The position numbers and the translations under genes were made by a program. Positions 1 to 64,000 of a DNA stretch of 64,000 nt are shown piece after piece; positions within the stretch are counted from its first letter, which is position 1; each line of letters opens with the position of its first letter. This DNA is from Acetobacter aceti NBRC 14818 (GTDB taxonomy: Bacteria; Pseudomonadota; Alphaproteobacteria; Acetobacterales; Acetobacteraceae), in the NCBI RefSeq assembly GCF_000193495.2, contig NZ_AP023410.1, forward strand, positions 3,309,501-3,373,500. Direction: 5' to 3'. Below the pieces are notes generated by a model, which saw nothing but the letters and a program-made list of their open reading frames with translations, ran no database searches and was not told the DNA's origin.

Positions 1-165
1 ACCGTAATGGGACGCATGCTGGCGCAGAGAGTGCTGGGGGCTTCTGCGCTGGAGATCGGTTTTCCTATAACACCGCTTAAACCAATCGCTCTCCACCGTT
101 TTTCGGATATCGGAGTGCAGGCTTATGGGCGGTGGTATGGCCTTCTGGACAGGTTGAAAGTCTGA
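1..165 (+). CDS. FAD-dependent oxidoreductase, C-terminal fragment (DadA-like)
   Basis: An open frame enters from the left edge and stops at 163-165, giving 54 residues. The tail carries a P-L-K-P-I-A-L-H-R-F segment followed by a Y-G-L-L-D-R-L end. This resembles the C-terminus of DadA/glycine-oxidase-like FAD oxidoreductases of the DAO family, whose last beta strand and helix close the FAD site. The N-terminal Rossmann fold lies outside the window, so substrate and exact family are unknown. It ends about 180 bases before the chemotaxis operon. The call rests on recollection of family C-termini, so it is moderate. Confidence 0.5.
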   Translation, partial: TVMGRMLAQRVLGASALEIGFPITPLKPIALHRFSDIGVQAYGRWYGLLDRLKV

Positions 166-346
166 AACAACTGCTGAGAAAGCTATGTGACGTCTGCATC
201 TTGTGAGTGCCTGTTGCAGATATAAAAATATGGAGATGACAGAATAAGAGAATAAAAAAATCGGTAACGTTTTATTTAGCGCATTAATGCAGGATCCTGA
301 GGAAACAAAATCCCTCGTGGGAACGTTGACTTAAGGGTGCCTGAAA

Positions 347-1855
347 ATGTCGTTGCATTGGCTGCTGTACGTCGCGCCAGCACGTAAGAAAATCTACTAT
401 GTCATGGCAGCTCCGATTGCTCTGTCCATAATGGAACTGGGGACAAGCCTGTTCTGGCTGCGGACGGGGGTAATTGCCAAAGCGGATTCGTTTCTGGTCG
501 CTGGAAGTGCTGTCCAGCTTTTGTTTTTTGTGCTGGTGACGTATGTCCTTGTGCAAACTATGGTAGCTCCTTTTGAAAAAATTGTTTCTGCAACGGAGCA
601 AATTGCTTCAGGTGACCTTGATGCCACTATTCCGTATCAGCAGGCCAAAGACTGCATAGGTCGTCTTGCAAAGGCTCTCACATGTTTTCGTGATCAGGCG
701 CTGGAGAATGTTCGTCGTCATCAGGGGGCGCTTGAGCAGTCGCAGGCGGCCGCCGCCAAGCAGAAAGAGTTTGCCGCAAAAAGCAATGAGATGCAGCAGC
801 GGACCGAAAAGCTGATGGGAGAGCTGATGAAGGGTATGAAACGCCTTTCGTCAGGTGATCTGAGTTTTCGATATGCAGAAGCATTTCTTCCGGAATATGA
901 AATGTTCCGGGAAGATTTCAATGCGGTTGCCGAGAGATTTTCCAGCACGATTGGTCGGGCAGCCTCCAGTGCGTCCACAATTGCAGACAGTTGTTCAGAA
1001 ATAGCTCTTGCCTCTGATGATCTGGCGCGTCGTACTGAACATCAGGCGGGAAGTCTTGGTGAAATCGCCAGTGCTGTGAATACGTTGACGCAGCGTGTCC
1101 AGAAAACGGCTCAGGATGCAATGGATGCCCGTAAAGCGACGGGTGGTGCGCGTGAGCAGGCTTCGGAGTCTGCGTCTGTAGTGCAGTCCGCTGTCAAGGC
1201 GATGCATGAGATTGAGGAATCTTCCACCAAGGTTGCTGATATTCTTGGTGTGATGGATGAAATCGCCTTTCAAACCAATCTGCTTGCATTGAACGCCGGG
1301 GTTGAGGCGGCTCGTGCGGGAGAGGCTGGGCGAGGATTTGCTGTAGTGGCGACGGAAGTTCGTTCCCTGGCTCAGCGTTCAGCGGTGTCCGCCAAGAATA
1401 TCAAGGAACTGATTGCTCTTTCCAGTCGTCAGGTCTCGACAGGTGTAACGCTTGTCAGTCAGACGGGTGTAGCACTTTCAAAAATTTCCGAAAATGTAGA
1501 AACCATTTCAGAAATTATTGATTCCATATCTTCTTCGGCTCAGGAGCAGGCAGATAATCTCGGTCGTATCAATGGTTCGTTAGGAGAAATGGATCAGGCG
1601 ACCCAGCAGAATGCCGCGATGGTCGAAGAGACAACAGCTGCAAGTCACAGTCTCACTCATGAAGTTCAGGATCTGGCGAAGGCGGTGTCAGAGTTTAGTA
1701 TAAGCAGGAACTTTGTAAAAAATATGGGAGAGACAACGAGGAGCACTCGGTCGTTGCAGGTGAAGACTGGTCCTGCCTCAGCTCCTTTGCCTGCCCCAAA
1801 CCCGGCAGCAGCCGCACGTCATACGGTTTCTGATGATGGCTGGGAAGATTTCTGA
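347..1855 (+). CDS. Methyl-accepting chemotaxis protein with minimal periplasmic part
   Basis: A 502-residue chemoreceptor, first gene of the chemotaxis operon. Two membrane segments (about 16-38 and 48-72) are separated by only about ten residues, so there is no periplasmic ligand-binding domain. A HAMP domain follows (about 70-122), then a helical linker and the coiled-coil signalling domain (about 210-470). The hairpin tip EIAFQTNLLALNAGVEAA is followed by E-A-G-R-G-F-A-V-V-A-T-E-V-R at about 305-345; this contacts CheA/CheW. The last five residues, GWEDF, fit the xWxxF tether known to bind CheR/CheB on high-abundance receptors. The ATG at 347 has a weak purine-rich stretch upstream. It probably senses a cytoplasmic, membrane or redox-type cue; the ligand is unknown. 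Confidence 0.93.
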   Translation: MSLHWLLYVAPARKKIYYVMAAPIALSIMELGTSLFWLRTGVIAKADSFLVAGSAVQLLFFVLVTYVLVQTMVAPFEKIVSATEQIASGDLDATIPYQQAKDCIGRLAKALTCFRDQALENVRRHQGALEQSQAAAAKQKEFAAKSNEMQQRTEKLMGELMKGMKRLSSGDLSFRYAEAFLPEYEMFREDFNAVAERFSSTIGRAASSASTIADSCSEIALASDDLARRTEHQAGSLGEIASAVNTLTQRVQKTAQDAMDARKATGGAREQASESASVVQSAVKAMHEIEESSTKVADILGVMDEIAFQTNLLALNAGVEAARAGEAGRGFAVVATEVRSLAQRSAVSAKNIKELIALSSRQVSTGVTLVSQTGVALSKISENVETISEIIDSISSSAQEQADNLGRINGSLGEMDQATQQNAAMVEETTAASHSLTHEVQDLAKAVSEFSISRNFVKNMGETTRSTRSLQVKTGPASAPLPAPNPAAAARHTVSDDGWEDF

Positions 1856-1892
1856 TCTTCCAATTGGCTCTGACAAGAACAAGGATCATCTA

Positions 1893-2264
1893 ATGCCTGC
1901 TACCATCATGATTGTCGATGACTCCCGGACAATGCGCGATATGTTATGTCGAACTCTTGAGGGGGCTGGCTACCAGGTGGTGGAGGCTGTCGACGGGAAG
2001 GATGGGCTGGAGACATTGAATCGTCTTCCAGCTCCACCATCTGCAATTATTTCCGATATTAATATGCCTAATCTGGATGGGTATGGTTTTATTTCTGGAG
2101 TTCGTTCTCTGGAAGTTATGGCAAAAACTCCAATTCTTGTGCTGACGACGGAAACTGACCCCGCCAAAAAAGAACGGGCAAAAAAGGCTGGTGCGACAGG
2201 ATGGATCGTGAAGCCATTCGCTCCTGCAATTCTTTTGAAGGCCATTGAGCGCGTTACGGCCTGA
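1893..2264 (+). CDS. cheY: CheY-like response regulator (first copy)
   Basis: A 123-residue single-domain receiver. The start at 1893 is preferred because AAGGA lies eight bases upstream (1881-1885) and the protein then begins MPATIMIVDDS as CheY proteins do; a longer frame from 1833 would overlap the receptor gene. The acidic pair D9/D10, phospho-acceptor D55, switch threonine T85 and lysine K107 are all present. No output domain follows, so it should act by binding a partner: the flagellar switch, or acting as a phosphate sink. It lies between the receptor gene and cheA with short gaps, in one transcription unit. Confidence 0.93.
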   Translation: MPATIMIVDDSRTMRDMLCRTLEGAGYQVVEAVDGKDGLETLNRLPAPPSAIISDINMPNLDGYGFISGVRSLEVMAKTPILVLTTETDPAKKERAKKAGATGWIVKPFAPAILLKAIERVTA

Positions 2265-2281
2265 ATAAGCGGAGGCGGATC

Positions 2282-4225
2282 ATGGACGAACTTGATGCCA
2301 TCAAACCAATATTTTTCGAAGAATGCTCGGAACAGCTTGTCGAACTTGAGCGGGCTCTAGCGCTTCTTGAAACAGGCGAGGCTGATCAGGAAACGGTCAA
2401 CTGTGCCTTCCGTGCTGTTCATTCGATCAAGGGAGGCGCTGGTTCGTTCGGCATGACCGAACTTGTCAGATTCGCTCATGTATTCGAAACGGCACTGGAT
2501 CTTTTGCGATCTCACAAGATCGAACCGACACCAGAAGTCCTTCAGATTTTTCTTCGGGCTACAGACATTCTCAGTGATCTGACTGCGTTTGAACAGGGCG
2601 GAGACGCTGTAGACGCGAAACGCCAACAGGAAAGCTTTGAGGCTCTTGAAAGACTGTTTCAGGAAAAGCCGGAGCCGGAAGTCTTAAAGGAAACGGAAGA
2701 AGAGGAGGATTGGGGGCTCCCTGAGGGATTTGTTCCCGTTCCAGTATCTATTGATGTATTGAATGATTCAGACTCAGATCCGAATCATATAGACACGCCT
2801 GTAGATTCCATCGATGGATTTGAAATTTTTGATTTTGAACCGAATCAACATGTAAAGAAGGATGAAGAAGAAAAAAAAATTGAAAAAACAGAGAATATAC
2901 AGAGTAATTTACCGGATCAGTCTGAGAGTAAGAAAAACATACAACCGAGTCGTCCTGCTGCTTCAGGTAATAATACACCAAGTATTCGAGTTGATGTCAG
3001 CCGCATTGATCGCCTGATGGATCTGGTAGGGGAGTTGGTCATCGGACAAGCTGCATTGCGTGAGGTTTTTTCTTCTTCGGAAAAGAAACATCCACGTGCT
3101 GATGCGGGTAGTAATGATCTGTCAAACGCCATGAGCGGCACTGAGCAACTAACGCGTGATTTGCAGGAAGCAATCATGGCGGTTCGTGCGCAGCCCATGC
3201 GTGCTGTCTTCCAGCGTATGCAGAGAGTTGTCCGTGAGGCTGCAAACCTTGCTGGTAAAAAAGTACATCTTGAGATGGAGGGCGAGGATACAGAAGTCGA
3301 TCGAACTCTGATTGAAAAGTTGACTGATCCCCTGACGCACATGTTGCGCAATGCCGTTGATCATGGTGTGGAAAAAGAGCAGGTCCGCCTGGAAGCAGGT
3401 AAACCTGCTATGGGTACTATCAGATTATCAGCTGCACATAAATCTGGTCGTGTCGTTATTACACTTAGTGATGATGGGGGAGGGATAAATCGTGTTCGTG
3501 TTCATGACATTGCAGTAGAGAAAGGTATTATTTCTGCTGAAGCACAATTGACTGATTCTGAGATCGATAATCTTATTTTTGCTCCCGGATTCTCGACGGC
3601 TACCACAGTTACAGATCTTTCTGGTCGTGGTGTGGGTATGGATGTCGTAAAACAGGCCATCCAGGATCTGGGCGGACGAATATCCATTACTTCCGAGACT
3701 GGAAAAGGTTCTTCATTTTCGTTGAGTCTTCCTCTGACACTTGCTGTGATGGATGGTATGCTGGTTACGGTAGCAGAGCAGCTCTTGATCTTGCCTGTTT
3801 CCTGTATTGTTGAAACAATGCTGATAAGCAAAGAAAATATATTTGTGTCTGGAAATAACTCTACTGTAATTTGTGTAAGGGGTCAATTTATCCCGATTGT
3901 AGATGTTGCAAAATCTCTTGGGATAAAAAATAGAAAAGAGAAAATAAATCAACCCGTTATTCTTATTGTTGAAGATGATGCAGGAAAAATGACGGCCCTT
4001 GCAGTTGATCGTATTGAAGGTCAGATGCAGGTCGTTATAAAAAGTATAGAAAAAAATTATCGTTCAGTTAGGTATGTATCAGCAGCAACAATACTCGGTA
4101 GTGGTCGAGTGGCTTTAATATTGGATGTACCGGAAGTCGCTGTCTCTGCTGAAGGTAGAATGCTTGATATGTGGACATCTAAAAATGCAAATGAAACCTC
4201 TCTTGAGTGTGTAGGTAAGGTCTAA
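2282..4225 (+). CDS. cheA: Chemotaxis histidine kinase CheA
   Basis: A 647-residue CheA. Domains in order: an HPt (P1) domain with phospho-histidine H47 in AVHSIKGGAGSFG; a long acidic, low-complexity linker (about 130-230) with no clear P2 domain; P3 dimerisation helices from about 235; a HATPase P4 domain with N-box around 350-365, DDGGGI near 396 and GRGVGMDVV near 448; and a CheW-like P5 domain (about 510-640). It autophosphorylates when coupled to receptors and CheW and passes phosphate to CheY and CheB. The linker DNA is strikingly A-rich. The start has GGAGG upstream (about 2271), and the stop shares one base with the cheW start. Confidence 0.96.
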   Translation: MDELDAIKPIFFEECSEQLVELERALALLETGEADQETVNCAFRAVHSIKGGAGSFGMTELVRFAHVFETALDLLRSHKIEPTPEVLQIFLRATDILSDLTAFEQGGDAVDAKRQQESFEALERLFQEKPEPEVLKETEEEEDWGLPEGFVPVPVSIDVLNDSDSDPNHIDTPVDSIDGFEIFDFEPNQHVKKDEEEKKIEKTENIQSNLPDQSESKKNIQPSRPAASGNNTPSIRVDVSRIDRLMDLVGELVIGQAALREVFSSSEKKHPRADAGSNDLSNAMSGTEQLTRDLQEAIMAVRAQPMRAVFQRMQRVVREAANLAGKKVHLEMEGEDTEVDRTLIEKLTDPLTHMLRNAVDHGVEKEQVRLEAGKPAMGTIRLSAAHKSGRVVITLSDDGGGINRVRVHDIAVEKGIISAEAQLTDSEIDNLIFAPGFSTATTVTDLSGRGVGMDVVKQAIQDLGGRISITSETGKGSSFSLSLPLTLAVMDGMLVTVAEQLLILPVSCIVETMLISKENIFVSGNNSTVICVRGQFIPIVDVAKSLGIKNRKEKINQPVILIVEDDAGKMTALAVDRIEGQMQVVIKSIEKNYRSVRYVSAATILGSGRVALILDVPEVAVSAEGRMLDMWTSKNANETSLECVGKV

Positions 4226-4689
4226 TGCAAGACAATAATATATCGCCTGTTGGTTCTGGAAAGGTCATATCTTTCAATGTAGGGGAACAGGAATATTGCG
4301 TTGATATTTTGCGCGTAAGAGAAATCAGGGGATGGACAGAAGCAACTCTTCTTCCTGGTACTCCACGCTGCATTAAAGGCGTAATCAATCTGCGCGGTAT
4401 TATTGTGCCTGTCATTGATATGTGTGAACTTTTGCATGTCTCACATAGTAAGTCATCAGATCGCAATGTGGTCATGGTTATCGACGTTGATGGCAAGACA
4501 GCAGGGCTTCTGGTGTCAAAGGTTTCCGATATTCTGGATATTACTCCAGAAATGATTCAGGATGTTCCTGTTTCGAATACAGATGATGTTGGTCCACTCG
4601 TTAGTGGACTGATTGCTTTTGATGGACGACTGATTGGCTTCCTGCAGTTGTCTGTCGTAGCTGAGCAGGCATTGGAACATGTTCCATGA
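4225..4689 (+). CDS. cheW: Chemotaxis coupling protein CheW
   Basis: A 154-residue CheW-fold protein that links receptors to the CheA P5 domain. It shows the usual landmarks: F-N-V-G-E-Q-E-Y near the N-terminus, then VREIRGW, P-G-T-P-R-C-I-K-G-V-I-N-L-R-G and VSDILDI. The gene starts within the cheA stop codon (TAATG) and its own stop overlaps cheR by four bases (ATGA), indicating translational coupling. Length and motifs are typical. Confidence 0.96.
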   Translation: MQDNNISPVGSGKVISFNVGEQEYCVDILRVREIRGWTEATLLPGTPRCIKGVINLRGIIVPVIDMCELLHVSHSKSSDRNVVMVIDVDGKTAGLLVSKVSDILDITPEMIQDVPVSNTDDVGPLVSGLIAFDGRLIGFLQLSVVAEQALEHVP

Positions 4690-5540
4690 TTACTCTTGCC
4701 GAGCAAAATCTGTCTGGGGGAGATATTCCCTATGACGAATCGGATTTCAATAACATACGAAATATACTTAAGGAAAAGAGTGGTATCTCTTTGAGTGCTT
4801 CCAAGAAGCCACTGGTGTATTCAAGATTGTCAAGACGGGTTAGACTGTGTTCGCTCCCAGATTTTCGTTCCTATGTCTCGTTTGTCAATTCTCCAGCTGG
4901 AAGCGAAGAACAGTTATGTATGATTGATGCTTTAACTACTAATGTTACTAATTTTTTTCGTGAAAAACATCATTTTGAGCACTTTTCACAGATTGTGATG
5001 CCGGAAATAATAAGGCGTGCAGAACGGGGAGAAAAAGTAAGAATCTGGTCTTCTGCCTGTTCGTCGGGTCAGGAGCCTTTTTCTATTGCCATGACTATTC
5101 TTGACTCCTTTCCCAAGGCAAATAATTATAATATTAAGATATTGGCAACAGATATTAGTTTTGAAATGATAGACTTTTGTCGTCGTGGTGTTTACTCTCT
5201 TAAGGAAACTGAATCTATTCCCGATAATTTCTTGAAAAAATGGTCAAGAAAAACAGGGAACGAAATTCATTTTTCGGATGATTTAAAGGAACTTGTCAGC
5301 TTCAAAAATTTGAACCTTTTGAAGCCATGGCCGATGCAGTGCCAGTTTATTTCTATTTTTTGTCGTAATGTCGCAATCTATTTTGATCGTGACACACAGA
5401 ATATGTTGTGGCGTCGGCTTTCCGATGCGGTTCTTCCTGGAGGCTATTTGTATATAGGGCATTCAGAAAAAATAGCTCCAGAAATTGTTCCGGATATAAC
5501 CCCATGCGGGTGTCCGACGACGTATAGGAAAGATATATGA
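4686..5540 (+). CDS. cheR: Chemoreceptor methyltransferase CheR
   Basis: A 284-residue SAM-dependent methyltransferase that methylates receptor glutamates. An N-terminal helical CheR domain (about 15-75) precedes the catalytic fold, whose SAM loop reads WSSACSSGQEP (about 118-128). Motifs for the catalytic core follow (LATDIS, then FCRNVAIYF). Its probable tether, GWEDF, is on the receptor encoded at the start of the operon. It overlaps cheW and cheB by four bases each. The DNA is clearly AT-richer than most of the window. Confidence 0.95.
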   Translation: MITLAEQNLSGGDIPYDESDFNNIRNILKEKSGISLSASKKPLVYSRLSRRVRLCSLPDFRSYVSFVNSPAGSEEQLCMIDALTTNVTNFFREKHHFEHFSQIVMPEIIRRAERGEKVRIWSSACSSGQEPFSIAMTILDSFPKANNYNIKILATDISFEMIDFCRRGVYSLKETESIPDNFLKKWSRKTGNEIHFSDDLKELVSFKNLNLLKPWPMQCQFISIFCRNVAIYFDRDTQNMLWRRLSDAVLPGGYLYIGHSEKIAPEIVPDITPCGCPTTYRKDI

Positions 5541-6583
5541 GTAGAAAGATACGTGTTATTATTGTCGATGATTCCAAAACGGGTCGTGCTTTCATTGCTG
5601 CCGCTTTGCGTCGGGATCCCGATATTGAAATTATAGGTATGGCTGCTGATCCGCTGGAAGCTAGAGATCTTATTATAAAGGATCAGCCTGATGTAATAAC
5701 GCTTGATATTGAAATGCCCAATATGAATGGGTTGCAGTTTCTTGAGAAAATCATGCGGATGCGTCCCATTCCTGTTGTGATGGTCTCAAGTCTTACTGCT
5801 CGCGGTGCAGAGACTTCCATAGAAGCATTACAGCTTGGAGCGTTTGACTGTTTTCCCAAGCCAGCAGCTTTTTCAGGTATAGATGCTTATGCCGGTCTGG
5901 TGCCTTTGGTGAAGGCTGCGGCAGGTTCTAGTTCCGGACGAAATTCCATAATTAACAGTGTTTCTAATAAATCTTTTCAACGGAGGGTCATATCCCCAGA
6001 GGTGATCGCTATTGGTGCATCAACAGGTGGTGTGGAAGCATTGGGAGCTATTCTTCCACGTTTACCTTCTGTGTTTCCGCCAATCATGATAACACAACAT
6101 ATGCCTCCACTTTTTACGGCAAGTTTAGCTACTCGTCTGAATCAAATGTGCGATATTCAGGTGCAGGAATCAGAGGATGGTGTTCCACTGGAAAATGGAC
6201 ACGCTTATATTGCCCCGGGAGGAACCCGACATTTGCATTTGAAAAAAATAGGAGGGCGACTTTTCACCAGTCTGGACGTCGGTGAGCCTGTTTCAGGACA
6301 TCGTCCTTCTGTTGATGAACTTTTTAGGTCTGTCGCACATTGTTCCGGAGCATCATCGGTTGGTGTTATTCTGACCGGTATGGGGCGTGATGGTGCAGAA
6401 GGTCTGTTGGAAATGAGGAAGGCCGGTGCCTATACTTTGGGGCAGAGTGCCGCCTCCTGTGTTGTCTATGGGATGCCAAAAGCCGCGATGGAAGTTGGAG
6501 CCGTCGAACGTATGGTGCCGCTCAGTTCCATCGCAGAGACGCTGATTTCATATTGTAAGTCTGAAAATGGAGGTTTTGTCTGA
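5537..6583 (+). CDS. cheB: Chemotaxis methylesterase/deamidase CheB
   Basis: A 348-residue two-domain protein. The receiver has D11/D12 and phospho-acceptor D57 (LDIEMPNMNG). After a Ser-rich linker (about 130-150) comes the methylesterase domain with S162 in GASTGG, H188 in ITQHMP and D285 in GMGRDG. These positions match the known CheB catalytic triad almost residue for residue. Phosphorylation by CheA activates removal of receptor methyl groups, opposing CheR. It overlaps cheR by four bases, and the stop shares a base with the second cheY start. Confidence 0.96.
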   Translation: MSRKIRVIIVDDSKTGRAFIAAALRRDPDIEIIGMAADPLEARDLIIKDQPDVITLDIEMPNMNGLQFLEKIMRMRPIPVVMVSSLTARGAETSIEALQLGAFDCFPKPAAFSGIDAYAGLVPLVKAAAGSSSGRNSIINSVSNKSFQRRVISPEVIAIGASTGGVEALGAILPRLPSVFPPIMITQHMPPLFTASLATRLNQMCDIQVQESEDGVPLENGHAYIAPGGTRHLHLKKIGGRLFTSLDVGEPVSGHRPSVDELFRSVAHCSGASSVGVILTGMGRDGAEGLLEMRKAGAYTLGQSAASCVVYGMPKAAMEVGAVERMVPLSSIAETLISYCKSENGGFV

Positions 6584-6972
6584 TGCCTGATGCTGCTTCA
6601 ATTCATGTTATGATTGTCGATGATCAGACATCCATTCGTGCTATTTTGCGTAACAGTCTGGCACAACTGGGGATAATTAATGTTTCAGAAAGAAAGAATG
6701 GAAAAGATGCACTGGAATATCTTTCGCAAAATTCTGTAAATCTTATCATTTCAGATTTTAATATGCCAGAAATGAACGGTCTGGAATTATTGAAAGCGGT
6801 AAGAGCTAACCCACGAATGGCGAAAACTGCTTTTATTATCCTGACTGGTGAGGCAAGCAAGGAACTCGTTCAGGAAGCTGTAAAGGCCGGAGTCAATAAT
6901 TTTCTGGCGAAACCCTATACGGTTGGCAAGCTGAAAGCGGTTATGGAAGCTGTTTTTGGTACTATTGTATGA
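6583..6972 (+). CDS. cheY: CheY-like response regulator (second copy)
   Basis: A 129-residue single receiver domain with D13/D14, phospho-acceptor D58 (SDFNMPEMNG), T88 and K110, so it should be phosphorylated by CheA. The PEMNGLELL helix is typical of motor-binding CheY proteins. Two CheY-type proteins in one alphaproteobacterial operon usually means one binds the motor and the other drains phosphate; which is which cannot be read from sequence. It starts on the last base of the cheB stop. Confidence 0.94.
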   Translation: MPDAASIHVMIVDDQTSIRAILRNSLAQLGIINVSERKNGKDALEYLSQNSVNLIISDFNMPEMNGLELLKAVRANPRMAKTAFIILTGEASKELVQEAVKAGVNNFLAKPYTVGKLKAVMEAVFGTIV

Positions 6973-6975
6973 AAG

Positions 6976-7536
6976 TTGAAAAAACTTCCTATGCTTGATG
7001 CAGACACGATTCTGGTGACGCAGGGTGAGATGTACATATCCTGCGATCCCAAGGTGATCATGACGACGCTTGTCGGTTCATGTATCGCTGCGTGTATGTT
7101 TGATAGTACGGCAAAGATTGGCGGTATGAATCATTTTCTTTTGCCGGATGGAAGTGAAATTTCTGCCACCAGCAGATTGTCGTATGGTTTTCATGCCATG
7201 GAATGTCTGATCAACGGGCTTATAAAGCAGGGTGCTCGTAAAAGTAATTTATGTTGTAAATTATTTGGTGGTGCCAATATTCGCGCCAATCTTGGTGATA
7301 TTGGTACGCGCAATGCTACGTTTGCGACTGATTTTCTGAATAGTGAGGGTATTTCCTGTGTGGGTTCCAGTCTTGGAGGCGATAGAGGACGAAGAATTCG
7401 TTTCTGGCCTGCGACAGGTAGAGCGCAGCAACTGATGATTCGTGATGATAATATCGTCAATCGTGAAGTAGAAACAGCACGAAAAGATATATTGCGCCGT
7501 CATGATTCTGCTGCTCAGGAAGTGGAGTTTTTCTGA
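6976..7536 (+). CDS. cheD: Chemoreceptor glutamine deamidase CheD
   Basis: CheD converts receptor glutamines to glutamates. Counted from a TTG at 6976 it has 186 residues, with T30, nucleophile C36 (in LVGSCIAA) and H53 (in GGMNHFLLP) at the spacing of the known Thr-Cys-His active site. The start is uncertain: TTG at 6976 follows cheY by three bases, while an ATG at 6991 would remove five residues; neither has a strong ribosome site. The C-terminus ends E-V-E-F-F, nearly the same as the end of the next protein (E-V-E-L-F). It may bind CheC-like or other partners, but no cheC is seen. Confidence 0.92.
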   Translation: MKKLPMLDADTILVTQGEMYISCDPKVIMTTLVGSCIAACMFDSTAKIGGMNHFLLPDGSEISATSRLSYGFHAMECLINGLIKQGARKSNLCCKLFGGANIRANLGDIGTRNATFATDFLNSEGISCVGSSLGGDRGRRIRFWPATGRAQQLMIRDDNIVNREVETARKDILRRHDSAAQEVEFF

Positions 7537-7875
7537 ATGAATGACTCTTCTCTTGCTATTGCAGATTTTCTGATTCGTGCCGGAAAGATTTCCGAATGCA
7601 TAGAGCATCTTCTTGCTGCATTGCAGAGCAAATTGACACACCTTGAAGCGGAGGTGTGTCCTGAACTGCAAAATCTTGATCTGGCGACCCAGTTGTCGTC
7701 TGAGTTGGCGGACCTTTTGACACGATCATCTCATGATGAAAATGTCGTGGCCGCTGGTCATCTTAAAGACCCGGCAGCAATTCTTCGATCTCTGAAACTG
7801 GATGCCGTTTCTACCATTCTGTCTGGAGAAACCCTGCGGCAACAGCCAGAATCTTCTGAAGTCGAGCTGTTTTAA
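7537..7875 (+). CDS. Small protein of unknown function ending the chemotaxis operon
   Basis: A 112-residue, mostly helical, acidic protein whose ATG directly follows the cheD stop with no gap. I do not recognise a domain. It is leucine-rich with heptad-like spacing (about 10-65), then a variable segment and a tail ending S-S-E-V-E-L-F. That tail resembles the end of CheD (E-V-E-F-F), hinting that both tails dock on a common partner. Place and size would suit a CheZ-like phosphatase or an assembly factor, but no CheZ catalytic motif is visible. Function is inference only; that it is a gene is well supported by coupling and coding pattern. Confidence 0.75.
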   Translation: MNDSSLAIADFLIRAGKISECIEHLLAALQSKLTHLEAEVCPELQNLDLATQLSSELADLLTRSSHDENVVAAGHLKDPAAILRSLKLDAVSTILSGETLRQQPESSEVELF

Positions 7876-7939
7876 AGGCAGGCTTCCAGACTGCCGTAAG
7901 TGACCCCTTGCGAGCGAAGATTGCTGAGCAAAAGAATGT

Positions 7940-9835
7940 TCAGTCCTCCGCGGAAGCCTCTTCCAGTTCACCCTGAACAGTGAACCATTCCTCTTCTGCT
8001 TTTTCCTCGTCTTTCTTGATCGTCGCCAGTTTCATTGTGAGCTTGGTGACATCATCACCAGCGGATGCCTCATACAGGGCAGGATCGGCTAGCCGGGCTT
8101 CGACCTTGGCTCGTTCCGCCGCCAGCTTTGAGACCTTGGCTTCAGCCTCTTTTACCTTCTTGCGTAAAGGAGCGAGCGCCTTGCGTGCCTCAGCGCGTTC
8201 TCGACGTTCTTCCTTCTTGCCTGACGATGTGTCTGCCTCCCGGCCAGATGCACTGCGAGCGGCAGCACGGGACTGCTCCAATAGCCATGCGCGATATTCA
8301 GCCATGTCACCCTCAAACGGTGTGACCTTTCCATCGCCGACCAGCCACAGACGGTCAGCGACCATTTCCACCAGATGCGGATCATGACTGATCAGCAGGA
8401 CAGCACCCTCAAATTCGGACAGGGCCCGCACGAGTGCGTCTTTGGCGTCGAGATCGAGATGGTTGGTTGGCTCGTCAAGGATGAGCAACTGGGGAGCGTC
8501 ACGGGTAGCGAGAGCCAGCAATAGACGTGCTTTTTCACCACCAGAAAGTTCGGACACTTTCGTTTCTGCTTTGCCTGCATCAAGTCCGAAACGGGCCAGC
8601 TGCGAGCGCACTTCGGTCGGAAGGGCTTTCGGTAACGCCCGCGCCATGTGGTCGATGGGCGTGTCACTCATGACCAGCTCCTCCGCCTGATGCTGGGCGA
8701 AATAACCGACTTTCAGGCGAGGACTGTGATTGACGGTGCCGGACATTGGCTGAAGTCGTCCGGCGACCAGCTTGGCGAAGGTCGATTTACCGTTGCCGTT
8801 CGCGCCAAGCAGGGCAATACGGTCCTCCATGTCCAGCCGGAGCGATAGGTTGGAAAGGATCGCCTTACCGTCATAACCAATCGTCACGCGGTCCATGGTC
8901 AGCATCGGCGGGGGCAGGGGCTCCGGCTCTGGAAATTCGAAGCGCGTCGGTGTGTCTTCCACCACGCTGTCGATCACGGGCAATTTTTCGAGCGCCTTGA
9001 TGCGGGCCTGAGCCTGTTTCGCCTTGGTCGCCTTGGCGCGGAACCGGTCTACGAAGGACTGCATATGTGCCCGACGGGCGGCCACCTTTTCAGCGGCGCG
9101 TGCCTGCTGTAGCGCCTGCTCGGTACGGATACGGACAAACTCTTCATAGCCGCCCGGTGTCAGCGACAGCTTGCCGCGATCGAGATGCGCAATGGCGTCC
9201 ACGCAGGCATCCAGCAGGCCACGGTCATGACTGACGATCAGAGCCGCACCACCGAAGCGTGTCAGCCAGCCTTCGAGCCAGAGAGTCGCTTCGAGATCGA
9301 GATGGTTCGTCGGTTCGTCGAGCAGCAGCAGATCGGGTTCAAGAAACAGCGCAGTTGCGAGCGACACGCGCATCCGCCACCCGCCGGAGAAGTCGGAAAC
9401 CGGGCGTGCTTGCGCCTCGGCGTTGAAGCCGAGACCGGAGAGGATGCTTGCGGCGCGGGCAGGGGCGCTGTCGGCGTTGATGGCGATCAGCCGTTCGTGG
9501 ACTTCGGCAATCCGTTGCGGGTCGGTGGTGGTTTCCGCTTCGGCAAGCAATGAAGCGCGTTCCGTGTCACCCGCCAGCACCGTGTCCACCAGCGAGGCAG
9601 GCCCGGAAGGCGCTTCCTGTTTTACCCGCCCCATGCGGGCGCGGGAGGAAAGGCGGATCGAGCCGCCATCGGGCTGGATATCGCCTGCGATGGCGGCAAG
9701 GAGAGTGGATTTGCCCGCGCCGTTGCGGCCGATCAGGCCCACCTTGCGTGCCGGCTCGATGGACAGATTCGCCTGATCCAGCAGGGTGCGGCCGGCAATG
9801 CGGAGTGTCAGATCATGGATGACAAGGAGGCTCAC
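7940..9835 (-). CDS. ABC-F family ATPase (YheS/Uup-type, ribosome-associated)
   Basis: A 631-residue soluble protein with two ABC domains and no membrane segments. Walker A motifs are GRNGAGKST (36-44) and GANGNGKST; signature motifs are FSGGWRMR and LSGGEKAR; both Walker B motifs end [10 protein letters not shown] or [12 protein letters not shown] charged linker joins the domains and a Lys/Glu-rich coiled coil closes the protein, as in YheS/Uup-type translation factors that act at the ribosomal E site. The GTG at 9835 is chosen because [11 protein letters not shown] is the normal family start, with GAGAG just upstream; an extended frame adds 25 unlike residues. It diverges from ndk. Confidence 0.93.
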
Positions 9836-10017
9836 GGGACTCTCATATTCAGGATGGGCAGGTGGGCAATGTGTTAAAAGTTTGTCTCGCCATAGCATCC
9901 AATGCAGCAAAGCCCTACCCGAGACGTCGAGAATGCTCTAGAGGGCATGCATCCGCGGGATGGTCCGCGAACCGGTTCCGTCTCCGGGCGGGACACACAG
10001 ACTATCGGGAGCCACAC

Positions 10018-10440
10018 ATGGCCGTAGAACGCACCCTTTCCATCATCAAGCCTGATGCAACCCGTCGTAACCTCACCGGCAAGATCAACGCCGTGTTCGA
10101 GGACAACGGTCTGCGCATCGTTGCCCAGAAGCGCGTTCAGCTGAGCGAAGCTCAGGCAGGCGCATTCTACGCCGTGCACAAAGAGCGTCCGTTCTACGGC
10201 GAACTGGTGTCCTTCATGATCTCCGGCCCGGTCGTTCTTCAGGTTCTCGAAGGCGAGAACGCTGTTGCGAAGAACCGCGAAGTCATGGGCGCGACCGACC
10301 CGAAGAAGGCCGAGCCGCAGACCATCCGCGCACAGTTCGCCGAGAGCATCGAAGCCAACTCCGTGCACGGTTCCGACAGCGCAGAGAATGCAGCGAACGA
10401 AATCCGCTTCTTCTTCGCCGAGACGGAAATCCTGCCGTAA
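10018..10440 (+). CDS. ndk: Nucleoside diphosphate kinase
   Basis: A 140-residue Ndk that balances NTP/dNTP pools by phosphate transfer through a histidine. It shows [11 protein letters not shown] at the N-terminus, the substrate loop KERPFY (55-60) and the active-site H117 in NSVHGSDS. Length is exactly typical. The ATG at 10018 has GGGAG upstream at 10007-10011; the longer frame upstream is non-coding in style. It diverges from the ABC-F gene across about 180 bases that should hold both promoters. High GC and strong codon bias fit a highly expressed housekeeping gene. Confidence 0.98.
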
Positions 10441-10456
10441 GTCAGACTGACTGATA

Positions 10457-10514
10457 GCCAGTCCTGCCTTTTTCGATCTTTCCTTGAGATGAGATCTGGA
10501 AAGGCGGGGCTGGC
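10457..10514 (+). terminator. Long stem downstream of ndk, possible terminator
   Basis: GCCAGTCCTGCCTTT (10457-10471) can pair with AAAGGCGGGGCTGGC (10500-10514), with two imperfect positions and a 28-base loop. It lies 17 bases after the ndk stop. The first arm ends in a run of T. No other feature explains it; a large-loop hairpin is less certain than a classical terminator. Confidence 0.45.
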
Positions 10515-10689
10515 GCATGTCATGAGCCGGCAAGCAGGCGATCCTGTCGGCTGAGTTTTTCCGGCTTATTCCGAGTTGGCTGGACAAGGCCGCGCCGGTA
10601 TCCGGAAAATGGCAGTCAGCTCCACTTAGGGGAGTTGATAGAGGTCCGGCTCTGAGTGAGGCGGATAAATTGCAGGGCGGCGACCGTCG

Positions 10690-12216
10690 ATGTCTTCCTC
10701 TGATGAGACGGGTTCATCTCCCCGTTCACGCCATATCCTGACCAGCACCGGCTGGAATATTATCGGCCGTATTGCGCCGGTTTTTGTCGCCATTCTTGTG
10801 ACCCCTCGACTGATCCACCTGCTTGGGCTGTCGCGCTGGGGCATTTTCACCATCGCCTTGAGCCTGATCAGTACTCTCGGGATTTTCGATCTGGGTCTGG
10901 GCCGTGCGCTGACCCGTGCGATTGCCGATCGTCCTGAAGGGAAAACCACGCCTGAGACGGCGGACCTGATCTTCACAGGTAGCGCCATGATGGGCCTCAT
11001 GGGTGGCCTGGGTGGTCTTGTCGCTGCCGGACTGGTGGGGTTGTGGGTCGATCACGGACTGAAGATCGCGCCAGAATTACATTCCGAAGTGCTCTGGTCA
11101 TTGTGGATATTCTGCGCCACCGGTCCTTTGCTGATGATCAATGCCGCATTCTGGGGCGTTTTTACCGGCTACAATTCATTCCGAACCGTCAATCTGATTA
11201 CCATTCCGGTTTCAGTCGCCTATTATGTCGCGCCTGTACTTGTGCTGTATGTCTGGGACAGCCTGATCGGTGTCATGCTGGCGATTTTCGCCTGTAGATT
11301 GTGGCTTACCTTCGCCTATGCACGATCCCTGCTGCATCTGGTTCCGGCATTGAAACATGCCCGTTTCCGCGGTTATCTGCTGAAACCCCTGCTGCGGATC
11401 GGCGGATGGATGACGGTTTCCAATCTTGCCTTTCCGATCCTGAACTATGTCGATCGCTTCATGATCGCCAGTGTCGTCTCGGCTGCAGCGACCAGTTTTT
11501 ACACCACGCCTGCCGATGTGGTGACACGCTTCAACATGCTGAGTTCGTCCGTCAGCGCCTCATCCTTTCCCGCTCTGGCCTCTTCATGGCGGCGTGAGCC
11601 GGAGCGCGCATCGGAGATTTATTGCACGAGTGTTCTGGCAGTCAGTGCGTTGCTGTTTCCACCCTGTCTGATTACGGCCCTGTTCAGCCATGCCTTTCTG
11701 TCGCTGTGGATTGATGCTTCATTCGCAGATCACAGTGCGATGATCATGAGTTTTCTGTGCGTGGGTGTCTTTCTGAGCGGCGTTGATTCCATTGCGTCAG
11801 GACTGCTGGACGCTATTGGCCGACCGGATGTGAACGCCCGTTTTTCCATCGGCGAAATCATTTTCTATCTGCCGGTTCTGTATCTCTCATTGATTTATTT
11901 CGGTGTGCCGGGAGCAGCCTGTGCGTGGGCGGTCAGGATCTGCGCCGATTACGGTGTCCGCTCTTTGGTGAGCCTTCGATTTTACGCGCCTCTGAAGCCT
12001 GCAATCCTGCGTGTTTTGCCTGCAACGGTATCTGGCGCAGTCTTGTTGGTGGCCGCCATGGTCGGGGTCTCTTCGGCTATGGCTGCAGGAGAGATGTTTC
12101 TGTCTCTGCTGATTTTCTACACCGTGCTGTGGTTTGTCTGTTTGAACCACGGTGAGCGGGAAGCCTTCATGTCATTCGCTGGAAAAATTAGGAAAAAGAT
12201 AGGTATAAATATATAA
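10690..12216 (+). CDS. Wzx-like polysaccharide/lipid-linked oligosaccharide flippase (MOP superfamily)
   Basis: A 508-residue integral membrane protein with about 12-14 hydrophobic helices. It has the opening pattern of Wzx/RfbX flippases: N-I-I-G-R-I-A-P-V-F-V, then a T-P-R-L-I-H-L-L-G turn and FDLGLGRALTR at about 75-85, with NYVDRFMIA near 255. Such proteins move undecaprenyl-linked glycans across the inner membrane. No glycosyltransferase or polymerase genes adjoin it, so the glycan is unknown. It stands alone between ndk and a small peptide gene; the start is the first ATG of the frame and has no strong ribosome site. Confidence 0.85.
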   Translation: MSSSDETGSSPRSRHILTSTGWNIIGRIAPVFVAILVTPRLIHLLGLSRWGIFTIALSLISTLGIFDLGLGRALTRAIADRPEGKTTPETADLIFTGSAMMGLMGGLGGLVAAGLVGLWVDHGLKIAPELHSEVLWSLWIFCATGPLLMINAAFWGVFTGYNSFRTVNLITIPVSVAYYVAPVLVLYVWDSLIGVMLAIFACRLWLTFAYARSLLHLVPALKHARFRGYLLKPLLRIGGWMTVSNLAFPILNYVDRFMIASVVSAAATSFYTTPADVVTRFNMLSSSVSASSFPALASSWRREPERASEIYCTSVLAVSALLFPPCLITALFSHAFLSLWIDASFADHSAMIMSFLCVGVFLSGVDSIASGLLDAIGRPDVNARFSIGEIIFYLPVLYLSLIYFGVPGAACAWAVRICADYGVRSLVSLRFYAPLKPAILRVLPATVSGAVLLVAAMVGVSSAMAAGEMFLSLLIFYTVLWFVCLNHGEREAFMSFAGKIRKKIGINI

Positions 12217-12360
12217 ATATTATACATATTTGTGTGTCTTTTAAGGGTTAAGACAGATTAGATAGAGTGTTGTTTGGTAATTCAGAGCGATACGGTTGCC
12301 TGTTACCCGGACTGTGGTAAGCATGAGCAGCGGTCATTTATTGCTTAAAGGAAAACCGAT

Positions 12361-12657
12361 ATGCGTAATCTTTCCATTGATGAACTGAATAGTGTAGCTG
12401 GTGGCCGAGGCTTCTTGCTGAGCTGCCTCTCCGACATTTTCGCGGACGCACAGAATGCCGTGCAGCGCGCTGAGACTGACGTTTCCAACTCAGGTGCAAA
12501 AGTCCAGACGGCGCTTTCCGGTAACACTGGCGTTGCCAGCATCGCAAATACCATCTTCAAGGACGCTTCCGGCCTGCTGTCCGCTGTTGACAAGGGTCTC
12601 GGCGATCTGAGTTCCATCGCCGCCAACACAAAAGTGACGGTTACCACCACGGTCTGA
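12361..12657 (+). CDS. Double-glycine leader peptide, bacteriocin- or secreted-peptide-like
   Basis: A 98-residue peptide. Residues 1-15 read MRNLSIDELNSVAGG, a good match to the L-S-x-x-E-L-x-x-V-x-G-G leader cut by peptidase-containing ABC exporters. The mature part would be about 83 residues with a single Cys (C22), two amphipathic helical stretches and a Thr/Val-rich tail. AAAGGA lies 6-11 bases before the ATG. A strong hairpin at 12731-12785 closes the unit. No peptidase/ABC exporter, HlyD or immunity gene is adjacent, so it is an orphan relying on an exporter elsewhere. Antibacterial activity is not shown by sequence; signalling or adhesion are alternatives. Confidence 0.75.
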   Translation: MRNLSIDELNSVAGGRGFLLSCLSDIFADAQNAVQRAETDVSNSGAKVQTALSGNTGVASIANTIFKDASGLLSAVDKGLGDLSSIAANTKVTVTTTV

Positions 12658-12730
12658 TCCATCAGATCCGGAATTGGCGACGATACTGATGACCGCTAGT
12701 GCGTCTCCGTTCTGATCCTGATGTATCTTC

Positions 12731-12785
12731 CATGATCCACTGGGTGAGAGACGTCTGAAGGCGTTCCTCACTCCCGTGGATCATG
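12731..12785 (+). terminator. Near-perfect 18-bp hairpin after the double-glycine peptide gene
   Basis: CATGATCCACTGGGTGAG (12731-12748) pairs with CTCACTCCCGTGGATCATG (12767-12785) with minor bulges, around an 18-base loop. The downstream T tract is poor. It separates the peptide gene from the next one and argues against the longer start of the downstream frame at 12783. Confidence 0.6.
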
Positions 12786-12860
12786 TCTGCATTATCATTT
12801 TTCGTTTTTATAAGAATACCGCTTTGCTACCGTTATCCGGTGGAACGACCCCACCGTAAC

Positions 12861-13370
12861 ATGGCTGTCCCTCTGGATACGACGTTGACAGAGACGTCCG
12901 GTTTCGCAGAGGCTTGCAGAATGGTTGACGCCTCCTCTCCATCCGGGCCGTCTGAACAGGGCCCAACAGTCTACACGTTTCCCGGCAAGTCCTTGCTGGA
13001 TCGTGTAGAGGCGGCTCGCTATCTTGGAATTGCACCGCTTCGCCTGAGACTGCTGGATATAGCACGTTGCGGGCCGGTTGCGCTGTCACCAGGCTGCTAT
13101 CGCGTGGATGCGCTTGATCTTTACAGAAGTGAGTTGTTTCTCAAGGCGGCCCTTCCAATTGAGGAAGCCTCGCGCCGTGCCGTTCTGGCTCAGGCGCGGA
13201 TCGATAGTGATGATTTTGAGCCCGATCCGTTTATGGAAATGGCGACACAGCATGACCTGCGTGACGTCATGGCGTTTATCGGTGGACGTGTCGCCATTGT
13301 TGGTGGTCTGATCATTGTCGTGCTGTCGCATACTCCTTTATCCAGAATTTTGACGCATACGCTCAGATAG
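12861..13370 (+). CDS. Hypothetical protein with possible HTH-like segment and C-terminal membrane helix
   Basis: 169 residues from the ATG at 12861. An upstream ATG at 12783 would place the start inside a hairpin and is less likely. The middle (about 50-90) has the look of a small helix-turn-helix or MerR/excisionase-like fold (VEAARYLGIAPLRLRLLDIA). The C-terminus has one hydrophobic stretch near 145-162 (IGGRVAIVGGLIIVVLSH). Codon use is like the neighbours, supporting a real gene. I recognise no family; a membrane-tethered regulator is one guess. No clear ribosome site is seen. Confidence 0.5.
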   Translation: MAVPLDTTLTETSGFAEACRMVDASSPSGPSEQGPTVYTFPGKSLLDRVEAARYLGIAPLRLRLLDIARCGPVALSPGCYRVDALDLYRSELFLKAALPIEEASRRAVLAQARIDSDDFEPDPFMEMATQHDLRDVMAFIGGRVAIVGGLIIVVLSHTPLSRILTHTLR

Positions 13371-13624
13371 GACGGCCAGTCCGGCTGAGGAGTCTTTGGA
13401 ACGGCATTCAGCATAGGCGGCATGTGGAGGCTTTCTGGAGGATGCGTGCTGTCGCCGGACATCTGTTTGAAAGGTCCGAGCAGACTTACTCTCTGGTTCA
13501 TGTAGAACTGGCGTGTAGAACTGGGCGGTATATCTGGATATTGTCACAATAGTAACATAAACAGAGACATACTGGTTCGAAGGGCAGTGCGGTCGGATTT
13601 TGATTATGAACACGTGGAACGATC

Positions 13625-14938
13625 ATGAATAGCAAAACAGATATTGGACGTCGTCTGTTCGGATTGTCCGTTCTGGGGGCTGGGCTAACCGGTCTTGTGA
13701 AGGTCGCTCTCGGAGAAACAACAAAGACACCGCCGCCTGAGCCCATTCCCAAAGCCGCGTTGCCGAAAGCGTCACCTGAAGCGGCGGCACGGAAAAACAG
13801 CGGTAATCCGCGTACGTTGTGTTATGTCGGCGGTTATACCAGATCCGGCCCGGCTGATGCGAATGCCAAGGGCATCACGCTGTTCGAAATGAATGCGGAA
13901 ACCGGGGTGCTGACCCAGCTTGGCCAGATTACTCCGGCAGACAATCCTTCTTTCCTTGCGCTGTCGGCGGATCATCGGTTTCTCTATGTCGTCAATGAGA
14001 TCAGTGACTTCGGAGGGCAGAAGAGCGGATCAGCGACGGCCTATTCGATCGATCAGCGCACAGGTGTCATCACAAAGCTGAATACTGTCGCGACGGGCGG
14101 AGCGGACCCGGCTTTTCTGAGCGTGCATCCATCCGGTCGTTATCTGCTGGTCGCCAATTATACCGGTGGAAGTGCTGCCGTCATCCGTATCCAGCCTGAT
14201 GGAAGTCTCGGAGAGCTTTCCGATCTCGTGCACAATACCGGTCCGAAGATGCCGGAGAGAGCAAAAGACAACCCTCCGGGCAACTATGCAGTCAGTGATC
14301 ATTCTGCGGCCCATATGCACATGATTCAGGCCGACGTGGCCGGTCGTTTCATCATCGGGTGTGATGCCGGGCTGGACCGCGTCTATGTCTGGAAACTGGA
14401 TCCGGACAAGGGTGTTCTGACACCGGCAGCGACACCCTGGCTGACAATGGAGCCTGGTTCCGCGCCGCGACATTTCTGTTTCAGCCCGAACGGCAAGGTG
14501 ATCTACATTCTGGGAGAGCAGAATTCCCGTATTGTCGTCGCTGATTACGATCAGGAAACGGGAGCGATGTCGGTGCGTCAGACGGCCTCGACCGTGACGG
14601 CCAAATTCCGTGGCAGCACACTCGCCGCCGAAATCGGCCTGCATCCGAGCGGCAAGTTTCTGTATGTCACCAATCGTCTGGGTGATTCCATTGCCTGTTT
14701 CCGGGTCAAGGATGACGGGTCTATTGAGCTCTTTGATGAAGTATGGGAACGCGCCAATTACGGACGGTCCTTTGCATTCGATCCATCCGGCAAGTTCATG
14801 TTTGTCGCCAATCAGCGCAGTGATTCTATTACGTCATGGCGTGTGAATCCCGATACTGGCGCTCTGGATTTTACCTGGAACTTTACGCCGACAGGCACGC
14901 CGAGCGCTTTTGCCTTTTTCACTCTGGATGAAGTCTGA
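13625..14938 (+). CDS. Tat-exported lactonase, seven-bladed beta-propeller family (YbhE/Pgl-like)
   Basis: A 437-residue protein. The N-terminus has G-R9-R10-L-F-G-L followed by a hydrophobic stretch, a twin-arginine signal, then a Pro/Ala-rich linker (about 38-60). From about 66 it is a seven-bladed propeller of the lactonase family (PF10282), with recurring blades such as FLYVVNEISD, RYLLVANYTGG and KFMFVANQRSD. Cytoplasmic relatives hydrolyse 6-phosphogluconolactone; the signal here points to the periplasm, so free sugar lactones made by periplasmic sugar oxidation are a more likely substrate (inference). It stands alone and ends at a strong terminator. Confidence 0.85.
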   Translation: MNSKTDIGRRLFGLSVLGAGLTGLVKVALGETTKTPPPEPIPKAALPKASPEAAARKNSGNPRTLCYVGGYTRSGPADANAKGITLFEMNAETGVLTQLGQITPADNPSFLALSADHRFLYVVNEISDFGGQKSGSATAYSIDQRTGVITKLNTVATGGADPAFLSVHPSGRYLLVANYTGGSAAVIRIQPDGSLGELSDLVHNTGPKMPERAKDNPPGNYAVSDHSAAHMHMIQADVAGRFIIGCDAGLDRVYVWKLDPDKGVLTPAATPWLTMEPGSAPRHFCFSPNGKVIYILGEQNSRIVVADYDQETGAMSVRQTASTVTAKFRGSTLAAEIGLHPSGKFLYVTNRLGDSIACFRVKDDGSIELFDEVWERANYGRSFAFDPSGKFMFVANQRSDSITSWRVNPDTGALDFTWNFTPTGTPSAFAFFTLDEV

Positions 14939-14970
14939 TTCAGGAAAACTGTTTCTGGAACTGTCTGTAA

Positions 14971-15005
14971 AAATCCCCACATCAGATTTTGTGGTGTGGG
15001 GATTT
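14971..15005 (+). terminator. Terminator of the lactonase gene
   Basis: AAATCCCCACATCA pairs with TGGTGTGGGGATTT across GATTTTG, with one mismatch. It starts 33 bases after the lactonase stop. Because it is A-rich before and T-rich after the stem, it could serve both strands and also end transcription of the convergent malic enzyme gene. Confidence 0.8.
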
Positions 15006-15038
15006 ACTTATTGCAAGAAGAGTTCTCTCTACAAAAAC

Positions 15039-15088
15039 TCTATAAATATCCCAGAAGTTTTTGGTGAAGCTTTTTTTCAAAAAGCTTC
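15039..15088. repeat. Intergenic repeat element, copy 1
   Basis: This copy contains CAGAAGTTTTTGGTGAAGC followed by a T run and CAAAAAGCTTC. The last part folds into a GAAGC/GCTTC stem. A related copy lies at 56233-56279 in the same relative place, in the gap between convergent genes. Similarity begins about 13 bases before the core (TCTATAAAT versus TCTGTAAAT). Confidence 0.65.
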
Positions 15089-15138
15089 ATGGGACATAGC
15101 CTTTCTGAACGAGACATGCTCAGGCTTCGTAAATACTC

Positions 15139-16764
15139 TCAGTAATGCGGATCGTAAGCCAGCTTCTCGATCCATGCCCTGATATCATTGGGCCTGTCCA
15201 CCCGCGCCATACCCTTGTCGAAAATGAATTCTGCAAGACGCACGGCAGATGTCATGGAAACATCGATGATATCGGTCTGCGGGGGGAACAGTCGTCCACG
15301 TTCCAGCGCGACTTCATCGACCTGATCCGTCAGGGACCTGGCCGCTTCAATAATCAGTTCATCCGTGATGATTTCAGGATGTGTCGCGTACACAGCAAGA
15401 CCAAGACCGGGGAAAATATAGAAGTTGTTCGCCTGTCCCGGATAGAAAACCTTGCCGTCCAGTTCGACGTTGGGGAACTGGATACCACCGGCGAAAAGCG
15501 CGCGTCCTTCCGACCAGATGTATGCTTCCTCCGCCGTGCATTCCGCGTTTATTTCCGGGAGTGACAGGGAAAATATGATGGGTCGTTCATTCAGTGTCGC
15601 CATCTCCTTGATAACGGCCTGATTGAAAGCGCCGCCGCACGTTGAAACGCCGATCAGAACCGTTGGCCGGGTATTTTTGATTGTGGCGAGAAGATCCGTT
15701 GTCGGAGCAGTATCTTTCGCAAAACGCTTCTGCTCTGGGAGGAGGTCTGTACGGGATGTTTCCAGAAGACCCTCCACATCCATCAGGGTGATGCGTTCGC
15801 AGGCCTGCTCATCGGTCAGTCCTTCCAGCTTCATGGCGGAAACCAGCATATCAGCCGTGCCCAGACCGGATGATCCTGCTCCGAGAAACAGATAGCGCTG
15901 CTCGGAGAGTTTTTCCTTCTTGACACGAAGAGCAGTCACCAGGCCGACGAGCGTGACCGCAGCCGTGCCCTGAATATCATCGTTGTAGCACAGGACCTTG
16001 TCACGATATCTGGCAAGGTAACGCAGCGCATCTGTGCCTTTCCAGTCCTCGAAATGCAGACAGCAGCCCGGGAAAACTTCCTGCACAGCCTGCACAAACT
16101 CCTCGACAAACTCGTCGAGTTCTTCAATCGGGGGGGGCTCGCGGCGTGCGCCCAGATAGAGCGGGTCCGCTCTCAGGGCTGCATTGGTCGTGCCGATATC
16201 AAGCTGGATGGGAAGCAGGGAGCGCGGCGGGACTGAGCCGCAGACGGTATAGAGTTGCAGCTTGCCGATGGGGATGCCCATACCGTTCACGCCGATGTCG
16301 CCAAGTCCTAGGATACGGCCTCCCGTCGTCACGCAGATCGTTCGGACATCGCTTTCCGGCCAGTTGCGGAGCACTTCCGCGATGCGGCCTTTCATGTCGA
16401 GGGTGATGTACATACCCCGAGGACGCCGGTAGATATGGCTAAACAGCTTGCAGGCCCGGGCGAGGGTAGGGGCATAGATGATCGGCACGAAACGGGCCGG
16501 GTCGGACCGCAGGACCTTGTAGAAAAGGGTCTCGTTTCGGTCGACCAGCGAGTTCAGATAGATATAGCGTTCAAGATCGTCCGGCTTGAGTTCGATATGG
16601 TGGAGCGATCGCTCCATCTGCCTGTCGAGCGTTTCAACGTGAGGCGGGATCAGACCCTCAAGACCAAGAGTCTTCCGTTCCTCGACGGTAAAGCCTGTGC
16701 CGTGATTGACGTCGCCATCATTGAGCAGCGCCATGCCACGGAGCGAGGATTTCTGGGATGCCAT
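15139..16764 (-). CDS. NAD-dependent malic enzyme (malate -> pyruvate + CO2)
   Basis: A 541-residue malic enzyme of the large SfcA/MaeA-type. Landmarks include the R-G-M-Y-I segment, TTGGRILGLGDIGVNGMGIP for malate and metal binding, CYNDDIQGTAAVTLVG, and the Rossmann motif FLGAGSSGLGTADML. No phosphotransacetylase extension is present. It feeds pyruvate from the TCA cycle and yields NADH (cofactor inferred from length and family). The ATG at 16764 has AAAGGTG upstream. It is monocistronic and convergent with the lactonase gene. Confidence 0.93.
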   Translation of the reverse strand: MASQKSSLRGMALLNDGDVNHGTGFTVEERKTLGLEGLIPPHVETLDRQMERSLHHIELKPDDLERYIYLNSLVDRNETLFYKVLRSDPARFVPIIYAPTLARACKLFSHIYRRPRGMYITLDMKGRIAEVLRNWPESDVRTICVTTGGRILGLGDIGVNGMGIPIGKLQLYTVCGSVPPRSLLPIQLDIGTTNAALRADPLYLGARREPPPIEELDEFVEEFVQAVQEVFPGCCLHFEDWKGTDALRYLARYRDKVLCYNDDIQGTAAVTLVGLVTALRVKKEKLSEQRYLFLGAGSSGLGTADMLVSAMKLEGLTDEQACERITLMDVEGLLETSRTDLLPEQKRFAKDTAPTTDLLATIKNTRPTVLIGVSTCGGAFNQAVIKEMATLNERPIIFSLSLPEINAECTAEEAYIWSEGRALFAGGIQFPNVELDGKVFYPGQANNFYIFPGLGLAVYATHPEIITDELIIEAARSLTDQVDEVALERGRLFPPQTDIIDVSMTSAVRLAEFIFDKGMARVDRPNDIRAWIEKLAYDPHY

Positions 16765-16910
16765 GAATCAACACCTTTCTGTTCCAGTCATTGTCCCGGA
16801 TCGCTTCTGTCCACAATGCTGGATTTTTTTGGTGTTGTCCAAAAATCGGATTTTATCCGGATTCGTAGGATTCTTTAGGAGTTTTCTAAGAGATACTGAT
16901 TGCCGGAGCA

Positions 16911-16944
16911 GCGGGATATGTTCAATATACTGAACATATCCCGC
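16911..16944 (-). terminator. Perfect 14-bp hairpin downstream of trmJ
   Basis: GCGGGATATGTTCA (16911-16924) and TGAACATATCCCGC (16931-16944) form a perfect stem with a six-base loop, seven bases past the trmJ stop. A T-run is weak on the minus strand and better on the plus strand (CCGTTTTC). It probably ends the cysS-trmJ unit; an operator for the malic enzyme promoter is possible but less likely. Confidence 0.6.
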
Positions 16945-16951
16945 CGTTTTC

Positions 16952-17722
16952 TCAGCAGACCCGGCGTCGGTTGACCAGTTCCGTAACCACACCGTGCAGC
17001 GTTCTCAATTCCTGCTCGGTCACTTCGCCGCGCGTGAAGAAGTGCCGCAGATTGCGGACCATTCCCGGGCGTTTCTGCTCGTTGCGGAGAAAGCCACAGT
17101 CATCGAGTTCGCGGATAAGATGATCCATGAAATTCTCAAGCTCGCCTTTGGTGGCGACATGCGTTTCATTGGTCATCAGTTCACGAGGCGGCGTGCTGTC
17201 CTCTGTCAGCCACCACTCATAGGCCATGATCATCACGGCCTGCGCCAGATTCAGCGACATGAACGCCGGATTGAGCGGATAGCGGATCAGCGCGTCAGCC
17301 CGCGCCATGTCCTCATTGTCGAGACCGGCACGCTCGGGACCAAACATCAGCCCGACCTTCAGGCCGCGATTGGTCGCTTCGCGCAGTTCGATGGCGCCGC
17401 CACGGGCGGTCAGCAGCGGCTTGACGATATGGCGGGGACGGGGGCAGGTCGCATAGACGTGATGCAGGTCGGCGATGGCGTCATCGACCGTCTCGAACAC
17501 TTCCGCGGCTTCAAGGATACGGTCCGCGCCGGAGGCGGCACGCCATGCCCGTTCCTGCGGCCACCCGTCACGCGGGGCGACAATGCGCATGTGAAACAGA
17601 CCGCCATTGGCCATGGCACGTGCGGTCGTGCCGATGTTTTCCGCCATCTGCGGGCGCACGAGAATGACGACCGGACTGTTGCCGATCGGTTCGATATCGG
17701 CGCCGCCATCACGTCCGGTCAT
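16952..17722 (-). CDS. trmJ: tRNA (cytidine/uridine-2'-O-)-methyltransferase TrmJ-like (SPOUT)
   Basis: 256 residues from the ATG at 17722, whose ATGA overlaps the cysS stop by four bases; a start four codons upstream is possible. The SPOUT/TrmH fold is shown by PVVILVRPQMAENIGTTARA at the N-terminus, FGPERAGLDNEDM near the middle and the knot motif N-P-A-F-M-S-L-N-L-A-Q-A-V. TrmJ methylates the ribose of position 32 in tRNAs using SAM; other SpoU members methylate nearby positions, so the exact target is inferred. The C-terminal extension (about 165-250) fits TrmJ rather than minimal TrmL. Coupling to cysS fits a translation unit. Confidence 0.88.
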   Translation of the reverse strand: MTGRDGGADIEPIGNSPVVILVRPQMAENIGTTARAMANGGLFHMRIVAPRDGWPQERAWRAASGADRILEAAEVFETVDDAIADLHHVYATCPRPRHIVKPLLTARGGAIELREATNRGLKVGLMFGPERAGLDNEDMARADALIRYPLNPAFMSLNLAQAVMIMAYEWWLTEDSTPPRELMTNETHVATKGELENFMDHLIRELDDCGFLRNEQKRPGMVRNLRHFFTRGEVTEQELRTLHGVVTELVNRRRVC

Positions 17723-19080
17723 GCGCGCCTCCATGTCGTCCCACCGGGACCGTCTTCAAGCACCACGCCGTTGTCGGTCAGTTCCTTGCGGATGGCGTCG
17801 GCGCGGGCGAAATCCTTCGCCTTGCGGGCCGCCAGACGTTCGGCGATCAGCGCGTCGATCTCGGCTTCGGATGGGCCGTCTCCAGCCTCGCCCCGGAACC
17901 ATGCGGCAGGCTCCTGCATGAACAGGCCGATCATTTGACCCGCGACCAGCAGATCGGCGGCAGCTTCACGGTCGCCAGAGAGTGCTGCGGTCGCCATGGC
18001 GTGCAGTTCGGCAATAGCTTTTGGCGTGTTCAGGTCATCGCACAGAGCGGCAAGGAAAGGAGCCGGAATATCACGCTCTTCCACATCCAGCGGCCATGCA
18101 CCTTCCAGTGCCCGATAGAACCGATCGAGCGTGCGCTTGGCTTCGTCCAGCCCCGCCCATGTGAAGTTCAGGACCGAGCGATACTGTGCGCCCATCAGCA
18201 GGAGACGCAGCGCTTCGACCGGACCTTTTGCCAGCACGTCACGGATGGTCAGGAAGTTGCCCAGTGACTTGGACATCTTCTCGCCATCGACCAGCAGCAT
18301 GGCGTTATGCACCCAGTAATCGGCGAACTTGCTGCCGGGGAAGCAGCACAGGCTCTGGGCGCGTTCGTTTTCATGGTGCGGAAAGAGCAGGTCGCTGCCG
18401 CCGCCGTGAATGTCGAAACTGTCGCCGAGATAGCGATGCGACATGGCCGAGCATTCGATGTGCCAGCCGGGCCGGCCGCGTCCCCACGGAGAAGGCCAAC
18501 CGGGCTGTGTCGGCGTGGAGGGTTTCCACAACACGAAATCACCCGGATCGCGCTTGTAGGGAGCGACCTCGACACGTGCGCCTGCGACCAGATCTTCCGG
18601 ATCACGTCCCGAAAGCGCGCCGTAGGACGGGAAGGATGCCACGGCGAACAGCACATGGCCTTCCGCCTCATAGGCGTGGCCGAGTTCGATCAGGCGGGCG
18701 ATCATCGCCACCATCTGTTCGATATTGTGTGTGGCTCGGGGCTCGATATCCGGCGGCAGCATGTTCATCGCTGCGAGATCGGCATGGAACTCTGCGGTTG
18801 TGCGGGCGGTGAGGGAGGCGATGTCCTCGTTGTTCTGCGCGGCACGTGCGGTGATCTTGTCGTCCACGTCGGTGATGTTGCGCACGAACGTCACGCGCGG
18901 ATAGAGCCTGCGCAGCAGGCGGGTGAGAATATCTGCCGTCAGCATGGCTCGCAAATTGCCGACATGCGGCAGGTCATAGACCGTGGGGCCGCAGTAATAG
19001 ACCTTCACATGCTCCGGATCGAGCGGCTCGAACGGAACTGTCGCTCGCCGCTGGCTGTCATGGAGCAGTAGCTGGGTCAT
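17719..19080 (-). CDS. cysS: Cysteinyl-tRNA synthetase
   Basis: A 453-residue class I aminoacyl-tRNA synthetase. The HIGH-type motif reads HVGN (39-42), preceded by the zinc-binding C30 in YYCGPTVYD. GWHIECSAMS provides another zinc/substrate cysteine, and the KMSKS loop is intact at 268-272. The C-terminal helical DALR/anticodon part ends with an E-D-G-P-G-G-T-T-W segment typical of CysS. It is the first gene of a two-gene unit with trmJ. About 290 bases separate it from the divergent SulP gene; a shared promoter region is likely. Confidence 0.97.
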   Translation of the reverse strand: MTQLLLHDSQRRATVPFEPLDPEHVKVYYCGPTVYDLPHVGNLRAMLTADILTRLLRRLYPRVTFVRNITDVDDKITARAAQNNEDIASLTARTTAEFHADLAAMNMLPPDIEPRATHNIEQMVAMIARLIELGHAYEAEGHVLFAVASFPSYGALSGRDPEDLVAGARVEVAPYKRDPGDFVLWKPSTPTQPGWPSPWGRGRPGWHIECSAMSHRYLGDSFDIHGGGSDLLFPHHENERAQSLCCFPGSKFADYWVHNAMLLVDGEKMSKSLGNFLTIRDVLAKGPVEALRLLLMGAQYRSVLNFTWAGLDEAKRTLDRFYRALEGAWPLDVEERDIPAPFLAALCDDLNTPKAIAELHAMATAALSGDREAAADLLVAGQMIGLFMQEPAAWFRGEAGDGPSEAEIDALIAERLAARKAKDFARADAIRKELTDNGVVLEDGPGGTTWRRA

Positions 19081-19367
19081 CGTAATACGGTCTCTGTCGT
19101 CCTGATGCTGCCGAAACGCCCGGAAGGATGCACGATTTCCGGACGGGCCTTTTCCCGCTCATGTTTATCGAACGTCAGCGGAAACCGGAAATCATCCCGC
19201 GTGGATGCCTTTTCACGCGTCGGAACGCAACACCGGAGCATGGGCTGAAAGGCCATTCCTGATGATTCATAGCAGACATGGGTGCGTGCCGGTCCGCATG
19301 GGTTCCCATTTCCGGTGGTCAGGTCAATGATGGTTTGAAGCAAAGGGAGGATGGAAGACACAGCACG

Positions 19368-21026
19368 ATGGCCAGCGCGAAGAAAAAAAACGCATGGTGG
19401 GGAGACTGCATCGCCGGACTGTCAGAGGCGGCGCTGAGTGTGCCTCAGGTGATGGGCTACGCGCGGATCGCCGGGGTGCCAGCCGTCATGGGGCTTTATA
19501 CGGCCCTTCTGCCGCCGCTCATCTTTGCCGCACTGGGATCGTCACGTCACCTCGTTGTGGCGGCGGACTCAGCGACGGCGGCGATTCTGGCTGGTGGTCT
19601 CAAGTCCGTCGCGCCGATCGGAAGTGCGGCCTACATTGCGCTGGTGCCGGTCGTGGCGCTGTTCACCGCCGGATTGCTTTTGATCGCACGGCTGTTCCGG
19701 CTGGGATTTCTTGCGGATTTTCTCTCGCGCACGGTGCTGGTAGGCTTTCTGACCGGTGTAGGCTGTCAGGTCGCCATTTCCATGCTGCACGATATGCTCG
19801 GCATTTCCAAGAAGGGTGAAAATTCGCTGCTTCAGTTGTGGGGCGATGTAACGCATGCTTATGACGCCAGTATGCCGACCATTGCCCTTTCGTTGCTGGT
19901 GGCGGGGTGCATTGTGGCGGCACGGCATCTGACGCCTCGTATTCCGGGTGCGCTGGTGGCTGTAATCGGCAGCATTGTGGCGAGTGCGTGGTTCGGCTTT
20001 TCGCATATGGGGATCGCCACGCTGGGGCCGGTTAGTGGCGGTCTGCCTCGTCTTGGACTGCCGCATTTCGGTCTTGATGAGCTGTCGGTCATCGTGCCGA
20101 CGGCTCTTTCCTGCATGTTCGTGATCATCGCCCAGAGCGCTGCGACGTCACGGGCCTTTGCCGTGCAGTATGGCGAAACCGTTGATGAAAACGCCGACAT
20201 TCTGGGGCTGTCGGGAGCCAACATGGCGGCGGCGCTCAGCGGCACGTTTGTGGTCAATGGCAGCCCGACGCAGACGACGCTGGCGGTGCAGTTCGGAGCA
20301 CGTAGCCAGCGGGCGCAGGTTGTCGTTGCGCTGGTCACTGGTGTGATCCTGCTCTGCGCGACTGCCCCTTTGCAGTATCTGCCGCAATGCGTGCTGGCGA
20401 GCATCGTGTTCGTCATCGGGGTCGACATGATCAACGTGTCGGGTCTGCTCGCCATCCGGCGGGAAAGTCCCGGCGAGTTCCACCTTGCCCTCATCACGGC
20501 GGCGACGGTGGTGGCGGTCGGAGTGGAGCAGGGGATCTTTCTGGCGATCGTGCTGTCGCTTCTGCGTCACGTGCGACACAGTTACGAGCCGCATACCAGC
20601 GTGCTCCAACCTGTCCGCGCTGGAGTTTTCGAGGCTACGCGCTGTCATGCGGGAGAGGAAACCGAGCCGGGACTGATCATCTATCGGTTCGCGGCCGATC
20701 TCTTCTATGCCAACTGCACGCGGTTCGCCGATGATGTGATGGAGCTTGTCGAAACCGCACCGCATCCAGTGTTCTGCATTGTGGTCGATGCCGGAGCCAT
20801 TACGGATATCGATTATTCGGCGGCGGCCATGATGCGCGATCTGGTGACGCGTTTACAGGCGCGGAGGGTTGAACTGTTTTTCGGACGTGTGAGCAATGAT
20901 CTGCGGAGCGATATGGTTCGTCACCGCCTGATTGATCTGATTGGAGAGGATCATCTGCTGGGTGCCCTTCATCTTGCAATGGACATGGCCCGGAAGAGAC
21001 TGGCGGAACTCACAGCGAAGAAATGA
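19368..21026 (+). CDS. SulP family anion transporter with STAS domain
   Basis: 552 residues from the ATG at 19368; the frame is open 90 bases further upstream, but that extension is not SulP-like. About 11-12 membrane helices (about 20-410) include the N-terminal signature PQVMGYARIAGVPAVMGLY. The C-terminal STAS domain (about 430-545) has YRFAADLFYANC and VVDAGAITDIDYSAA. SulP proteins move sulfate, bicarbonate or dicarboxylates; the substrate cannot be told here. GGGAGG at 19345-19350 lies 17 bases before this ATG, so the exact start is uncertain. No sulfate-assimilation or carbonic-anhydrase gene adjoins it. Confidence 0.88.
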   Translation: MASAKKKNAWWGDCIAGLSEAALSVPQVMGYARIAGVPAVMGLYTALLPPLIFAALGSSRHLVVAADSATAAILAGGLKSVAPIGSAAYIALVPVVALFTAGLLLIARLFRLGFLADFLSRTVLVGFLTGVGCQVAISMLHDMLGISKKGENSLLQLWGDVTHAYDASMPTIALSLLVAGCIVAARHLTPRIPGALVAVIGSIVASAWFGFSHMGIATLGPVSGGLPRLGLPHFGLDELSVIVPTALSCMFVIIAQSAATSRAFAVQYGETVDENADILGLSGANMAAALSGTFVVNGSPTQTTLAVQFGARSQRAQVVVALVTGVILLCATAPLQYLPQCVLASIVFVIGVDMINVSGLLAIRRESPGEFHLALITAATVVAVGVEQGIFLAIVLSLLRHVRHSYEPHTSVLQPVRAGVFEATRCHAGEETEPGLIIYRFAADLFYANCTRFADDVMELVETAPHPVFCIVVDAGAITDIDYSAAAMMRDLVTRLQARRVELFFGRVSNDLRSDMVRHRLIDLIGEDHLLGALHLAMDMARKRLAELTAKK

Positions 21027-21363
21027 CCGGCCCGCAGGAAGCTGCTGCCGGTTACAGAAAGCTTTTGGACGGTCAGGAAAAACAGAATATCGCGGAAAGA
21101 CGCAGGCCAGTGTGAGCCTGTTGCAGCGATCCGTATCTGACGCAAAGAGCGCGCACAAAAAAGGGCCAGCCCTGTGTCTGTGCTGCGACACACGAAACAA
21201 GACTGACCCTCTGGCCTGCATAAAGGATACTGACTAACAGTTCCTTAATAACCTGCCTCTGCCTTTATGGCCAGCAAATTGGGCAGGAGTTTGGTGTTTT
21301 GTTGTTTCAAAAATGCAACAAAACTTTGTGTGAACCGCAGAAAACCGGGATTTGAAAGGCAGA
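21027..21363. other. Intergenic region between SulP and MetF-like genes
   Basis: About 340 bases without a convincing gene. The two genes converge here. Apart from the hairpin at 21296-21324 I see nothing specific: short frames on both strands lack ribosome sites and family features. Confidence 0.6.
21296..21324 (-). terminator. Hairpin downstream of the MetF-like gene
   Basis: GTTTTGTTG (21296-21304) pairs with CAACAAAAC (21316-21324) around an 11-base loop, about 40 bases past the minus-strand stop. The T- and A-rich arms would work in both directions for these convergent genes. Confidence 0.6.
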
Positions 21364-22143
21364 TTATGTCATCAATACGTCAGCGAGGGGGGAGAGGTAG
21401 CTGGCGAGTCTGACCCGTAGCGGCATCAGATAGACGGAGCCGCCACCAGCCCGCACTTCCTGAATGGCCTGTCTTGCAAATGCGAGATTGGCTTCAAGGG
21501 TGGGAGAGAAATCATGCGGAAAGACAATATGGTTTGTCGTCTCCCAGTAGGAGCGTGATTTCGGCCCGATAACGGGAGAGAAACCCCAGAAGACTGTCTC
21601 GTCCTGTAGCCATTCCCGGCAGAGATCGAGCATCCGCATGTCAAACAGGGGCTGGGTGAAGAAACCGCAGGCTCCGGCATCCTTCTTGCGGGCCAGTTCT
21701 TCCAGTTCACGGTAGGGGGCACGACGATAGGGATCAAACGCGGCGTACACCTTCAGATGCGGCGCTTCCCGCACATAACGTCGGATGATGGCGTCTGATG
21801 TGTTCGGGAAGACGCGGTGGTTCAGGTCTGCCGGAGGGTCGCCCTTGATGATCAGAACTTCCTTCAGACCCGGCGTGTCCAGACCGGGGAGTGGTCCCTT
21901 CGGGTCGATATCGATGGCCCGGATATGTGGGATGATCGAGCGGAAACTGCCCTGCGCCATGGCGGCGGCGTCCCAGCTGCGCAGGGAGAACCGCTGGATG
22001 TCGGGAATGTTGATCGTATCGACGAAAGGCAGACACTCGCGCAGTTCCCGCACCTCACGAGTGAGAGTCTCCGCGTCGCGGGGAACCAGTTCGATGGAAA
22101 CGCGGCTCATGTCGGAAACCATTCGCAAAATCTGTTCATGCAT
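21364..22143 (-). CDS. Methylenetetrahydrofolate reductase-like protein (MetF family)
   Basis: A 259-residue TIM-barrel protein. The N-terminal VSIELVPRD replaces the usual F-E-F-x-P. Later segments fit MetF: EVLIIKGDPPAD (the L-x-G-D-P loop near FAD), KVYAAFDPYR, and KKDAGACGFFTQPLFD, which matches the A-G-A-x-F-x-x-T-Q substrate loop. Members reduce 5,10-methylene-THF to 5-methyl-THF; shorter divergent homologues occur next to C1 pathways. Since sarcosine oxidase nearby makes 5,10-methylene-THF, a C1 role is plausible but unproven. The start could also be a later Met (M9 or M12). Confidence 0.75.
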   Translation of the reverse strand: MHEQILRMVSDMSRVSIELVPRDAETLTREVRELRECLPFVDTINIPDIQRFSLRSWDAAAMAQGSFRSIIPHIRAIDIDPKGPLPGLDTPGLKEVLIIKGDPPADLNHRVFPNTSDAIIRRYVREAPHLKVYAAFDPYRRAPYRELEELARKKDAGACGFFTQPLFDMRMLDLCREWLQDETVFWGFSPVIGPKSRSYWETTNHIVFPHDFSPTLEANLAFARQAIQEVRAGGGSVYLMPLRVRLASYLSPLADVLMT

Positions 22144-22213
22144 AGCACTCTAAAGCAGTTTGCGCCTGAAGGGAATCTGGCGACTTTGAAGGATATCGGC
22201 TCAAGGGTAGTTC

Positions 22214-22248
22214 CGGGTTGGAGCCTTACTGAAAGCGGCTCCAACCCG
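22214..22248 (-). terminator. Perfect 12-bp hairpin downstream of the GH32 gene
   Basis: CGGGTTGGAGCC and GGCTCCAACCCG pair perfectly around TTACTGAAAGC, 12 bases past the minus-strand GH32 stop. It is a GC-rich stem suited to a terminator, though the T tract is weak. Confidence 0.7.
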
Positions 22249-22260
22249 ATAATGACTTAC

Positions 22261-24003
22261 TCAGATCGACGTTTCCCGTTCCATGGTCTTGTGGAGGGAA
22301 TGCAGGCTGATGCTGTCCACCGTCGCGCTTGCCCCTGATGTCTCGAGACGCAGGAAGGTGAGGGGCGCGGAGGGATAGATCAGAGCCGTCCCCACGGAAA
22401 GTCCTCCGTTGGCGAAAATCTCGAGCGTGCTGGCATCGAGAATGACACGAATGGAGAAATGCCGGTCATCAGGGTTGAGGACTGTCGAGAACTCTCCGGT
22501 GAAGAAAGGCTGTGAGAAACCGCGCAGATTCCCGCGATCCAGCCAGAGTTGACCGGAAAAGGCGTCAAACCCGATTGTCAGGGCTTCGCCCTGTTCATTG
22601 CCGAATGTGATGACAAAGCGCCCGGTACGGCCCTTGTCTCCCGGTGGCAGCCCTGCAGGGCGCTCATCCACGGTCGCGCTCAGGCTCAGATCAAGCGCTG
22701 AACCGATGGGAATGGCCGTTTGCACACTGGTTCCGGCTGCAAGTCGACGTGGCTGAAAGGAAAGCGGCCTGTCCCACAGGCTCTCCACACCACGCGGTTG
22801 CTGGGCAAGGCGCAGCCAGCCGGCGAAATCCCGCTTCAATGTCATGGTGCGCGGCAGGGTCATGCACCCGCGCCATGTCCGGGTCGGCAGTTCCTGACAA
22901 TACTGCCAGTTGCCGAACCATGCGATGGAGACAGCCTCGTCCTTCGGCATATTACTGTAGACCTGAAGCGCGTAGGCGTCCTTGGCGAAGTCCGTCAGGC
23001 CTATCACGGTGTCATCCGGCGTGAAGCGCGAGCCGTCGAAACTGCCGATGAAATACTGGGTCGTGCTGCCTCCCAGCGGCGCACCGGGATTGACGGAGAC
23101 GAACAGCACCCAGCGCGTGCCACCGCCTTCAACCGGCACTTCAAGCAGATTGGGGCATTCGTAATCGACGCCGAACAGGCCGGACGGGCCGAAATCGCTG
23201 AGATGCACCCAGTGAATCAGGTCCGTGGAGGCGTAGAACGCAATCTGATGCAGGCGGGACTTCGCCACCACCATGACCCACTGCCGTGTGGGTTTATGGA
23301 AGATCACCTGCGGGTCACGGAAGGAATTGCTGCCGAGATCCAGAATCGGATTGTGTTCGTATTCCGTGAAGGTCTGTCCCTGATCCTTGCTGACAGCGAG
23401 ATACTGGGCCTGCTCGGTGGGGCTGGCGCGGGTGTAAAGGGCGACGATACCGCTTTCGCCTGACGCGAAGAGACCGGACGTGTTCTTCTCATCGACGACA
23501 GCGCAGCCTGTATAGGCCTCGCCCGCCTTGGTCTCCGGAATGGCGATCGGCTGATCCTGCCAGTGCAGAAGATCCGTGCTCGTCGCGTGTCCCCAGTGAA
23601 CATGGCCGGCATACGGCGCGAACGGATCATACTGGTAGTAGAGGTGATAGCGCGTGCCGTCGAACACCAGACCGTTCGGATCGTTCATGAAGCCTGTGGT
23701 CGGGCTGAAATGGACGGAGGGACGATACAGCGTGTCCGCAGGGGTCTCCATTGCGGGATGCATCAGCGCGTTTCCTGGTTGATCGGCCGGGGAGGGATGT
23801 GAGGCATTTGGCTCAGCATCATGCGTGTGATCCGGAGCCTGCGGAGGAAGAGGCGTCGTGGGTGTGGAGGGCGTTCCGGTCGTCTCGGCGGCGTGTGCAA
23901 TTCCGGCAAGACAGCCCGTCGCACCAAGCGTGACGAGAGAAGACAGGGCAGCACGGCGTCTCGGACTGGCGAGGGCTGAGCGGGAGGTTTTCTTGTCTGA
24001 CAT
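22261..24003 (-). CDS. Exported GH32 fructan hydrolase (levanase/invertase type)
   Basis: A 580-residue secreted enzyme. Residues 1-38 form an export signal with R15-R16-R17 before a hydrophobic stretch and an A-x-A cut site, probably Tat. A Pro/Thr-rich linker follows to about 90. The five-bladed catalytic domain has nucleophile D108 in MNDPNG, D230 in the FRDP motif and acid/base E282 in the YECPN motif. A C-terminal beta-sandwich with DASTLEIFANGG closes it. It cleaves beta-fructosides such as levan, inulin or sucrose; exo- versus endo-mode cannot be told. Placement suggests a single-gene unit ending in a strong hairpin. Confidence 0.9.
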   Translation of the reverse strand: MSDKKTSRSALASPRRRAALSSLVTLGATGCLAGIAHAAETTGTPSTPTTPLPPQAPDHTHDAEPNASHPSPADQPGNALMHPAMETPADTLYRPSVHFSPTTGFMNDPNGLVFDGTRYHLYYQYDPFAPYAGHVHWGHATSTDLLHWQDQPIAIPETKAGEAYTGCAVVDEKNTSGLFASGESGIVALYTRASPTEQAQYLAVSKDQGQTFTEYEHNPILDLGSNSFRDPQVIFHKPTRQWVMVVAKSRLHQIAFYASTDLIHWVHLSDFGPSGLFGVDYECPNLLEVPVEGGGTRWVLFVSVNPGAPLGGSTTQYFIGSFDGSRFTPDDTVIGLTDFAKDAYALQVYSNMPKDEAVSIAWFGNWQYCQELPTRTWRGCMTLPRTMTLKRDFAGWLRLAQQPRGVESLWDRPLSFQPRRLAAGTSVQTAIPIGSALDLSLSATVDERPAGLPPGDKGRTGRFVITFGNEQGEALTIGFDAFSGQLWLDRGNLRGFSQPFFTGEFSTVLNPDDRHFSIRVILDASTLEIFANGGLSVGTALIYPSAPLTFLRLETSGASATVDSISLHSLHKTMERETSI

Positions 24004-24089
24004 GAGGCTGGATTCAGGATGTGAACATGAGGGCAGTGCTGACTTTCTTTCGGGCAGCCACTGGCAGGCGCGAAAAATGTCGGGATGCG

Positions 24090-24911
24090 TTACCGCTTCT
24101 GGCCCGTGGGAGTGGCGCCCCGCCAGTTTCCTTCAGGATGCGCCTTGTAGGCCATATCCGCATCATTGAAGGCGTCTGTAACGGCTGTATAGGGCCGGAA
24201 TATCAGATCGCTCGCGGTGGGAGAAACGCCATGATCGACGGACTGCTTCGCCAGCCAGCGCATGGTCGCCATTGTCGTGACGCCCGGCCCCGTCTCGACC
24301 CAGACATTCTCAAACTGGCCGGTGCGGACAAAGCGTGAGACGTTGTCGAACATCAGTGTCAGGATGGCGTGTATCACCGGATTTCGGGGAGTCGCGATGA
24401 AAAAGCCGTTGTTGATGCACCAGGGCTGACCGATGGCGTAGGTCACCATGCAGTTGAAATTCGCTCCGGCGGCAATGCGCGACAGAGGGGCGTGTGCAAT
24501 GGTGTCCACATCGACATAGATTCCGCCATATTCATACAGATCGCACAGACGCCAGAAATCAGAGCGCATTGTGGCGTGGAAGCAGGCATCGAACAGGCGC
24601 GCTTTTTCTTCTCCGTAATGCTGCTGGATGAAAACTCTGGCGGACTCATCGCAGACCAGATGATGCGCGAAGCCCGGATTATGCGCCTTCATGGTCTCGA
24701 CAGCACGCTGCACTTCTTCCGGCAGAACGGACGAGTGCCAGTACTGGGCGATACGATGGGGGATGCCTTCCGGCAGCGTGTCGCCGGGAGCCGGTTTTAC
24801 CTGAGGAAGCCAGCCGCTTTCGATGCCCGACGCCAGAAGCCAGAAACAGGGCATTTTCTCGCCACGATAGACGGCGGAGAGTTCGGGCGGGGCATCAGGG
24901 GTCAATGACAT
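24090..24911 (-). CDS. Glycosyltransferase with DXD motif (Och1/capsular-polysaccharide type)
   Basis: A 273-residue protein of the Gly_transf_sug family. IPHRIAQYWHSS is the usual opening, followed by ATMRSDFWRLCDLYEYGG and IYVDVDTIA, whose D-V-D is the metal/nucleotide-sugar motif. NNGFFIATPRNP and TGPGVTTMA are downstream family landmarks. No signal peptide or membrane anchor is seen, so it probably works at the inner face on lipid-linked glycan. Donor and acceptor are unknown. It lies upstream of GH32 on the same strand with an 86-base gap; the two may or may not be co-transcribed. Confidence 0.85.
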   Translation of the reverse strand: MSLTPDAPPELSAVYRGEKMPCFWLLASGIESGWLPQVKPAPGDTLPEGIPHRIAQYWHSSVLPEEVQRAVETMKAHNPGFAHHLVCDESARVFIQQHYGEEKARLFDACFHATMRSDFWRLCDLYEYGGIYVDVDTIAHAPLSRIAAGANFNCMVTYAIGQPWCINNGFFIATPRNPVIHAILTLMFDNVSRFVRTGQFENVWVETGPGVTTMATMRWLAKQSVDHGVSPTASDLIFRPYTAVTDAFNDADMAYKAHPEGNWRGATPTGQKR

Positions 24912-25209
24912 TCTCTCGCGGATTTCATGTTTCTTTCAGAGCGCTCACTATAGGTCTTCCATGAAGATTGAAAAGCGCTATGCGGTTCATTGGTAGCGGT
25001 CTTTGTAAGACCGTTCTGTTGTCAACTCATGAAGGAAGACATTCCGCTGCCAGAGAAGGAATCTCCTGCGGGGCTGGAAGCGGGAGCATTCAAACGGCTT
25101 GTGACTCTCGACCCCTTCAACTGCCAGGAGACCTGTCGATTGTGATACGGCGGGTAAGTTTGTTAAGAATGCGCCCGTTAACCTACCACCAGGAAAGAGA
25201 GATGGCATC

Positions 25210-25560
25210 ATGAGCAAGATTCTCCGCACAGAACCGAACAAGATTCTGTCCAAGGCCGTCGAATATCACGGCTTTATTTTCACACAGGGCATGGTCGCCC
25301 GCGACCTCACGAAGGATGCCAAGGGCCAGACGCAGGATATCCTTGAGCAGCTCGATACGCTTCTGGAAGAGCACGGCACGGACAAGACCCGTATCCTGCA
25401 GGCCCAGATCTGGCTGAAAAACATCAACGACCGCACCACGCTGAACGAAGTCTGGAGCGCATGGCTGCCGGAAAACGGTGCACCGGCCCGCGCCTGCGTG
25501 CAGGCTGTCATGGCTGACCCGAAGATGCTCGTTGAGATCATGCTCGTCACGACGAAATAA
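25210..25560 (+). CDS. ridA: RidA/YjgF-family enamine/imine deaminase
   Basis: A 116-residue Rid protein with the key arginine in GAPARACVQA and the G-Q-T-Q-D-I-L-E-Q-L helix. The N-terminus (KILSKAVEYHGFIFTQG) is of the Rid type often found near FAD-dependent amino-acid oxidases rather than classical RidA with its GPYSQA. Rid proteins hydrolyse reactive imines and 2-aminoacrylate. It sits just upstream of sarcosine oxidase and serine deaminase genes and has its own terminator, so it is a separate unit with a related job (inference). AGGAAAGAGAG lies upstream of the ATG. Confidence 0.88.
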   Translation: MSKILRTEPNKILSKAVEYHGFIFTQGMVARDLTKDAKGQTQDILEQLDTLLEEHGTDKTRILQAQIWLKNINDRTTLNEVWSAWLPENGAPARACVQAVMADPKMLVEIMLVTTK

Positions 25561-25568
25561 GGCGTCTC

Positions 25569-25598
25569 TCCCGCCTGCCGGATTTTGTGCAGGCGGGA
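25569..25598 (+). terminator. Terminator of ridA
   Basis: TCCCGCCTGC and GCAGGCGGGA form a perfect 10-bp GC-rich stem around CGGATTTTGT, nine bases past the ridA stop, followed by TATTTCTCT. Confidence 0.85.
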
Positions 25599-25790
25599 TA
25601 TTTCTCTGCCGTATTTTGGATAATGTCGCTTATCCCTGCAGAGTGACCGGGTGGCACCGCCGCCTGTTTCGGGATCTGAGGTTTTTTCCAGTCCCGCTGC
25701 GTGTTCCTGCAAACAGGATCATCATTTTATCCGTTTGATCACTCTCCACGGCCCTTGAAATGAAGGGTCTGTTGGCATTGTTCATTTCGA

Positions 25791-25819
25791 ATGCGATAAA
25801 AATTTTCACAGTGTCGCAT
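25791..25819 (+). promoter_or_regulatory. Candidate regulator site upstream of soxB
   Basis: ATGCGATA (25791-25798) and TGTCGCAT (25812-25819) are inverted copies matching at seven of eight positions, with 21 bp between half-site centres. The gap upstream of soxB (25599-25909) otherwise holds no gene. A further isolated TGTCGC lies at 25624. The same GTCG core appears upstream of gbcA and the second GlxA-type regulator. Binding is inferred only. Confidence 0.4.
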
Positions 25820-25909
25820 TTATTCAAGTTTCCCGTCTGATCCTGACCAGCGACCCCGGATTTCGGGGCGCATGCTCGCCTCATGAACCTGTTGTGATGC
25901 GGGACGGAT

Positions 25910-27166
25910 ATGGAACGATTTTCTGCTCTTTCCCTGGCCAGAAAGGCTCTCGGTGGCCATCTGGGCTGGAAGCCGCAATGGCGCTCCGTCGAGCAGCCAA
26001 AGAAGGCTTATGATATTATCATTGTCGGTGGCGGCGGCCACGGCCTCGGTGCGGCGTATTACCTCGCCAAACAGCACGGGCTGCGCAACATCGCCGTGAT
26101 CGAGCGTGGCTGGCTGGCGGGTGGCAACACCGCCCGTAACACCACCATCATTCGCTCGAACTACCTGTTCGACGAAAGCTCCTCCTATTACGAGCATTCT
26201 CTGAAACTGTGGGAAAATCTCTCGCAGGAACTGAACTACAACGTCATGTTCAGTCAGCGCGGATGCCTGATGGTGGCGCACACCGTGCATGACGTGCAGG
26301 TGTTCAAACGTCACGTTCATGCCAATCGTCTGAACGGAATCGACAACGAGTGGCTGTCGGCGGAGGAGGCGAAGGAATTCTGTCCGCCGCTGAACATCTC
26401 GCCGAACATCCGTTATCCGGTTCTCGGCGCCTCGCTTCAGCGTCGCGCTGGCACGGCCCGCCACGACGCCGTGGCATGGGGTTTTGCCCGTGCCGCCAGC
26501 GACATGGGTGTGGACATCATCGAGAATTGCGAAGTGACCGGCATCAATCGTGGTCCGGATGGCGCTGTCACCGGCGTCGAGACCACGAAGGGCACGGTCA
26601 ACGCGAAAAAGGTCGCTGTTTCGGCAGCGGGTCACAGTTCGGTCGTTCTGGAAATGGCGGGCATCCGTCTGCCATTGCAGAGCAATCCGCTTCAGGCGCT
26701 TGTCTCCGAGCCGGTGAAGCCTGCTTTCCCGACCATCGTCATGTCCAACACCATTCACGCCTATATCAGCCAGTCTGACAAAGGCGAGATGGTGATCGGC
26801 GCGGGAACGGACTCCTATGTGTCCTATACCCAGCGCGGTGGACTGCATATTCCGGCCGAAACATTGGCGGCGATCTGCGAGCTGTTCCCGATGTTCCGCC
26901 GTTTGCGCATGATGCGTTCGTGGGGCGGTATCACGGACAACACGCCCGACCGTTCGCCGATCACGGCGAAGACCTCGGTGCCGGGGCTTTACGTCAACTG
27001 CGGCTGGGGAACGGGCGGCTTCAAGGCGACGCCGGGTGCGGCGAACCTGTTTGCCTGGACCATCGCGAAGAATGAGCCGCATCCGATCAATGCGCCCTTC
27101 ACCATCGAGCGCTTCCGTGACGGCGTGATGATTGACGAAGCGGCGGCAGCGGCGGTGGCGCACTGA
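25910..27166 (+). CDS. soxB: Sarcosine oxidase beta subunit
   Basis: A 418-residue FAD/FMN subunit of heterotetrameric sarcosine oxidase, which turns sarcosine into glycine with oxygen and gives 5,10-methylene-THF when folate is present. [19 protein letters not shown] (about 34-52) is the FAD Rossmann motif, and H185 in [10 protein letters not shown] corresponds to the histidine that carries covalent [16 protein letters not shown] near the end is the usual FAD-closing segment. It opens soxBDAG, about 350 bases after ridA, and carries the operon promoter upstream. Confidence 0.96.
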
Positions 27167-27253
27167 GATGGTGTGTCGCCTCATGCTTCAGAAATCATCG
27201 CCGATAACGGCACGAGTTTTCACATCCGGTCTGCTCCGAGGAGCGAGTGCATC

Positions 27254-27559
27254 ATGCTGCTGATCCGCTGCCCGTATTGCGGGGAACGAGCCGAAGTCGA
27301 ATTTTCCAACGGGGGCGAGGCTCATATCGACCGTCCTCGTGATCCCATGAGCCTGACTGATGAGGAATGGGCTCAGTATCTCTACATGCGCGACAACCCG
27401 AAGGGACTGATCGCCGAGCGGTGGCGTCATGCTCACGGCTGCAACCGCTTCTTCAACGCCATCCGCGATACGCGGACGGATCGTTTCGTTGTCACCTATG
27501 AAATCGGACAGCCGCGTCCGGAAGTCACTCCGGAACAGGCTGCGGAGGCTGCACGATGA
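27254..27559 (+). CDS. soxD: Sarcosine oxidase delta subunit
   Basis: 101 residues from the ATG at 27254, chosen because MLLIRCPYCGER is the normal family start and GAGGAG lies 12 bases upstream. C6, C9, H59 and C63 are all present at the exact positions of the structural zinc ligands known for this subunit. It stabilises the complex and overlaps soxA by four bases. A longer frame from 27173 adds 27 unlike residues. Confidence 0.95.
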   Translation: MLLIRCPYCGERAEVEFSNGGEAHIDRPRDPMSLTDEEWAQYLYMRDNPKGLIAERWRHAHGCNRFFNAIRDTRTDRFVVTYEIGQPRPEVTPEQAAEAAR

Positions 27560-30500
27560 GTAGCTTGTCCCGAGCTTCTGCCCGCGTTCCCGGTCGCGGT
27601 CGCGTCAACACGCGCCGCCCTGTGCGCTTCACATTTGACGGCCGCAGCTTTGAAGGCTTCGAGGGTGATACGCTCGCCTCGGCCCTGCTGGCGAACGGCG
27701 TTCACCTGATGGGGCGGTCCTTCAAATATCACCGTCCACGCGGCCCGATCTCCGCCGGTTCCGACGAGCCGAACGCCGTCGTGGCTGTCGGTTCCGGTCC
27801 TGCACTGCAAACGCCGAACCTCGTCGCCACGCAGGTCGAGGTCTATGACGGTCTGACCGCGCAGAGCCAGAACCGCTTCCCCTGTCTTCAGTTCGACATG
27901 GGGGCGGTGAACAATCTGGCCTCACCACTGATTCCGTCAGGCTTCTACTACAAGACCTTTATGTGGCCGCGGAATTTCTGGACCAAGGTCTATGAGCCGA
28001 TCATCCGTCGTTCGGCTGGTCTGGGTGTGGCTCCAACCGAGCCTGATCCGGATCATTACGCTTTCCAGTACACGTTCTGCGACGTGCTGGTAGCCGGTGG
28101 TGGCCCCGCTGGTCTGGCGGCGGCTCTGACGGCCGCGAAGGCTGGCGCGGAAGTGATGCTCGCCGACGAGACGGCGGAGTTCGGTGGCAGCCTGCTCTTT
28201 GATCGCGCATCCCGTATCGACGGTCTGCCTGCTTCCGAGTGGGTCGAGCGCACGGTCGCCGAACTGAAGAAGCTGCCCAACGTGCGGATGTTCACCCGCA
28301 CCACGGTGTTCAATTATGGTCCGCACAACATGGTCGCGCTCAACGAACGCCTGACCGATCATCTGAGCACGCCAAACCCGGCCACGCCGCGCGAGCGTCT
28401 ATGGCAGGTGCGCGCGAAACAGGTGGTTATCGCGTCCGGTGCGATCGAACGTCCGCTGGTGTTCGAAGGTAATGACCGTCCGGGCGTCATGCTCGCCAGC
28501 GCGGCGCAGACTTACCTCAATCGGTATGGCGTGGCCTGTGGTCGTAAGGCTGTCATCGCCACGGCGGACGACAGTGCCTATCGCGTGGCGCTCGATCTGC
28601 TTGAAGCGGGTGTGAAAATCGCTGCCATCGTCGATATCCGTCCGAAGCCTGACTCTGAACTGTTTCGCAAGGTAAAAGCTGCGGGTATCAAGGTTCTGGT
28701 CAACAGCACGGTCCAGCGCGCTCACGGTTCGCAGCGTATTCACAGCGTCGAACTGGCTCCGGTTCTGCCGGGTGGCGATGTGGGTGAGGGCAAGAACTAC
28801 AGTTGCGACCTGCTGCTCATGGCGGGTGGCTGGACGCCGAGCCTGCACCTGTTCTCCCAGTCCAAGGGCAAGGTGGTCTACAACGCCGATCTCGATACCT
28901 ATCTACCGGGCGAGTCTGCTCAGGCAGAGCGTTCAACCGGTTCCTGTCGCGGGATCTACGACCTTGGAGAAGTGCTGGCCGATGGTCTGAAAGCTGGTGC
29001 CGGTGCTGCGAAAGACGCAGGTTTTGACGGTGAGGTCGATCTTCCTCTGTGGGAAGTGACCAGCGACGCCATCGGTCGCGGTGGCTTCACCGGTGCGCTG
29101 CCCCGTCGCGGCAAGGGCCTGACGGCCATGGCGTTCGTCGATTACCAGAACGACGTGACGGCCAAGGACGTGAAACTTGCTGTGCGCGAGGGCTTCCGTT
29201 CGATCGAGCACATCAAGCGCTACACGACCACCGGCATGGCCACCGATCAGGGCAAGACCTCGAACCTGAATGCGCTCGGCATTGCGTCCAGCGCGCTGGG
29301 TCGTCCGAAGCAGCAGATCGGTCTCACCACGTTCCGTGCGCCTTACACGCCGGTGACGTTCGGCGCGTTCAGCGGTCATGAGCGGGGTAACCTGTTCGAT
29401 CCGGATCGCCGCACACCGATCGACCCCTGGGCGCGCAGCAAGGGCGCGGTCTTCGAAGATGTCAGCCTGTGGCGTCGCGCCCGCTACTTCCCGCAGCCGG
29501 GTGAAGACATGGACGCCGCCGTGGCCCGTGAGTGCCTCGCTGTCCGCAAGAGCGTTGGCATCTTCGACGCCACCACGCTGGGCAAGATCGAGGTCGTCGG
29601 ACCTGACGCCGCCGAGTTCATGAACCGGATGTATGTCAACGGCTGGACCAAGCTGGGTGTCGGCAAATGCCGTTACGGCCTGATGTGTCGCGAAAACGGC
29701 TTCGTTTATGATGACGGTGTTGTCGGTCGCATCGCGAAAGATCGTTTCCACGTCACCACCACGACAGGTGGCGCGGCAGGCGTTCTGACCATGATGGAGG
29801 ACTACCTCCAGACCGAATGGCAGGATCTCGATGTCTGGCTGACTTCCACCTCGGAAGAGTGGGCGGTCATCGCGGTGCAGGGTCCGAAGGCACGCGAGGT
29901 TCTGGCGCCTTTGGTGGACGGGCTGGACATTTCGCACGCCACCATGCCGCATATGAGCGTCGTGGAAGGCACTATCGGTGGAATCCCGATGCGCCTGTTC
30001 CGGGTCAGCTTCTCCGGCGAGCTTGGCTTCGAAGTGAACGTGCCGCCGAGCCGTGCACTCGAAGTGTGGGAGCGTATCTGGGAGGCGGGCAAGCCTTACG
30101 ACATGACGCCTTATGGCACGGAGACGATGCACGTCCTGCGTGCCGAGAAAGGCTACATCATCGTCGGGCAGGAAACCGATGGCACGGCGACGCCGGATGA
30201 TGCGGGCTGTGGCTGGGCGGTCAGCAAGTTGAAGAAGGACTTCGTGGGTAAACGCTCACTGGCTCTCCCAGCGATGCAGGACCCGGACCGCTACCAACTT
30301 GTCGGCCTCTACACGCAAGCGCCGCAGGAAGTGCTGGAAGAAGGGGCGCAGCTTGTCGCCAGCCCGAACGAGGTCATTCCGATGGACAAAATTGGCCATG
30401 TCACCTCGTCCTACCACAGTGCGACGCTGGGCCGGTCCATCGCTCTCGCCATGGTGTCCGGTGGGCGCGCCCGCATGGGACAGACCCTCTACGTGCCGAT

Positions 30501-30576
30501 GGAAGACAAGGTGATCCCGGTCACCGTCACCAGTCCGGTGTTCTATGACGCGGAAGGAGCCCGCCTCAATGTCTGA
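27556..30576 (+). CDS. soxA: Sarcosine oxidase alpha subunit
   Basis: A 1006-residue subunit. Residues about 20-110 form a ferredoxin-like domain; VLVAGGGPAGLAAALTAAKA (about 178-197) binds NAD; a disulfide-oxidoreductase-like region continues to about 560. The last 400 residues are a GcvT-like folate domain (about 600-1000) with LGKIEVVGPDAAEFMNRMY and F-S-G-E-L-G-F-E-V-N. It provides the folate site where the sarcosine methyl group is captured. Overlaps are four bases with soxD and eight with soxG. Length is typical. Confidence 0.96.
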   Translation: MSSLSRASARVPGRGRVNTRRPVRFTFDGRSFEGFEGDTLASALLANGVHLMGRSFKYHRPRGPISAGSDEPNAVVAVGSGPALQTPNLVATQVEVYDGLTAQSQNRFPCLQFDMGAVNNLASPLIPSGFYYKTFMWPRNFWTKVYEPIIRRSAGLGVAPTEPDPDHYAFQYTFCDVLVAGGGPAGLAAALTAAKAGAEVMLADETAEFGGSLLFDRASRIDGLPASEWVERTVAELKKLPNVRMFTRTTVFNYGPHNMVALNERLTDHLSTPNPATPRERLWQVRAKQVVIASGAIERPLVFEGNDRPGVMLASAAQTYLNRYGVACGRKAVIATADDSAYRVALDLLEAGVKIAAIVDIRPKPDSELFRKVKAAGIKVLVNSTVQRAHGSQRIHSVELAPVLPGGDVGEGKNYSCDLLLMAGGWTPSLHLFSQSKGKVVYNADLDTYLPGESAQAERSTGSCRGIYDLGEVLADGLKAGAGAAKDAGFDGEVDLPLWEVTSDAIGRGGFTGALPRRGKGLTAMAFVDYQNDVTAKDVKLAVREGFRSIEHIKRYTTTGMATDQGKTSNLNALGIASSALGRPKQQIGLTTFRAPYTPVTFGAFSGHERGNLFDPDRRTPIDPWARSKGAVFEDVSLWRRARYFPQPGEDMDAAVARECLAVRKSVGIFDATTLGKIEVVGPDAAEFMNRMYVNGWTKLGVGKCRYGLMCRENGFVYDDGVVGRIAKDRFHVTTTTGGAAGVLTMMEDYLQTEWQDLDVWLTSTSEEWAVIAVQGPKAREVLAPLVDGLDISHATMPHMSVVEGTIGGIPMRLFRVSFSGELGFEVNVPPSRALEVWERIWEAGKPYDMTPYGTETMHVLRAEKGYIIVGQETDGTATPDDAGCGWAVSKLKKDFVGKRSLALPAMQDPDRYQLVGLYTQAPQEVLEEGAQLVASPNEVIPMDKIGHVTSSYHSATLGRSIALAMVSGGRARMGQTLYVPMEDKVIPVTVTSPVFYDAEGARLNV

Positions 30577-31108
30577 CGTCTCTGTTTCCAACTCACTGGC
30601 TATCTCCCGCGCCGGGTTCACGGCCACGCCTCTCAAGGGAGGGCGTCGCTTCGCCCTTCAGGGTCGCAAGGACACGCTGGAAGGTGTGGCATGGGCCTTC
30701 GGTCTGTCCTGGGCTCCGGCCATGCTGGAAAGTGTGATCGTTGGTGACTGCACGCTGCTGCGTCTCGCGCCGCAGGAACTGTTCATCATCACAGGTGAGG
30801 CAGGGCTGCCTGAAGCCGTCACCACCTATCTCGGCACTGTGCCGAACAGTCTGGTGGAAGTTTCGGAGCGCCAGATCGGCTGGACACTGGAAGGTGAAAA
30901 GCTGCGTGACACGCTGGCGGCATTGAGTCCGCTGGACATGCGGGAGCGGTCCTTTCCGGTCGGGATGGTCACACGCACGCTGTTCGGCAAGGCTGACGGC
31001 ATGGTCTGGCGCACGGGAGAAAACACGTTCCATCTGGAAGTGTGGCGTTCTTTTGGGCCCTATATGTCGTCCATGATGGATGCGGCGGCGCTCGACGCGG
31101 CCTGGTGA
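30569..31108 (+). CDS. soxG: Sarcosine oxidase gamma subunit
   Basis: 179 residues from the ATG at 30569, which overlaps the soxA stop by eight bases and has GGAAGGAG upstream (about 30551-30558). It has the small GcvT/YgfZ-like fold of the gamma subunit, with RFALQGRKDTLEGV and MWRTGENTFHLEVWRSFGPY-like landmarks near 30-40 and 145-170. It completes the four-subunit enzyme. A perfect terminator stem follows 11 bases after the stop. Confidence 0.92.
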   Translation: MSDVSVSNSLAISRAGFTATPLKGGRRFALQGRKDTLEGVAWAFGLSWAPAMLESVIVGDCTLLRLAPQELFIITGEAGLPEAVTTYLGTVPNSLVEVSERQIGWTLEGEKLRDTLAALSPLDMRERSFPVGMVTRTLFGKADGMVWRTGENTFHLEVWRSFGPYMSSMMDAAALDAAW

Positions 31109-31119
31109 GGCGCTACCTT

Positions 31120-31154
31120 TAAGCGCTTTTCCGGTGCTTTCGGAAAAGCGCTTA
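31120..31154 (+). terminator. Terminator of soxBDAG
   Basis: TAAGCGCTTTTCCG and CGGAAAAGCGCTTA form a perfect 14-bp stem around GTGCTTT, just past soxG. It separates the sox operon from sdaA. Confidence 0.85.
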
Positions 31155-31324
31155 ATAATACGATATCTTTTGGTCTGAATGAGTGATCCGAAGCGCGTTT
31201 CGTCCCATGGGAAACGGGTTTCGGGTTCGCGTTTTATCGAAGCGGTTCTTTGCAAGGATGGTCCGCACGGCACTTTCGGCGTGAGTCCAGAGCGGCTGCG
31301 TAAAGGCATATCGGAAAGTTCGCC

Positions 31325-32695
31325 ATGATCAGTGTTTTTGAAATCTTCAAGATCGGCATTGGTCCTTCTTCCTCCCATACGGTCGGTCCGATGAAAGCCG
31401 CCGCGGAGTTTGTCACCGAACTGGCGGCGCTTGCGGATGACGCGGTCCATCCCCTGCATGTCCGGGTCACGCTCTATGGTTCGCTGGCATGGACGGGAGT
31501 GGGCCACGCCACGGATCGCGCCGTCATTCTCGGCCTGGGTGGACTGCATCCTGATAGGGTTGACCCGGATGAGGCCGAGGCCGTTCTTGCACGTGTGCGT
31601 GAGACGCATGAGCTAGGTCCGCGTGGCTGCATTTTCACGTTCGATGCCGACAAGGACATCATCTTTGATAAGGAGACGATTCCGCCCGTCCATCCGAACA
31701 CGCTTCAGTTTCTCGCCACGGATGGAAATGGAAAAGCTGTTCTGATCCGTCGTTACTGCTCGATCGGTGGCGGCTTTGTCGTGCCAGAAGACAGGAACGC
31801 GGAGGCCGTGCCGCAGAACGTCAATGTGCCATTCGATTTTCGCAGCGGCGCACAGCTTCTTGCCTGTGCGCGGCGTAGTGGCCTCAGTATTCCCGAGATC
31901 GTGCTGGCCAATGAGAGCGCCCTGCGTCCGGTGGAAGAGGTGCTGGCCTATGTGGATCGCATCATCGACGTGATGATGGCGTGCGTTGATCGGGGGATGA
32001 GAACGGAAGGCGTGTTGCCCGGTCGCCTCGGCGTGAAGCGGCGTGCACCCGCCATCCGCGACCGGCTGGAGGCGGATCGGTTTCGCAACGTCCGCACGGC
32101 TCACGAGATCATGGACTGGGTCAGTCTGTTCGCGATTGCTGTGAACGAGGAGAATGCAGCGGGGGGGCGCATCGTCACCGCGCCGACCAATGGCGCTGCG
32201 GGCGTTGTTCCTGCCGTGCTCCGGTATTATCGTGATTACAGCGCAGGCGCATCCCGCGCCGGTGAACGTGATTTTCTGCTGACAGCCGTTGCCATCGGTG
32301 GGCTGTTCAAGCGCAATGCGTCCATTTCTGGTGCGGAAGTAGGGTGTCAGGGAGAGGTCGGCGTCGCCTGTTCCATGGCGGCGGCTGGTCTGTCCGCGGC
32401 CTTGGGGGCAGGGGCAGCGCAGGTCGAGAACGCGGCGGAAATCGGGATGGAGCATCATCTCGGCATGACATGCGATCCGGTGGGTGGTCTGGTGCAGATC
32501 CCCTGCATCGAACGCAACGCGTTTGGGGCAATCAAGGCGATCAACGCGGCCTCTCTGGCCATGCGGGGCGATGGCTCCCATCACGTCTCTCTCGATGACG
32601 TGATCAAGACAATGTACGAGACCGGCAAGGATATGAGCAGTCGCTACAAGGAGACTTCTCTGGGTGGGCTGGCTGTCCGTTTCCCTGAGTGCTGA
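31325..32695 (+). CDS. sdaA: L-serine ammonia-lyase (iron-sulfur type)
   Basis: A 456-residue single-chain serine deaminase making pyruvate and ammonia. The N-terminal beta domain begins [19 protein letters not shown]; the catalytic alpha domain has [15 protein letters not shown]. Cluster cysteines are C341 (VGCQGEVG), C383 (MTCDPVGG) and C394 (QIPCIERN). The final residue is C456; in related crystal structures the C-terminal Cys reaches into the active site, and this feature is kept. It lies between soxBDAG and gbcA and ends the choline-to-pyruvate route. About 170 bases after the sox terminator hold its own promoter. Confidence 0.95.
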
Positions 32696-32793
32696 TATAT
32701 TTCAATTATCCTTTTGATATAAAAGTATAAAGTTTGGCTCTAATTCGCAACGAAAAGCCCATTAATTTTTTGGATTGGACAGTCGGGCATCAA

Positions 32794-32820
32794 AGTCGTT
32801 ACGGTGTAAAAATATGTCGT
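32794..32820 (+). promoter_or_regulatory. Candidate operator upstream of gbcA: 21-bp phased direct repeat
   Basis: AGTCGT (32794-32799) and TGTCGT (32815-32820) are direct repeats exactly 21 bp apart, about 80-105 bases before the gbcA start. AGTCGCAT (32846) and ATGCGTCG (32859) lie further down as an imperfect inverted pair. Direct half-sites two helical turns apart suit AraC-family activators. Compare the direct repeat at 57560-57586. No binding data. Confidence 0.45.
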
Positions 32821-32898
32821 AATTAGGAAATTAAAACTTTCTGAAAGTCGCATACTGAATGCGTCGAACCAGAGTCGGGTCGGGAAGGAAACACCCTC

Positions 32899-34155
32899 AT
32901 GTCCGGTCAAACAGAAGAAATGCTCAAAACGCTCCTTGCCCGCCGCAAGCCGGGTTTCGCCCTTGAGGCACCGTTCTACACGGATGAGGGCATCTTCGAT
33001 GAGGACATGAAGCACATCTTCGGTCAGCACTGGATTTATGTCGGTGTCGAACCGGATGTTGCCGAACCCGGCGATGCGATGGTCGTCAATATCGGGAAAT
33101 CTTCCGTCATCATCACCCGTGACGATGATGATGCGATCCGGGCGTTCCATAATGTCTGCCGTCACCGTGGCGCCCGGATGATTCCCGAAGGCAAGACGAT
33201 GATCGGCAACATCGTCTGTCCCTATCATTCATGGACCTATGGAATTGATGGCGCGCTGAAATTCGCCGAGCATATGGGGGAAGATTTTGACCCCAAATGT
33301 CGTGGTCTCAAGAAAGTGGCGGTGCGTTCGGTTGCGGGACTGATCTTTATCTGTCTGGCCGAAAATCCGCCGGAAGATATCGAGGACATGGCCCGTGTCA
33401 TGGAACCGTATCTTGCGCCGCATGATCTGAAAAATACACGGGTGGCCTTTGAGTCCGATCTCATCGAGAAGGGAAACTGGAAGCTCACGCTGGAAAATAA
33501 CCGCGAGTGCTATCACTGCGGCCCGAACCATCCTGAGCTGACCATTCCGCTTTTTGCCTATGGCTTCGGCTATGCGCCCGGAACGCTGGATGAGGAAAGC
33601 CAGCGTGACGCGCAGCGTTATGCGGAACTGGCCACCACATGCCATGCGCGCTGGGAAGAAGAGGGGCTTCCCTCCCGTGAGGTTGAGCATCTTGATGACA
33701 GAATCACGGGTTTCCGGACCGAACGGCTGCCGATCGACCGCTCTGGTGAAAGCCAGACGATGGACACCAAAGCTGCCTGCCGCGTTCCGTTGGGAGATCT
33801 GAAAGACAAGGCGATTGGTGGTTTGTCCTTCTGGACACAGCCCAACTCATGGCATCATTTTATGGGCGATCACATTGTCACCTTCGCCGTGTTCCCACTG
33901 GATGCTGGCACGACGTTGGTCCGCACAAAGTGGCTCGTGCACAAGGATGCGGTCGAGGGTGTCGATTATGATCTGCAACGTCTGACAGAAGTCTGGCGGG
34001 CCACGAACCAGCAGGATGCGGATCTGGTCGAGATTTCCCAACAGGGCGCGACCGATCCCGCATTTGAGGCCGGACCATACTCTCCTTACACGGAAGGTCT
34101 GGTTGAGAAATTCGCTGCCTGGTACATCGGTCGCATGAAGGCGGCTCTGGCATGA
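32899..34155 (+). CDS. gbcA: Glycine betaine monooxygenase, Rieske oxygenase subunit
   Basis: A 418-residue Rieske-type oxygenase that removes one methyl group from glycine betaine as formaldehyde, giving dimethylglycine. The [2Fe-2S] ligands are C87/H89 (CRHRGARM) and C107/H110 (CPYHSWTYG). The mononuclear iron ligands include H206 and H211 in the ECYHCGPNHPEL stretch, with E203 as the likely electron bridge. The reductase partner gbcB overlaps by four bases. It opens a nine-gene run; AAGGAA lies upstream of the ATG (about 32885-32890). Identity with GbcA rather than stachydrine or carnitine oxygenase is supported by the dgc neighbours. Confidence 0.92.
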   Translation: MSGQTEEMLKTLLARRKPGFALEAPFYTDEGIFDEDMKHIFGQHWIYVGVEPDVAEPGDAMVVNIGKSSVIITRDDDDAIRAFHNVCRHRGARMIPEGKTMIGNIVCPYHSWTYGIDGALKFAEHMGEDFDPKCRGLKKVAVRSVAGLIFICLAENPPEDIEDMARVMEPYLAPHDLKNTRVAFESDLIEKGNWKLTLENNRECYHCGPNHPELTIPLFAYGFGYAPGTLDEESQRDAQRYAELATTCHARWEEEGLPSREVEHLDDRITGFRTERLPIDRSGESQTMDTKAACRVPLGDLKDKAIGGLSFWTQPNSWHHFMGDHIVTFAVFPLDAGTTLVRTKWLVHKDAVEGVDYDLQRLTEVWRATNQQDADLVEISQQGATDPAFEAGPYSPYTEGLVEKFAAWYIGRMKAALA

Positions 34156-35258
34156 CGGTGAACGGCGTGCTTGCAGAACTGAACGATCTGGCTTCCGCTC
34201 CTCTGTGGGACGCTGAGCGGGATGAGGTGCTTGTCTGCCGTCAGGTCATCGACGAAACACACGATGTGAAGACATTCGTGTTTTCCGCTCCACAGGCGCG
34301 CCGTTTTTGCTATCGGCCTGGCCAGTTCATGACATTTTCCCTTCCATGTGGACCATCGGGAGAGGAGATCAACCGAAGCTATACGCTATCTTCCGCACCC
34401 ACCCGCCCGGATCGTGTGTCGATTACTGTGAAGCGGGTGGCGAAAGGGCCGGTTTCGAACTGGCTGCACGACACTCTGCAACCGGGGATGGAAGTAAAGG
34501 TTACGGGACCGGCTGGAGAGTTTACGTGCTCGGATAGTTCATCGAAAAAGTTTCTCTTTCTGTCAGGGGGAAGCGGCATCACACCGATGATGTCCATGTC
34601 CCGTACGCTGATGGATCTTGGGGGGGAGGCGGATGTGGTGTTTCTCCACAGCGCCCGTAGTCCTGACGATCTGATTTTTGCGCGAGAACTGGCGCTGATG
34701 GAGCAGCGCTGGCCCGATTTCCGTGCTTCCACGATCTGTGAGAGCGATACGCCCTCCGGTCGCTGGCAGGGATTGCGCGGACGGCTTGTCGCCTCAATGT
34801 TGCCTCTGGTCGCTCCTGATTTTCTGGAGCGCGAGGTCTATGTCTGTGGCCCGGAGCCTTATATGGCCGCAGTCCGCACGCTGCTTGCCGACAGTGGTTT
34901 CGACATGACCCGTCATCATGAGGAAAGTTTCGATTTCGCTACACTCATGCAAGGGGAACTTGAAGAAGCCTTCGCCGCACCGGAGCCGGGTGAGACGACT
35001 TACAAGGTCAACTTCACAAAAAGCCGTCGTGAGATCGAATGTGGCACGGACACCAACATTCTTTCCGCCGCCCGTGCCGAGGGAATGCGCGTTCCGGCAT
35101 CCTGCGGAAAGGGACTGTGTGGAACCTGCAAGTGCAAGCTCGTATCAGGGACTGTGGAAATGAAGCACGAAGGAGGTATCCGCCAGCGTGAAGTCGATAT
35201 GGGCATGATCCTGATCTGCTGTTCAAAGCCCACCAGCGACGTGGTGATCGAACGCTGA
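34152..35258 (+). CDS. gbcB: Glycine betaine monooxygenase reductase subunit
   Basis: A 368-residue flavodoxin/ferredoxin reductase-type protein. An FAD domain (R-S-Y-T-L-S-S-A-P at about 74-82) and an NAD(P)H domain (FLSGGSGITPMMS near 135-147) are followed by a C-terminal plant-type [2Fe-2S] ferredoxin with SCGKGLCGTCKCKL and a last Cys near the end (LICCSKP). It passes electrons from NAD(P)H to GbcA. It is translationally coupled to gbcA (ATGA), and the next gene starts two bases after its stop. Confidence 0.93.
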   Translation: MTVNGVLAELNDLASAPLWDAERDEVLVCRQVIDETHDVKTFVFSAPQARRFCYRPGQFMTFSLPCGPSGEEINRSYTLSSAPTRPDRVSITVKRVAKGPVSNWLHDTLQPGMEVKVTGPAGEFTCSDSSSKKFLFLSGGSGITPMMSMSRTLMDLGGEADVVFLHSARSPDDLIFARELALMEQRWPDFRASTICESDTPSGRWQGLRGRLVASMLPLVAPDFLEREVYVCGPEPYMAAVRTLLADSGFDMTRHHEESFDFATLMQGELEEAFAAPEPGETTYKVNFTKSRREIECGTDTNILSAARAEGMRVPASCGKGLCGTCKCKLVSGTVEMKHEGGIRQREVDMGMILICCSKPTSDVVIER

Positions 35259-35260
35259 CG

Positions 35261-36259
35261 ATGTCTGCTTCGCCCGATCTCAGCAGCTTCCGGCGCTTTG
35301 GTTTCCTGACACTGTCAGGCTATTCGATGATCGCCGTGAGTAACGCCATCGAAGCGCTGCGGATGGCCAACAGGCTGGCGAGTGAGGAGGCCTATATCTG
35401 GTCGGTGTTGTCACTGGATGGGGGAGCCGCCTTATCCAGTAATGGTCTTTCACTTGCACCCACACATTCTGTCAGAACAGCGCCTCGCTTTGACGTTGTC
35501 TTTGTCTGCGGTGGCGTCGATGTGCGTGCAGCGACCGGGGCCGCATTGCTGACATGGCTGCGGCAGCAGGCTCGCCAGGGTGTCGTGCTCGGAGCGTTGT
35601 GCACTGGCACTTTCGCACTTGCGGAAGCGGGTCTCCTTCGGGGCTATCGCTGCGCCATACACTGGGAAAACCTGCCTTCAATCCGCGAGGAGTTTCCCGA
35701 AATTGACATCACGGACGACTTCTTCGTCATCGATCGCAATCGTCTGACCTGCACGGGAGGTCTCGCGCCGCTCGACATGATGCTGAAGATCATTGCCTCC
35801 CGTTACGGCACGTCGCGTGTCAATGAAATCTCCACGCAGTTTCTTCTGGAACGTGATCGTCCGGGAGACGAACGGCAGCCGGTGCCCGTTCCGCCGGGAA
35901 CGCCGGAAGCGATGGCACGCGCTCTGAGCCTGATCGAGCGGGAGAGCGACCGGCCGTTACGGATCGAGGAAATCGCTGGAGCCGCTCATCTTTCCGTAAG
36001 GCAATTGGAGCGGATCTTTCGCCGACATGCAGGCGTCACACCGGCAGCCTATCTCGTCGGAGTGCGTCTGGAACGCGCCCGCCGTCTGCTTCGTCAGACC
36101 ACGATGTCGGTCACCGATATCGGAACGGCCTGCGGCTTTGTTTCCAGCTCACATTTCAGTTCAGCCTATCGCAGCCGTTTCGGCTGTCCGCCCCGTGATG
36201 AACGGCGGCGGAAAGAAGGTTCTCCCAGACAGACTTCAACCATGGATGTGTCCGCATGA
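35261..36259 (+). CDS. gbdR: GlxA/GbdR-like transcription regulator (DJ-1 domain plus AraC HTH)
   Basis: A 332-residue regulator. The N-terminal DJ-1/PfpI-like domain (about 8-180) has the family segments LRMANRLASEEAYIWSV and GALCTGTFALAEAGLL with the nucleophile-elbow Cys. The C-terminal AraC domain (about 215-315) has two helix-turn-helices, including HLSVRQLERIFRRHAGVTPA. GbdR-type proteins sense glycine betaine/dimethylglycine and activate gbc, dgc and sox genes. It sits inside the run it may control, two bases after gbcB and overlapping dgcA by four. The symbol is assigned by context and similarity, so some doubt remains. Confidence 0.8.
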   Translation: MSASPDLSSFRRFGFLTLSGYSMIAVSNAIEALRMANRLASEEAYIWSVLSLDGGAALSSNGLSLAPTHSVRTAPRFDVVFVCGGVDVRAATGAALLTWLRQQARQGVVLGALCTGTFALAEAGLLRGYRCAIHWENLPSIREEFPEIDITDDFFVIDRNRLTCTGGLAPLDMMLKIIASRYGTSRVNEISTQFLLERDRPGDERQPVPVPPGTPEAMARALSLIERESDRPLRIEEIAGAAHLSVRQLERIFRRHAGVTPAAYLVGVRLERARRLLRQTTMSVTDIGTACGFVSSSHFSSAYRSRFGCPPRDERRRKEGSPRQTSTMDVSA

Positions 36260-38307
36260 GCTCCAATATCGAAGCCCTGTTCAAGCCTCTGCGGATCAGA
36301 AACATGGTGATCCGCAATCGTGTCATGAGCACGAGCCATGCGCCGGGCTATGGCAAGGACGGCAAGCCGCAGGAACGGTATCAGCTCTATCACGCCGAGA
36401 AGGCCAAGGGCGGCATCGGTCTGACCATGTTCGGCGGCTCGTCCTCGGTCGATCATGATAGCCCGGCAACACCGTGGAATCAGGTTTCCGTTGTTGATGA
36501 CAGCGTGATTCCCTATTTCCAGCAGTTCGCGGATCGTGTGCATGGCCACGGTGCGAAACTGATGATCCAGATCACCCACATGGGACGGCGCACGCGCTGG
36601 GATACTGATGCGTGGCTACCGGTCATCGGTCCGTCGCCACGTCGTGAACCGGCCTCCCGTTCCATGCCAAAGGAAATGGAGATCGAGGATATCCGTCGTG
36701 TGGTCAGGGCTTTTGCTGATGCGGCGGTGCGCTGCAAGAAAGGTGGCCTGGACGGGCTGGAAATTTCCGGTGCGCATGGTCATCTGCTCGACCAGTTCTG
36801 GAGCCCGTCTGCAAATGATCGTGTCGATGAGTATGGCGGCTCGCTTGAAAACCGTATGCGCTTCGGCATTGAGGTTCTGACAGCCATTCGCGAAGCAGTG
36901 GGCGAGGATTTTGTTGTTGGCATGCGGATGTCCGGCAACGAAATGCTGCAAAACGGTCTGTCACAGGAAGACTGCCTGACAATCGCCAGCGATTACGCGT
37001 CACGCGGACTGGTGGATTTTGTCAACGTCATTGGTGGGCAGGCTCGTGACGAGATGTCGCACGCCGTCAGCCTGCCGAACATGTCTTTTCCCGTCGCGCC
37101 GTTTCTGCATCTCGCCAGCGCTATCAAGCGTGAAACCGATGTTCCGGTGTTCCACGCCCAGCGCATCATGGATGTGGCGACCGCCGCGCGCGCCATTGCG
37201 GAAGGTCATATCGATATGGTCGCCATGACCCGCGCCCATATTGCGGACCCGCATATCGTGAACAAGCTCGCGGCGGGGCGTGCGGACGATATCCGCCAGT
37301 GCGTCGGTGCTGGATACTGCATCGACCGCATCTATGTCGGCGGCGATGCGCTCTGCCTGCAAAACGCCGCGACGGGTCGTGAACAGACCATGCCGCACGA
37401 CGTTCAGCCGACAACGGGCACGAAGCACAGGGTTGTCATCATCGGTGGTGGTGTGGCCGGGCTGGAAGCCGCCCGTGTCTGTGCGCTGCGTGGTCATAGC
37501 GTCGTGCTGTTCGAGCGCGAGAACGAGACCGGCGGACAGGTCAATCTTGCCGCAAAGGCGACATGGCGCGAGGCGCTGACCGGGATCGTACGCTGGCTGG
37601 ACGGGCAGGTGCGCAAACTGGGTGTCGATGTGCGCACGGGCACGGAAGCCACTGCCGAAATGGTGCGCCTGGAGAAGCCGGATATCGTCATTGTCGCTAC
37701 CGGCGGGAGTGCTTGGCGCGGTGAGTTTGAAGGCGCTGACCTCATTCACACCACGGCGGATGTGCTGTCCGGCGCAGTCAATCCTTCGGGCAGTGTTCTG
37801 CTGTTTGACGAAATGGGCCAGCACAATGCCGCGTCCGTTGCCGAGGTCATGGCGACGCGCGGATGTCTTGTGGAAATGGCGACGCATGACCGGCTCATCG
37901 CGCAGGAAGTCGGCACCACCAACCAGCCGATCCATCTGCGGGAGATGTATAAACTTGGCGTTGTCATGTCGCCAAACATGGAACTGCGTGAGGTTTCGCG
38001 TGAGGGAAACCGGTTGGTCGCCGTTCTGCGTAACACCATGACGGACACGGAAGAAGAGCGTCTCGTCGATCATGTCATTGTCGAATGCGGCACTCTTCCG
38101 CGCGACGCGCTCTACATGGAACTGAAGGAAGGCTCTGCCAATCACGGGCAGACCGATCTTCCGACACTTCTGCAGGGCCGGACGCAGCCCGCTGTAGAAG
38201 GGCTGAAAAGCGGGGAATACGCGCTGTTCCGCATTGGTGACGCGGTAGCCGGACGCAACATTCATGCGGCGCTCTACGACGCGCTCCGTCTCTGCAAGGA
38301 TTTCTGA
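36256..38307 (+). CDS. dgcA: Dimethylglycine demethylase subunit DgcA (OYE/TMADH-like)
   Basis: A 683-residue flavoprotein resembling trimethylamine dehydrogenase and dienoyl-CoA reductase: an FMN TIM barrel (about 1-340), a short Fe-S segment and an FAD/NAD-like region from about 390 (VVIIGGGVAGLEAARVCALR). It should oxidise dimethylglycine to sarcosine with release of formaldehyde. The Fe-S segment has C349, C355 and C367, but residue 352, which aligns with the second cluster Cys of TMADH, is Ala. Whether this is normal in DgcA is discussed as a finding. It overlaps the regulator gene by four bases. Confidence 0.88.
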   Translation: MSSNIEALFKPLRIRNMVIRNRVMSTSHAPGYGKDGKPQERYQLYHAEKAKGGIGLTMFGGSSSVDHDSPATPWNQVSVVDDSVIPYFQQFADRVHGHGAKLMIQITHMGRRTRWDTDAWLPVIGPSPRREPASRSMPKEMEIEDIRRVVRAFADAAVRCKKGGLDGLEISGAHGHLLDQFWSPSANDRVDEYGGSLENRMRFGIEVLTAIREAVGEDFVVGMRMSGNEMLQNGLSQEDCLTIASDYASRGLVDFVNVIGGQARDEMSHAVSLPNMSFPVAPFLHLASAIKRETDVPVFHAQRIMDVATAARAIAEGHIDMVAMTRAHIADPHIVNKLAAGRADDIRQCVGAGYCIDRIYVGGDALCLQNAATGREQTMPHDVQPTTGTKHRVVIIGGGVAGLEAARVCALRGHSVVLFERENETGGQVNLAAKATWREALTGIVRWLDGQVRKLGVDVRTGTEATAEMVRLEKPDIVIVATGGSAWRGEFEGADLIHTTADVLSGAVNPSGSVLLFDEMGQHNAASVAEVMATRGCLVEMATHDRLIAQEVGTTNQPIHLREMYKLGVVMSPNMELREVSREGNRLVAVLRNTMTDTEEERLVDHVIVECGTLPRDALYMELKEGSANHGQTDLPTLLQGRTQPAVEGLKSGEYALFRIGDAVAGRNIHAALYDALRLCKDF

Positions 38308-38309
38308 GC

Positions 38310-40205
38310 GTGGCCGGGAGGACAGGTCTCCTCGCATCCGGGCTGGTCTGGGGGATGGCAGGCGCGCTCGCGGTCTCCGCCGTGCCGATGGTCCGGCGCT
38401 GGCGTAAAGGAAAAGCCAGCCCGAGGGACATGATCCGTGGGCTCGCCGCCGTGCCGCAGCGCTATCTCGTGGATGTCCACCATGCTGTCGAGCGTCGCAA
38501 GGGCGCGGCTCCAATGCATGCGCTGGTTGCAGGGGGGACACTAGCCGGTTCTGCGGTTCTCGCGGCTGGCGTGATTCCTGCGCTCCGTGAAAGCCGCCTC
38601 TACTGGGGCGGTGTTGGCGTGTTCTTCGTCACGGCCATTGGCGGCACGTATCTCGTGTGGAAACGCCGTAACCCGAAGAAGCCCTCCTGGCTCTCGGGAG
38701 GTAAATTCCTCTGGCTGCCGAATGCGCTGCTGGCGTGGAATCTTGGCGGCGCGCTTGTCGCGCTGGTGCATGTCGCCATGCCGGGAAGGACAGGCGTCGC
38801 ACTCGTGCCGCTCGCCATGATGGCTGCCGGTGGCGCGGGACTGGTCGTGCAGGTAGCGCGTGGCCCGATGCGGCATGCGTTTTCCGGTGTGACATGGCTG
38901 GCGGCCCATTCGCGGCCGGAAAGGTTCGGCGGCGGTCGCAGCACCGATCTGCGCCCGCTGGATCTCGCGGCTCCCACGCTTGGCACGCTCGTTCCCGGTG
39001 ATTTTGCGTGGAATATCCTTGCATCTTTCGATGCATGCATCGAATGCGGGCGGTGTGAGCAGCATTGCCCCGCTTTCGCTGCCGGACAGAGACTGAACCC
39101 GAAGGCGCTCATTCAGGGACTGGCGCTGTCCGCCCGCGGTGAGAACGCCAGCGTCTATACCGGCTCACCCGCGCCGCACGTACCCCCGACGGCGGGCAAG
39201 GGGAGCATGACCAGCGCGATCATCGGTGCGGATGCGATGATCCACCCCGATACGCTATGGGCCTGCACCACCTGCCGTTCATGCGTCGAGCAATGCCCGA
39301 TGATGATCGAGCATGTGGACGCCATCGTCGATCTCCGGCGCGGCCAGACACTCATGTTAGGTGAAGTGCGCCCCGGAGCCGCGGATGCGCTGCGCCGCCT
39401 GCGTGACACCGGTGAGTCCGGGGGGCGTCCGCTGTCTGCCCGTGCGGATGGGCTGGCGGGCGAGAATGTTCCAGTTCTTACCGAAGCGGATGAGACAGAC
39501 GTGCTGCTGTGGCTGGGCGATGGCGCGTATGAACTGCGCTACGCCCGCACGCTGCGCGCGCTCGTGAAGCTGCTACATCTGGCGGACGTGAAGTTCGCCA
39601 TTCTGGGCGAGGCTGAACTGGATTGCGGCGATCTGGCGCGGCGTCTGGGGGATGAAGCGACCTTTCATGGACTGGCCACGGAAGTAATCAGCACCCTGAA
39701 CAGCCGCCGTTTCCAGCGGATTGTCACCGCCGATCCGCACGCTCTGAACGTGCTGAAGAACGAATATCCGGCACTCGGCGGCAAGTGGGAAGTGGTGCAT
39801 CACACCACGTTCCTCGACGAACTGGTCAGTGCGGGGCGTCTGAAACTCGATGCGCGCGATCTGCCATCCGTCGCTTATCACGATCCCTGTTATCTCGGAC
39901 GCTACAATGGCGAATTCGATGCGCCGCGTCGTCTGCTGGCGGCGGCCTGCAAGACAACGGTCGAGATGGAGAGACACGGGAAGCAGTCCATGTGCTGTGG
40001 CGGCGGCGGTGGTAATCCGGTCAGCGATGTCGATGCCGAGCAGCGTATTCCTGACATCCGCATGGGACAGGCTGCCGAAGTCGGTGCTGCGATTGTCGCG
40101 GTGGGATGCCCCGGCTGCACGGCCATGTTGGAGGGCGTGCCGGAGCCGCGTCCCGAGGTGAAGGACATCGCCGAACTCGTGCTGGAAGCGGTGGTGCCCG
40201 CATGA
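38310..40205 (+). CDS. dgcB: Dimethylglycine demethylase subunit DgcB (membrane Fe-S protein)
   Basis: A 631-residue protein of the heterodisulfide-reductase/GlpC-like family. The N-terminus has about four or five membrane helices (about 10-185). Two [4Fe-4S] motifs follow: CIECGRCEQHCP (about 246-257) and CTTCRSCVEQCP (about 318-329). Two CCG-type domains follow, the second with YHDPCYLGRYN and CCGGGGG. It probably carries electrons from DgcA/ETF to the quinone pool. It starts two bases after dgcA and overlaps etfA by four. Confidence 0.88.
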   Translation: MAGRTGLLASGLVWGMAGALAVSAVPMVRRWRKGKASPRDMIRGLAAVPQRYLVDVHHAVERRKGAAPMHALVAGGTLAGSAVLAAGVIPALRESRLYWGGVGVFFVTAIGGTYLVWKRRNPKKPSWLSGGKFLWLPNALLAWNLGGALVALVHVAMPGRTGVALVPLAMMAAGGAGLVVQVARGPMRHAFSGVTWLAAHSRPERFGGGRSTDLRPLDLAAPTLGTLVPGDFAWNILASFDACIECGRCEQHCPAFAAGQRLNPKALIQGLALSARGENASVYTGSPAPHVPPTAGKGSMTSAIIGADAMIHPDTLWACTTCRSCVEQCPMMIEHVDAIVDLRRGQTLMLGEVRPGAADALRRLRDTGESGGRPLSARADGLAGENVPVLTEADETDVLLWLGDGAYELRYARTLRALVKLLHLADVKFAILGEAELDCGDLARRLGDEATFHGLATEVISTLNSRRFQRIVTADPHALNVLKNEYPALGGKWEVVHHTTFLDELVSAGRLKLDARDLPSVAYHDPCYLGRYNGEFDAPRRLLAAACKTTVEMERHGKQSMCCGGGGGNPVSDVDAEQRIPDIRMGQAAEVGAAIVAVGCPGCTAMLEGVPEPRPEVKDIAELVLEAVVPA

Positions 40206-41422
40206 ATGCGCTCCGTCTCCGTCGAGATCCACGAGCCGAACGGGCGGCCCGTCTTGTGCCGGGAAACGGACGGCTGCGTTACGACATGAGCGCCACGCCG
40301 GATGGGCCGATGACGTCGCCTTCCGGTCGTTTGCGGCGTGATCCGCGCACGGAGCGGCAACGGCTTCTGACGACGGGACGGGATGGTCGGGCGCGTCTGG
40401 TGCGCTCTGGTCTTATCGGGCAGATGGCGGGAAGTGCTGCTTCCACTGCGTCTGTCGTAAAGAAAATTCGCGTCGAACAGCCGGAGTTTTTCATCATCGT
40501 TGTGCCCGACTTGCCTGAGGGACGGCTCGATCGGGCAGATCGTCAGGTGCTGGGCGCGGCCCGTAAGCTGGCGGATGCCGGAGGCGGGGCGGTCGTGGTC
40601 GTCGGTGAGACTGTCGATGAAGCATCGCTCGGTCAGGCAGGAGCAGATCGCTTTGTGCTGCTTTCCAGTGGTTCTGATCCTGACGGGCGCGTGGCGGAAC
40701 TTGTCGCCGTGATGGATGCGCTGTCGCCACGTCATGTTCTCCTGCCGGAAAGCGAGGAAGGTGCTGACACGGCGCGGCGTCTTGCGGCTCGTACGGGTCT
40801 GGGGCTGTTGCCGGGGATTGAGGTACTGGGGCCGAAACAGGTCATTCGCCCTTGTGGCGCAGGGCGTCAGGAATGGGTAGGCGGCCTTGCCCCTCTGATG
40901 ACGCTTGCGCCGGATCGTGTGCCGACATGGGAAGGGGACGCGCACGAAATCCTGTCTCTGGAAGAAACAATTGAAGGGCCGGTTCCGGCGTCTGCGCGCA
41001 TGACGGTCGGCGCAGTCATTCCTGCCGATCCGGCCACCATGAATCTCGGAGATGCACCATTTGTCGTGTCGGCAGGACGGGGTGTGACGGATTTTGCCAG
41101 TTTTCGTGCCACCGTGCGCGCCCTGCACGCAACCCCGGGCGCGAGCCGTGTGGTGTGCGACAATGGCGACATGCCGCGTTCGACGCAGGTGGGTGCGTCC
41201 GGCACGATTCTCGACGCGCTGTGTTATGTCGCGCTGGGCATTGCCGGAGCACCACAGCATCTTCAGGGGCTCGGGCGGGTGGAGCATGTCGTGGCGGTCA
41301 ACACCGACCTTCACGCGGCGATGGTGGCGCGCGCTGGTCTCGCCATCATTGCTGATGCACAGGCTGTCATGCCTGCGCTGTGCGAGATTCTCGCCGCTGA
41401 ATATGGGGAGAAGGGCGCATGA
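40202..41422 (+). CDS. etfA: Electron transfer flavoprotein alpha subunit (dgc-linked)
   Basis: 406 residues from the ATG at 40202, which overlaps the dgcB stop (ATGA). The first 90 residues are an Arg-rich extension not typical of EtfA; the N-terminal fold then runs to about 280. The C-terminal FAD domain is clear: VGASGTILDALCYVALGIAG, then VNTDLHAAMVARAGLAIIAD. It takes electrons from dimethylglycine oxidation. The extension may dock on DgcB or be partly a mis-chosen start, but the coupled ATG is the best start. Confidence 0.88.
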   Translation: MNALRLRRDPRAERAARLVPGNGRLRYDMSATPDGPMTSPSGRLRRDPRTERQRLLTTGRDGRARLVRSGLIGQMAGSAASTASVVKKIRVEQPEFFIIVVPDLPEGRLDRADRQVLGAARKLADAGGGAVVVVGETVDEASLGQAGADRFVLLSSGSDPDGRVAELVAVMDALSPRHVLLPESEEGADTARRLAARTGLGLLPGIEVLGPKQVIRPCGAGRQEWVGGLAPLMTLAPDRVPTWEGDAHEILSLEETIEGPVPASARMTVGAVIPADPATMNLGDAPFVVSAGRGVTDFASFRATVRALHATPGASRVVCDNGDMPRSTQVGASGTILDALCYVALGIAGAPQHLQGLGRVEHVVAVNTDLHAAMVARAGLAIIADAQAVMPALCEILAAEYGEKGA

Positions 41423-42183
41423 AGGCTGTCATCCTTCTTTCCATCGGGATTGATCCCGTATCGGGTCGTCCTGCACCTGTGCCGGGGGAAATCCGCGCCA
41501 TTGGACTCGCGCGCGAACTTGGCGTCACGCAGATGATCGGCCTGCATGTCGGACCGGCCAGCCCGGCTCTGGCGGAATATGGTGGTTATGGCCTTACGCA
41601 CATTATCTGTCTGAAAGGTGGGGAAGCCGATCCTGTGCAGGCTCTGGCCGAGGCAGTGAAAACCCACGCCCTATTCGCGGATGGTGGGCCAGATCTGGTG
41701 CTGGCCGCTTCGCGCGGTCGCGGCGGCAGTGATACAGGCCTGTTGCCATATCAGCTTGCGCAGGCGCTCGGCTGGCCCATCGCCACCGATATTGGCGCGC
41801 TCATGGAACAGACCGCTGCCGGTCAACTGACCCTTGCTCAGTTTCGGGCAAGAGGAGCGGTCAAACCTGTTTCGGTGACATTCCCCTGTGTCGTCACCGT
41901 TCCGGAGACAGCCCGTTGTGTTCCCGCTTTTGTATTTGCCCGTCAGCGGGAAACGCGGGTGGACGAAGAGGTCGTTACGGTTCACCCTGCTTCTGCTGAT
42001 GAAGAGGCAGGAACGCTTCGTCCTTATCGCAGACGTCCGAAACTGATTTCGGGCGCATCGAAGGACAGCGGAGGCGGCCAGCTTATGGTCGATCCCGATC
42101 CGCACGAGGCTGCGCGCGCGATTGTCGCGCATCTTCGTGCTCTGGGTGTTCTGCCCAATGCCGGTCAGGCTCCCGAAGCCTGA
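41419..42183 (+). CDS. etfB: Electron transfer flavoprotein beta subunit (dgc-linked)
   Basis: A 254-residue EtfB-like protein, overlapping etfA by four bases. It has the N-terminal I-G-I-D-P-V-S-G-R-P region, VLAASRGRGGSDTGLLPYQLA around 97-115 and the domain that docks partner dehydrogenases. The C-terminal half diverges from housekeeping EtfB, as is usual for ETFs dedicated to one dehydrogenase. With EtfA it forms the electron carrier for DgcA. Confidence 0.87.
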   Translation: MKAVILLSIGIDPVSGRPAPVPGEIRAIGLARELGVTQMIGLHVGPASPALAEYGGYGLTHIICLKGGEADPVQALAEAVKTHALFADGGPDLVLAASRGRGGSDTGLLPYQLAQALGWPIATDIGALMEQTAAGQLTLAQFRARGAVKPVSVTFPCVVTVPETARCVPAFVFARQRETRVDEEVVTVHPASADEEAGTLRPYRRRPKLISGASKDSGGGQLMVDPDPHEAARAIVAHLRALGVLPNAGQAPEA

Positions 42184-42219
42184 TCATGGAAGTAACAGAG
42201 AAAGAAAGAGAAAAGCGCA

Positions 42220-43332
42220 ATGGACGTAAGAGCTGCGGTAGCGTTTGAAGCCGGCAAGCCACTGGAGATCGAGACGGTCCAGCTCGAAGGCCCGCGCGAG
42301 GGTGAAGTGCTGGTCGAGATCAAGGCGACCGGCCTGTGTCACACGGACAAGTTCACCCTGTCCGGCGCTGATCCGGAAGGTCTGTTTCCCGCCATTCTCG
42401 GCCATGAAGGCGCGGGCATCGTTCGCGAAGTTGGCGCAGGCGTGAAACACCTGAAGCCGGGCGATCATGTCATCCCGCTCTACACGCCGGAATGTCGTGA
42501 GTGTAAATCCTGCCTTTCGCAGAAGACCAATCTCTGCACGTCCATCCGCGCAACTCAGGGCAAGGGCCTGATGCCGGACGGCACCTCGCGCTTCTCTTTC
42601 AAGGGACAGCCGATCCATCATTACATGGGCTGCTCGACCTTCGCGAACTTCACGGTTCTGCCGGAAATCGCGCTGGCGAAGGTCCGTGAGGACGCGCCGT
42701 TCGACAAGATCTGCTACATCGGCTGCGGTGTGACGACGGGTATTGGCGCGGTCATTTTTACGGCCAAGGTTGAGCCGAATTCCACGGTCGCCGTGTTCGG
42801 CCTTGGTGGCATCGGTTTGAACGTGATTCAGGGCGCGAAGCTGGTGGGCGCCGAGAAGATCATCGGCGTGGACATCAACCCGGCTCGTGAGGAAATGGCC
42901 CGCAAGTTCGGCATGACGCACTTCGTCAACCCGAAGGATCTGCCGGATGGTGACGTCGTTGGTCGTATCATCGAACTGACGGGTGGCGGCGCTGACTACA
43001 CTTTCGAGTGCGTCGGCAATACGACCCTGATGCGTCAGGCTCTTGAGTGCGCCCATCGTGGCTGGGGTGTGTCCACGGTCATCGGTGTTGCTGGTGCCGG
43101 ACAGGAAATCAGCACCCGTCCGTTCCAGCTTGTCACGGGCCGTCGCTGGATCGGCTCGGCGTTCGGTGGTGCGCGCGGCCGGACCGATGTGCCGAAAATT
43201 GTTGACTGGTACATGGAAAACCGCATCAATATCGACGATCTCATCACGCACAAGCTCCCACTTGAGAAAATCAATGAGGGCTTCGACATGATGACGCGTG
43301 GCGAGAGCATCCGCACTGTCGTCGAATTCTGA
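42220..43332 (+). CDS. adhC: S-(hydroxymethyl)glutathione dehydrogenase (class III alcohol dehydrogenase)
   Basis: A 370-residue zinc alcohol dehydrogenase. The catalytic zinc site has C-H-T-D-K-F and GHEGAGIV; the structural zinc cysteines are in CRECKSCLSQKTNLC; the NAD site is VFGLGGIGLNVI. It oxidises the formaldehyde-glutathione adduct. It lies 36 bases after etfB and 10 bases before fghA, so formaldehyde from betaine and dimethylglycine demethylation is met by detoxification in the same unit. AGAGAAAAG is the likely ribosome site. Confidence 0.96.
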   Translation: MDVRAAVAFEAGKPLEIETVQLEGPREGEVLVEIKATGLCHTDKFTLSGADPEGLFPAILGHEGAGIVREVGAGVKHLKPGDHVIPLYTPECRECKSCLSQKTNLCTSIRATQGKGLMPDGTSRFSFKGQPIHHYMGCSTFANFTVLPEIALAKVREDAPFDKICYIGCGVTTGIGAVIFTAKVEPNSTVAVFGLGGIGLNVIQGAKLVGAEKIIGVDINPAREEMARKFGMTHFVNPKDLPDGDVVGRIIELTGGGADYTFECVGNTTLMRQALECAHRGWGVSTVIGVAGAGQEISTRPFQLVTGRRWIGSAFGGARGRTDVPKIVDWYMENRINIDDLITHKLPLEKINEGFDMMTRGESIRTVVEF

Positions 43333-43342
43333 GGAGCAGGAC

Positions 43343-44194
43343 ATGACCCTGACAACAGCATCCAAACACGTCTGCTGCGGGGGCGAACTCGGCTTCTACA
43401 CGGTCCAGTCGGAGGCTCTCGGGCTTCCGACCACCTTCGGTGTTTTCATCCCCGAAGGCGCGAGCAAGGACAAGCCAGTTCCCGTGCTGTATCTGCTGGC
43501 GGGACTGACCTGCACGCAGGATACGTTCCTGATCAAGTCGAACATCGTTCGTTTTGCGGCAAAGCATGGCATCGCTCTGGTGGCGTGCGATACATCCCCT
43601 CGTGGCGCGAATGTGCCGGGTGAGACGGATAGCTGGGATCTGGGAGTGGGCGCCGGTTTCTATCTGGATGCCACGCAGACACCCTGGCGGGCGCATTATC
43701 GCATGGGCACGTTCATCAGCGAGGAACTGCCGAAACTGGTCGCAAGCCAGTTCCCGGTTGATCTGACGCGACAGGGTATCTGCGGCCATTCGATGGGTGG
43801 TCACGGAGCGCTGGTCCATGCGCTCCGCTCGCCCGAGAAGTGGAAGTCCGTGTCGGCCTTCGCGCCGATCGTGCATCCGGCCGCTGTGCCGTGGGGCGAA
43901 AAGGCCTTTACGGCCTATCTTGGTCCGGACAAGGCAGCGTGGGCACAGCATGACGCCACTCTGCTTCTAAAAGCCGGTCATACGCACCCGACCACGATCC
44001 TTGTGGATCAGGGCGACGGCGATCAGTTCCTTGAGCGCGAACTCCAGCCCTGGCATCTGGAAGAGGCGGCAAAGGCGGTGGGCCAGAAGCTCACGCTACG
44101 TCGCCATGCAGGATATGATCACTCTTACTGGTTCATTCAGACCTTTATCGAAGATCACATGAACCACCATGCGAAGATCCTGAAAGGGGTCTGA
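43343..44194 (+). CDS. fghA: S-formylglutathione hydrolase
   Basis: 283 residues from the ATG at 43343, with GAGGAGCAGG just upstream; an earlier in-frame Met at 43298 lies inside adhC and is unlikely. It is an alpha/beta hydrolase of the esterase D type with S150 in GHSMGGHG, a late Asp in LVDQGDGDQF and H260 in GYDHSYWF. It releases formate and glutathione. It ends the run; the convergent pirin-like gene stops only three bases away and no terminator lies between them. Confidence 0.95.
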   Translation: MTLTTASKHVCCGGELGFYTVQSEALGLPTTFGVFIPEGASKDKPVPVLYLLAGLTCTQDTFLIKSNIVRFAAKHGIALVACDTSPRGANVPGETDSWDLGVGAGFYLDATQTPWRAHYRMGTFISEELPKLVASQFPVDLTRQGICGHSMGGHGALVHALRSPEKWKSVSAFAPIVHPAAVPWGEKAFTAYLGPDKAAWAQHDATLLLKAGHTHPTTILVDQGDGDQFLERELQPWHLEEAAKAVGQKLTLRRHAGYDHSYWFIQTFIEDHMNHHAKILKGV

Positions 44195-44197
44195 CGC

Positions 44198-44944
44198 TCA
44201 GATCGCAGGAACATCTGTCAGCAACAGGACGGATTTTTCCTGCGCGATGACTGTGAAGGTTTCGCAGTTTTCAAAAGCGGCGGCATCACCCTGAAAGAGA
44301 ACGGCGTCTTTGATCGTGACATGCCCCGAGATGACAATCAGATAAAGATCACGTCCGGGCGTTGTCTGATAAACAGCGCCTTCATTGGCCGGAAGAGTTG
44401 CTCTCAGAAGACGGGCGCGGGTTTGCAGGGCTATCGGCGAACCGTCCGCGACGGTCTCTCCTTCTTCGGGATCATCTTCCGGAAAACCGGAGGCCAGGAT
44501 ACGGAAAGCGCCATCCTGCGTTTCAGGAAAAGCCTGTCGGACCTCCTGCGTCGGCTCACAGTTGGTCTGATCCGGAAGCAGCCAGAATTGCAGACAGTCC
44601 GTAGCACCTTGTTCAGCGCTCCAGTTGAGAGAGGTGCATCCCTGTCCGGCGCTGACAAGGTGCAGATCACCCGGTTTCAGATTTTCACACGAAAAATCAT
44701 CAGTTTTCGTAGTCAGTGATCCACGCTCGACCCATGTGAGGATTTCCACGTTGGATTCAGGCCCGATCCGGTAACGATCACCCGAAGGTAGCGAAAGGAT
44801 GTTCACGGCTCGCAGGCTGCCTTCATGAACATGCGTCGGATCCTGCCAATCCGCGAAGGCGAAGTGGCATCGAAGCGTCACGCCGTCGGAAAGCGCCGTG
44901 CCAAGTGATTCAGACCGACGGATGATCATTCTGGCTGCGTTCAT
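44198..44944 (-). CDS. Pirin-like bicupin protein without the usual metal-site histidines
   Basis: A 248-residue protein. FADWQDPTHVHEGSLRAVN and VEILTWVERGSLTT follow the pirin layout, with SAGQGCTSLNWSAEQ later and a second cupin half ending YLIVISGHVTI. In metal-binding pirins the first half holds a H-x-H-x-x-M-E-I stretch; here the matching region is R-I-G-P-E-S-N-V-E-I, so the metal site looks lost. It overlaps the outer-membrane factor gene by four bases and is the last gene of the efflux operon. Function is unknown. Confidence 0.7.
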   Translation of the reverse strand: MNAARMIIRRSESLGTALSDGVTLRCHFAFADWQDPTHVHEGSLRAVNILSLPSGDRYRIGPESNVEILTWVERGSLTTKTDDFSCENLKPGDLHLVSAGQGCTSLNWSAEQGATDCLQFWLLPDQTNCEPTQEVRQAFPETQDGAFRILASGFPEDDPEEGETVADGSPIALQTRARLLRATLPANEGAVYQTTPGRDLYLIVISGHVTIKDAVLFQGDAAAFENCETFTVIAQEKSVLLLTDVPAI

Positions 44945-46485
44945 GCGGGCATGTTCCTGTTGCTGGCGGCCGCCGGATAAAGAGTTTCCCAGCCTCCTCC
45001 GAGCGCACGGTAAAGGTGCGTGACAGAGAGTGCCACGCGTGCTGTCGCATCAACAAGCGCGCTCTGGGAAGCCAGAAGCGCATTCTGCACGGTCAGGACG
45101 TTCAGGAAGTCCGATGATCCTTCAACATACTGTGCTTTTGCTGTTTCCACGGCGATCTCGTTTTCATGCACCGCTTCCGCCAGTCGGTCCCGCTGGTTCT
45201 GCGCGGCGGTGAAGGTGGCCATGGCGTCGTCGATTTCCTGCCACGCCTTCAGGGTGGTGCGCTGGAAGAGTGTTGCAGCTTCCTGCTGTTGCGCCTTTCT
45301 CAGACGAAGCTGGCCGGTCAGACGACCACCCTCAAAGATCGGCAGCGTTGCGGTCGGACCAAACCCATATTGCCGGGAGGCCCATGAGCCCAATCCGCTA
45401 AACTGAAGCGCCTGCACATCCAGACTGCCGGACAGGGTGACGCGCGGAAAGAAGTCGGCGATGGCCACGCCGATATTCGCGGTCGCGGCGTGCAGACGTT
45501 CCGAGGCCATACGGATGTCAGGGCGTCGTTCGGCCAGTTCGGAGGGCAGACCGGCTGGCACTTCCTCCGGGACGGGCGGGACAACGGCAGGCTTGCCCAG
45601 TTCCGCATTCAGCGCGCCCGGTTCACGCGCCACAAGGAAACTCAGCGCATTGAGAAGATGGATTTCCTGACTTTTCAGCGGAGACAGGCGGGATTCAAAA
45701 CTGTGAAGTTGTCCGGTCGCCTCGGCCACATCCAGTCGTGTCGCCGCACCCTGATCGAACCGCAGCGTCGTCAGTTGCACACTGTGACGGGCGATGTCGA
45801 TATTGTGGTTCAGGATATCGATCTGCGATTGTGTGGCGCGTAGATCGATATAGTTCTGCGCCGTTTCCGCCATCAGCGAAACCAGCACGTCGCGTTGCAT
45901 CTCCTGAGTGCCATGCATGGCAGCCGTCGCGGCTTCGACCTGCCTGCGGACATGACCCCAGAGATCGACTTCCCACGATGCGTTCAGACCATATTGCGGC
46001 AGATTGAAGGATGGATTACCGACTCCGCCGGGGAGCGCCACAGGCCCGAAACCCTGTGTGCCACTCGCGATGCTACCGGCTTCCGCCCGCTCCATCGTGC
46101 CCATCAGGCCGAGGATGCCGTTTGTGCTGGCGCGTTCGCGGGCATAGGAGCCGTTGGCTTCCATGTGAGGAAACTGTGCGGCGCTGGCGATACGCCGTTC
46201 CGCCGTGCTTTCCGCCAGACGGAAGGACGCGGCTTTCAGGTCGAGGTTCGACGCCGCGACGTCGTTTTCCAGACGGGTTAGAATGGGGTCGTTGAACAGC
46301 TTCCACCAGGCCGGATCGGTGGACGCGGTAGTGACCCGGCTTTCGGCGACAGGCAATGGATCGCGCCATTTTTCCGGCGTGGCCACCTGCGGCTTGTGAA
46401 AGTCGGGTCCGACCGTGCAGCCCGCCAGAGCCAGCACTGCCAGTCCTGAAAGGAGAGCCTGCCGCAACGGATTAGTGCCAGACAT
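44941..46485 (-). CDS. Outer-membrane efflux lipoprotein (NodT/TolC-type)
   Basis: 514 residues from the Met at 46485; an upstream ATG at 46503 would add six residues and both have purine-rich sites. The signal peptide ends in L-A-G-C at Cys23, so the protein is lipid-anchored. Two long TolC-like coiled-coil repeats follow, with GLPSELAERRPDIRMASERL in the second, a mark of NodT-family factors. It forms the outer-membrane channel of the tripartite pump with the two upstream genes. Start overlaps the emrA-like gene by 14 bases; stop overlaps the pirin-like gene. Confidence 0.93.
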   Translation of the reverse strand: MSGTNPLRQALLSGLAVLALAGCTVGPDFHKPQVATPEKWRDPLPVAESRVTTASTDPAWWKLFNDPILTRLENDVAASNLDLKAASFRLAESTAERRIASAAQFPHMEANGSYARERASTNGILGLMGTMERAEAGSIASGTQGFGPVALPGGVGNPSFNLPQYGLNASWEVDLWGHVRRQVEAATAAMHGTQEMQRDVLVSLMAETAQNYIDLRATQSQIDILNHNIDIARHSVQLTTLRFDQGAATRLDVAEATGQLHSFESRLSPLKSQEIHLLNALSFLVAREPGALNAELGKPAVVPPVPEEVPAGLPSELAERRPDIRMASERLHAATANIGVAIADFFPRVTLSGSLDVQALQFSGLGSWASRQYGFGPTATLPIFEGGRLTGQLRLRKAQQQEAATLFQRTTLKAWQEIDDAMATFTAAQNQRDRLAEAVHENEIAVETAKAQYVEGSSDFLNVLTVQNALLASQSALVDATARVALSVTHLYRALGGGWETLYPAAASNRNMPA

Positions 46486-47548
46486 AGCGGTTATCTCCGG
46501 CATGTGGGCCTTCCGGCTTCGAGCTGGTATCGATGTTCACTTCCACCGACATGCCGACACGCACCTTTGCGGCAAGAGGCTGGTCGGCGTCGAAGGTCAG
46601 CTTGACCGGGATACGCTGCACGACCTTGGTGAAGTTGCCGGTGGCGTTGTCTGGCTGGATTGGCGCGAAGGCCACGCCCGTTGCGGGAGCGAGGGAGTCG
46701 ACATGCGCTTTCAGCGGATGATTGGGAAACGTATCGACCCAGATGGTAGCGCGTTGTCCGGTCTGCACCTTCGTCAGCTGCGTTTCCTGAAAGTTCGCCA
46801 GCACATAGGCTGCCTGTGTTGGCACCACGGCAAGGATGCCGGTGCCCGGATGAACGTAAGCACCCACGCGCACGCCACGCTCGCCGACCACGCCGTCAAC
46901 CGGGGCGGGGATGGTGCAGTAGGAGAGGTTCAGTTCGGCCTGTTTCGTATCGCCCTGTGCCCGAAGCAGAACGCCGCGCGCGCGCTCAAGCTGTCCCTTG
47001 AGGACGGCGATCTGCCGGACAGCGGCGTCAACACCGGCCTGATCGCGGGCGATGGCGGCCTGTTCTTCCTTCTCATGCGCTTCGGAAGACTGCTTCTGCT
47101 CAATGGTGCCTGCGCCACCCGCTGACAGATTGCGGTAACGAGTGGTGTTCTGGCGTGCGAACAGCAGGTTAGCCTGATCGGCGAGAACGGCTGCGCGGAC
47201 CTCGGCGATCACTGAATCCTGCCGGGCCAGTTCCGCTTCCAGATTGGTCACGTCACCCTGTGCCGCCAGCACGTTGCCCTTCGCCACGTCGAGGGCGGCG
47301 CGGTAATCGTCGTCCTCGATATGAGCGAGTTCCTCACCCGCGCGGACCTGTTCGTTGTCCTGTGCGATCACGCGGTCAATACGCCCGGCGACCTTGGGTG
47401 CGACGGTCGTGAAGTCGGCGGTGACATAGGCGTCGTTGGTGTACTGGTTGATCCCGTCGCCGTTGACGAAGCGTGCGCCGCCCCATGCGACGCAGGCCAG
47501 CACCACAGCCGCGCATCCGGCATAGAGAAGAGGTTTTTTATAGATCAT
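46472..47548 (-). CDS. emrA: Membrane-fusion protein (EmrA/HlyD-type)
   Basis: A 358-residue adaptor. One N-terminal membrane anchor (about 6-26) is followed by a barrel-sandwich half, Y-T-N-D-A-Y-V-T-A-D-F-T-T-V-A-P, a long coiled coil (about 90-200) and the returning half TIPAPVDGVVGERGVRVGAY, as in EmrA. It links the EmrB-like transporter to the outer-membrane lipoprotein. It lies 17 bases after emrB. The symbol denotes family only; the drug or metabolite exported is not known. Confidence 0.92.
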   Translation of the reverse strand: MIYKKPLLYAGCAAVVLACVAWGGARFVNGDGINQYTNDAYVTADFTTVAPKVAGRIDRVIAQDNEQVRAGEELAHIEDDDYRAALDVAKGNVLAAQGDVTNLEAELARQDSVIAEVRAAVLADQANLLFARQNTTRYRNLSAGGAGTIEQKQSSEAHEKEEQAAIARDQAGVDAAVRQIAVLKGQLERARGVLLRAQGDTKQAELNLSYCTIPAPVDGVVGERGVRVGAYVHPGTGILAVVPTQAAYVLANFQETQLTKVQTGQRATIWVDTFPNHPLKAHVDSLAPATGVAFAPIQPDNATGNFTKVVQRIPVKLTFDADQPLAAKVRVGMSVEVNIDTSSKPEGPHAGDNRYVWH

Positions 47549-47565
47549 GACGGCTGTTTCCGGAT

Positions 47566-49203
47566 TCAGCGGGCTGGAGCATTGGGTGAGGGCGCACGGG
47601 GCGGATAGACCCGGTGCGGCAGGATGAGATTCATGACGGCGTAACCAAGGCAGACCCAGATCAGCACGTAGTAGATGTCGTTCAACGCCAGTACGAGCGC
47701 CTGCTCATGCACATAGGTGTGGAAGACCTGAAGCGAATTGCGGGCGACATGGGCGCTGTCCGGCGACGTGACCGAAAGCTGCTGGTTGATCGGGTCGCCC
47801 ATGCCCTGAAGGGCAAGGCCGTGCGTGCCGTGGTGATCGAGCAGCATGGTCGAGTGATACTGCTCGCGACGGCGTGTGGAGGCGGAGAACAGCGCAAAGG
47901 CGACGGCGTTGGCCAGTCCCTTGAGCATGTTCACCATGCCGGAGATGAAGGGGCCGTCCGCCGGTCCCATCGCCATCGTCGCCAGCATGAGGGTGGGGAT
48001 GACGGTCATGGGCTGGCCAAAAACCTGAAGGATCTGGAGCAGATAGAAATTGTCCCGTACCCAGTCGACCGTCAGCCATGTGCCGAGATAGGCCGAGCCT
48101 GCGAGGCAGAGCATCCCGCCCGCCAGCACGAAGCGGCAATCCACCTTGCGGCTGTTACAGATGGCGGCGATCAACGGCAGCATAATGAGCTGCGGCAGGG
48201 CCACGACCAGTGAGACGGGAGCAGCCTGAATAGGGCGATAGCCACGCACCGCTTCAAGATAGGTCGCCGGAATGCCGCCCATGATGGAACAGATGGCGAG
48301 GATGCCCACCAGCGACAGCAGCGACGCCTGAATGTTGCGGGATTTCCAGTACTGGATACGGAAATACGGGCTGGGGTGATACGCCTCGTTGATCACGAAG
48401 ACGATAAAGGCAGCCAGCCCCCAGAAGGTCAGGTTAGTGATGATCGGAGAGCGATACCAGTCCAGCCGGTCGCCCTGATACAGCACGATGACCAGCGAGC
48501 AGATGGCGGGCAGGCCGACCAGAATGCCGAACCAGTTGAACTTCTCGAACCGCTCGAAATGCATCGGGTCTTTTGGCAGCCCGTAGGCCATCATGGCGAT
48601 GGCGAGCGCCGCAGTGGGGATGATCTCCCAGTACAGCCAGTGCCAGCCGACATGCTCAAACCAGAACGCCTCTAGTGGCAGGCCAAGATTCGGGCCGAAG
48701 GTCGCGCTCATGGCGTAGCCGCCGATGCCAAACACGCGGATCGGTGGCGGCAGGTATTTCAGCATGACGGTCATCAGCACTGGCGGCAGGCAGCCGCCCG
48801 CGAGACCCTGAAAGGCGCGCAGGATGCAGAGCGATGTGACGTCCGGCATGAAGGGGGCCGGGATGGAGAGCAGCGCCAGCATCGCCGTCATGAAGATGGA
48901 GAAGCGGTAGATCGAGAACGTCATGTAGAACCACGGCGTGAAGGCCATGGCGGCGATGTTGAACGCCTCGTAGATGGCGATGACCCACGTGCCTTCATCG
49001 TGACCGATGTGCATCGCGCCGCGAATGTCGGACAGGCCGATCTCGGTAACATGCTCGTTGAAACCCGCCACATGCACCGCGAGCAGCATGCCGAGGCAGC
49101 CGATCACGGTCCGCAGGCCGAACGGCGGGATGTAGGACGGCATCGGCGGTGCGGCATGAATGACGGGCGCGCCGGTTGCCGGTGCGGGGGCTGCGATGGT
49201 CAT
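47566..49203 (-). CDS. emrB: MFS drug-efflux transporter, DHA2/EmrB type
   Basis: 545 residues from the Met at 49203; an earlier Met at 49266 adds 21 unlike residues. About 14 hydrophobic helices are seen after a Pro/Ala-rich N-terminus. Landmarks include the DHA2 helix-4/5 stretch FQGLAGGCLPPVLMTVM and GGYAMSATFGPNLGLPL (motif C). It is a proton-driven exporter and the first gene of a four-gene operon with adaptor, channel and pirin-like protein. It diverges from a LysR-type regulator across about 118 bases, which probably hold the control region. Confidence 0.92.
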   Translation of the reverse strand: MTIAAPAPATGAPVIHAAPPMPSYIPPFGLRTVIGCLGMLLAVHVAGFNEHVTEIGLSDIRGAMHIGHDEGTWVIAIYEAFNIAAMAFTPWFYMTFSIYRFSIFMTAMLALLSIPAPFMPDVTSLCILRAFQGLAGGCLPPVLMTVMLKYLPPPIRVFGIGGYAMSATFGPNLGLPLEAFWFEHVGWHWLYWEIIPTAALAIAMMAYGLPKDPMHFERFEKFNWFGILVGLPAICSLVIVLYQGDRLDWYRSPIITNLTFWGLAAFIVFVINEAYHPSPYFRIQYWKSRNIQASLLSLVGILAICSIMGGIPATYLEAVRGYRPIQAAPVSLVVALPQLIMLPLIAAICNSRKVDCRFVLAGGMLCLAGSAYLGTWLTVDWVRDNFYLLQILQVFGQPMTVIPTLMLATMAMGPADGPFISGMVNMLKGLANAVAFALFSASTRRREQYHSTMLLDHHGTHGLALQGMGDPINQQLSVTSPDSAHVARNSLQVFHTYVHEQALVLALNDIYYVLIWVCLGYAVMNLILPHRVYPPRAPSPNAPAR

Positions 49204-49321
49204 GCGCGCATAATCATCAGGAAACCGGCAGTGAAAACCCTCACTTCGGATAGGCAATGATTCCACTTTCCGGAACGGTTAGTGCTGGTCCCTGCGCTGG
49301 GCGAAGTCTATAGCTGGAAGG

Positions 49322-50260
49322 ATGCGAGGCTATGATCTTGATTTGCTACGCTACCTTCAGGTGCTGATCGAGGAGGAAAGCGTCTCGGTCGCTGCGCGTC
49401 GCCTCAAGGTGAGCGAGCCAGCGATGAGCCGTCATCTGGCCAAGTTGCGGACGGTCTTTTCCGATCCCATTCTTGTTCAGTCTGGTCGTCGGATGACAGC
49501 GTCATCCTTTGCCGCCGGTATTCTGGATCGTGTGCAGGAAGTCGTACGGGCGGCGGACAGTCTGATCGAGACACAGGTTATGGCCGATCTGGCCAACATG
49601 GAGCCGACCTTCACCATCCGCGCCAATGATCTGATCGTCGCCGCACTTGGTTTGCCCCTGTTGCGCGCTCTGCGTCAGGAATGCCCCAAATGCGAGATCG
49701 TCTTCGCGCCGGAAGTGGATGATCCGGCGTCCGATCCTCTGCGTCACAACAGCATCGATCTCTACATCGGCGCGACCGACAGCATGAAGCCGGAAATCCG
49801 AAGGCAGACACTGTTCCGTCACCAGATGTATGGGCTGGTCCGGAAAGGCCACCCCATTCTGGCCGAGCCGATTACGCCGCAGAGTATGGTGCTGTACGAT
49901 TATATCAGCGTGTCCCGGCGGGGCAGGGCGCGGGGACCGATCGACTGGGCCTTGCGGGATCATTATGGGCTGACCCGCCGTATTGTGATGGTCGTGCCGA
50001 ATTATCACGCCATGGTCGAGAGCATGAAGGATACGGACCTCATTCTGGCGGTCCCGGATCTTGTGTTGCAGCATATCTCCATGGACGCGCTTGGTCTGGC
50101 GGCCTTCGCATTTCCGTTGTCCCTGCCTTATGTCGAAGCGTTTCAGGCATGGCATCCACGGCGCGACACGGACCCGGTGCATCGATGGCTACGCGAGACG
50201 CTGTTCCGGGTTTCTCGCGGTATTTTCACCAGTGAACCTGACAAGGACATCAAAGTGTAA
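49322..50260 (+). CDS. LysR-type transcription regulator divergent from the efflux operon
   Basis: A 312-residue LTTR. The N-terminal winged HTH (about 5-64) reads LLRYLQVLIEEESVSVAARR then LKVSEPAMSRHLAKLRTVF. The effector domain from about 90 begins FTIRANDLIVAALGLPLLRA, similar to the NodD/aromatic-responsive branch. By position it most likely controls the divergent efflux operon in response to an exported compound (inference). A GGAAGG touches the ATG, so a slightly later start is possible. It borders an AT-rich accessory region. Confidence 0.87.
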   Translation: MRGYDLDLLRYLQVLIEEESVSVAARRLKVSEPAMSRHLAKLRTVFSDPILVQSGRRMTASSFAAGILDRVQEVVRAADSLIETQVMADLANMEPTFTIRANDLIVAALGLPLLRALRQECPKCEIVFAPEVDDPASDPLRHNSIDLYIGATDSMKPEIRRQTLFRHQMYGLVRKGHPILAEPITPQSMVLYDYISVSRRGRARGPIDWALRDHYGLTRRIVMVVPNYHAMVESMKDTDLILAVPDLVLQHISMDALGLAAFAFPLSLPYVEAFQAWHPRRDTDPVHRWLRETLFRVSRGIFTSEPDKDIKV

Positions 50261-50400
50261 GGTGTCATTATTGCAGATTAGACAATATTTCGGTTTCTAT
50301 TAAATGGCTATATATTTATTATGATTATCTGAATATTTAAAAATATTATTATTTATGAAATTATGTAATTACCATAATATGGGTTAATAAAAACAAAATA

Positions 50401-50970
50401 TCACTGTTTCGTGATTTTTTCTGTTGCTATACGTGATACGGTGCTGAGGCTGATTCCAAAGTCAGTAGCAATTTCTTTCAATGGCTGACCAGCCAAACGT
50501 CGGATCTTGATTTCCTGACGCTGAATATTGGTAATGCGTGTTGGACGTCCCATCTTGACGCCTGCGTTTCGTGCGCGGGCACGTCCTTCCGCAGTGCGTG
50601 TGCGGATCAAATCACGTTCAACATCAGCCAACCCGCCCAGAACGGCAAGCATCAGGCGACCCGTGCTTGTTGCCGTGTCTGCCCACGGCTCCGCAAGTGA
50701 GTAGAACTGTGCTCCTTTTTGCGTGATTTTTCTTACGATGGCAAAGAGGTCAAAGGTGCTTCGGGCTAGACGGTCAATCCTGGTGACAATCACCGTATCA
50801 CCCTCCGAAATAGACCGTATGAGTCTTTTCAGTTCACTTCGTTCTGAATCAGCCCCACTCGCTTTTTCTTTGAATATCTTGTTGCAACCGCAGGACCTGA
50901 GTGTCTGCACCTGCATATCCAGTGTCTGTCCAATCGTGCTTACGCGTGCATACCCAACCCTGTTGCTCAT
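50401..50970 (-). CDS. Serine recombinase (resolvase/invertase family)
   Basis: 189 residues from the Met at 50970; AGGAT lies just upstream, whereas the Met at 50985 has no site. The catalytic serine is S11 in VGYARVSTIGQ; VTRIDRLARST and LMLAVLGGLADVERDLI are resolvase landmarks. A C-terminal Hin-type HTH (about 140-185: GRPTRI then PLKEIATDFGISLSTVSRIA) binds DNA. It could move or invert DNA in the accessory block. No paired crossover sites were recognised. The surrounding DNA is AT-rich, unlike the flanking efflux and choline genes. Confidence 0.92.
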   Translation of the reverse strand: MSNRVGYARVSTIGQTLDMQVQTLRSCGCNKIFKEKASGADSERSELKRLIRSISEGDTVIVTRIDRLARSTFDLFAIVRKITQKGAQFYSLAEPWADTATSTGRLMLAVLGGLADVERDLIRTRTAEGRARARNAGVKMGRPTRITNIQRQEIKIRRLAGQPLKEIATDFGISLSTVSRIATEKITKQ

Positions 50971-51185
50971 TCGAAATCCTATCATTGAAGATTTTTCACT
51001 TATGGTAGGATGAGGGTTTGCGCAAATCGTGATTTTTGAGAGAGGCTTTTTGTGTGTTTTGTTTTTTCTATCTTTAAATTGCTTGCAAAACAGTAGTCGG
51101 CGAGATAGGGTTAGATTAGGAAGTCACGAAACGCAAATGTTCGGTTTTTACGTTTGCAAAATTCACAATTTGTGAGAGGTCGGCT

Positions 51186-53102
51186 ATGAGTAGCGTAGGG
51201 ACGTATTACACATACGAAACGGATTCTCAGGGTAATTACGTTCTTGACGCCAGCGGCAACAAGATCGTTGAAACGACGTGGACTATCTCTGACGCGGGTC
51301 TGGGTGCTTCCAACGTAACAATTGCAGATTCAAGTGGAAATACGGTTGAAACATTAACGGGGGTTCCTGACTCTCTTTTGCGTGGATATCATATCCAGAC
51401 CGGAACTAGTGCGGTCAACGGCAGTCTTGTTTCTGTAATCGGTGGAGACTGGGTGTCGGTCCCTGGATCTACGGGTACTATTGATATTGTTCTATCTGCT
51501 CTTTCTGCGCCTGTTTTTACGATTGGTGGAACCACGGATATTAATTTTCTGGTCAATGCCGCTACAGCAATTACGGTGGATGTATATGGCGGCACGGCTT
51601 CATTTTCGGGTGGTCTAGTAGCCGGTGCCTTGAGCGGCTCAACTATCAATATTGGTTATGGCGGAACTTATAACGGCAACACTCAGTTGGTTAGCCTGCT
51701 TCAAGGAACGACGGTTAATTTTACGACAGGTGGCGGCACACTTGTTCTGAATGGCGGTGGTGTGTTCCTCAATCTGTCAGGCACGACAATTGCCGGATAT
51801 GACCCGTCTAAAGATACGATCGAAATACAGAATACAGTTGCGCCTGTTTCCGGATATATTATCTCCGGCAGCGGTGATACACGCACTATTACTCTGATTG
51901 GAAGTGACGGGACGCAGTCAGCCGAATACACGGTCACGGTTGCGTCAGGGGCAAATGTTCCTGTGGGCACTTACAATAACTCAGTCAATTCGGCTGATTT
52001 GGAGACAAACCCGCTGCGGATCACTTATGCTAATGGCAATACCTACATTGGTGCTTGTTTCCTTGTTGGCAGCATGATCCGAACATCTAAAGGTGAAGTT
52101 GCTGTTGAGGATGTGCAGATTGGTGATGTGTTGTCAGTATTTGACTGGCGGAATAACGCGGAGATCAGTAGGGCGGTTACGTGGGTTGGTAATCAGAAAG
52201 TTGTTGTCCGTGGGGGGCTTCCTGACGATGAGGCGGGTTATCCTGTTCGTGTGCTGAAGGACGCAATCGCAGACGGTGTGCCTTATAAGGATATGTTGAT
52301 CACGTCGGAACATTGCTTGTTCTTTGAAGAAAGCTTTGTTCCGGTTCGGATGCTAGTGAACGGAAGGTCAATTTTCTACGATAAAACAATCACTAGCTAT
52401 ACCTATTACCATGTCGAGACAGAGTCGCACTCAGTCATCTGGGCGGATGGGGTGCTAACGGAAAGTTACCTTGATACAGGTAACAGGTCATCGTTCAAAC
52501 AGCATGGAAACCTTGCAGTTTTGGGTGGCGGAAGAGAAAAATCTTGGGAGAAAGACGGTGGAGCGTCGTTAACTGTCGCGCGGAATTTTGTGGAACCGCT
52601 ATTTCGGGCGATTGACCAACGTGCTGAGGTTGCTCGGGTGGAATGGAAGAAAGGGCAGCCAGTTCTTACGGAAGATGCGGATATGCACCTTGTGACGGAA
52701 GCTGGAGCTACTATACGTCAGGTGCGTGAGCATGACGGGTATATTATGTTTATGATCCCAGCATCCGTTGAGAAGGTGCGTATTATTTCCAAAGCCAGTC
52801 GTCCAACTGATGTGATTGGTCCTTTTGTCGATGATCGTCGCCAGTTGGGTGTGGCTATTGGTGAAATTACTCTCTTCGAAAGTGGTCGGAGGGTGTCCGT
52901 AACCAGTCATCTGGCGGATACTGAGGTTGAAGGATGGCACGGGCTGGAAGGAACAGAAGCGCGCTGGACTACAGGTAATGCTGTTCTCCCGCTCGGCAAG
53001 CGTCCTTCCGCCGGAGTGGCTATGTTGATTATGCGGGTTATGGCCGCTGGGCCATATCTAATGGCAGGTCAGGACACAGAACTCATGCGAGTGTCAGTCT
53101 AG
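51186..53102 (+). CDS. Hint-domain protein with beta-rich N-terminal region
   Basis: A 638-residue protein. Residues 1-285 are Gly/Thr/Ser/Asn-rich and beta-strand-like (TVNFTTGGGTLVLNGGG, AGYDPSKDTIEI), as in surface or secreted proteins of acetic acid bacteria. A Hint_2-type domain starts at C291 (ACFLVGSMIRTSKGE, then VEDVQIGDVLSVF). Its conserved T-S-E-H motif and the block SHSVIWADGVLTESYLDTGN follow. The C-terminal 200 residues are also beta-rich. Hint domains self-cleave; here cleavage is possible but unproven. No clear Sec signal is seen. GAGAGG upstream supports the start at 51186. Biological role unknown. Confidence 0.82.
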   Translation: MSSVGTYYTYETDSQGNYVLDASGNKIVETTWTISDAGLGASNVTIADSSGNTVETLTGVPDSLLRGYHIQTGTSAVNGSLVSVIGGDWVSVPGSTGTIDIVLSALSAPVFTIGGTTDINFLVNAATAITVDVYGGTASFSGGLVAGALSGSTINIGYGGTYNGNTQLVSLLQGTTVNFTTGGGTLVLNGGGVFLNLSGTTIAGYDPSKDTIEIQNTVAPVSGYIISGSGDTRTITLIGSDGTQSAEYTVTVASGANVPVGTYNNSVNSADLETNPLRITYANGNTYIGACFLVGSMIRTSKGEVAVEDVQIGDVLSVFDWRNNAEISRAVTWVGNQKVVVRGGLPDDEAGYPVRVLKDAIADGVPYKDMLITSEHCLFFEESFVPVRMLVNGRSIFYDKTITSYTYYHVETESHSVIWADGVLTESYLDTGNRSSFKQHGNLAVLGGGREKSWEKDGGASLTVARNFVEPLFRAIDQRAEVARVEWKKGQPVLTEDADMHLVTEAGATIRQVREHDGYIMFMIPASVEKVRIISKASRPTDVIGPFVDDRRQLGVAIGEITLFESGRRVSVTSHLADTEVEGWHGLEGTEARWTTGNAVLPLGKRPSAGVAMLIMRVMAAGPYLMAGQDTELMRVSV

Positions 53103-53208
53103 ATTTGCGCGCTCCGTTCCCTGTCGGAGAACGGAGCATTTTTCAGAAGAAACCCCATATTGTTGTCCGGAAATATATTGAACGGCAGACACGAAGGTTT
53201 TGTCGACT

Positions 53209-53355
53209 ATGAAAAATATTGAGGGTCTGAGGGGATTATCTCCTAGATGGGAGGTCGATGATCCTCTCAGACCATTCAGAGGAATTTTTTTCGCAATCAT
53301 TCTCAGCTCAATTCTATGGGGAGCATTGATGTTTCTCGTATTCAGGAGGACCTGA
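53209..53355 (+). CDS. Small membrane protein (48 residues)
   Basis: A short frame from the ATG at 53209 to TGA at 53353-53355. It has GAAGG about ten bases upstream. The protein begins MKNIEGLRGLSPRWEVDDPL, has a single hydrophobic helix at about 27-44 (GIFFAIILSSILWGALMFLV) and ends F-R-R-T. Its stop lies two bases before the start of the XRE regulator, and the regulator's AGGAGG lies inside its last codons. Layout resembles small membrane proteins of prophage-like regions. Function unknown. Confidence 0.65.
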   Translation: MKNIEGLRGLSPRWEVDDPLRPFRGIFFAIILSSILWGALMFLVFRRT

Positions 53356-53357
53356 CC

Positions 53358-53993
53358 ATGACGAGTATTCGTCTACAAGCAGGGCAGCTCTGGGGTAAGA
53401 ACTCAGATCATGTTGTGAATCGTCGTGTTATACTTGTGGAAGGACATTCAGTTGCTTTCCGTGAAGAAAAGCGGACGGACAGATGCTTCCTTCAGGCTGT
53501 AGCAATCGCGGATTTTGTTGGCTGGATTCGAGTGCAGCAAGCGATTCTCTTTGAATGCGACATGCATCAGTCATGGTCAAGAGCTTCTGATGAGGAAATT
53601 GGAAAGCGTCTGCTGATACAACGGGTGCAGGCTGGTCTTTCACAGGGAGATGTAGCGCAAAAAACGGGTCTATCTCGTGCTGCTATCGCGTTGTGGGAAG
53701 GCGGAAAACGCGGTTGCTCAATAAGGAATCTTTCACGAGTTGCTGTTGCTATTGGAGTGGATTTTGATACATTGATCAGGAGTGCATCGTCAAAAAATGG
53801 AGAGACGTTTGAAGAACTTTCTTTAGAAGACAGGCGTCTACTCGGTTTGTTTCGAGTGGTGGATATAACGTCTCGGGCGGAGGTGATGCGTTGGCTTGAA
53901 ATAAGGGCATCAGCGCAGTCAGTCCTTCGCCGGAGAGGCGACCCTTTCACAAACCAATTGTGGCATCTCTACAGTTCCTTGGCTCAGTCATGA
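53358..53993 (+). CDS. XRE-family transcription regulator with N-terminal extension
   Basis: 211 residues from the ATG at 53358, preceded by AGGAGG; a longer frame from 53316 overlaps the small membrane gene. The N-terminal 75 residues are of unknown fold. An XRE helix-turn-helix follows at about 82-137 (LLIQRVQAGLSQGDVAQKTG, then LSRAAIALWEGGKRG). A short acidic/helical tail ends the protein. Such proteins repress phage or island genes, or act in small defence and addiction modules. It probably controls the neighbouring Hint or recombinase genes (inference). The DNA is AT-rich. Confidence 0.82.
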   Translation: MTSIRLQAGQLWGKNSDHVVNRRVILVEGHSVAFREEKRTDRCFLQAVAIADFVGWIRVQQAILFECDMHQSWSRASDEEIGKRLLIQRVQAGLSQGDVAQKTGLSRAAIALWEGGKRGCSIRNLSRVAVAIGVDFDTLIRSASSKNGETFEELSLEDRRLLGLFRVVDITSRAEVMRWLEIRASAQSVLRRRGDPFTNQLWHLYSSLAQS

Positions 53994-54703
53994 ACAGCGA
54001 TTGTTCTTATGCGACAGCTTCGATTGTAGCTGAATTATTTGTTGGTCCGGAATGTCTTGCTCCTTGATGTTGGCAGGAGTCTTTTAGTAAGACGTCTGCT
54101 GGGACTTGTAGATAGCTAAATGTTATTCACGGCTTACATGGTATTTTATGATGGAACGACGTATCCAGTGTTTGCTCTTGGGAAAAGTGAGGATATACGA
54201 AGGCACAGCTAGCGCCTGTGTTATGGATTTTTGATTGAGGCGTCTTATACTTTCGTGTCGGATGAGGGGCAGCGCCACCGCTGTTAAGCCAAGAAGTGTG
54301 TGAGGCGATGCAGCGAATCAGACGGGAAAGCACGGATAAAACATTCAAAAGTTCGACGTCATTTGAGTAGGCGGTAGATCAAGTAAAAGATCAACTGTCA
54401 GCCTTTATTGCTCTGTCAGTCGTTGAAGGTAGATTGGAACTTAAGGCTGCAAAAGAAGCCGCAGTCTAGGCGCTTCTCGCAGCCGTGCAAAAACTTGTAA
54501 GCCAAACAAACCTTGATCACTAGAATATCATCCATTGAATGAGAGTTAGTTATATCGCAATGCAAGTTAGAGACTTGTCACAAGCCTTGAGGCTTGCCTA
54601 TTGGTGAGCAAAAGCGGTCAGTAACATCTGTTGGCTTACAAAGCGGAACCCTTCATGCGGCTATGCGTCATGATTGCAGATGGAAACAGGCGGGCAAGAG
54701 CGT
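53994..54703. other. 710-base gap with degenerate, non-coding DNA
   Basis: No intact gene is convincing. One frame (54272-54523) reads like helical protein (DQLSAFIALSVVEGRLELKA, then ALLAAVQKLVSQ) but has in-frame TAG at 54368-54370 and 54467-54469, and a last TAG at 54521. It looks like decayed coding sequence. A short stem CAAGCC-TTGA-GGCTTG occurs near 54583-54598. The last bases before 54704 should hold the sthA promoter. No terminal repeats, tRNA or transposase were seen. Confidence 0.5.
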
Positions 54704-56188
54704 ATGGCTGAATCGTTTGATTATGACCTGATTGTCATCGGGAGTGGACCTTCAGGTCGGCGGGCAGCCGTTCAGGCTTCCAAATTCGGACGCTCCGTGC
54801 TGATCATCGACAGACGCGGACAACTGGGCGGCGTTTCCGTCCACACCGGAACCATTCCGTCGAAAACCCTGCGGGAAACGGTGCTCAACCTGACCGGTTG
54901 GCGTGAGCGCGGAATTTACGGGATCAACTATCGGGTCAAGCAGGATATCGGGGCGCAGGATCTCGACATGCGTCTTGGTAAAACCCTGCAGGACGAGGTT
55001 GATATTCTGGAACACCAGTTCCTCCGCAACGGCATTACCGTGGAATATGGCAGCGCCAGATTCATGGGGCCGCATACGGTCGAAATCGAGGATGACGAAA
55101 AAAACCGTCGTATCGTCAGCGGCAAGGCGATTGTCGTGGCGGTGGGGTCCGTACCGCATCGACCAAGAAATATTCCGTTTGACGGAAAACGCGTCATCGA
55201 CAGTGACGGTATGGTCAGTCTGGAACGTATTCCCCGCTCACTGACCGTTGTTGGCGCGGGTGTGATCGGCATCGAATATGCGACCATCTTCAGTGCGCTG
55301 GATGTGCGTGTCACCATCATTGATCAGCGTGACCATATTCTCGATTTCATCGATCGTGAGGTGGTGGATGAGTTCGTTCACCAGCTGCGTGACCAGAGCG
55401 TCAATTTCCGCCTCGGCAGCGCCTTGGAATCCATTGTGATCGAGGCCGAACAGCCCGTCGCTATTTTGGAAGGTGGACGACGGGTTCGTGCTGACGTCCT
55501 GCTTTATACAGGCGGCAGACAGGGGGCGACGGCGGGCCTCAATCTGGCTGCTGCGGGGCTGGAAGCGGATAATCGCGGACGTCTCACAGTTGATCCGGTG
55601 ACGTTCCAGACCAGCGTGCCCAGCATCTACGCGACGGGCGATGTGATCGGTTTTCCGGCTCTGGCTTCCACATCCATGGAGCAGGGCCGCATTGCCGCCT
55701 GTCACGCCTGCGGCCAGCCTGTGCCCCCGGCTCCGAAATTTTTCCCTTATGGAATCTACTCGGTTCCCGAAATCTCCATGGTCGGGATGACAGAGGAGGA
55801 AGTCCGGAAAAAGAAAATCCCTTACGAAACAGGGATTGCCCGTTTTCGCGAAACCTCCCGTGGTCAGATCATGGGCGAGCGCGGTGGTTTTCTGAAGATC
55901 ATCGTTTGTCTGGAGACGCACAGACTTCTCGGTGTGCATATTGTCGGAGAAGCGGCGACCGAACTGATCCACATCGGTCAGGCTGTTCTGAACTTTGATG
56001 GCAGCTTCGAGTATTTCATTGAAGCAACCTTCAATTATCCAACCTTTGCCGAAGCCTACAAAAGTGCGGCTCTGGATGTATGGAACAGGATTACACCCCG
56101 TCATGAAGGAGAGGGGGAACCCCCGGCTGTTTCGCCTGAGGATTCAGCTCCCCGTCGAGCAAAGAAAGTTTCGGCAGAAAAAGGGTGA
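54704..56188 (+). CDS. sthA: Soluble pyridine nucleotide transhydrogenase SthA
   Basis: 494 residues from the ATG at 54704, chosen because MAESFDYDLIVIGSGPSGRR is the normal start; a longer frame begins at a TTG (54674). It is a flavoprotein disulfide reductase-like fold, but the redox pair is replaced: the segment reads GGVSVHTGTIPSKTLRE, as in SthA proteins that lack the disulfide. FAD (9-15), NAD (near 180: VVGAGVIGIEYATIFSAL) and FAD-closing (SIYATGDVIGFPALASTSME) motifs follow. It interconverts NADH and NADPH. Among choline genes it may balance the NADH from BetB and AdhC (inference). It ends with an E-K-rich tail. Confidence 0.92.
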   Translation: MAESFDYDLIVIGSGPSGRRAAVQASKFGRSVLIIDRRGQLGGVSVHTGTIPSKTLRETVLNLTGWRERGIYGINYRVKQDIGAQDLDMRLGKTLQDEVDILEHQFLRNGITVEYGSARFMGPHTVEIEDDEKNRRIVSGKAIVVAVGSVPHRPRNIPFDGKRVIDSDGMVSLERIPRSLTVVGAGVIGIEYATIFSALDVRVTIIDQRDHILDFIDREVVDEFVHQLRDQSVNFRLGSALESIVIEAEQPVAILEGGRRVRADVLLYTGGRQGATAGLNLAAAGLEADNRGRLTVDPVTFQTSVPSIYATGDVIGFPALASTSMEQGRIAACHACGQPVPPAPKFFPYGIYSVPEISMVGMTEEEVRKKKIPYETGIARFRETSRGQIMGERGGFLKIIVCLETHRLLGVHIVGEAATELIHIGQAVLNFDGSFEYFIEATFNYPTFAEAYKSAALDVWNRITPRHEGEGEPPAVSPEDSAPRRAKKVSAEKG

Positions 56189-56232
56189 GATGTAGTTTGT
56201 TAGGAGAGTTTTTGAGGCTGTGTGAGAAAATT

Positions 56233-56279
56233 TCTGTAAATCATGCAGAAGTTTTTGGTAAAGCTTTTTCCAAAAAGCC
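56233..56279. repeat. Intergenic repeat element, copy 2
   Basis: CAGAAGTTTTTGGTAAAGC followed by T run and CCAAAAAGCCTT. It matches copy 1 at 15039-15088 with few changes and again lies in the gap between convergent genes, just before a terminator. The stem is weaker here. Confidence 0.65.
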
Positions 56280-56289
56280 TTGGAATGTG

Positions 56290-56327
56290 CCAGTCATGAG
56301 AAAATTTTAGCATTTTCTCATGACTGG
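56290..56327. terminator. Perfect 16-bp bidirectional terminator
   Basis: CCAGTCATGAGAAAAT (56290-56305) and ATTTTCTCATGACTGG (56312-56327) pair perfectly around TTTAGC. It lies between the convergent sthA and GlxA-type regulator genes, nine bases from the regulator stop, and its A/T arms suit both strands. Confidence 0.88.
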
Positions 56328-56335
56328 CCGCGCAA

Positions 56336-57424
56336 TCAGGTAGATTCAAACAACCTAACGCCCGCTCGTTCCCGGGACTTCAGGCTGGCAAGAAGCGGGG
56401 AAAGGGAAAGTGGTGTCTGCTCACTCCGTCCTTTTACCGAGCTCGGCGAATGACCGAACATGGTCTTGAACTGGCGTGAAAAATGCGCGCAATCGGAAAA
56501 ACCGGTTTCGATCGCGACCTGAGTGATCGACATTTCTCCTTGAGAGAGAAGAGACCGGGCATAGCGCAGCCGGATCATCCGGTAGAACACCGCAGGACGG
56601 ATGCCCAGAACCGACTGAAACAGTCTTTCCAGCTGGCGCGAAGAAATACCGAGCCGTTTGGCAACGGAGCTGATCGGGAGCGGGTCGATCATGTTCTGCT
56701 CCATTTCCATCATTGCCCGCCTGACCCGCTGATCGACCACATGCTCAATATCTTCACTAATCGGCGGGTGAGGCTGAAGAGAGGGGGTATCCCCACGACG
56801 GGGGCGATCCAGAAGCAGAATATGACTGGCTTTGCGCGCCAGCGGACGGCTTAGATGCTTTTCGATGAGATGCAAGGCCAGTTCCGCCGTTCCGCCGCCA
56901 CCTGAACAGGTGATGCGGTCGCCATCAACCAGATACATCTGCTCGCTGGTGACCTGCTGATCCGGGAATTCTTCCAGAAAATCCTGACGATGATACCAAC
57001 TGACGCAGCAAGTGCGACCGCTCATCACACCAGCCCGCGCCAGCACGAAAGCGCCTGTGCAGATGCCGATCAGCGGTATGCCGAGACTGGCAGCCTTCTG
57101 AAGATAGCGTATGGCCGCTTCATCCACCTGCCTGCGCCCATGCAGCAGACCACCCACGACGGCGATATAGTCAAACTCGGCGGGATTGATCAGGTCAGAT
57201 GTCCGGCTGACGGAAATGCCGCAACTGGCGCGGATGGATTCCGGCCGACTGTTCATGATCTGCCAGCTGCACAGGATGGGGCGGCTCTTGTCCTCCTTGT
57301 CGGCGGCAAGGCGGAGATGGTCGATGAACAGGGAGAAGGCGGACAGAGTAAAATTCTCCGCCAGAATGATTCCGACACGCAGGCTCGGTGTCTCGGTGGG
57401 TAGCGACTGTTTCCGTTGCAACAT
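56336..57424 (-). CDS. Second GlxA-type regulator (DJ-1 domain plus AraC HTH)
   Basis: A 362-residue regulator. The DJ-1-like domain (about 14-200) has PLIGICTGAFVLARAGVMSG with the elbow Cys. The AraC domain (about 235-335) has SSVAKRLGISSRQLERLFQS, then FSDCAHFSRQFKTMFGHSPS. It is a paralogue of the regulator at 35261, with an unlike effector domain (L-A-E-N-F-T-L-S-A-F-S-L-F-I). Members include GbdR, CdhR, ArgR and SouR. Position next to the bet/gly block suggests choline- or carnitine-related control. A phased TGTCGC repeat lies 135-162 bases upstream. Confidence 0.88.
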   Translation of the reverse strand: MLQRKQSLPTETPSLRVGIILAENFTLSAFSLFIDHLRLAADKEDKSRPILCSWQIMNSRPESIRASCGISVSRTSDLINPAEFDYIAVVGGLLHGRRQVDEAAIRYLQKAASLGIPLIGICTGAFVLARAGVMSGRTCCVSWYHRQDFLEEFPDQQVTSEQMYLVDGDRITCSGGGGTAELALHLIEKHLSRPLARKASHILLLDRPRRGDTPSLQPHPPISEDIEHVVDQRVRRAMMEMEQNMIDPLPISSVAKRLGISSRQLERLFQSVLGIRPAVFYRMIRLRYARSLLSQGEMSITQVAIETGFSDCAHFSRQFKTMFGHSPSSVKGRSEQTPLSLSPLLASLKSRERAGVRLFEST

Positions 57425-57559
57425 ACTGCACCTCCAGCCGTTCAGAGTCCGCGCGACTGACTATCGCCGGTTTGTTCGTTCTGACTGTAGGACGAACGAA
57501 GAGCCGCCAACAAATGCTTTTTCAAACTGCAAGCTATGTGAGGACGGACTTTCGTAAAA

Positions 57560-57586
57560 GCGACAGGGTGCAATCGAACGGCGACA
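57560..57586 (-). promoter_or_regulatory. Candidate operator: TGTCGC direct repeat 21 bp apart
   Basis: On the minus strand TGTCGC occurs at 57586-57581 and again at 57565-57560, a 21-bp period with 15 bases between. It lies upstream of the second GlxA-type regulator, so autoregulation is possible. The arms also overlap the hairpin at 57580-57616. Spacing equals that seen upstream of gbcA. Confidence 0.45.
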
Positions 57587-57616
57587 CGCATGATTCCTGG
57601 CAGAGTGCGTGTCGCC
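57580..57616 (-). terminator. Perfect 11-bp hairpin after the SnoaL-like gene
   Basis: GGCGACACGCA (57580-57590) and TGCGTGTCGCC (57606-57616) pair perfectly, 12 bases past the stop of the minus-strand SnoaL-like gene. It may end the glyA unit. The arms carry the TGTCGC core, so an operator role is an alternative. Confidence 0.55.
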
Positions 57617-57627
57617 TTCATGCTGTG

Positions 57628-58038
57628 TCAGGCTGTAACCTGACGCTCCCATTCCGGGAGATTGTAATAGTTGGAGATTCTCGACACCTTGCCGTCACGC
57701 ACGGAAAAGAACGCTCCGGCAGGTAGAAGATAGGTCTGGCCCTTCGCTTCAGGCAGTCCGTCATCTGTGGAGAGGTATTCTCCATGCACCATGAACTCGG
57801 CAGCAGCACGAGTGCCGTCCTCGTTCACCATCACCGCGATGTCGGCAATGGTTTCCTTGTAGCAGCGGTCCATGCGCCCCAGAAAAGCGCGGAACGCTTC
57901 CTTCCCGATCTCTCTGCCACCCTGATTGATGTCGTGGATGACGTCGTCGGCGAGCAGGGCAAGGAAGTCATCGCGGTTTCCTGCGTTGAAGGTTGCGTAA
58001 TAGGACTCGATCAGAATCCGGGTCGTAGCCTGTGTCAT
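57628..58038 (-). CDS. SnoaL-like / ketosteroid-isomerase-related protein (NTF2 fold)
   Basis: 136 residues from the ATG at 58038, with AGGAA just upstream; a longer frame runs into glyA and is rejected. LIESYYATFNAGNRDDFLAL and HDINQGGREIGKEAFRAFL fit the ketosteroid-isomerase-related branch of the NTF2-like family, small cone-shaped proteins that bind small molecules. It follows glyA by 37 bases on the same strand and probably shares its transcript. Substrate unknown; the HDINQGG segment looks highly conserved. Confidence 0.8.
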   Translation of the reverse strand: MTQATTRILIESYYATFNAGNRDDFLALLADDVIHDINQGGREIGKEAFRAFLGRMDRCYKETIADIAVMVNEDGTRAAAEFMVHGEYLSTDDGLPEAKGQTYLLPAGAFFSVRDGKVSRISNYYNLPEWERQVTA

Positions 58039-58075
58039 GAAATTTCCTGAAATCTTGTGAGAAAACCGATGAGAA

Positions 58076-59365
58076 TCAATGTTTATAGATCGGGAACTTT
58101 GCACACAGCGCCTTGACCCGCTCATGGACAGCGTTCTCGACGGCGGCATCACCCTCGCCACCAGCGGCGGCCAGCGCGGTCAGAACCTCGTCGATCATCT
58201 CGCCGACCTGACGGAACTCGGCCTCGCGGAAACCGCGCGCCGTCGCCGCCGGACTGCCCAGACGGATGCCGGATGTGATCGCAGGCTTTTCCGGATCAAA
58301 CGGCACGGCGTTCTTGTTCGCCGTGATGCCCGCACGCTCCAGAGCCTTTTCCGCGATCTTGCCCGTCACCTTCTTCGGACGCAGATCAACCAGCAGCAGA
58401 TGGCTGTCCGTGCCGCCGGTCACGAGGTCGAAACCACGCGCCACAAGTGTCTCGCCCAGAACCTTCGCGTTGGCGGCGACGGCTTTCTGATACTCCTTGA
58501 ACTCCGGCTTCAGCGCCTCGCCGAACGCGACAGCCTTGGCGGCGATCACATGCATCAGCGGGCCGCCTTGCAGGCCGGGGAAGACGGCGGAATTGATCTT
58601 CTTCGCCAGCGCCTCGTTGTTTGTCAGGATCAGGCCGCCGCGAGGACCGCGCAGCGTCTTGTGCGTCGTGGTCGTGACGATGTCGGCGTGCGGGATCGGG
58701 CTCGGATAGAGACCAGCCGCCACCAGACCGGCGAAGTGCGCCATGTCCACCATCAGGAAAGCGCCGACCTCGTCAGCGATCTTGCGGAAGCGGGCGAAGT
58801 CGATGATGCGCGGATAGGCGGAGCTGCCGGCGACGATCAGCTTCGGCTTGTGCTCACGGGCCAGTGATTCCATCTCTTCGTAGTCGAGATAGCCATCTTC
58901 CTTGCGCACGCCATACTGCACGGCGTTGAACCACTTGCCGGAATAGTTCGGGGCTGCACCGTGTGTAAGGTGACCACCGGCGGCGAGGCTCATGCCCAGC
59001 ACCGTATCGCCCGGCGCCACGACCGACATGAACGCCGCCTGGTTGGCGTTCGCGCCCGAATGCGGCTGCACGTTGGCGAAGCCCGCGCCGAACATCTGCT
59101 TGGCCCGCTCGATGGCGAGGACCTCGACCTTGTCGACCTCGGAGCAGCCGCCATAGTAGCGACGACCCGGATAGCCCTCGGCATATTTGTTGGTCAGAAC
59201 GCTGCCCTGAGCCTGCAGGACAGCCTCCGACACCATGTTCTCCGACGCAATCAGCTCGATCCCGTCGCGCTGACGCTCGAACTCGCTCGCAATCGCTGCC
59301 GCAACCTCAGCGTCAACCTCCGCTAACGAAGACTGGAAAAAACTCTTCAACGTGTCCGTGCTCAT
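58076..59365 (-). CDS. glyA: Serine hydroxymethyltransferase
   Basis: A 429-residue PLP enzyme converting glycine plus 5,10-methylene-THF to serine. The PLP lysine is K236 in [27 protein letters not shown] and [13 protein letters not shown] are further landmarks. In this locus it joins the glycine made by sarcosine oxidase with the C1 unit captured at the same step, feeding SdaA. It is 150 bases after the nitrilase gene, so it may have its own promoter. A GTCGCA core lies upstream on the minus strand (about 59483-59488). Confidence 0.97.
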
Positions 59366-59515
59366 GATTTTTGCCGTGCCCTGAACTGATGTTCGGCAGT
59401 GGAAGAATGGAAGGCCATTCTTCGGTCTGCCGCTATTACATGAAAATATAGGAACAAGGAGCCGTTCGAGACTTTCATATTTGCGACGTCTCCTTGCCCG
59501 GAAACGCTGAAATTT

Positions 59516-60400
59516 TTATGCGTCCGAAAAAGCATTCTTCCCGGCGGACGGCACGATGGTCGGCCAGTCCCGACAGTTACGAACGGCACCATTCTCCCGC
59601 ACTTCTTCCAGTGTGTCGGGAGAAAGGGTGGCAAAGATCCAGCCACCTTGATCAAGTTTTCCTTCGACGATCACGCCGTCATCAGGAAAGCCCCGGTCAA
59701 CCGGGCCATACACACCAGCGCACCCATGATTTTCGTCCAGTGTGGCCAGCCATGGCGCATCACCGACAGTGGGTGAAACCGCCACGAAGCACTGGTTTTC
59801 CAGCGCCCGCGCCTGTGCGGAAATCTTCACGCGGTTGAAGCCGTGCATGGAATCCGTGCAGGTCGGCACAAGGATCAGCCATGCGCCGGCCTCGACCTGC
59901 GCCCGTGCCAGCATGGGAAATTCCGAGTCATAACAGACAGAGGTTCCGATCAGTCCCCAGGGTGTTTCGAACACGCCGGGTGGATTGCCTGCTTTTACAC
60001 CCCATGATTCGGTTTCGAACCGGGTCATGACATGCTTGTCCTGAAACGCGACGGAACCGTCCGGTGCGATCAGTGGTGCACGATTGCGCACGCCTGTTGC
60101 TTCCGAACGGGGGAGTGTGCCCGGCATCAGCCAGACCGCATGCTTTTTCGCGGCTTCCCGCATGATGGCCAGAATGGCGTCACTGTGCGTGCAGATTGCT
60201 TCCAGTTCAGCGGAGGGATCTGGTTCTTTCGTGACGGCCGCTGCCGCTTCCATGCAGGCATATTCCGGCATCAGCAGCAGATCGGATTTTGCAGCGCCCT
60301 CGGCCACCAGTCTGTCGAGATGGAGAGCATAGTCTTCCAGAGAGTCGATTTTCGCGACTTCCCAGGCCAGAACACCTAGTCGGAGGGGTTTGTTCATCAA
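59516..60400 (-). CDS. Carbon-nitrogen hydrolase (nitrilase superfamily)
   Basis: A 294-residue amidase/nitrilase-fold enzyme with the full E-K-C triad: E46 (LMPEYACME), K122 (QDKHVMTRFE) and C156 (SVCYDSEFP). It overlaps the upstream GNAT gene by four bases (ATGA). GNAT and nitrilase domains are fused in proteins such as Bacillus YhcX; here they are separate but coupled. The unit follows betA, suggesting an amide substrate linked to choline or quaternary-amine use (inference). Substrate unknown. Confidence 0.87.
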   Translation of the reverse strand: MMNKPLRLGVLAWEVAKIDSLEDYALHLDRLVAEGAAKSDLLLMPEYACMEAAAAVTKEPDPSAELEAICTHSDAILAIMREAAKKHAVWLMPGTLPRSEATGVRNRAPLIAPDGSVAFQDKHVMTRFETESWGVKAGNPPGVFETPWGLIGTSVCYDSEFPMLARAQVEAGAWLILVPTCTDSMHGFNRVKISAQARALENQCFVAVSPTVGDAPWLATLDENHGCAGVYGPVDRGFPDDGVIVEGKLDQGGWIFATLSPDTLEEVRENGAVRNCRDWPTIVPSAGKNAFSDA

Positions 60401-61038
60401 TCCTCGTCCTGATCTTTTTGCAGGAGCGCCTCGGGGATCGGGTCGCCTCTGAGTGGTTTGATATGAAAATCGAGAAGGTGGTCCCGTTGACCGGGGACGC
60501 CGGGTTCTTTCCAGTCCAGATGGCAGAAGACGCCGGGCAGAGGCATAAAGCCGCGTTTCATCCAGAAATCTGCAAGAGACTGAGCATTCTCCGGTCGACG
60601 TGGATCGGTTTTCCAGCGACGGACGGCACAGAATACAGCGAACGGCGCATCGCTTGCGGAGCGTGCGTGACGCTCGCGCTCCTCAAAAAAACGCACGCCG
60701 ATACCCTGCCCACGATAGGATTCCAGCAGGACGGATTCTCCGAAATAGAAAAAATCCTTTGGGGATAGACCACGTTCTTCAAAAGGCGCACGGATGCACG
60801 CCATTTCATCCTTCAGCGGGAGGCAGGTCGAAGCCCCAACGACCCTGTCGCCATCCTTTGCCACGACAACCGCTGTGCCGGGACTCTGCATGTAGGCGTG
60901 CAGATATTTTTCTTCGTAGGCAAGGTTCCCATCATAGAGATAAGGCCATTCCCGGAAGATCGTGATCCGCAGTCGCGCGAGATCAGGGACAACCGAAAGA
61001 AGGCTTTCGCCGGTAAGGGTTTCAATCGTCACTGACAT
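60397..61038 (-). CDS. GNAT-family N-acetyltransferase
   Basis: A 213-residue acetyltransferase. The acetyl-CoA loop reads YRGQGIG (about 105-111), with VVVAKDGDRVVGASTCLPL before it and LADFWMKRGFMPLPGVFCHL after. It lies 33 bases after betA and is coupled to the nitrilase gene. Together they could acetylate and then hydrolyse, or form and cut, a small amine/amide; nothing in sequence fixes the substrate. Confidence 0.85.
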   Translation of the reverse strand: MSVTIETLTGESLLSVVPDLARLRITIFREWPYLYDGNLAYEEKYLHAYMQSPGTAVVVAKDGDRVVGASTCLPLKDEMACIRAPFEERGLSPKDFFYFGESVLLESYRGQGIGVRFFEERERHARSASDAPFAVFCAVRRWKTDPRRPENAQSLADFWMKRGFMPLPGVFCHLDWKEPGVPGQRDHLLDFHIKPLRGDPIPEALLQKDQDED

Positions 61039-61071
61039 GACATTGGATTTCCCGTTTTCGTGCCCGACAGG

Positions 61072-62730
61072 TCAGCGCTGCCGGGTCTCCCAGTGTGGTG
61101 CGACGTAATACGGCGCATGCGACGGCGGCAGCATAGGTCGGTTACGGATGTGATCGGCTGCCTTTTCCGCGATCATTGTCGTCGGCGCGTTGAGATTGCC
61201 ATTGGTGACACGCGGCATGATGGAAGAATCCACCACGCGCAGTCCTTCCACGCCAATCACACGTGTTTCCGGATCGACGACCGCCATCGGGTCGTCGAGT
61301 GCGCCCATCTTGCAGGTGCAGGAGGGATGGAGTGCGCTTTCAACTTTCTGACGGATGAACTCGTCAATCTGTTCGTCAGATGTGCAATCCTCACCGGGTT
61401 GCAGTTCATGACCGTGGAAGGGCTGGAACGCTTCCTGATTGAACAGTTCGCGGGTCAGGCGGACGCAGGCGCGCATCTCTTCCCAGTCATCCAGATGGCT
61501 CAGGTAGTTGAAGAGTATCTTAGGCTTGTCCTCAGGATTTGCCGATTTCAGGCGCACATGACCCCGGCTTTTCGAACGCATCGGGCCGACATGAGCCTGA
61601 TAGCCGTGACCGGAGGCCAGCCCCTTGCCGTCATAGGTGACAGCCAGCGGCAGGAAATGGAACTGGATGTCCGGATAGGAAATGCCAGCCTTACTGCGGA
61701 TAAAACCACAGCTTTCGAAATGGTTCGTAGCGCCAAGGCCATCTTTCCGAAGAATCCAGCGCAGGCCGATCTTCAGTTTCGCCAGCGGGCTCATGGCGGA
61801 ATAGAGAGTGATCGGTTTCTTGCAGGCGATCTGGAAATAGAACTCCAGATGATCCTGCAAATTCTCGCCCACACCCGGACGATCCGCGATCACTGGAATC
61901 CCGAGAGCTTTCAGTTGTTCAGCTGGTCCGATTCCGGAAAGAAGTAGAAGCTGTGGCGAATTGATTGAACCGCCGGAGAGAATCACTTCCTTTCGAGCCC
62001 GTGCGATACATTCCTTACCTGCGCGGGTATAGGCAATGCCGACAGCGCGTTTGCCTTCAAACAGGATCTTCGTCGCGCGGGCCTGCTGGTGCACCTCAAG
62101 ATTTTTTCGATGCATGACTGGACGCAGATAGGCATTCGCCGTGTTCCAGCGCCGACCGTCCTTGACGGTCATGCTCATCTTGTCGAAGCCTTCCTGCTGG
62201 TAACCGTTATAATCATGCGTGACCGGATATCCGGCCTGATAACCAGCTTTCAGCCATGCTGAATGGAGTGGATTATCCACCGTGCCATACTGGGTGTGCA
62301 ACGGACCTGTCCGACCACGATAGGTGTCATCACCTTCCGTGCAGGACTCGGCTTTTTTGAAATAGGGCAGAACATCGGCATACGACCAGCCGGTTGCGCC
62401 TTCCTTCACCCAGTCTTCGAAATCGAACGCATTGCCGCGCACATACACCATGCCGTTGATGGAGGATGAGCCACCAAGCCCCTTGCCGCGCGGCGTGAAC
62501 ATGCGCCTGCCACCAAGATAAGGTTCCGGCTCGCTTTCGTAAAACCAGTTGAAGCGCTTGGAGTGCATCGGCATCGCCAGTGCGGTGGGCATCTGCACGA
62601 TGATCGACTTGTCGCTGCCGCCGAATTCCAGCAGCAGCACAGTGTCCTTGCCGTCTTCCGTCAGGCGATTGGCCAGCACGCATCCGGCAGACCCGGCCCC
62701 GACGACGATATAATCAAATTCCTGTTTCAT
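61072..62730 (-). CDS. betA: Choline dehydrogenase
   Basis: A 552-residue GMC oxidoreductase. The FAD motif is YIVVGAGSAGCVLANRL (5-21), RGKGLGGSSSINGMVYVRGN is the first GMC signature, and SGGSINSPQLLLLSGIGP the second. The active-site histidine is H468 in ALHPSCTCKMG, followed by the C-terminal N-G-N-L-N-A-P-T. It oxidises choline to betaine aldehyde with electrons going to the respiratory chain. It is 11 bases after betB, in the usual betBA order. Confidence 0.94.
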   Translation of the reverse strand: MKQEFDYIVVGAGSAGCVLANRLTEDGKDTVLLLEFGGSDKSIIVQMPTALAMPMHSKRFNWFYESEPEPYLGGRRMFTPRGKGLGGSSSINGMVYVRGNAFDFEDWVKEGATGWSYADVLPYFKKAESCTEGDDTYRGRTGPLHTQYGTVDNPLHSAWLKAGYQAGYPVTHDYNGYQQEGFDKMSMTVKDGRRWNTANAYLRPVMHRKNLEVHQQARATKILFEGKRAVGIAYTRAGKECIARARKEVILSGGSINSPQLLLLSGIGPAEQLKALGIPVIADRPGVGENLQDHLEFYFQIACKKPITLYSAMSPLAKLKIGLRWILRKDGLGATNHFESCGFIRSKAGISYPDIQFHFLPLAVTYDGKGLASGHGYQAHVGPMRSKSRGHVRLKSANPEDKPKILFNYLSHLDDWEEMRACVRLTRELFNQEAFQPFHGHELQPGEDCTSDEQIDEFIRQKVESALHPSCTCKMGALDDPMAVVDPETRVIGVEGLRVVDSSIMPRVTNGNLNAPTTMIAEKAADHIRNRPMLPPSHAPYYVAPHWETRQR

Positions 62731-62741
62731 GGCCTGTCTCC

Positions 62742-64000
62742 TCAGTAGGGGGATTCGACATTGCCGAGCGCCACATAGACGCTCTTGATCTGTGTGTAAT
62801 GGTCCAGTGCTGCCTGACTGTTTTCACGACCCAGCCCGGACTGCTTGTAGCCACCGAACGGCATTTCGATCGGTGTGATGTTGTACTGGTTGATCCAGCA
62901 GGTACCCGCTTCCAGCGCCGCGACGACGCGATGGCCACGTGCGAGATCGTTTGTGAACACGCCAGCCGCCAGGCCGAACTCTGTCGCATTGGCGCGGGTA
63001 ACGACTTCATCCTCGTCATGGAAATCGAGAACGGTCATGACTGGGCCGAAGATTTCCTCTCGGGCGATTTTCATGTCATCATTGCAGCCGGTAAAGATGG
63101 TCGGCTGCATAAACGCGCCCTTGCCGAATGCACCTTCTGTAAGGCGATGGCCGCCGGTTAGAAGTTGCGCGCCTTGTGCAATGCCGCTTTCCACGTAGGC
63201 CATGACCTTTTCCAGATGCGGCACGCTGATGAGCGCACCGACATCCGTATCTGCCGCCAGCGGGTCACCGATCTTCATCGCTTCGACGCGCCGCTTCAGT
63301 TCAGCAAGGAAGCGATCCCGGATTCCGGACTGCACGAAAACGCGTGTTCCATTCGAGCAGATTTCGCCACCCGAGTAGAAGTTGCCAAGCAGTGCGGCGG
63401 AGACGGCATTGTCCACGTCGGCATCGTCAAAGATGATGAGCGGAGATTTTCCACCCAGTTCCAGTGTAACATATTTCAGTGTGTTGGACGCCTCACGCAT
63501 CACAGCCTTGCCTGTGGGAACAGAACCCGTGAGGCTGACCTTGCGAATATCGGGATCGGCACACAGGCGTCGACCCACATCACCCGCGCCGTGCAGCACG
63601 TTGAAAACACCATCGGGCAAGCCGGCCTCACGGTAGATCTCGGCCAGGCGCACCGACGTCAGCGGCGTCATCTCGGAGCTTTTGAAGATCATCGCATTGC
63701 CGCAGGCCAGCGCTGGTGCGGATTTCCAGCAGGCGATCTGGATCGGGTAATTCCATGCGCCGATACCGGCTGTCACGCCAAGCGGTTCGCGGCGCGTATA
63801 AGCGAAGGCCTGCTCGCCAAGATCCATCGCCTCGCCATTGATCGCGCAGGCGACAGAGCCAAAATATTCGAGAGCGTCCGCGCCCGAGAGAATGTCCACT
63901 GCCGCCGTCTCAGCGATCGGCTTGCCCGTGTCGAGCGTTTCAATGCGGGCGAGCATGTCATTGTCGCGGCGGAGAAGATCAGCGGCCTTGCGCAGGACAC
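62742..64000 (-). CDS. betB: Betaine aldehyde dehydrogenase, N-terminus cut by window edge
   Basis: The frame runs off the right edge, giving about 418 residues of an aldehyde dehydrogenase. Landmarks are [20 protein letters not shown] (general-base Glu), [13 protein letters not shown] (catalytic Cys) and E-I-F-G-P-V-M, with [14 protein letters not shown] near the end. The [11 protein letters not shown] pattern is typical of BetB. It makes glycine betaine with NAD(P)+. Probably the first or second gene of the bet operon; a betI or betT gene may lie beyond the edge. Confidence 0.94.

Follow-up and report, generated by a model that had tools for sequence, protein, structure and literature searches.

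A choline and betaine catabolic locus of Acetobacter aceti with a BetI-type repressor and betaine-aldehyde dehydrogenase in one open reading frame

Introduction

The window analysed here, i.e. the whole stretch of 64,000 nucleotides of Acetobacter aceti NBRC 14818 (NZ_AP023410.1, positions 3,309,501 to 3,373,500), raises the question of whether its choline genes are of interest for their clustering or for the build of one of their products. A preliminary description of its last 39 kb had reported a full set of genes leading from choline to pyruvate, one copy each, and had considered their tight clustering unusual. The betB gene at the end of the window has no start of its own. Here we show that betB belongs to a single frame of 698 residues, which encodes a BetI-type TetR repressor in its N-terminal part and BetB in its C-terminal part. 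Judging from sequence, we consider it fairly probable that these genes make up a catabolic island for choline and betaine, and that the regulator and the second enzyme of its pathway work as a repressor-enzyme on a single polypeptide.

Results

All the genes named in the preliminary description were found in this stretch (Table 1), and their content would provide for conversion of choline through betaine aldehyde, betaine, dimethylglycine, sarcosine, glycine and serine to pyruvate, with disposal of formaldehyde to formate also predicted from the genes present. Each of them occurred once within the window; glyA, however, recurs outside it in this genome at 99% identity. For gbcA, a single copy was found genome-wide at E ≤ 1e-60. 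The names of genes scoring below cut-off rest on partial scores and conserved order. The dgcA gene gave no match to any model of that name, and the dgcB product carries DUF3483, which DgcB of Vibrio natriegens is reported to contain as well (PMC12093977, in the part available). Coordinates of the etfA-like gene are those of the longest frame, and the true start probably lies further in. Genome matches to the formate dehydrogenase model were all below cut-off (best 541 against 666 bits). Two GbdR-like AraC regulators, as well as a choline ABC transporter just outside the window, whose permease and ATPase pass their cut-offs, had been missing from the preliminary description. Since gbcAB, dgcAB and soxBDAG occur together with a GbdR-type regulator, the locus belongs by gene content to the GbdR-type betaine clusters. 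The same 39 kb also carries EmrAB-type efflux genes together with a LysR regulator, kept in all three relatives compared, and an insertion of about 4.3 kb, absent from all three.

Table 1. Features of the locus. Positions are those of the window, except seven-digit positions, which are those of NZ_AP023410.1; scores are in bits.
Feature	Position	Strand	Support
ridA-like	25210..25560	+	Below cut-off of all three Rid models; beside soxB in loci L010, L020, L052
soxB, sarcosine oxidase beta	25910..27166	+	TIGR01373 672, cut-off 529
soxD	27173..27559	+	TIGR01374 122.5, cut-off 116.5
soxA	27556..30576	+	TIGR01372 1476, cut-off 1164
soxG	30545..31108	+	TIGR01375 76.5, below cut-off 144; position
sdaA, L-serine ammonia-lyase	31325..32695	+	TIGR00720 629, cut-off 345
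gbcA, betaine monooxygenase oxygenase	32899..34155	+	NF058607 430, below cut-off 670
gbcB, reductase	34152..35258	+	NF058606 390, below cut-off 500
GbdR-like AraC regulator 1	35261..36259	+	NF052371 346, below cut-off 480
dgcA, dimethylglycine demethylase (OYE-like)	36256..38307	+	Pfam Oxidored_FMN; conserved order
dgcB	38310..40205	+	Pfam DUF3483 and 4Fe-4S
etfA-like	40106..41422	+	NF051845 256.5, below cut-off 600
etfB-like	41419..42183	+	NF051844 101, below cut-off 350
adhC, glutathione-dependent formaldehyde dehydrogenase	42220..43332	+	TIGR02818 608, cut-off 544
fghA, S-formylglutathione hydrolase	43298..44194	+	TIGR02821 425, cut-off 282
sthA, transhydrogenase	54674..56188	+	NF003585 632, cut-off 465
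GbdR-like AraC regulator 2	56336..57424	-	NF052371 199, below cut-off 480
glyA	58076..59365	-	NF000586 641, cut-off 335
betA, choline dehydrogenase	61072..62730	-	TIGR01810 821, cut-off 732
betIB fusion, within-window part (all BetB sequence)	62742..64000	-	Frame runs on to 3374338
Operator-like box	3374354-3374369		TTGAA-N6-TTCAA palindrome just beyond the BetI end of betIB

The clustering itself proved not to be unusual. Of 77 named loci retrieved by way of GbcA, 34 have the six core genes soxB-soxA-gbcA-gbcB-dgcA-dgcB in the order seen in the window, among them 14 of 18 loci of Acetobacteraceae and 20 of 25 of Aurantimonadaceae. In three loci of Gluconacetobacter, betB-betA immediately precedes soxB, an arrangement tighter than that of A. 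aceti. GbcA (at least 67% identity) is found in 12 of 49 Acetobacter genomes, and exactly these also have this type of BetB (at least 68%); the two are therefore kept together. In Pseudomonas aeruginosa the betaine genes lie, we presume, within about PA5372-PA5421. Betaine catabolic clusters have been published, in the excerpts available, for Colwellia psychrerythraea 34H (PMC3691474) and for V. natriegens, where the comparison was made with P. aeruginosa (PMC12093977); as here, gbc, dgc, sox and glyA share one chromosomal stretch in both, and the Colwellia cluster also carries a GbdR homologue. The same excerpts describe purU and BCCT transporters, whereas the A. aceti cluster includes sdaA, adhC and fghA and adjoins genes for a choline ABC transporter. 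V. natriegens is stated to use betaine, dimethylglycine and sarcosine for growth, whereas choline did not support it (PMC12093977, same excerpt), and gene content alone is thus no proof that choline serves as a carbon source.

The absence of a betB start as a mere effect of the window edge was rejected, since the frame continues into BetI, reaching 838 bases past the window end without a stop across both halves. The protein comprises BetI (about residues 10-205), a short linker that varies in length among fusions, and a complete betaine-aldehyde dehydrogenase (about 226-698). TetR_N (42.5 bits), TetR_C_6 ('BetI-type', 92 bits) and Aldedh all exceeded their Pfam cut-offs and were the only Pfam domains of the fusion. 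With the NCBIfam model betaine_BetI the BetI half reached 185.7 bits against a cut-off of 201.3, and hence we use the term BetI-type and not that of the NCBIfam equivalog; this cut-off was passed in none of 49 Acetobacter genomes and in one of 14 control genomes. The full BetB half passed both NF009725 (783.9 bits, cut-off 593) and TIGR01804 (684.8 bits, cut-off 668.6), while its within-window part alone passed the former (693 against 593) and missed the latter (611 against 669). The DNA-reading residues H55, Y56, F57 and K60 of the BetI half, as well as N363, K386 and E460, were invariant in 59 fused proteins, and C494 was present in 58 of them. E460 and C494 are taken as the catalytic Glu and Cys, since by motif and alignment they correspond to E252 and C286, residues named in PDB titles for the enzyme from P. 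aeruginosa. A predicted single-chain model was of mixed quality in the enzyme half (mean pLDDT 81.9, pTM 0.67), with pLDDT below 50 at residues 336-349, 490-496 (around the catalytic Cys) and 645-689; the Foldseek matches listed were dehydrogenases only, none being to the TetR half. The betIB gene precedes betA, and the choline ABC transporter genes choWVX run divergently on the other strand.

An intact betIB frame over both halves was present in 8 of 49 Acetobacter genomes, and the frame was open across the BetI-BetB junction in 12 of 249 genomes of Acetobacteraceae; in one of the 249 (G139) only the end of the BetI half is still in frame. Fusions were also found in other Alphaproteobacteria, including two Aureimonas loci (L027, L028) with betI and betB in one frame, and in Steroidobacteraceae MAGs. 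When proteins were searched with the BetI half, all 120 matches listed covered both halves and 111 had at least 640 residues; with the BetB half, both halves were matched in 42 of the 120 proteins listed. A set of 398 genomes from the phylum included 11 with BetI and BetB adjacent but separated by stops. G307, which has a 663-codon open frame around BetI but its BetB in a frame apart, was left out of the fused count. Some copies are labelled 'Multifunctional fusion protein' in UniRef. No description of a BetI-BetB fusion was found in the literature searched, most subscription papers being outside reach, so that an earlier description is possible; the passages available from PMC12442346, PMC7824335 and PMC6207618 make no mention of it.

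A palindrome, TTGAA-N6-TTCAA, lies upstream of betIB with at most one mismatch in all 23 fused loci, scanned with one common anchor, and is perfect in 18. It was absent from the four Acetobacter loci without BetI and from 23 in-gene control stretches, and about 0.02 loci with a perfect box were expected from shuffles, which were first-order random sequences and not exact dinucleotide shuffles. The box had been defined on the eight Acetobacter loci and is independent in the other 15; its position varies between groups, and this genome has nine further perfect sites. Such operator-like palindromes sit between betIB and the divergent transporter genes, and the locus thus carries a putative operator at its own operon, as a BetI-type repressor would have.

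Purifying selection acts on both halves: dN/dS was 0.02-0.11 for the BetI half (7 of 8 pairs) and 0.03-0.09 for the BetB half (8 of 8 pairs), whereas the junction stretch evolved faster (0.14-0.57; 7 of 8 pairs). In the BetI tree, 44 fused halves fell on one side of a branch with support 100/96 and 27 free-standing BetIs on the other, frequencies that carry no meaning as fused rows came partly from a search selecting fused lengths. One fused/unfused change explains this tree without row L130 and two are needed with it; only 18 bases follow the match before the L130 contig ends (510 matched bases; locus of 2028 bases; flanks of 1500 elsewhere), which prevents judging fusion there, and this row was therefore left out. 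For the BetB tree, P0122, P0153, P0160, P0178, P0223, P0224 and L132 (partial or odd) had been left out beforehand, and removal of near copies (at least 84%) then reduced 267 rows to 62. A single clade of fused BetB halves was rejected (p-AU 1e-6), which would mean either that the BetI half was lost several times, and is hence dispensable, or that fusion recurred, and the BetI tree disfavours repeated fusion. The fusion thus looks old, widespread and sometimes lost.

Discussion

As a pathway cluster, the locus is a further conserved example of a familiar type; the fusion was not expected. PutA consists of a ribbon-helix-helix DNA-binding half and proline dehydrogenase. In enteric bacteria, a single PutA chain serves as a catabolic dehydrogenase and also represses its own operon (PMC6978683, in part), and BetIB would share this layout of a repressor and an enzyme of one pathway, both activities being predicted. 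BetIB is not a PutA: PutA's own domains are absent from it by Pfam, its DNA-binding half is of TetR type, and enzymes and substrates differ. Switching in PutA is driven by catalysis, and the enzyme half of BetIB may or may not act likewise by sensing aldehyde or NAD. In betIBA operons of E. coli, P. aeruginosa, Sinorhizobium and Ruegeria the same two families stand side by side as separate proteins, in contrast to the one polypeptide here; the choline-responsive TetR repressor of such operons adjoins its structural genes (PMC12442346, excerpt). As described there, Ruegeria pomeroyi DSS-3 resembles the present case in alphaproteobacterial choline control by BetI at palindromic boxes, but that of its BetI1 reads ATTGACG-CGTCAAT, and the excerpt has two free-standing BetIs and mentions no fusion.

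We infer that BetIB is a PutA-like autorepressing enzyme, so that choline breakdown is probably regulated as well as catalysed by the same protein. In the absence of choline, the BetI half would bind the boxes and silence the betIB operon, the transporter genes probably being silenced too. Binding of choline by the BetI half would release the DNA; BetA and the BetB half would then oxidise choline to betaine, which, via the GbdR-like activators, would switch on the gbc-dgc-sox-sda part. Repressor and aldehyde-removing enzyme would be held at a fixed ratio of 1:1, with induction accumulating repressor as well, and consequently the system should switch off fast once choline is gone. As repressor and remover would be made together, the reactive aldehyde should not arise without its remover. 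It is a more speculative proposal, and we hold it doubtful, that BetIB is an ancient and widespread fusion acting as an autorepressor with two sensors, the TetR half reading choline and the dehydrogenase half betaine aldehyde or NAD, with catalysis retuning repression of the choline operon and of uptake.

The fusion may instead mean mere co-production, each half working by itself, like the separate products of a normal betIB operon, with no regulatory effect of the link, a reading to which we give slightly less than an even chance. Each half keeps its own conserved residues, the junction evolves fast with linkers of varying length, and in the A. peroxydans-like group BetB seems, from its conservation there, to work without BetI; a single origin with wide retention hints, against this, at some advantage of the link. 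Separate BetI and BetB, arising in the cell by cleavage of the chain or by a translational restart, are unlikely. In 6 of 23 loci (L122, L123, L125-L128) an in-frame ATG with a Shine-Dalgarno-like stretch is found close to the old betB start, and free BetB may be made from it; the A. estunensis-like L094 and L095 have an ATG there without such a stretch; however, L093, L121 and L124 have no candidate start within 45 codons before the NPAT landmark, and no junction start codon is common to the eight Acetobacter betIB genes. Less likely still, the BetI half has ceased to repress and is retained for the structure or oligomerisation of the dehydrogenase, as its score below the BetI family cut-off and the possible incompatibility of BetI and dehydrogenase oligomers might suggest; the invariant DNA-reading residues, the box confined to fused loci in the comparison with BetI-less Acetobacter, and a dN/dS as low as the enzyme's argue against it. 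That an unusually compact cluster is the only news is very improbable, for although the genes are present and co-occur, their order is widely conserved and such clusters are already published.

A repressor-enzyme of the proposed kind would place a transcription switch and the enzyme that it switches in one molecule, within a pathway that has a reactive aldehyde as an intermediate, and the fusion allows the effect of covalent coupling on the switching of a metabolic operon to be tested directly. If the proposal is true, many proteins named only 'betaine-aldehyde dehydrogenase' would be regulators too; were the two-sensor version also true, a TetR-based counterpart of PutA would be hidden in databases under that name.

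The choline island and its gene order

The family scans bore out the genes named in the preliminary description, and its assignment to an acetic acid bacterium is right, because the GbcA of the window shares 98% identity with its counterpart in Acetobacter sicerae LMG 1531 and 99% with the one in Acetobacter sp. UBA5411. The genes gbcA, gbcB, soxG, etfA, etfB, both GbdR-like genes and ridA scored under the NCBIfam cut-offs, and no model bearing the name dgcA was found in these scans; therefore, these names lean partly on gene order. Judged from sequence, the choline cluster had been correctly read in the main, and its catabolic role is predicted. The second glyA copy of the genome is 99% identical to the window copy, which suggests recent duplication or gene conversion.

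An efflux set, lysR and sthA separate the two halves of the route, as they do in all three relatives compared. The same relatives lack the stretch between lysR and sthA (about 4.3 kb, 47% G+C), which is thus probably a recent insertion.

Features and their coordinates
Feature	Position in window	Position in genome	Remarks
Whole window		G000:C1:3309501-3373500	genome of 3.69 Mb, 5 contigs
Pirin-like gene, EmrAB/outer-membrane efflux set with LysR regulator	44198-50260		inside choline island; kept in three relatives
Low-G+C stretch	50250-54620		serine recombinase, Hint-domain protein, XRE-like regulator
glyA	58076-59365		
glyA, second copy		G000:C1:1701710-1702990	
Carbon-nitrogen hydrolase and GNAT acetyltransferase	59516-61038		between glyA and betA; kept in three relatives
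betB as first listed	62742-63956		counted from first internal ATG
betIB, frame start		G000:C1:3374338	beyond window end
GbcA in two open pieces		G027:C151:21876-23110	
Frame with end of BetI half		G139:C36:243291-243722	

The genes had been described as more scattered in well-known Pseudomonas and rhizobial systems. That the clustering is unusual was not upheld, since soxB, soxA, gbcA, gbcB, dgcA and dgcB lie on one strand in the order of the window in 34 of 77 named loci, found through GbcA and searched by tblastn with the genes of the window, and such clusters are already published. The order occurred in Aurantimonadaceae (20/25 loci) and Acetobacteraceae (14/18) and in none of the 34 loci outside these families. 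The loci span at most 10 kb per side and some contigs are shorter, so a missing gene can be out of reach. In three Gluconacetobacter loci betB-betA immediately precedes soxB. Related clusters are reported for Colwellia (a 37-kb island with adjoining genes, PMC3691474) and Vibrio natriegens (PMC12093977). The choline/betaine cluster is of a known kind.

The 12 of 49 Acetobacter genomes that have GbcA (at least 67% identity) are also the ones that have this type of BetB (at least 68%). A GbcA paralogue near 50% identity is the sole copy in one Acetobacter genome (G004) and an additional copy in another (G005). The split GbcA of genome G027 reflects either gene decay or misassembly. More divergent GbcA-like genes (51-53% identity), from Komagataeibacter, Acidisoma and Gluconacetobacter (loci L070, L072 and L075), have other dgcA-like genes no further than 10 kb away and perhaps represent another N-demethylation route.

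A fused betIB gene

The betB gene lacks a separate start; its frame extends beyond the end of the window and includes a BetI-type TetR repressor. The 698-residue product carries TetR_N, BetI-type TetR_C_6 and Aldedh (Pfam), and its dehydrogenase half, taken at full length, scores above the cut-offs of both betaine-aldehyde dehydrogenase models. Permease, ATPase and binding-protein genes diverge from betIB, the first two scoring above the choline ABC transporter cut-offs and the third just under that of its model (375.4 vs 379.05). In the structure model of a close relative, P0003 (mean pLDDT 81.9, pTM 0.67), the N-terminal half is all-helical and confidently predicted, and confidence in the dehydrogenase half is mixed; the model most resembled the P. 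aeruginosa betaine aldehyde dehydrogenase structure 2wme. H55, Y56, F57 and K60, presumably the DNA-reading residues by their role in TetR proteins, were conserved together with the catalytic residues in 58-59 of 59 fused proteins.

Among the eight Acetobacter genes, for which eight pairs were computed, dN/dS over the 35-residue junction stretch was 0.14-0.57 (7 pairs), compared with 0.02-0.11 for the BetI half (7 pairs) and 0.03-0.09 for the BetB half (8 pairs); one pair was saturated and several values are rough (dS >1). The A. estunensis-like genes have three additional junction residues, the frame still being kept. Within 45 codons before the NPAT landmark no start codon was common to these eight genes, and loci L093, L121 and L124 had none at all. 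An ATG with a Shine-Dalgarno-like stretch preceded the landmark in 6 of 23 fused loci (L122, L123, L125-L128). At the sequence level the existence of the fusion is certain; its function we infer. In its possible way of working BetIB comes nearest to PutA (PMC6978683), which is not a relative.

A candidate operator box

TTGAA-N6-TTCAA occurs within 500 bases ahead of the BetI half. The pattern, derived from the eight Acetobacter fused loci and then applied to 15 others, was present with at most one mismatch in 8/8 and 15/15, and perfect in 6/8 and 12/15, respectively, against about 0.02 (perfect) and 0.63 (one-mismatch) loci expected in all from random sequences with matching dinucleotide composition. 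It was absent from 23 in-gene control stretches and from the four Acetobacter loci with BetB alone. The genomes of these four hold no close BetI anywhere by the BetI model (best E-values 1.6e-10 to 3.4e-12 vs 9.9e-54 to 3.5e-56 in fused ones). Genome-wide, one of ten perfect sites is that at betIB. The A. peroxydans-like betB loci L096-L099 have betB, betA and choX, and lack BetI and the box. Ruegeria pomeroyi BetI1 is reported to bind ATTGACG-CGTCAAT (PMC12442346); the TTGA...TCAA ends are shared with the candidate box, but the spacing differs.

Distribution and history of the fusion

Eight of 49 Acetobacter genomes carry an open frame that spans the two halves (97-78% identity in the seven besides that of the window), and four more have BetB without the BetI half (68-71%). 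Among 249 Acetobacteraceae genomes, 12 gave a junction match within a frame of at least 700 codons; G057 is interrupted by a contig end, G087 has separate betI and betB, and G139 retains no more than the tail of the BetI half in frame, perhaps a stage in BetI loss. Among 398 genomes of the phylum, G437 and G381, besides that of the window, likewise gave a junction match in such a long frame, G573 and G590 also proved fused when the frame was read, and in 11 others BetI and BetB adjoin with stops between. With the BetI half as query, a protein search restricted to lengths of 0.55-1.75 times 698 residues gave 1563 matches among 8000 scored candidates; all of the 120 matches listed match both halves, and 111 have at least 640 residues.

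Fused sources include Acetobacter estunensis, Gluconacetobacter azotocaptans, G. tumulicola, G. sacchari, Nguyenibacter vanlangensis, Segnochrobactrum spirostomi, Bosea, Starkeya and Ancylobacter, two Aureimonas loci, and MAGs of Caulobacteraceae, Geminicoccaceae, Xanthobacteraceae and Steroidobacteraceae. Among near relatives, A. peroxydans, A. papayae, A. suratthaniensis, Ameyamaea and Labrys have unfused proteins. Databases, where they name the fused proteins, mostly give betaine-aldehyde dehydrogenase, and UniRef calls some 'Multifunctional fusion protein' or by a name starting 'HTH-type transcr'.

The tree built from 71 BetI domains places all 44 that are fused on one side of a branch (100/96) that was present in all 200 bootstrap trees. 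In the corresponding BetB tree, of 62 domains, fused and unfused sequences are intermixed (7 changes vs 18 for shuffled labels), and fused BetB halves as one clade were rejected (p-AU 1e-6). Taken together, the two trees fit a single old fusion better than many fusions, with later losses of BetI, for instance in the A. peroxydans-like group. Transfer between lineages probably took place as well. The fusion varies the betIBA system in a new way.
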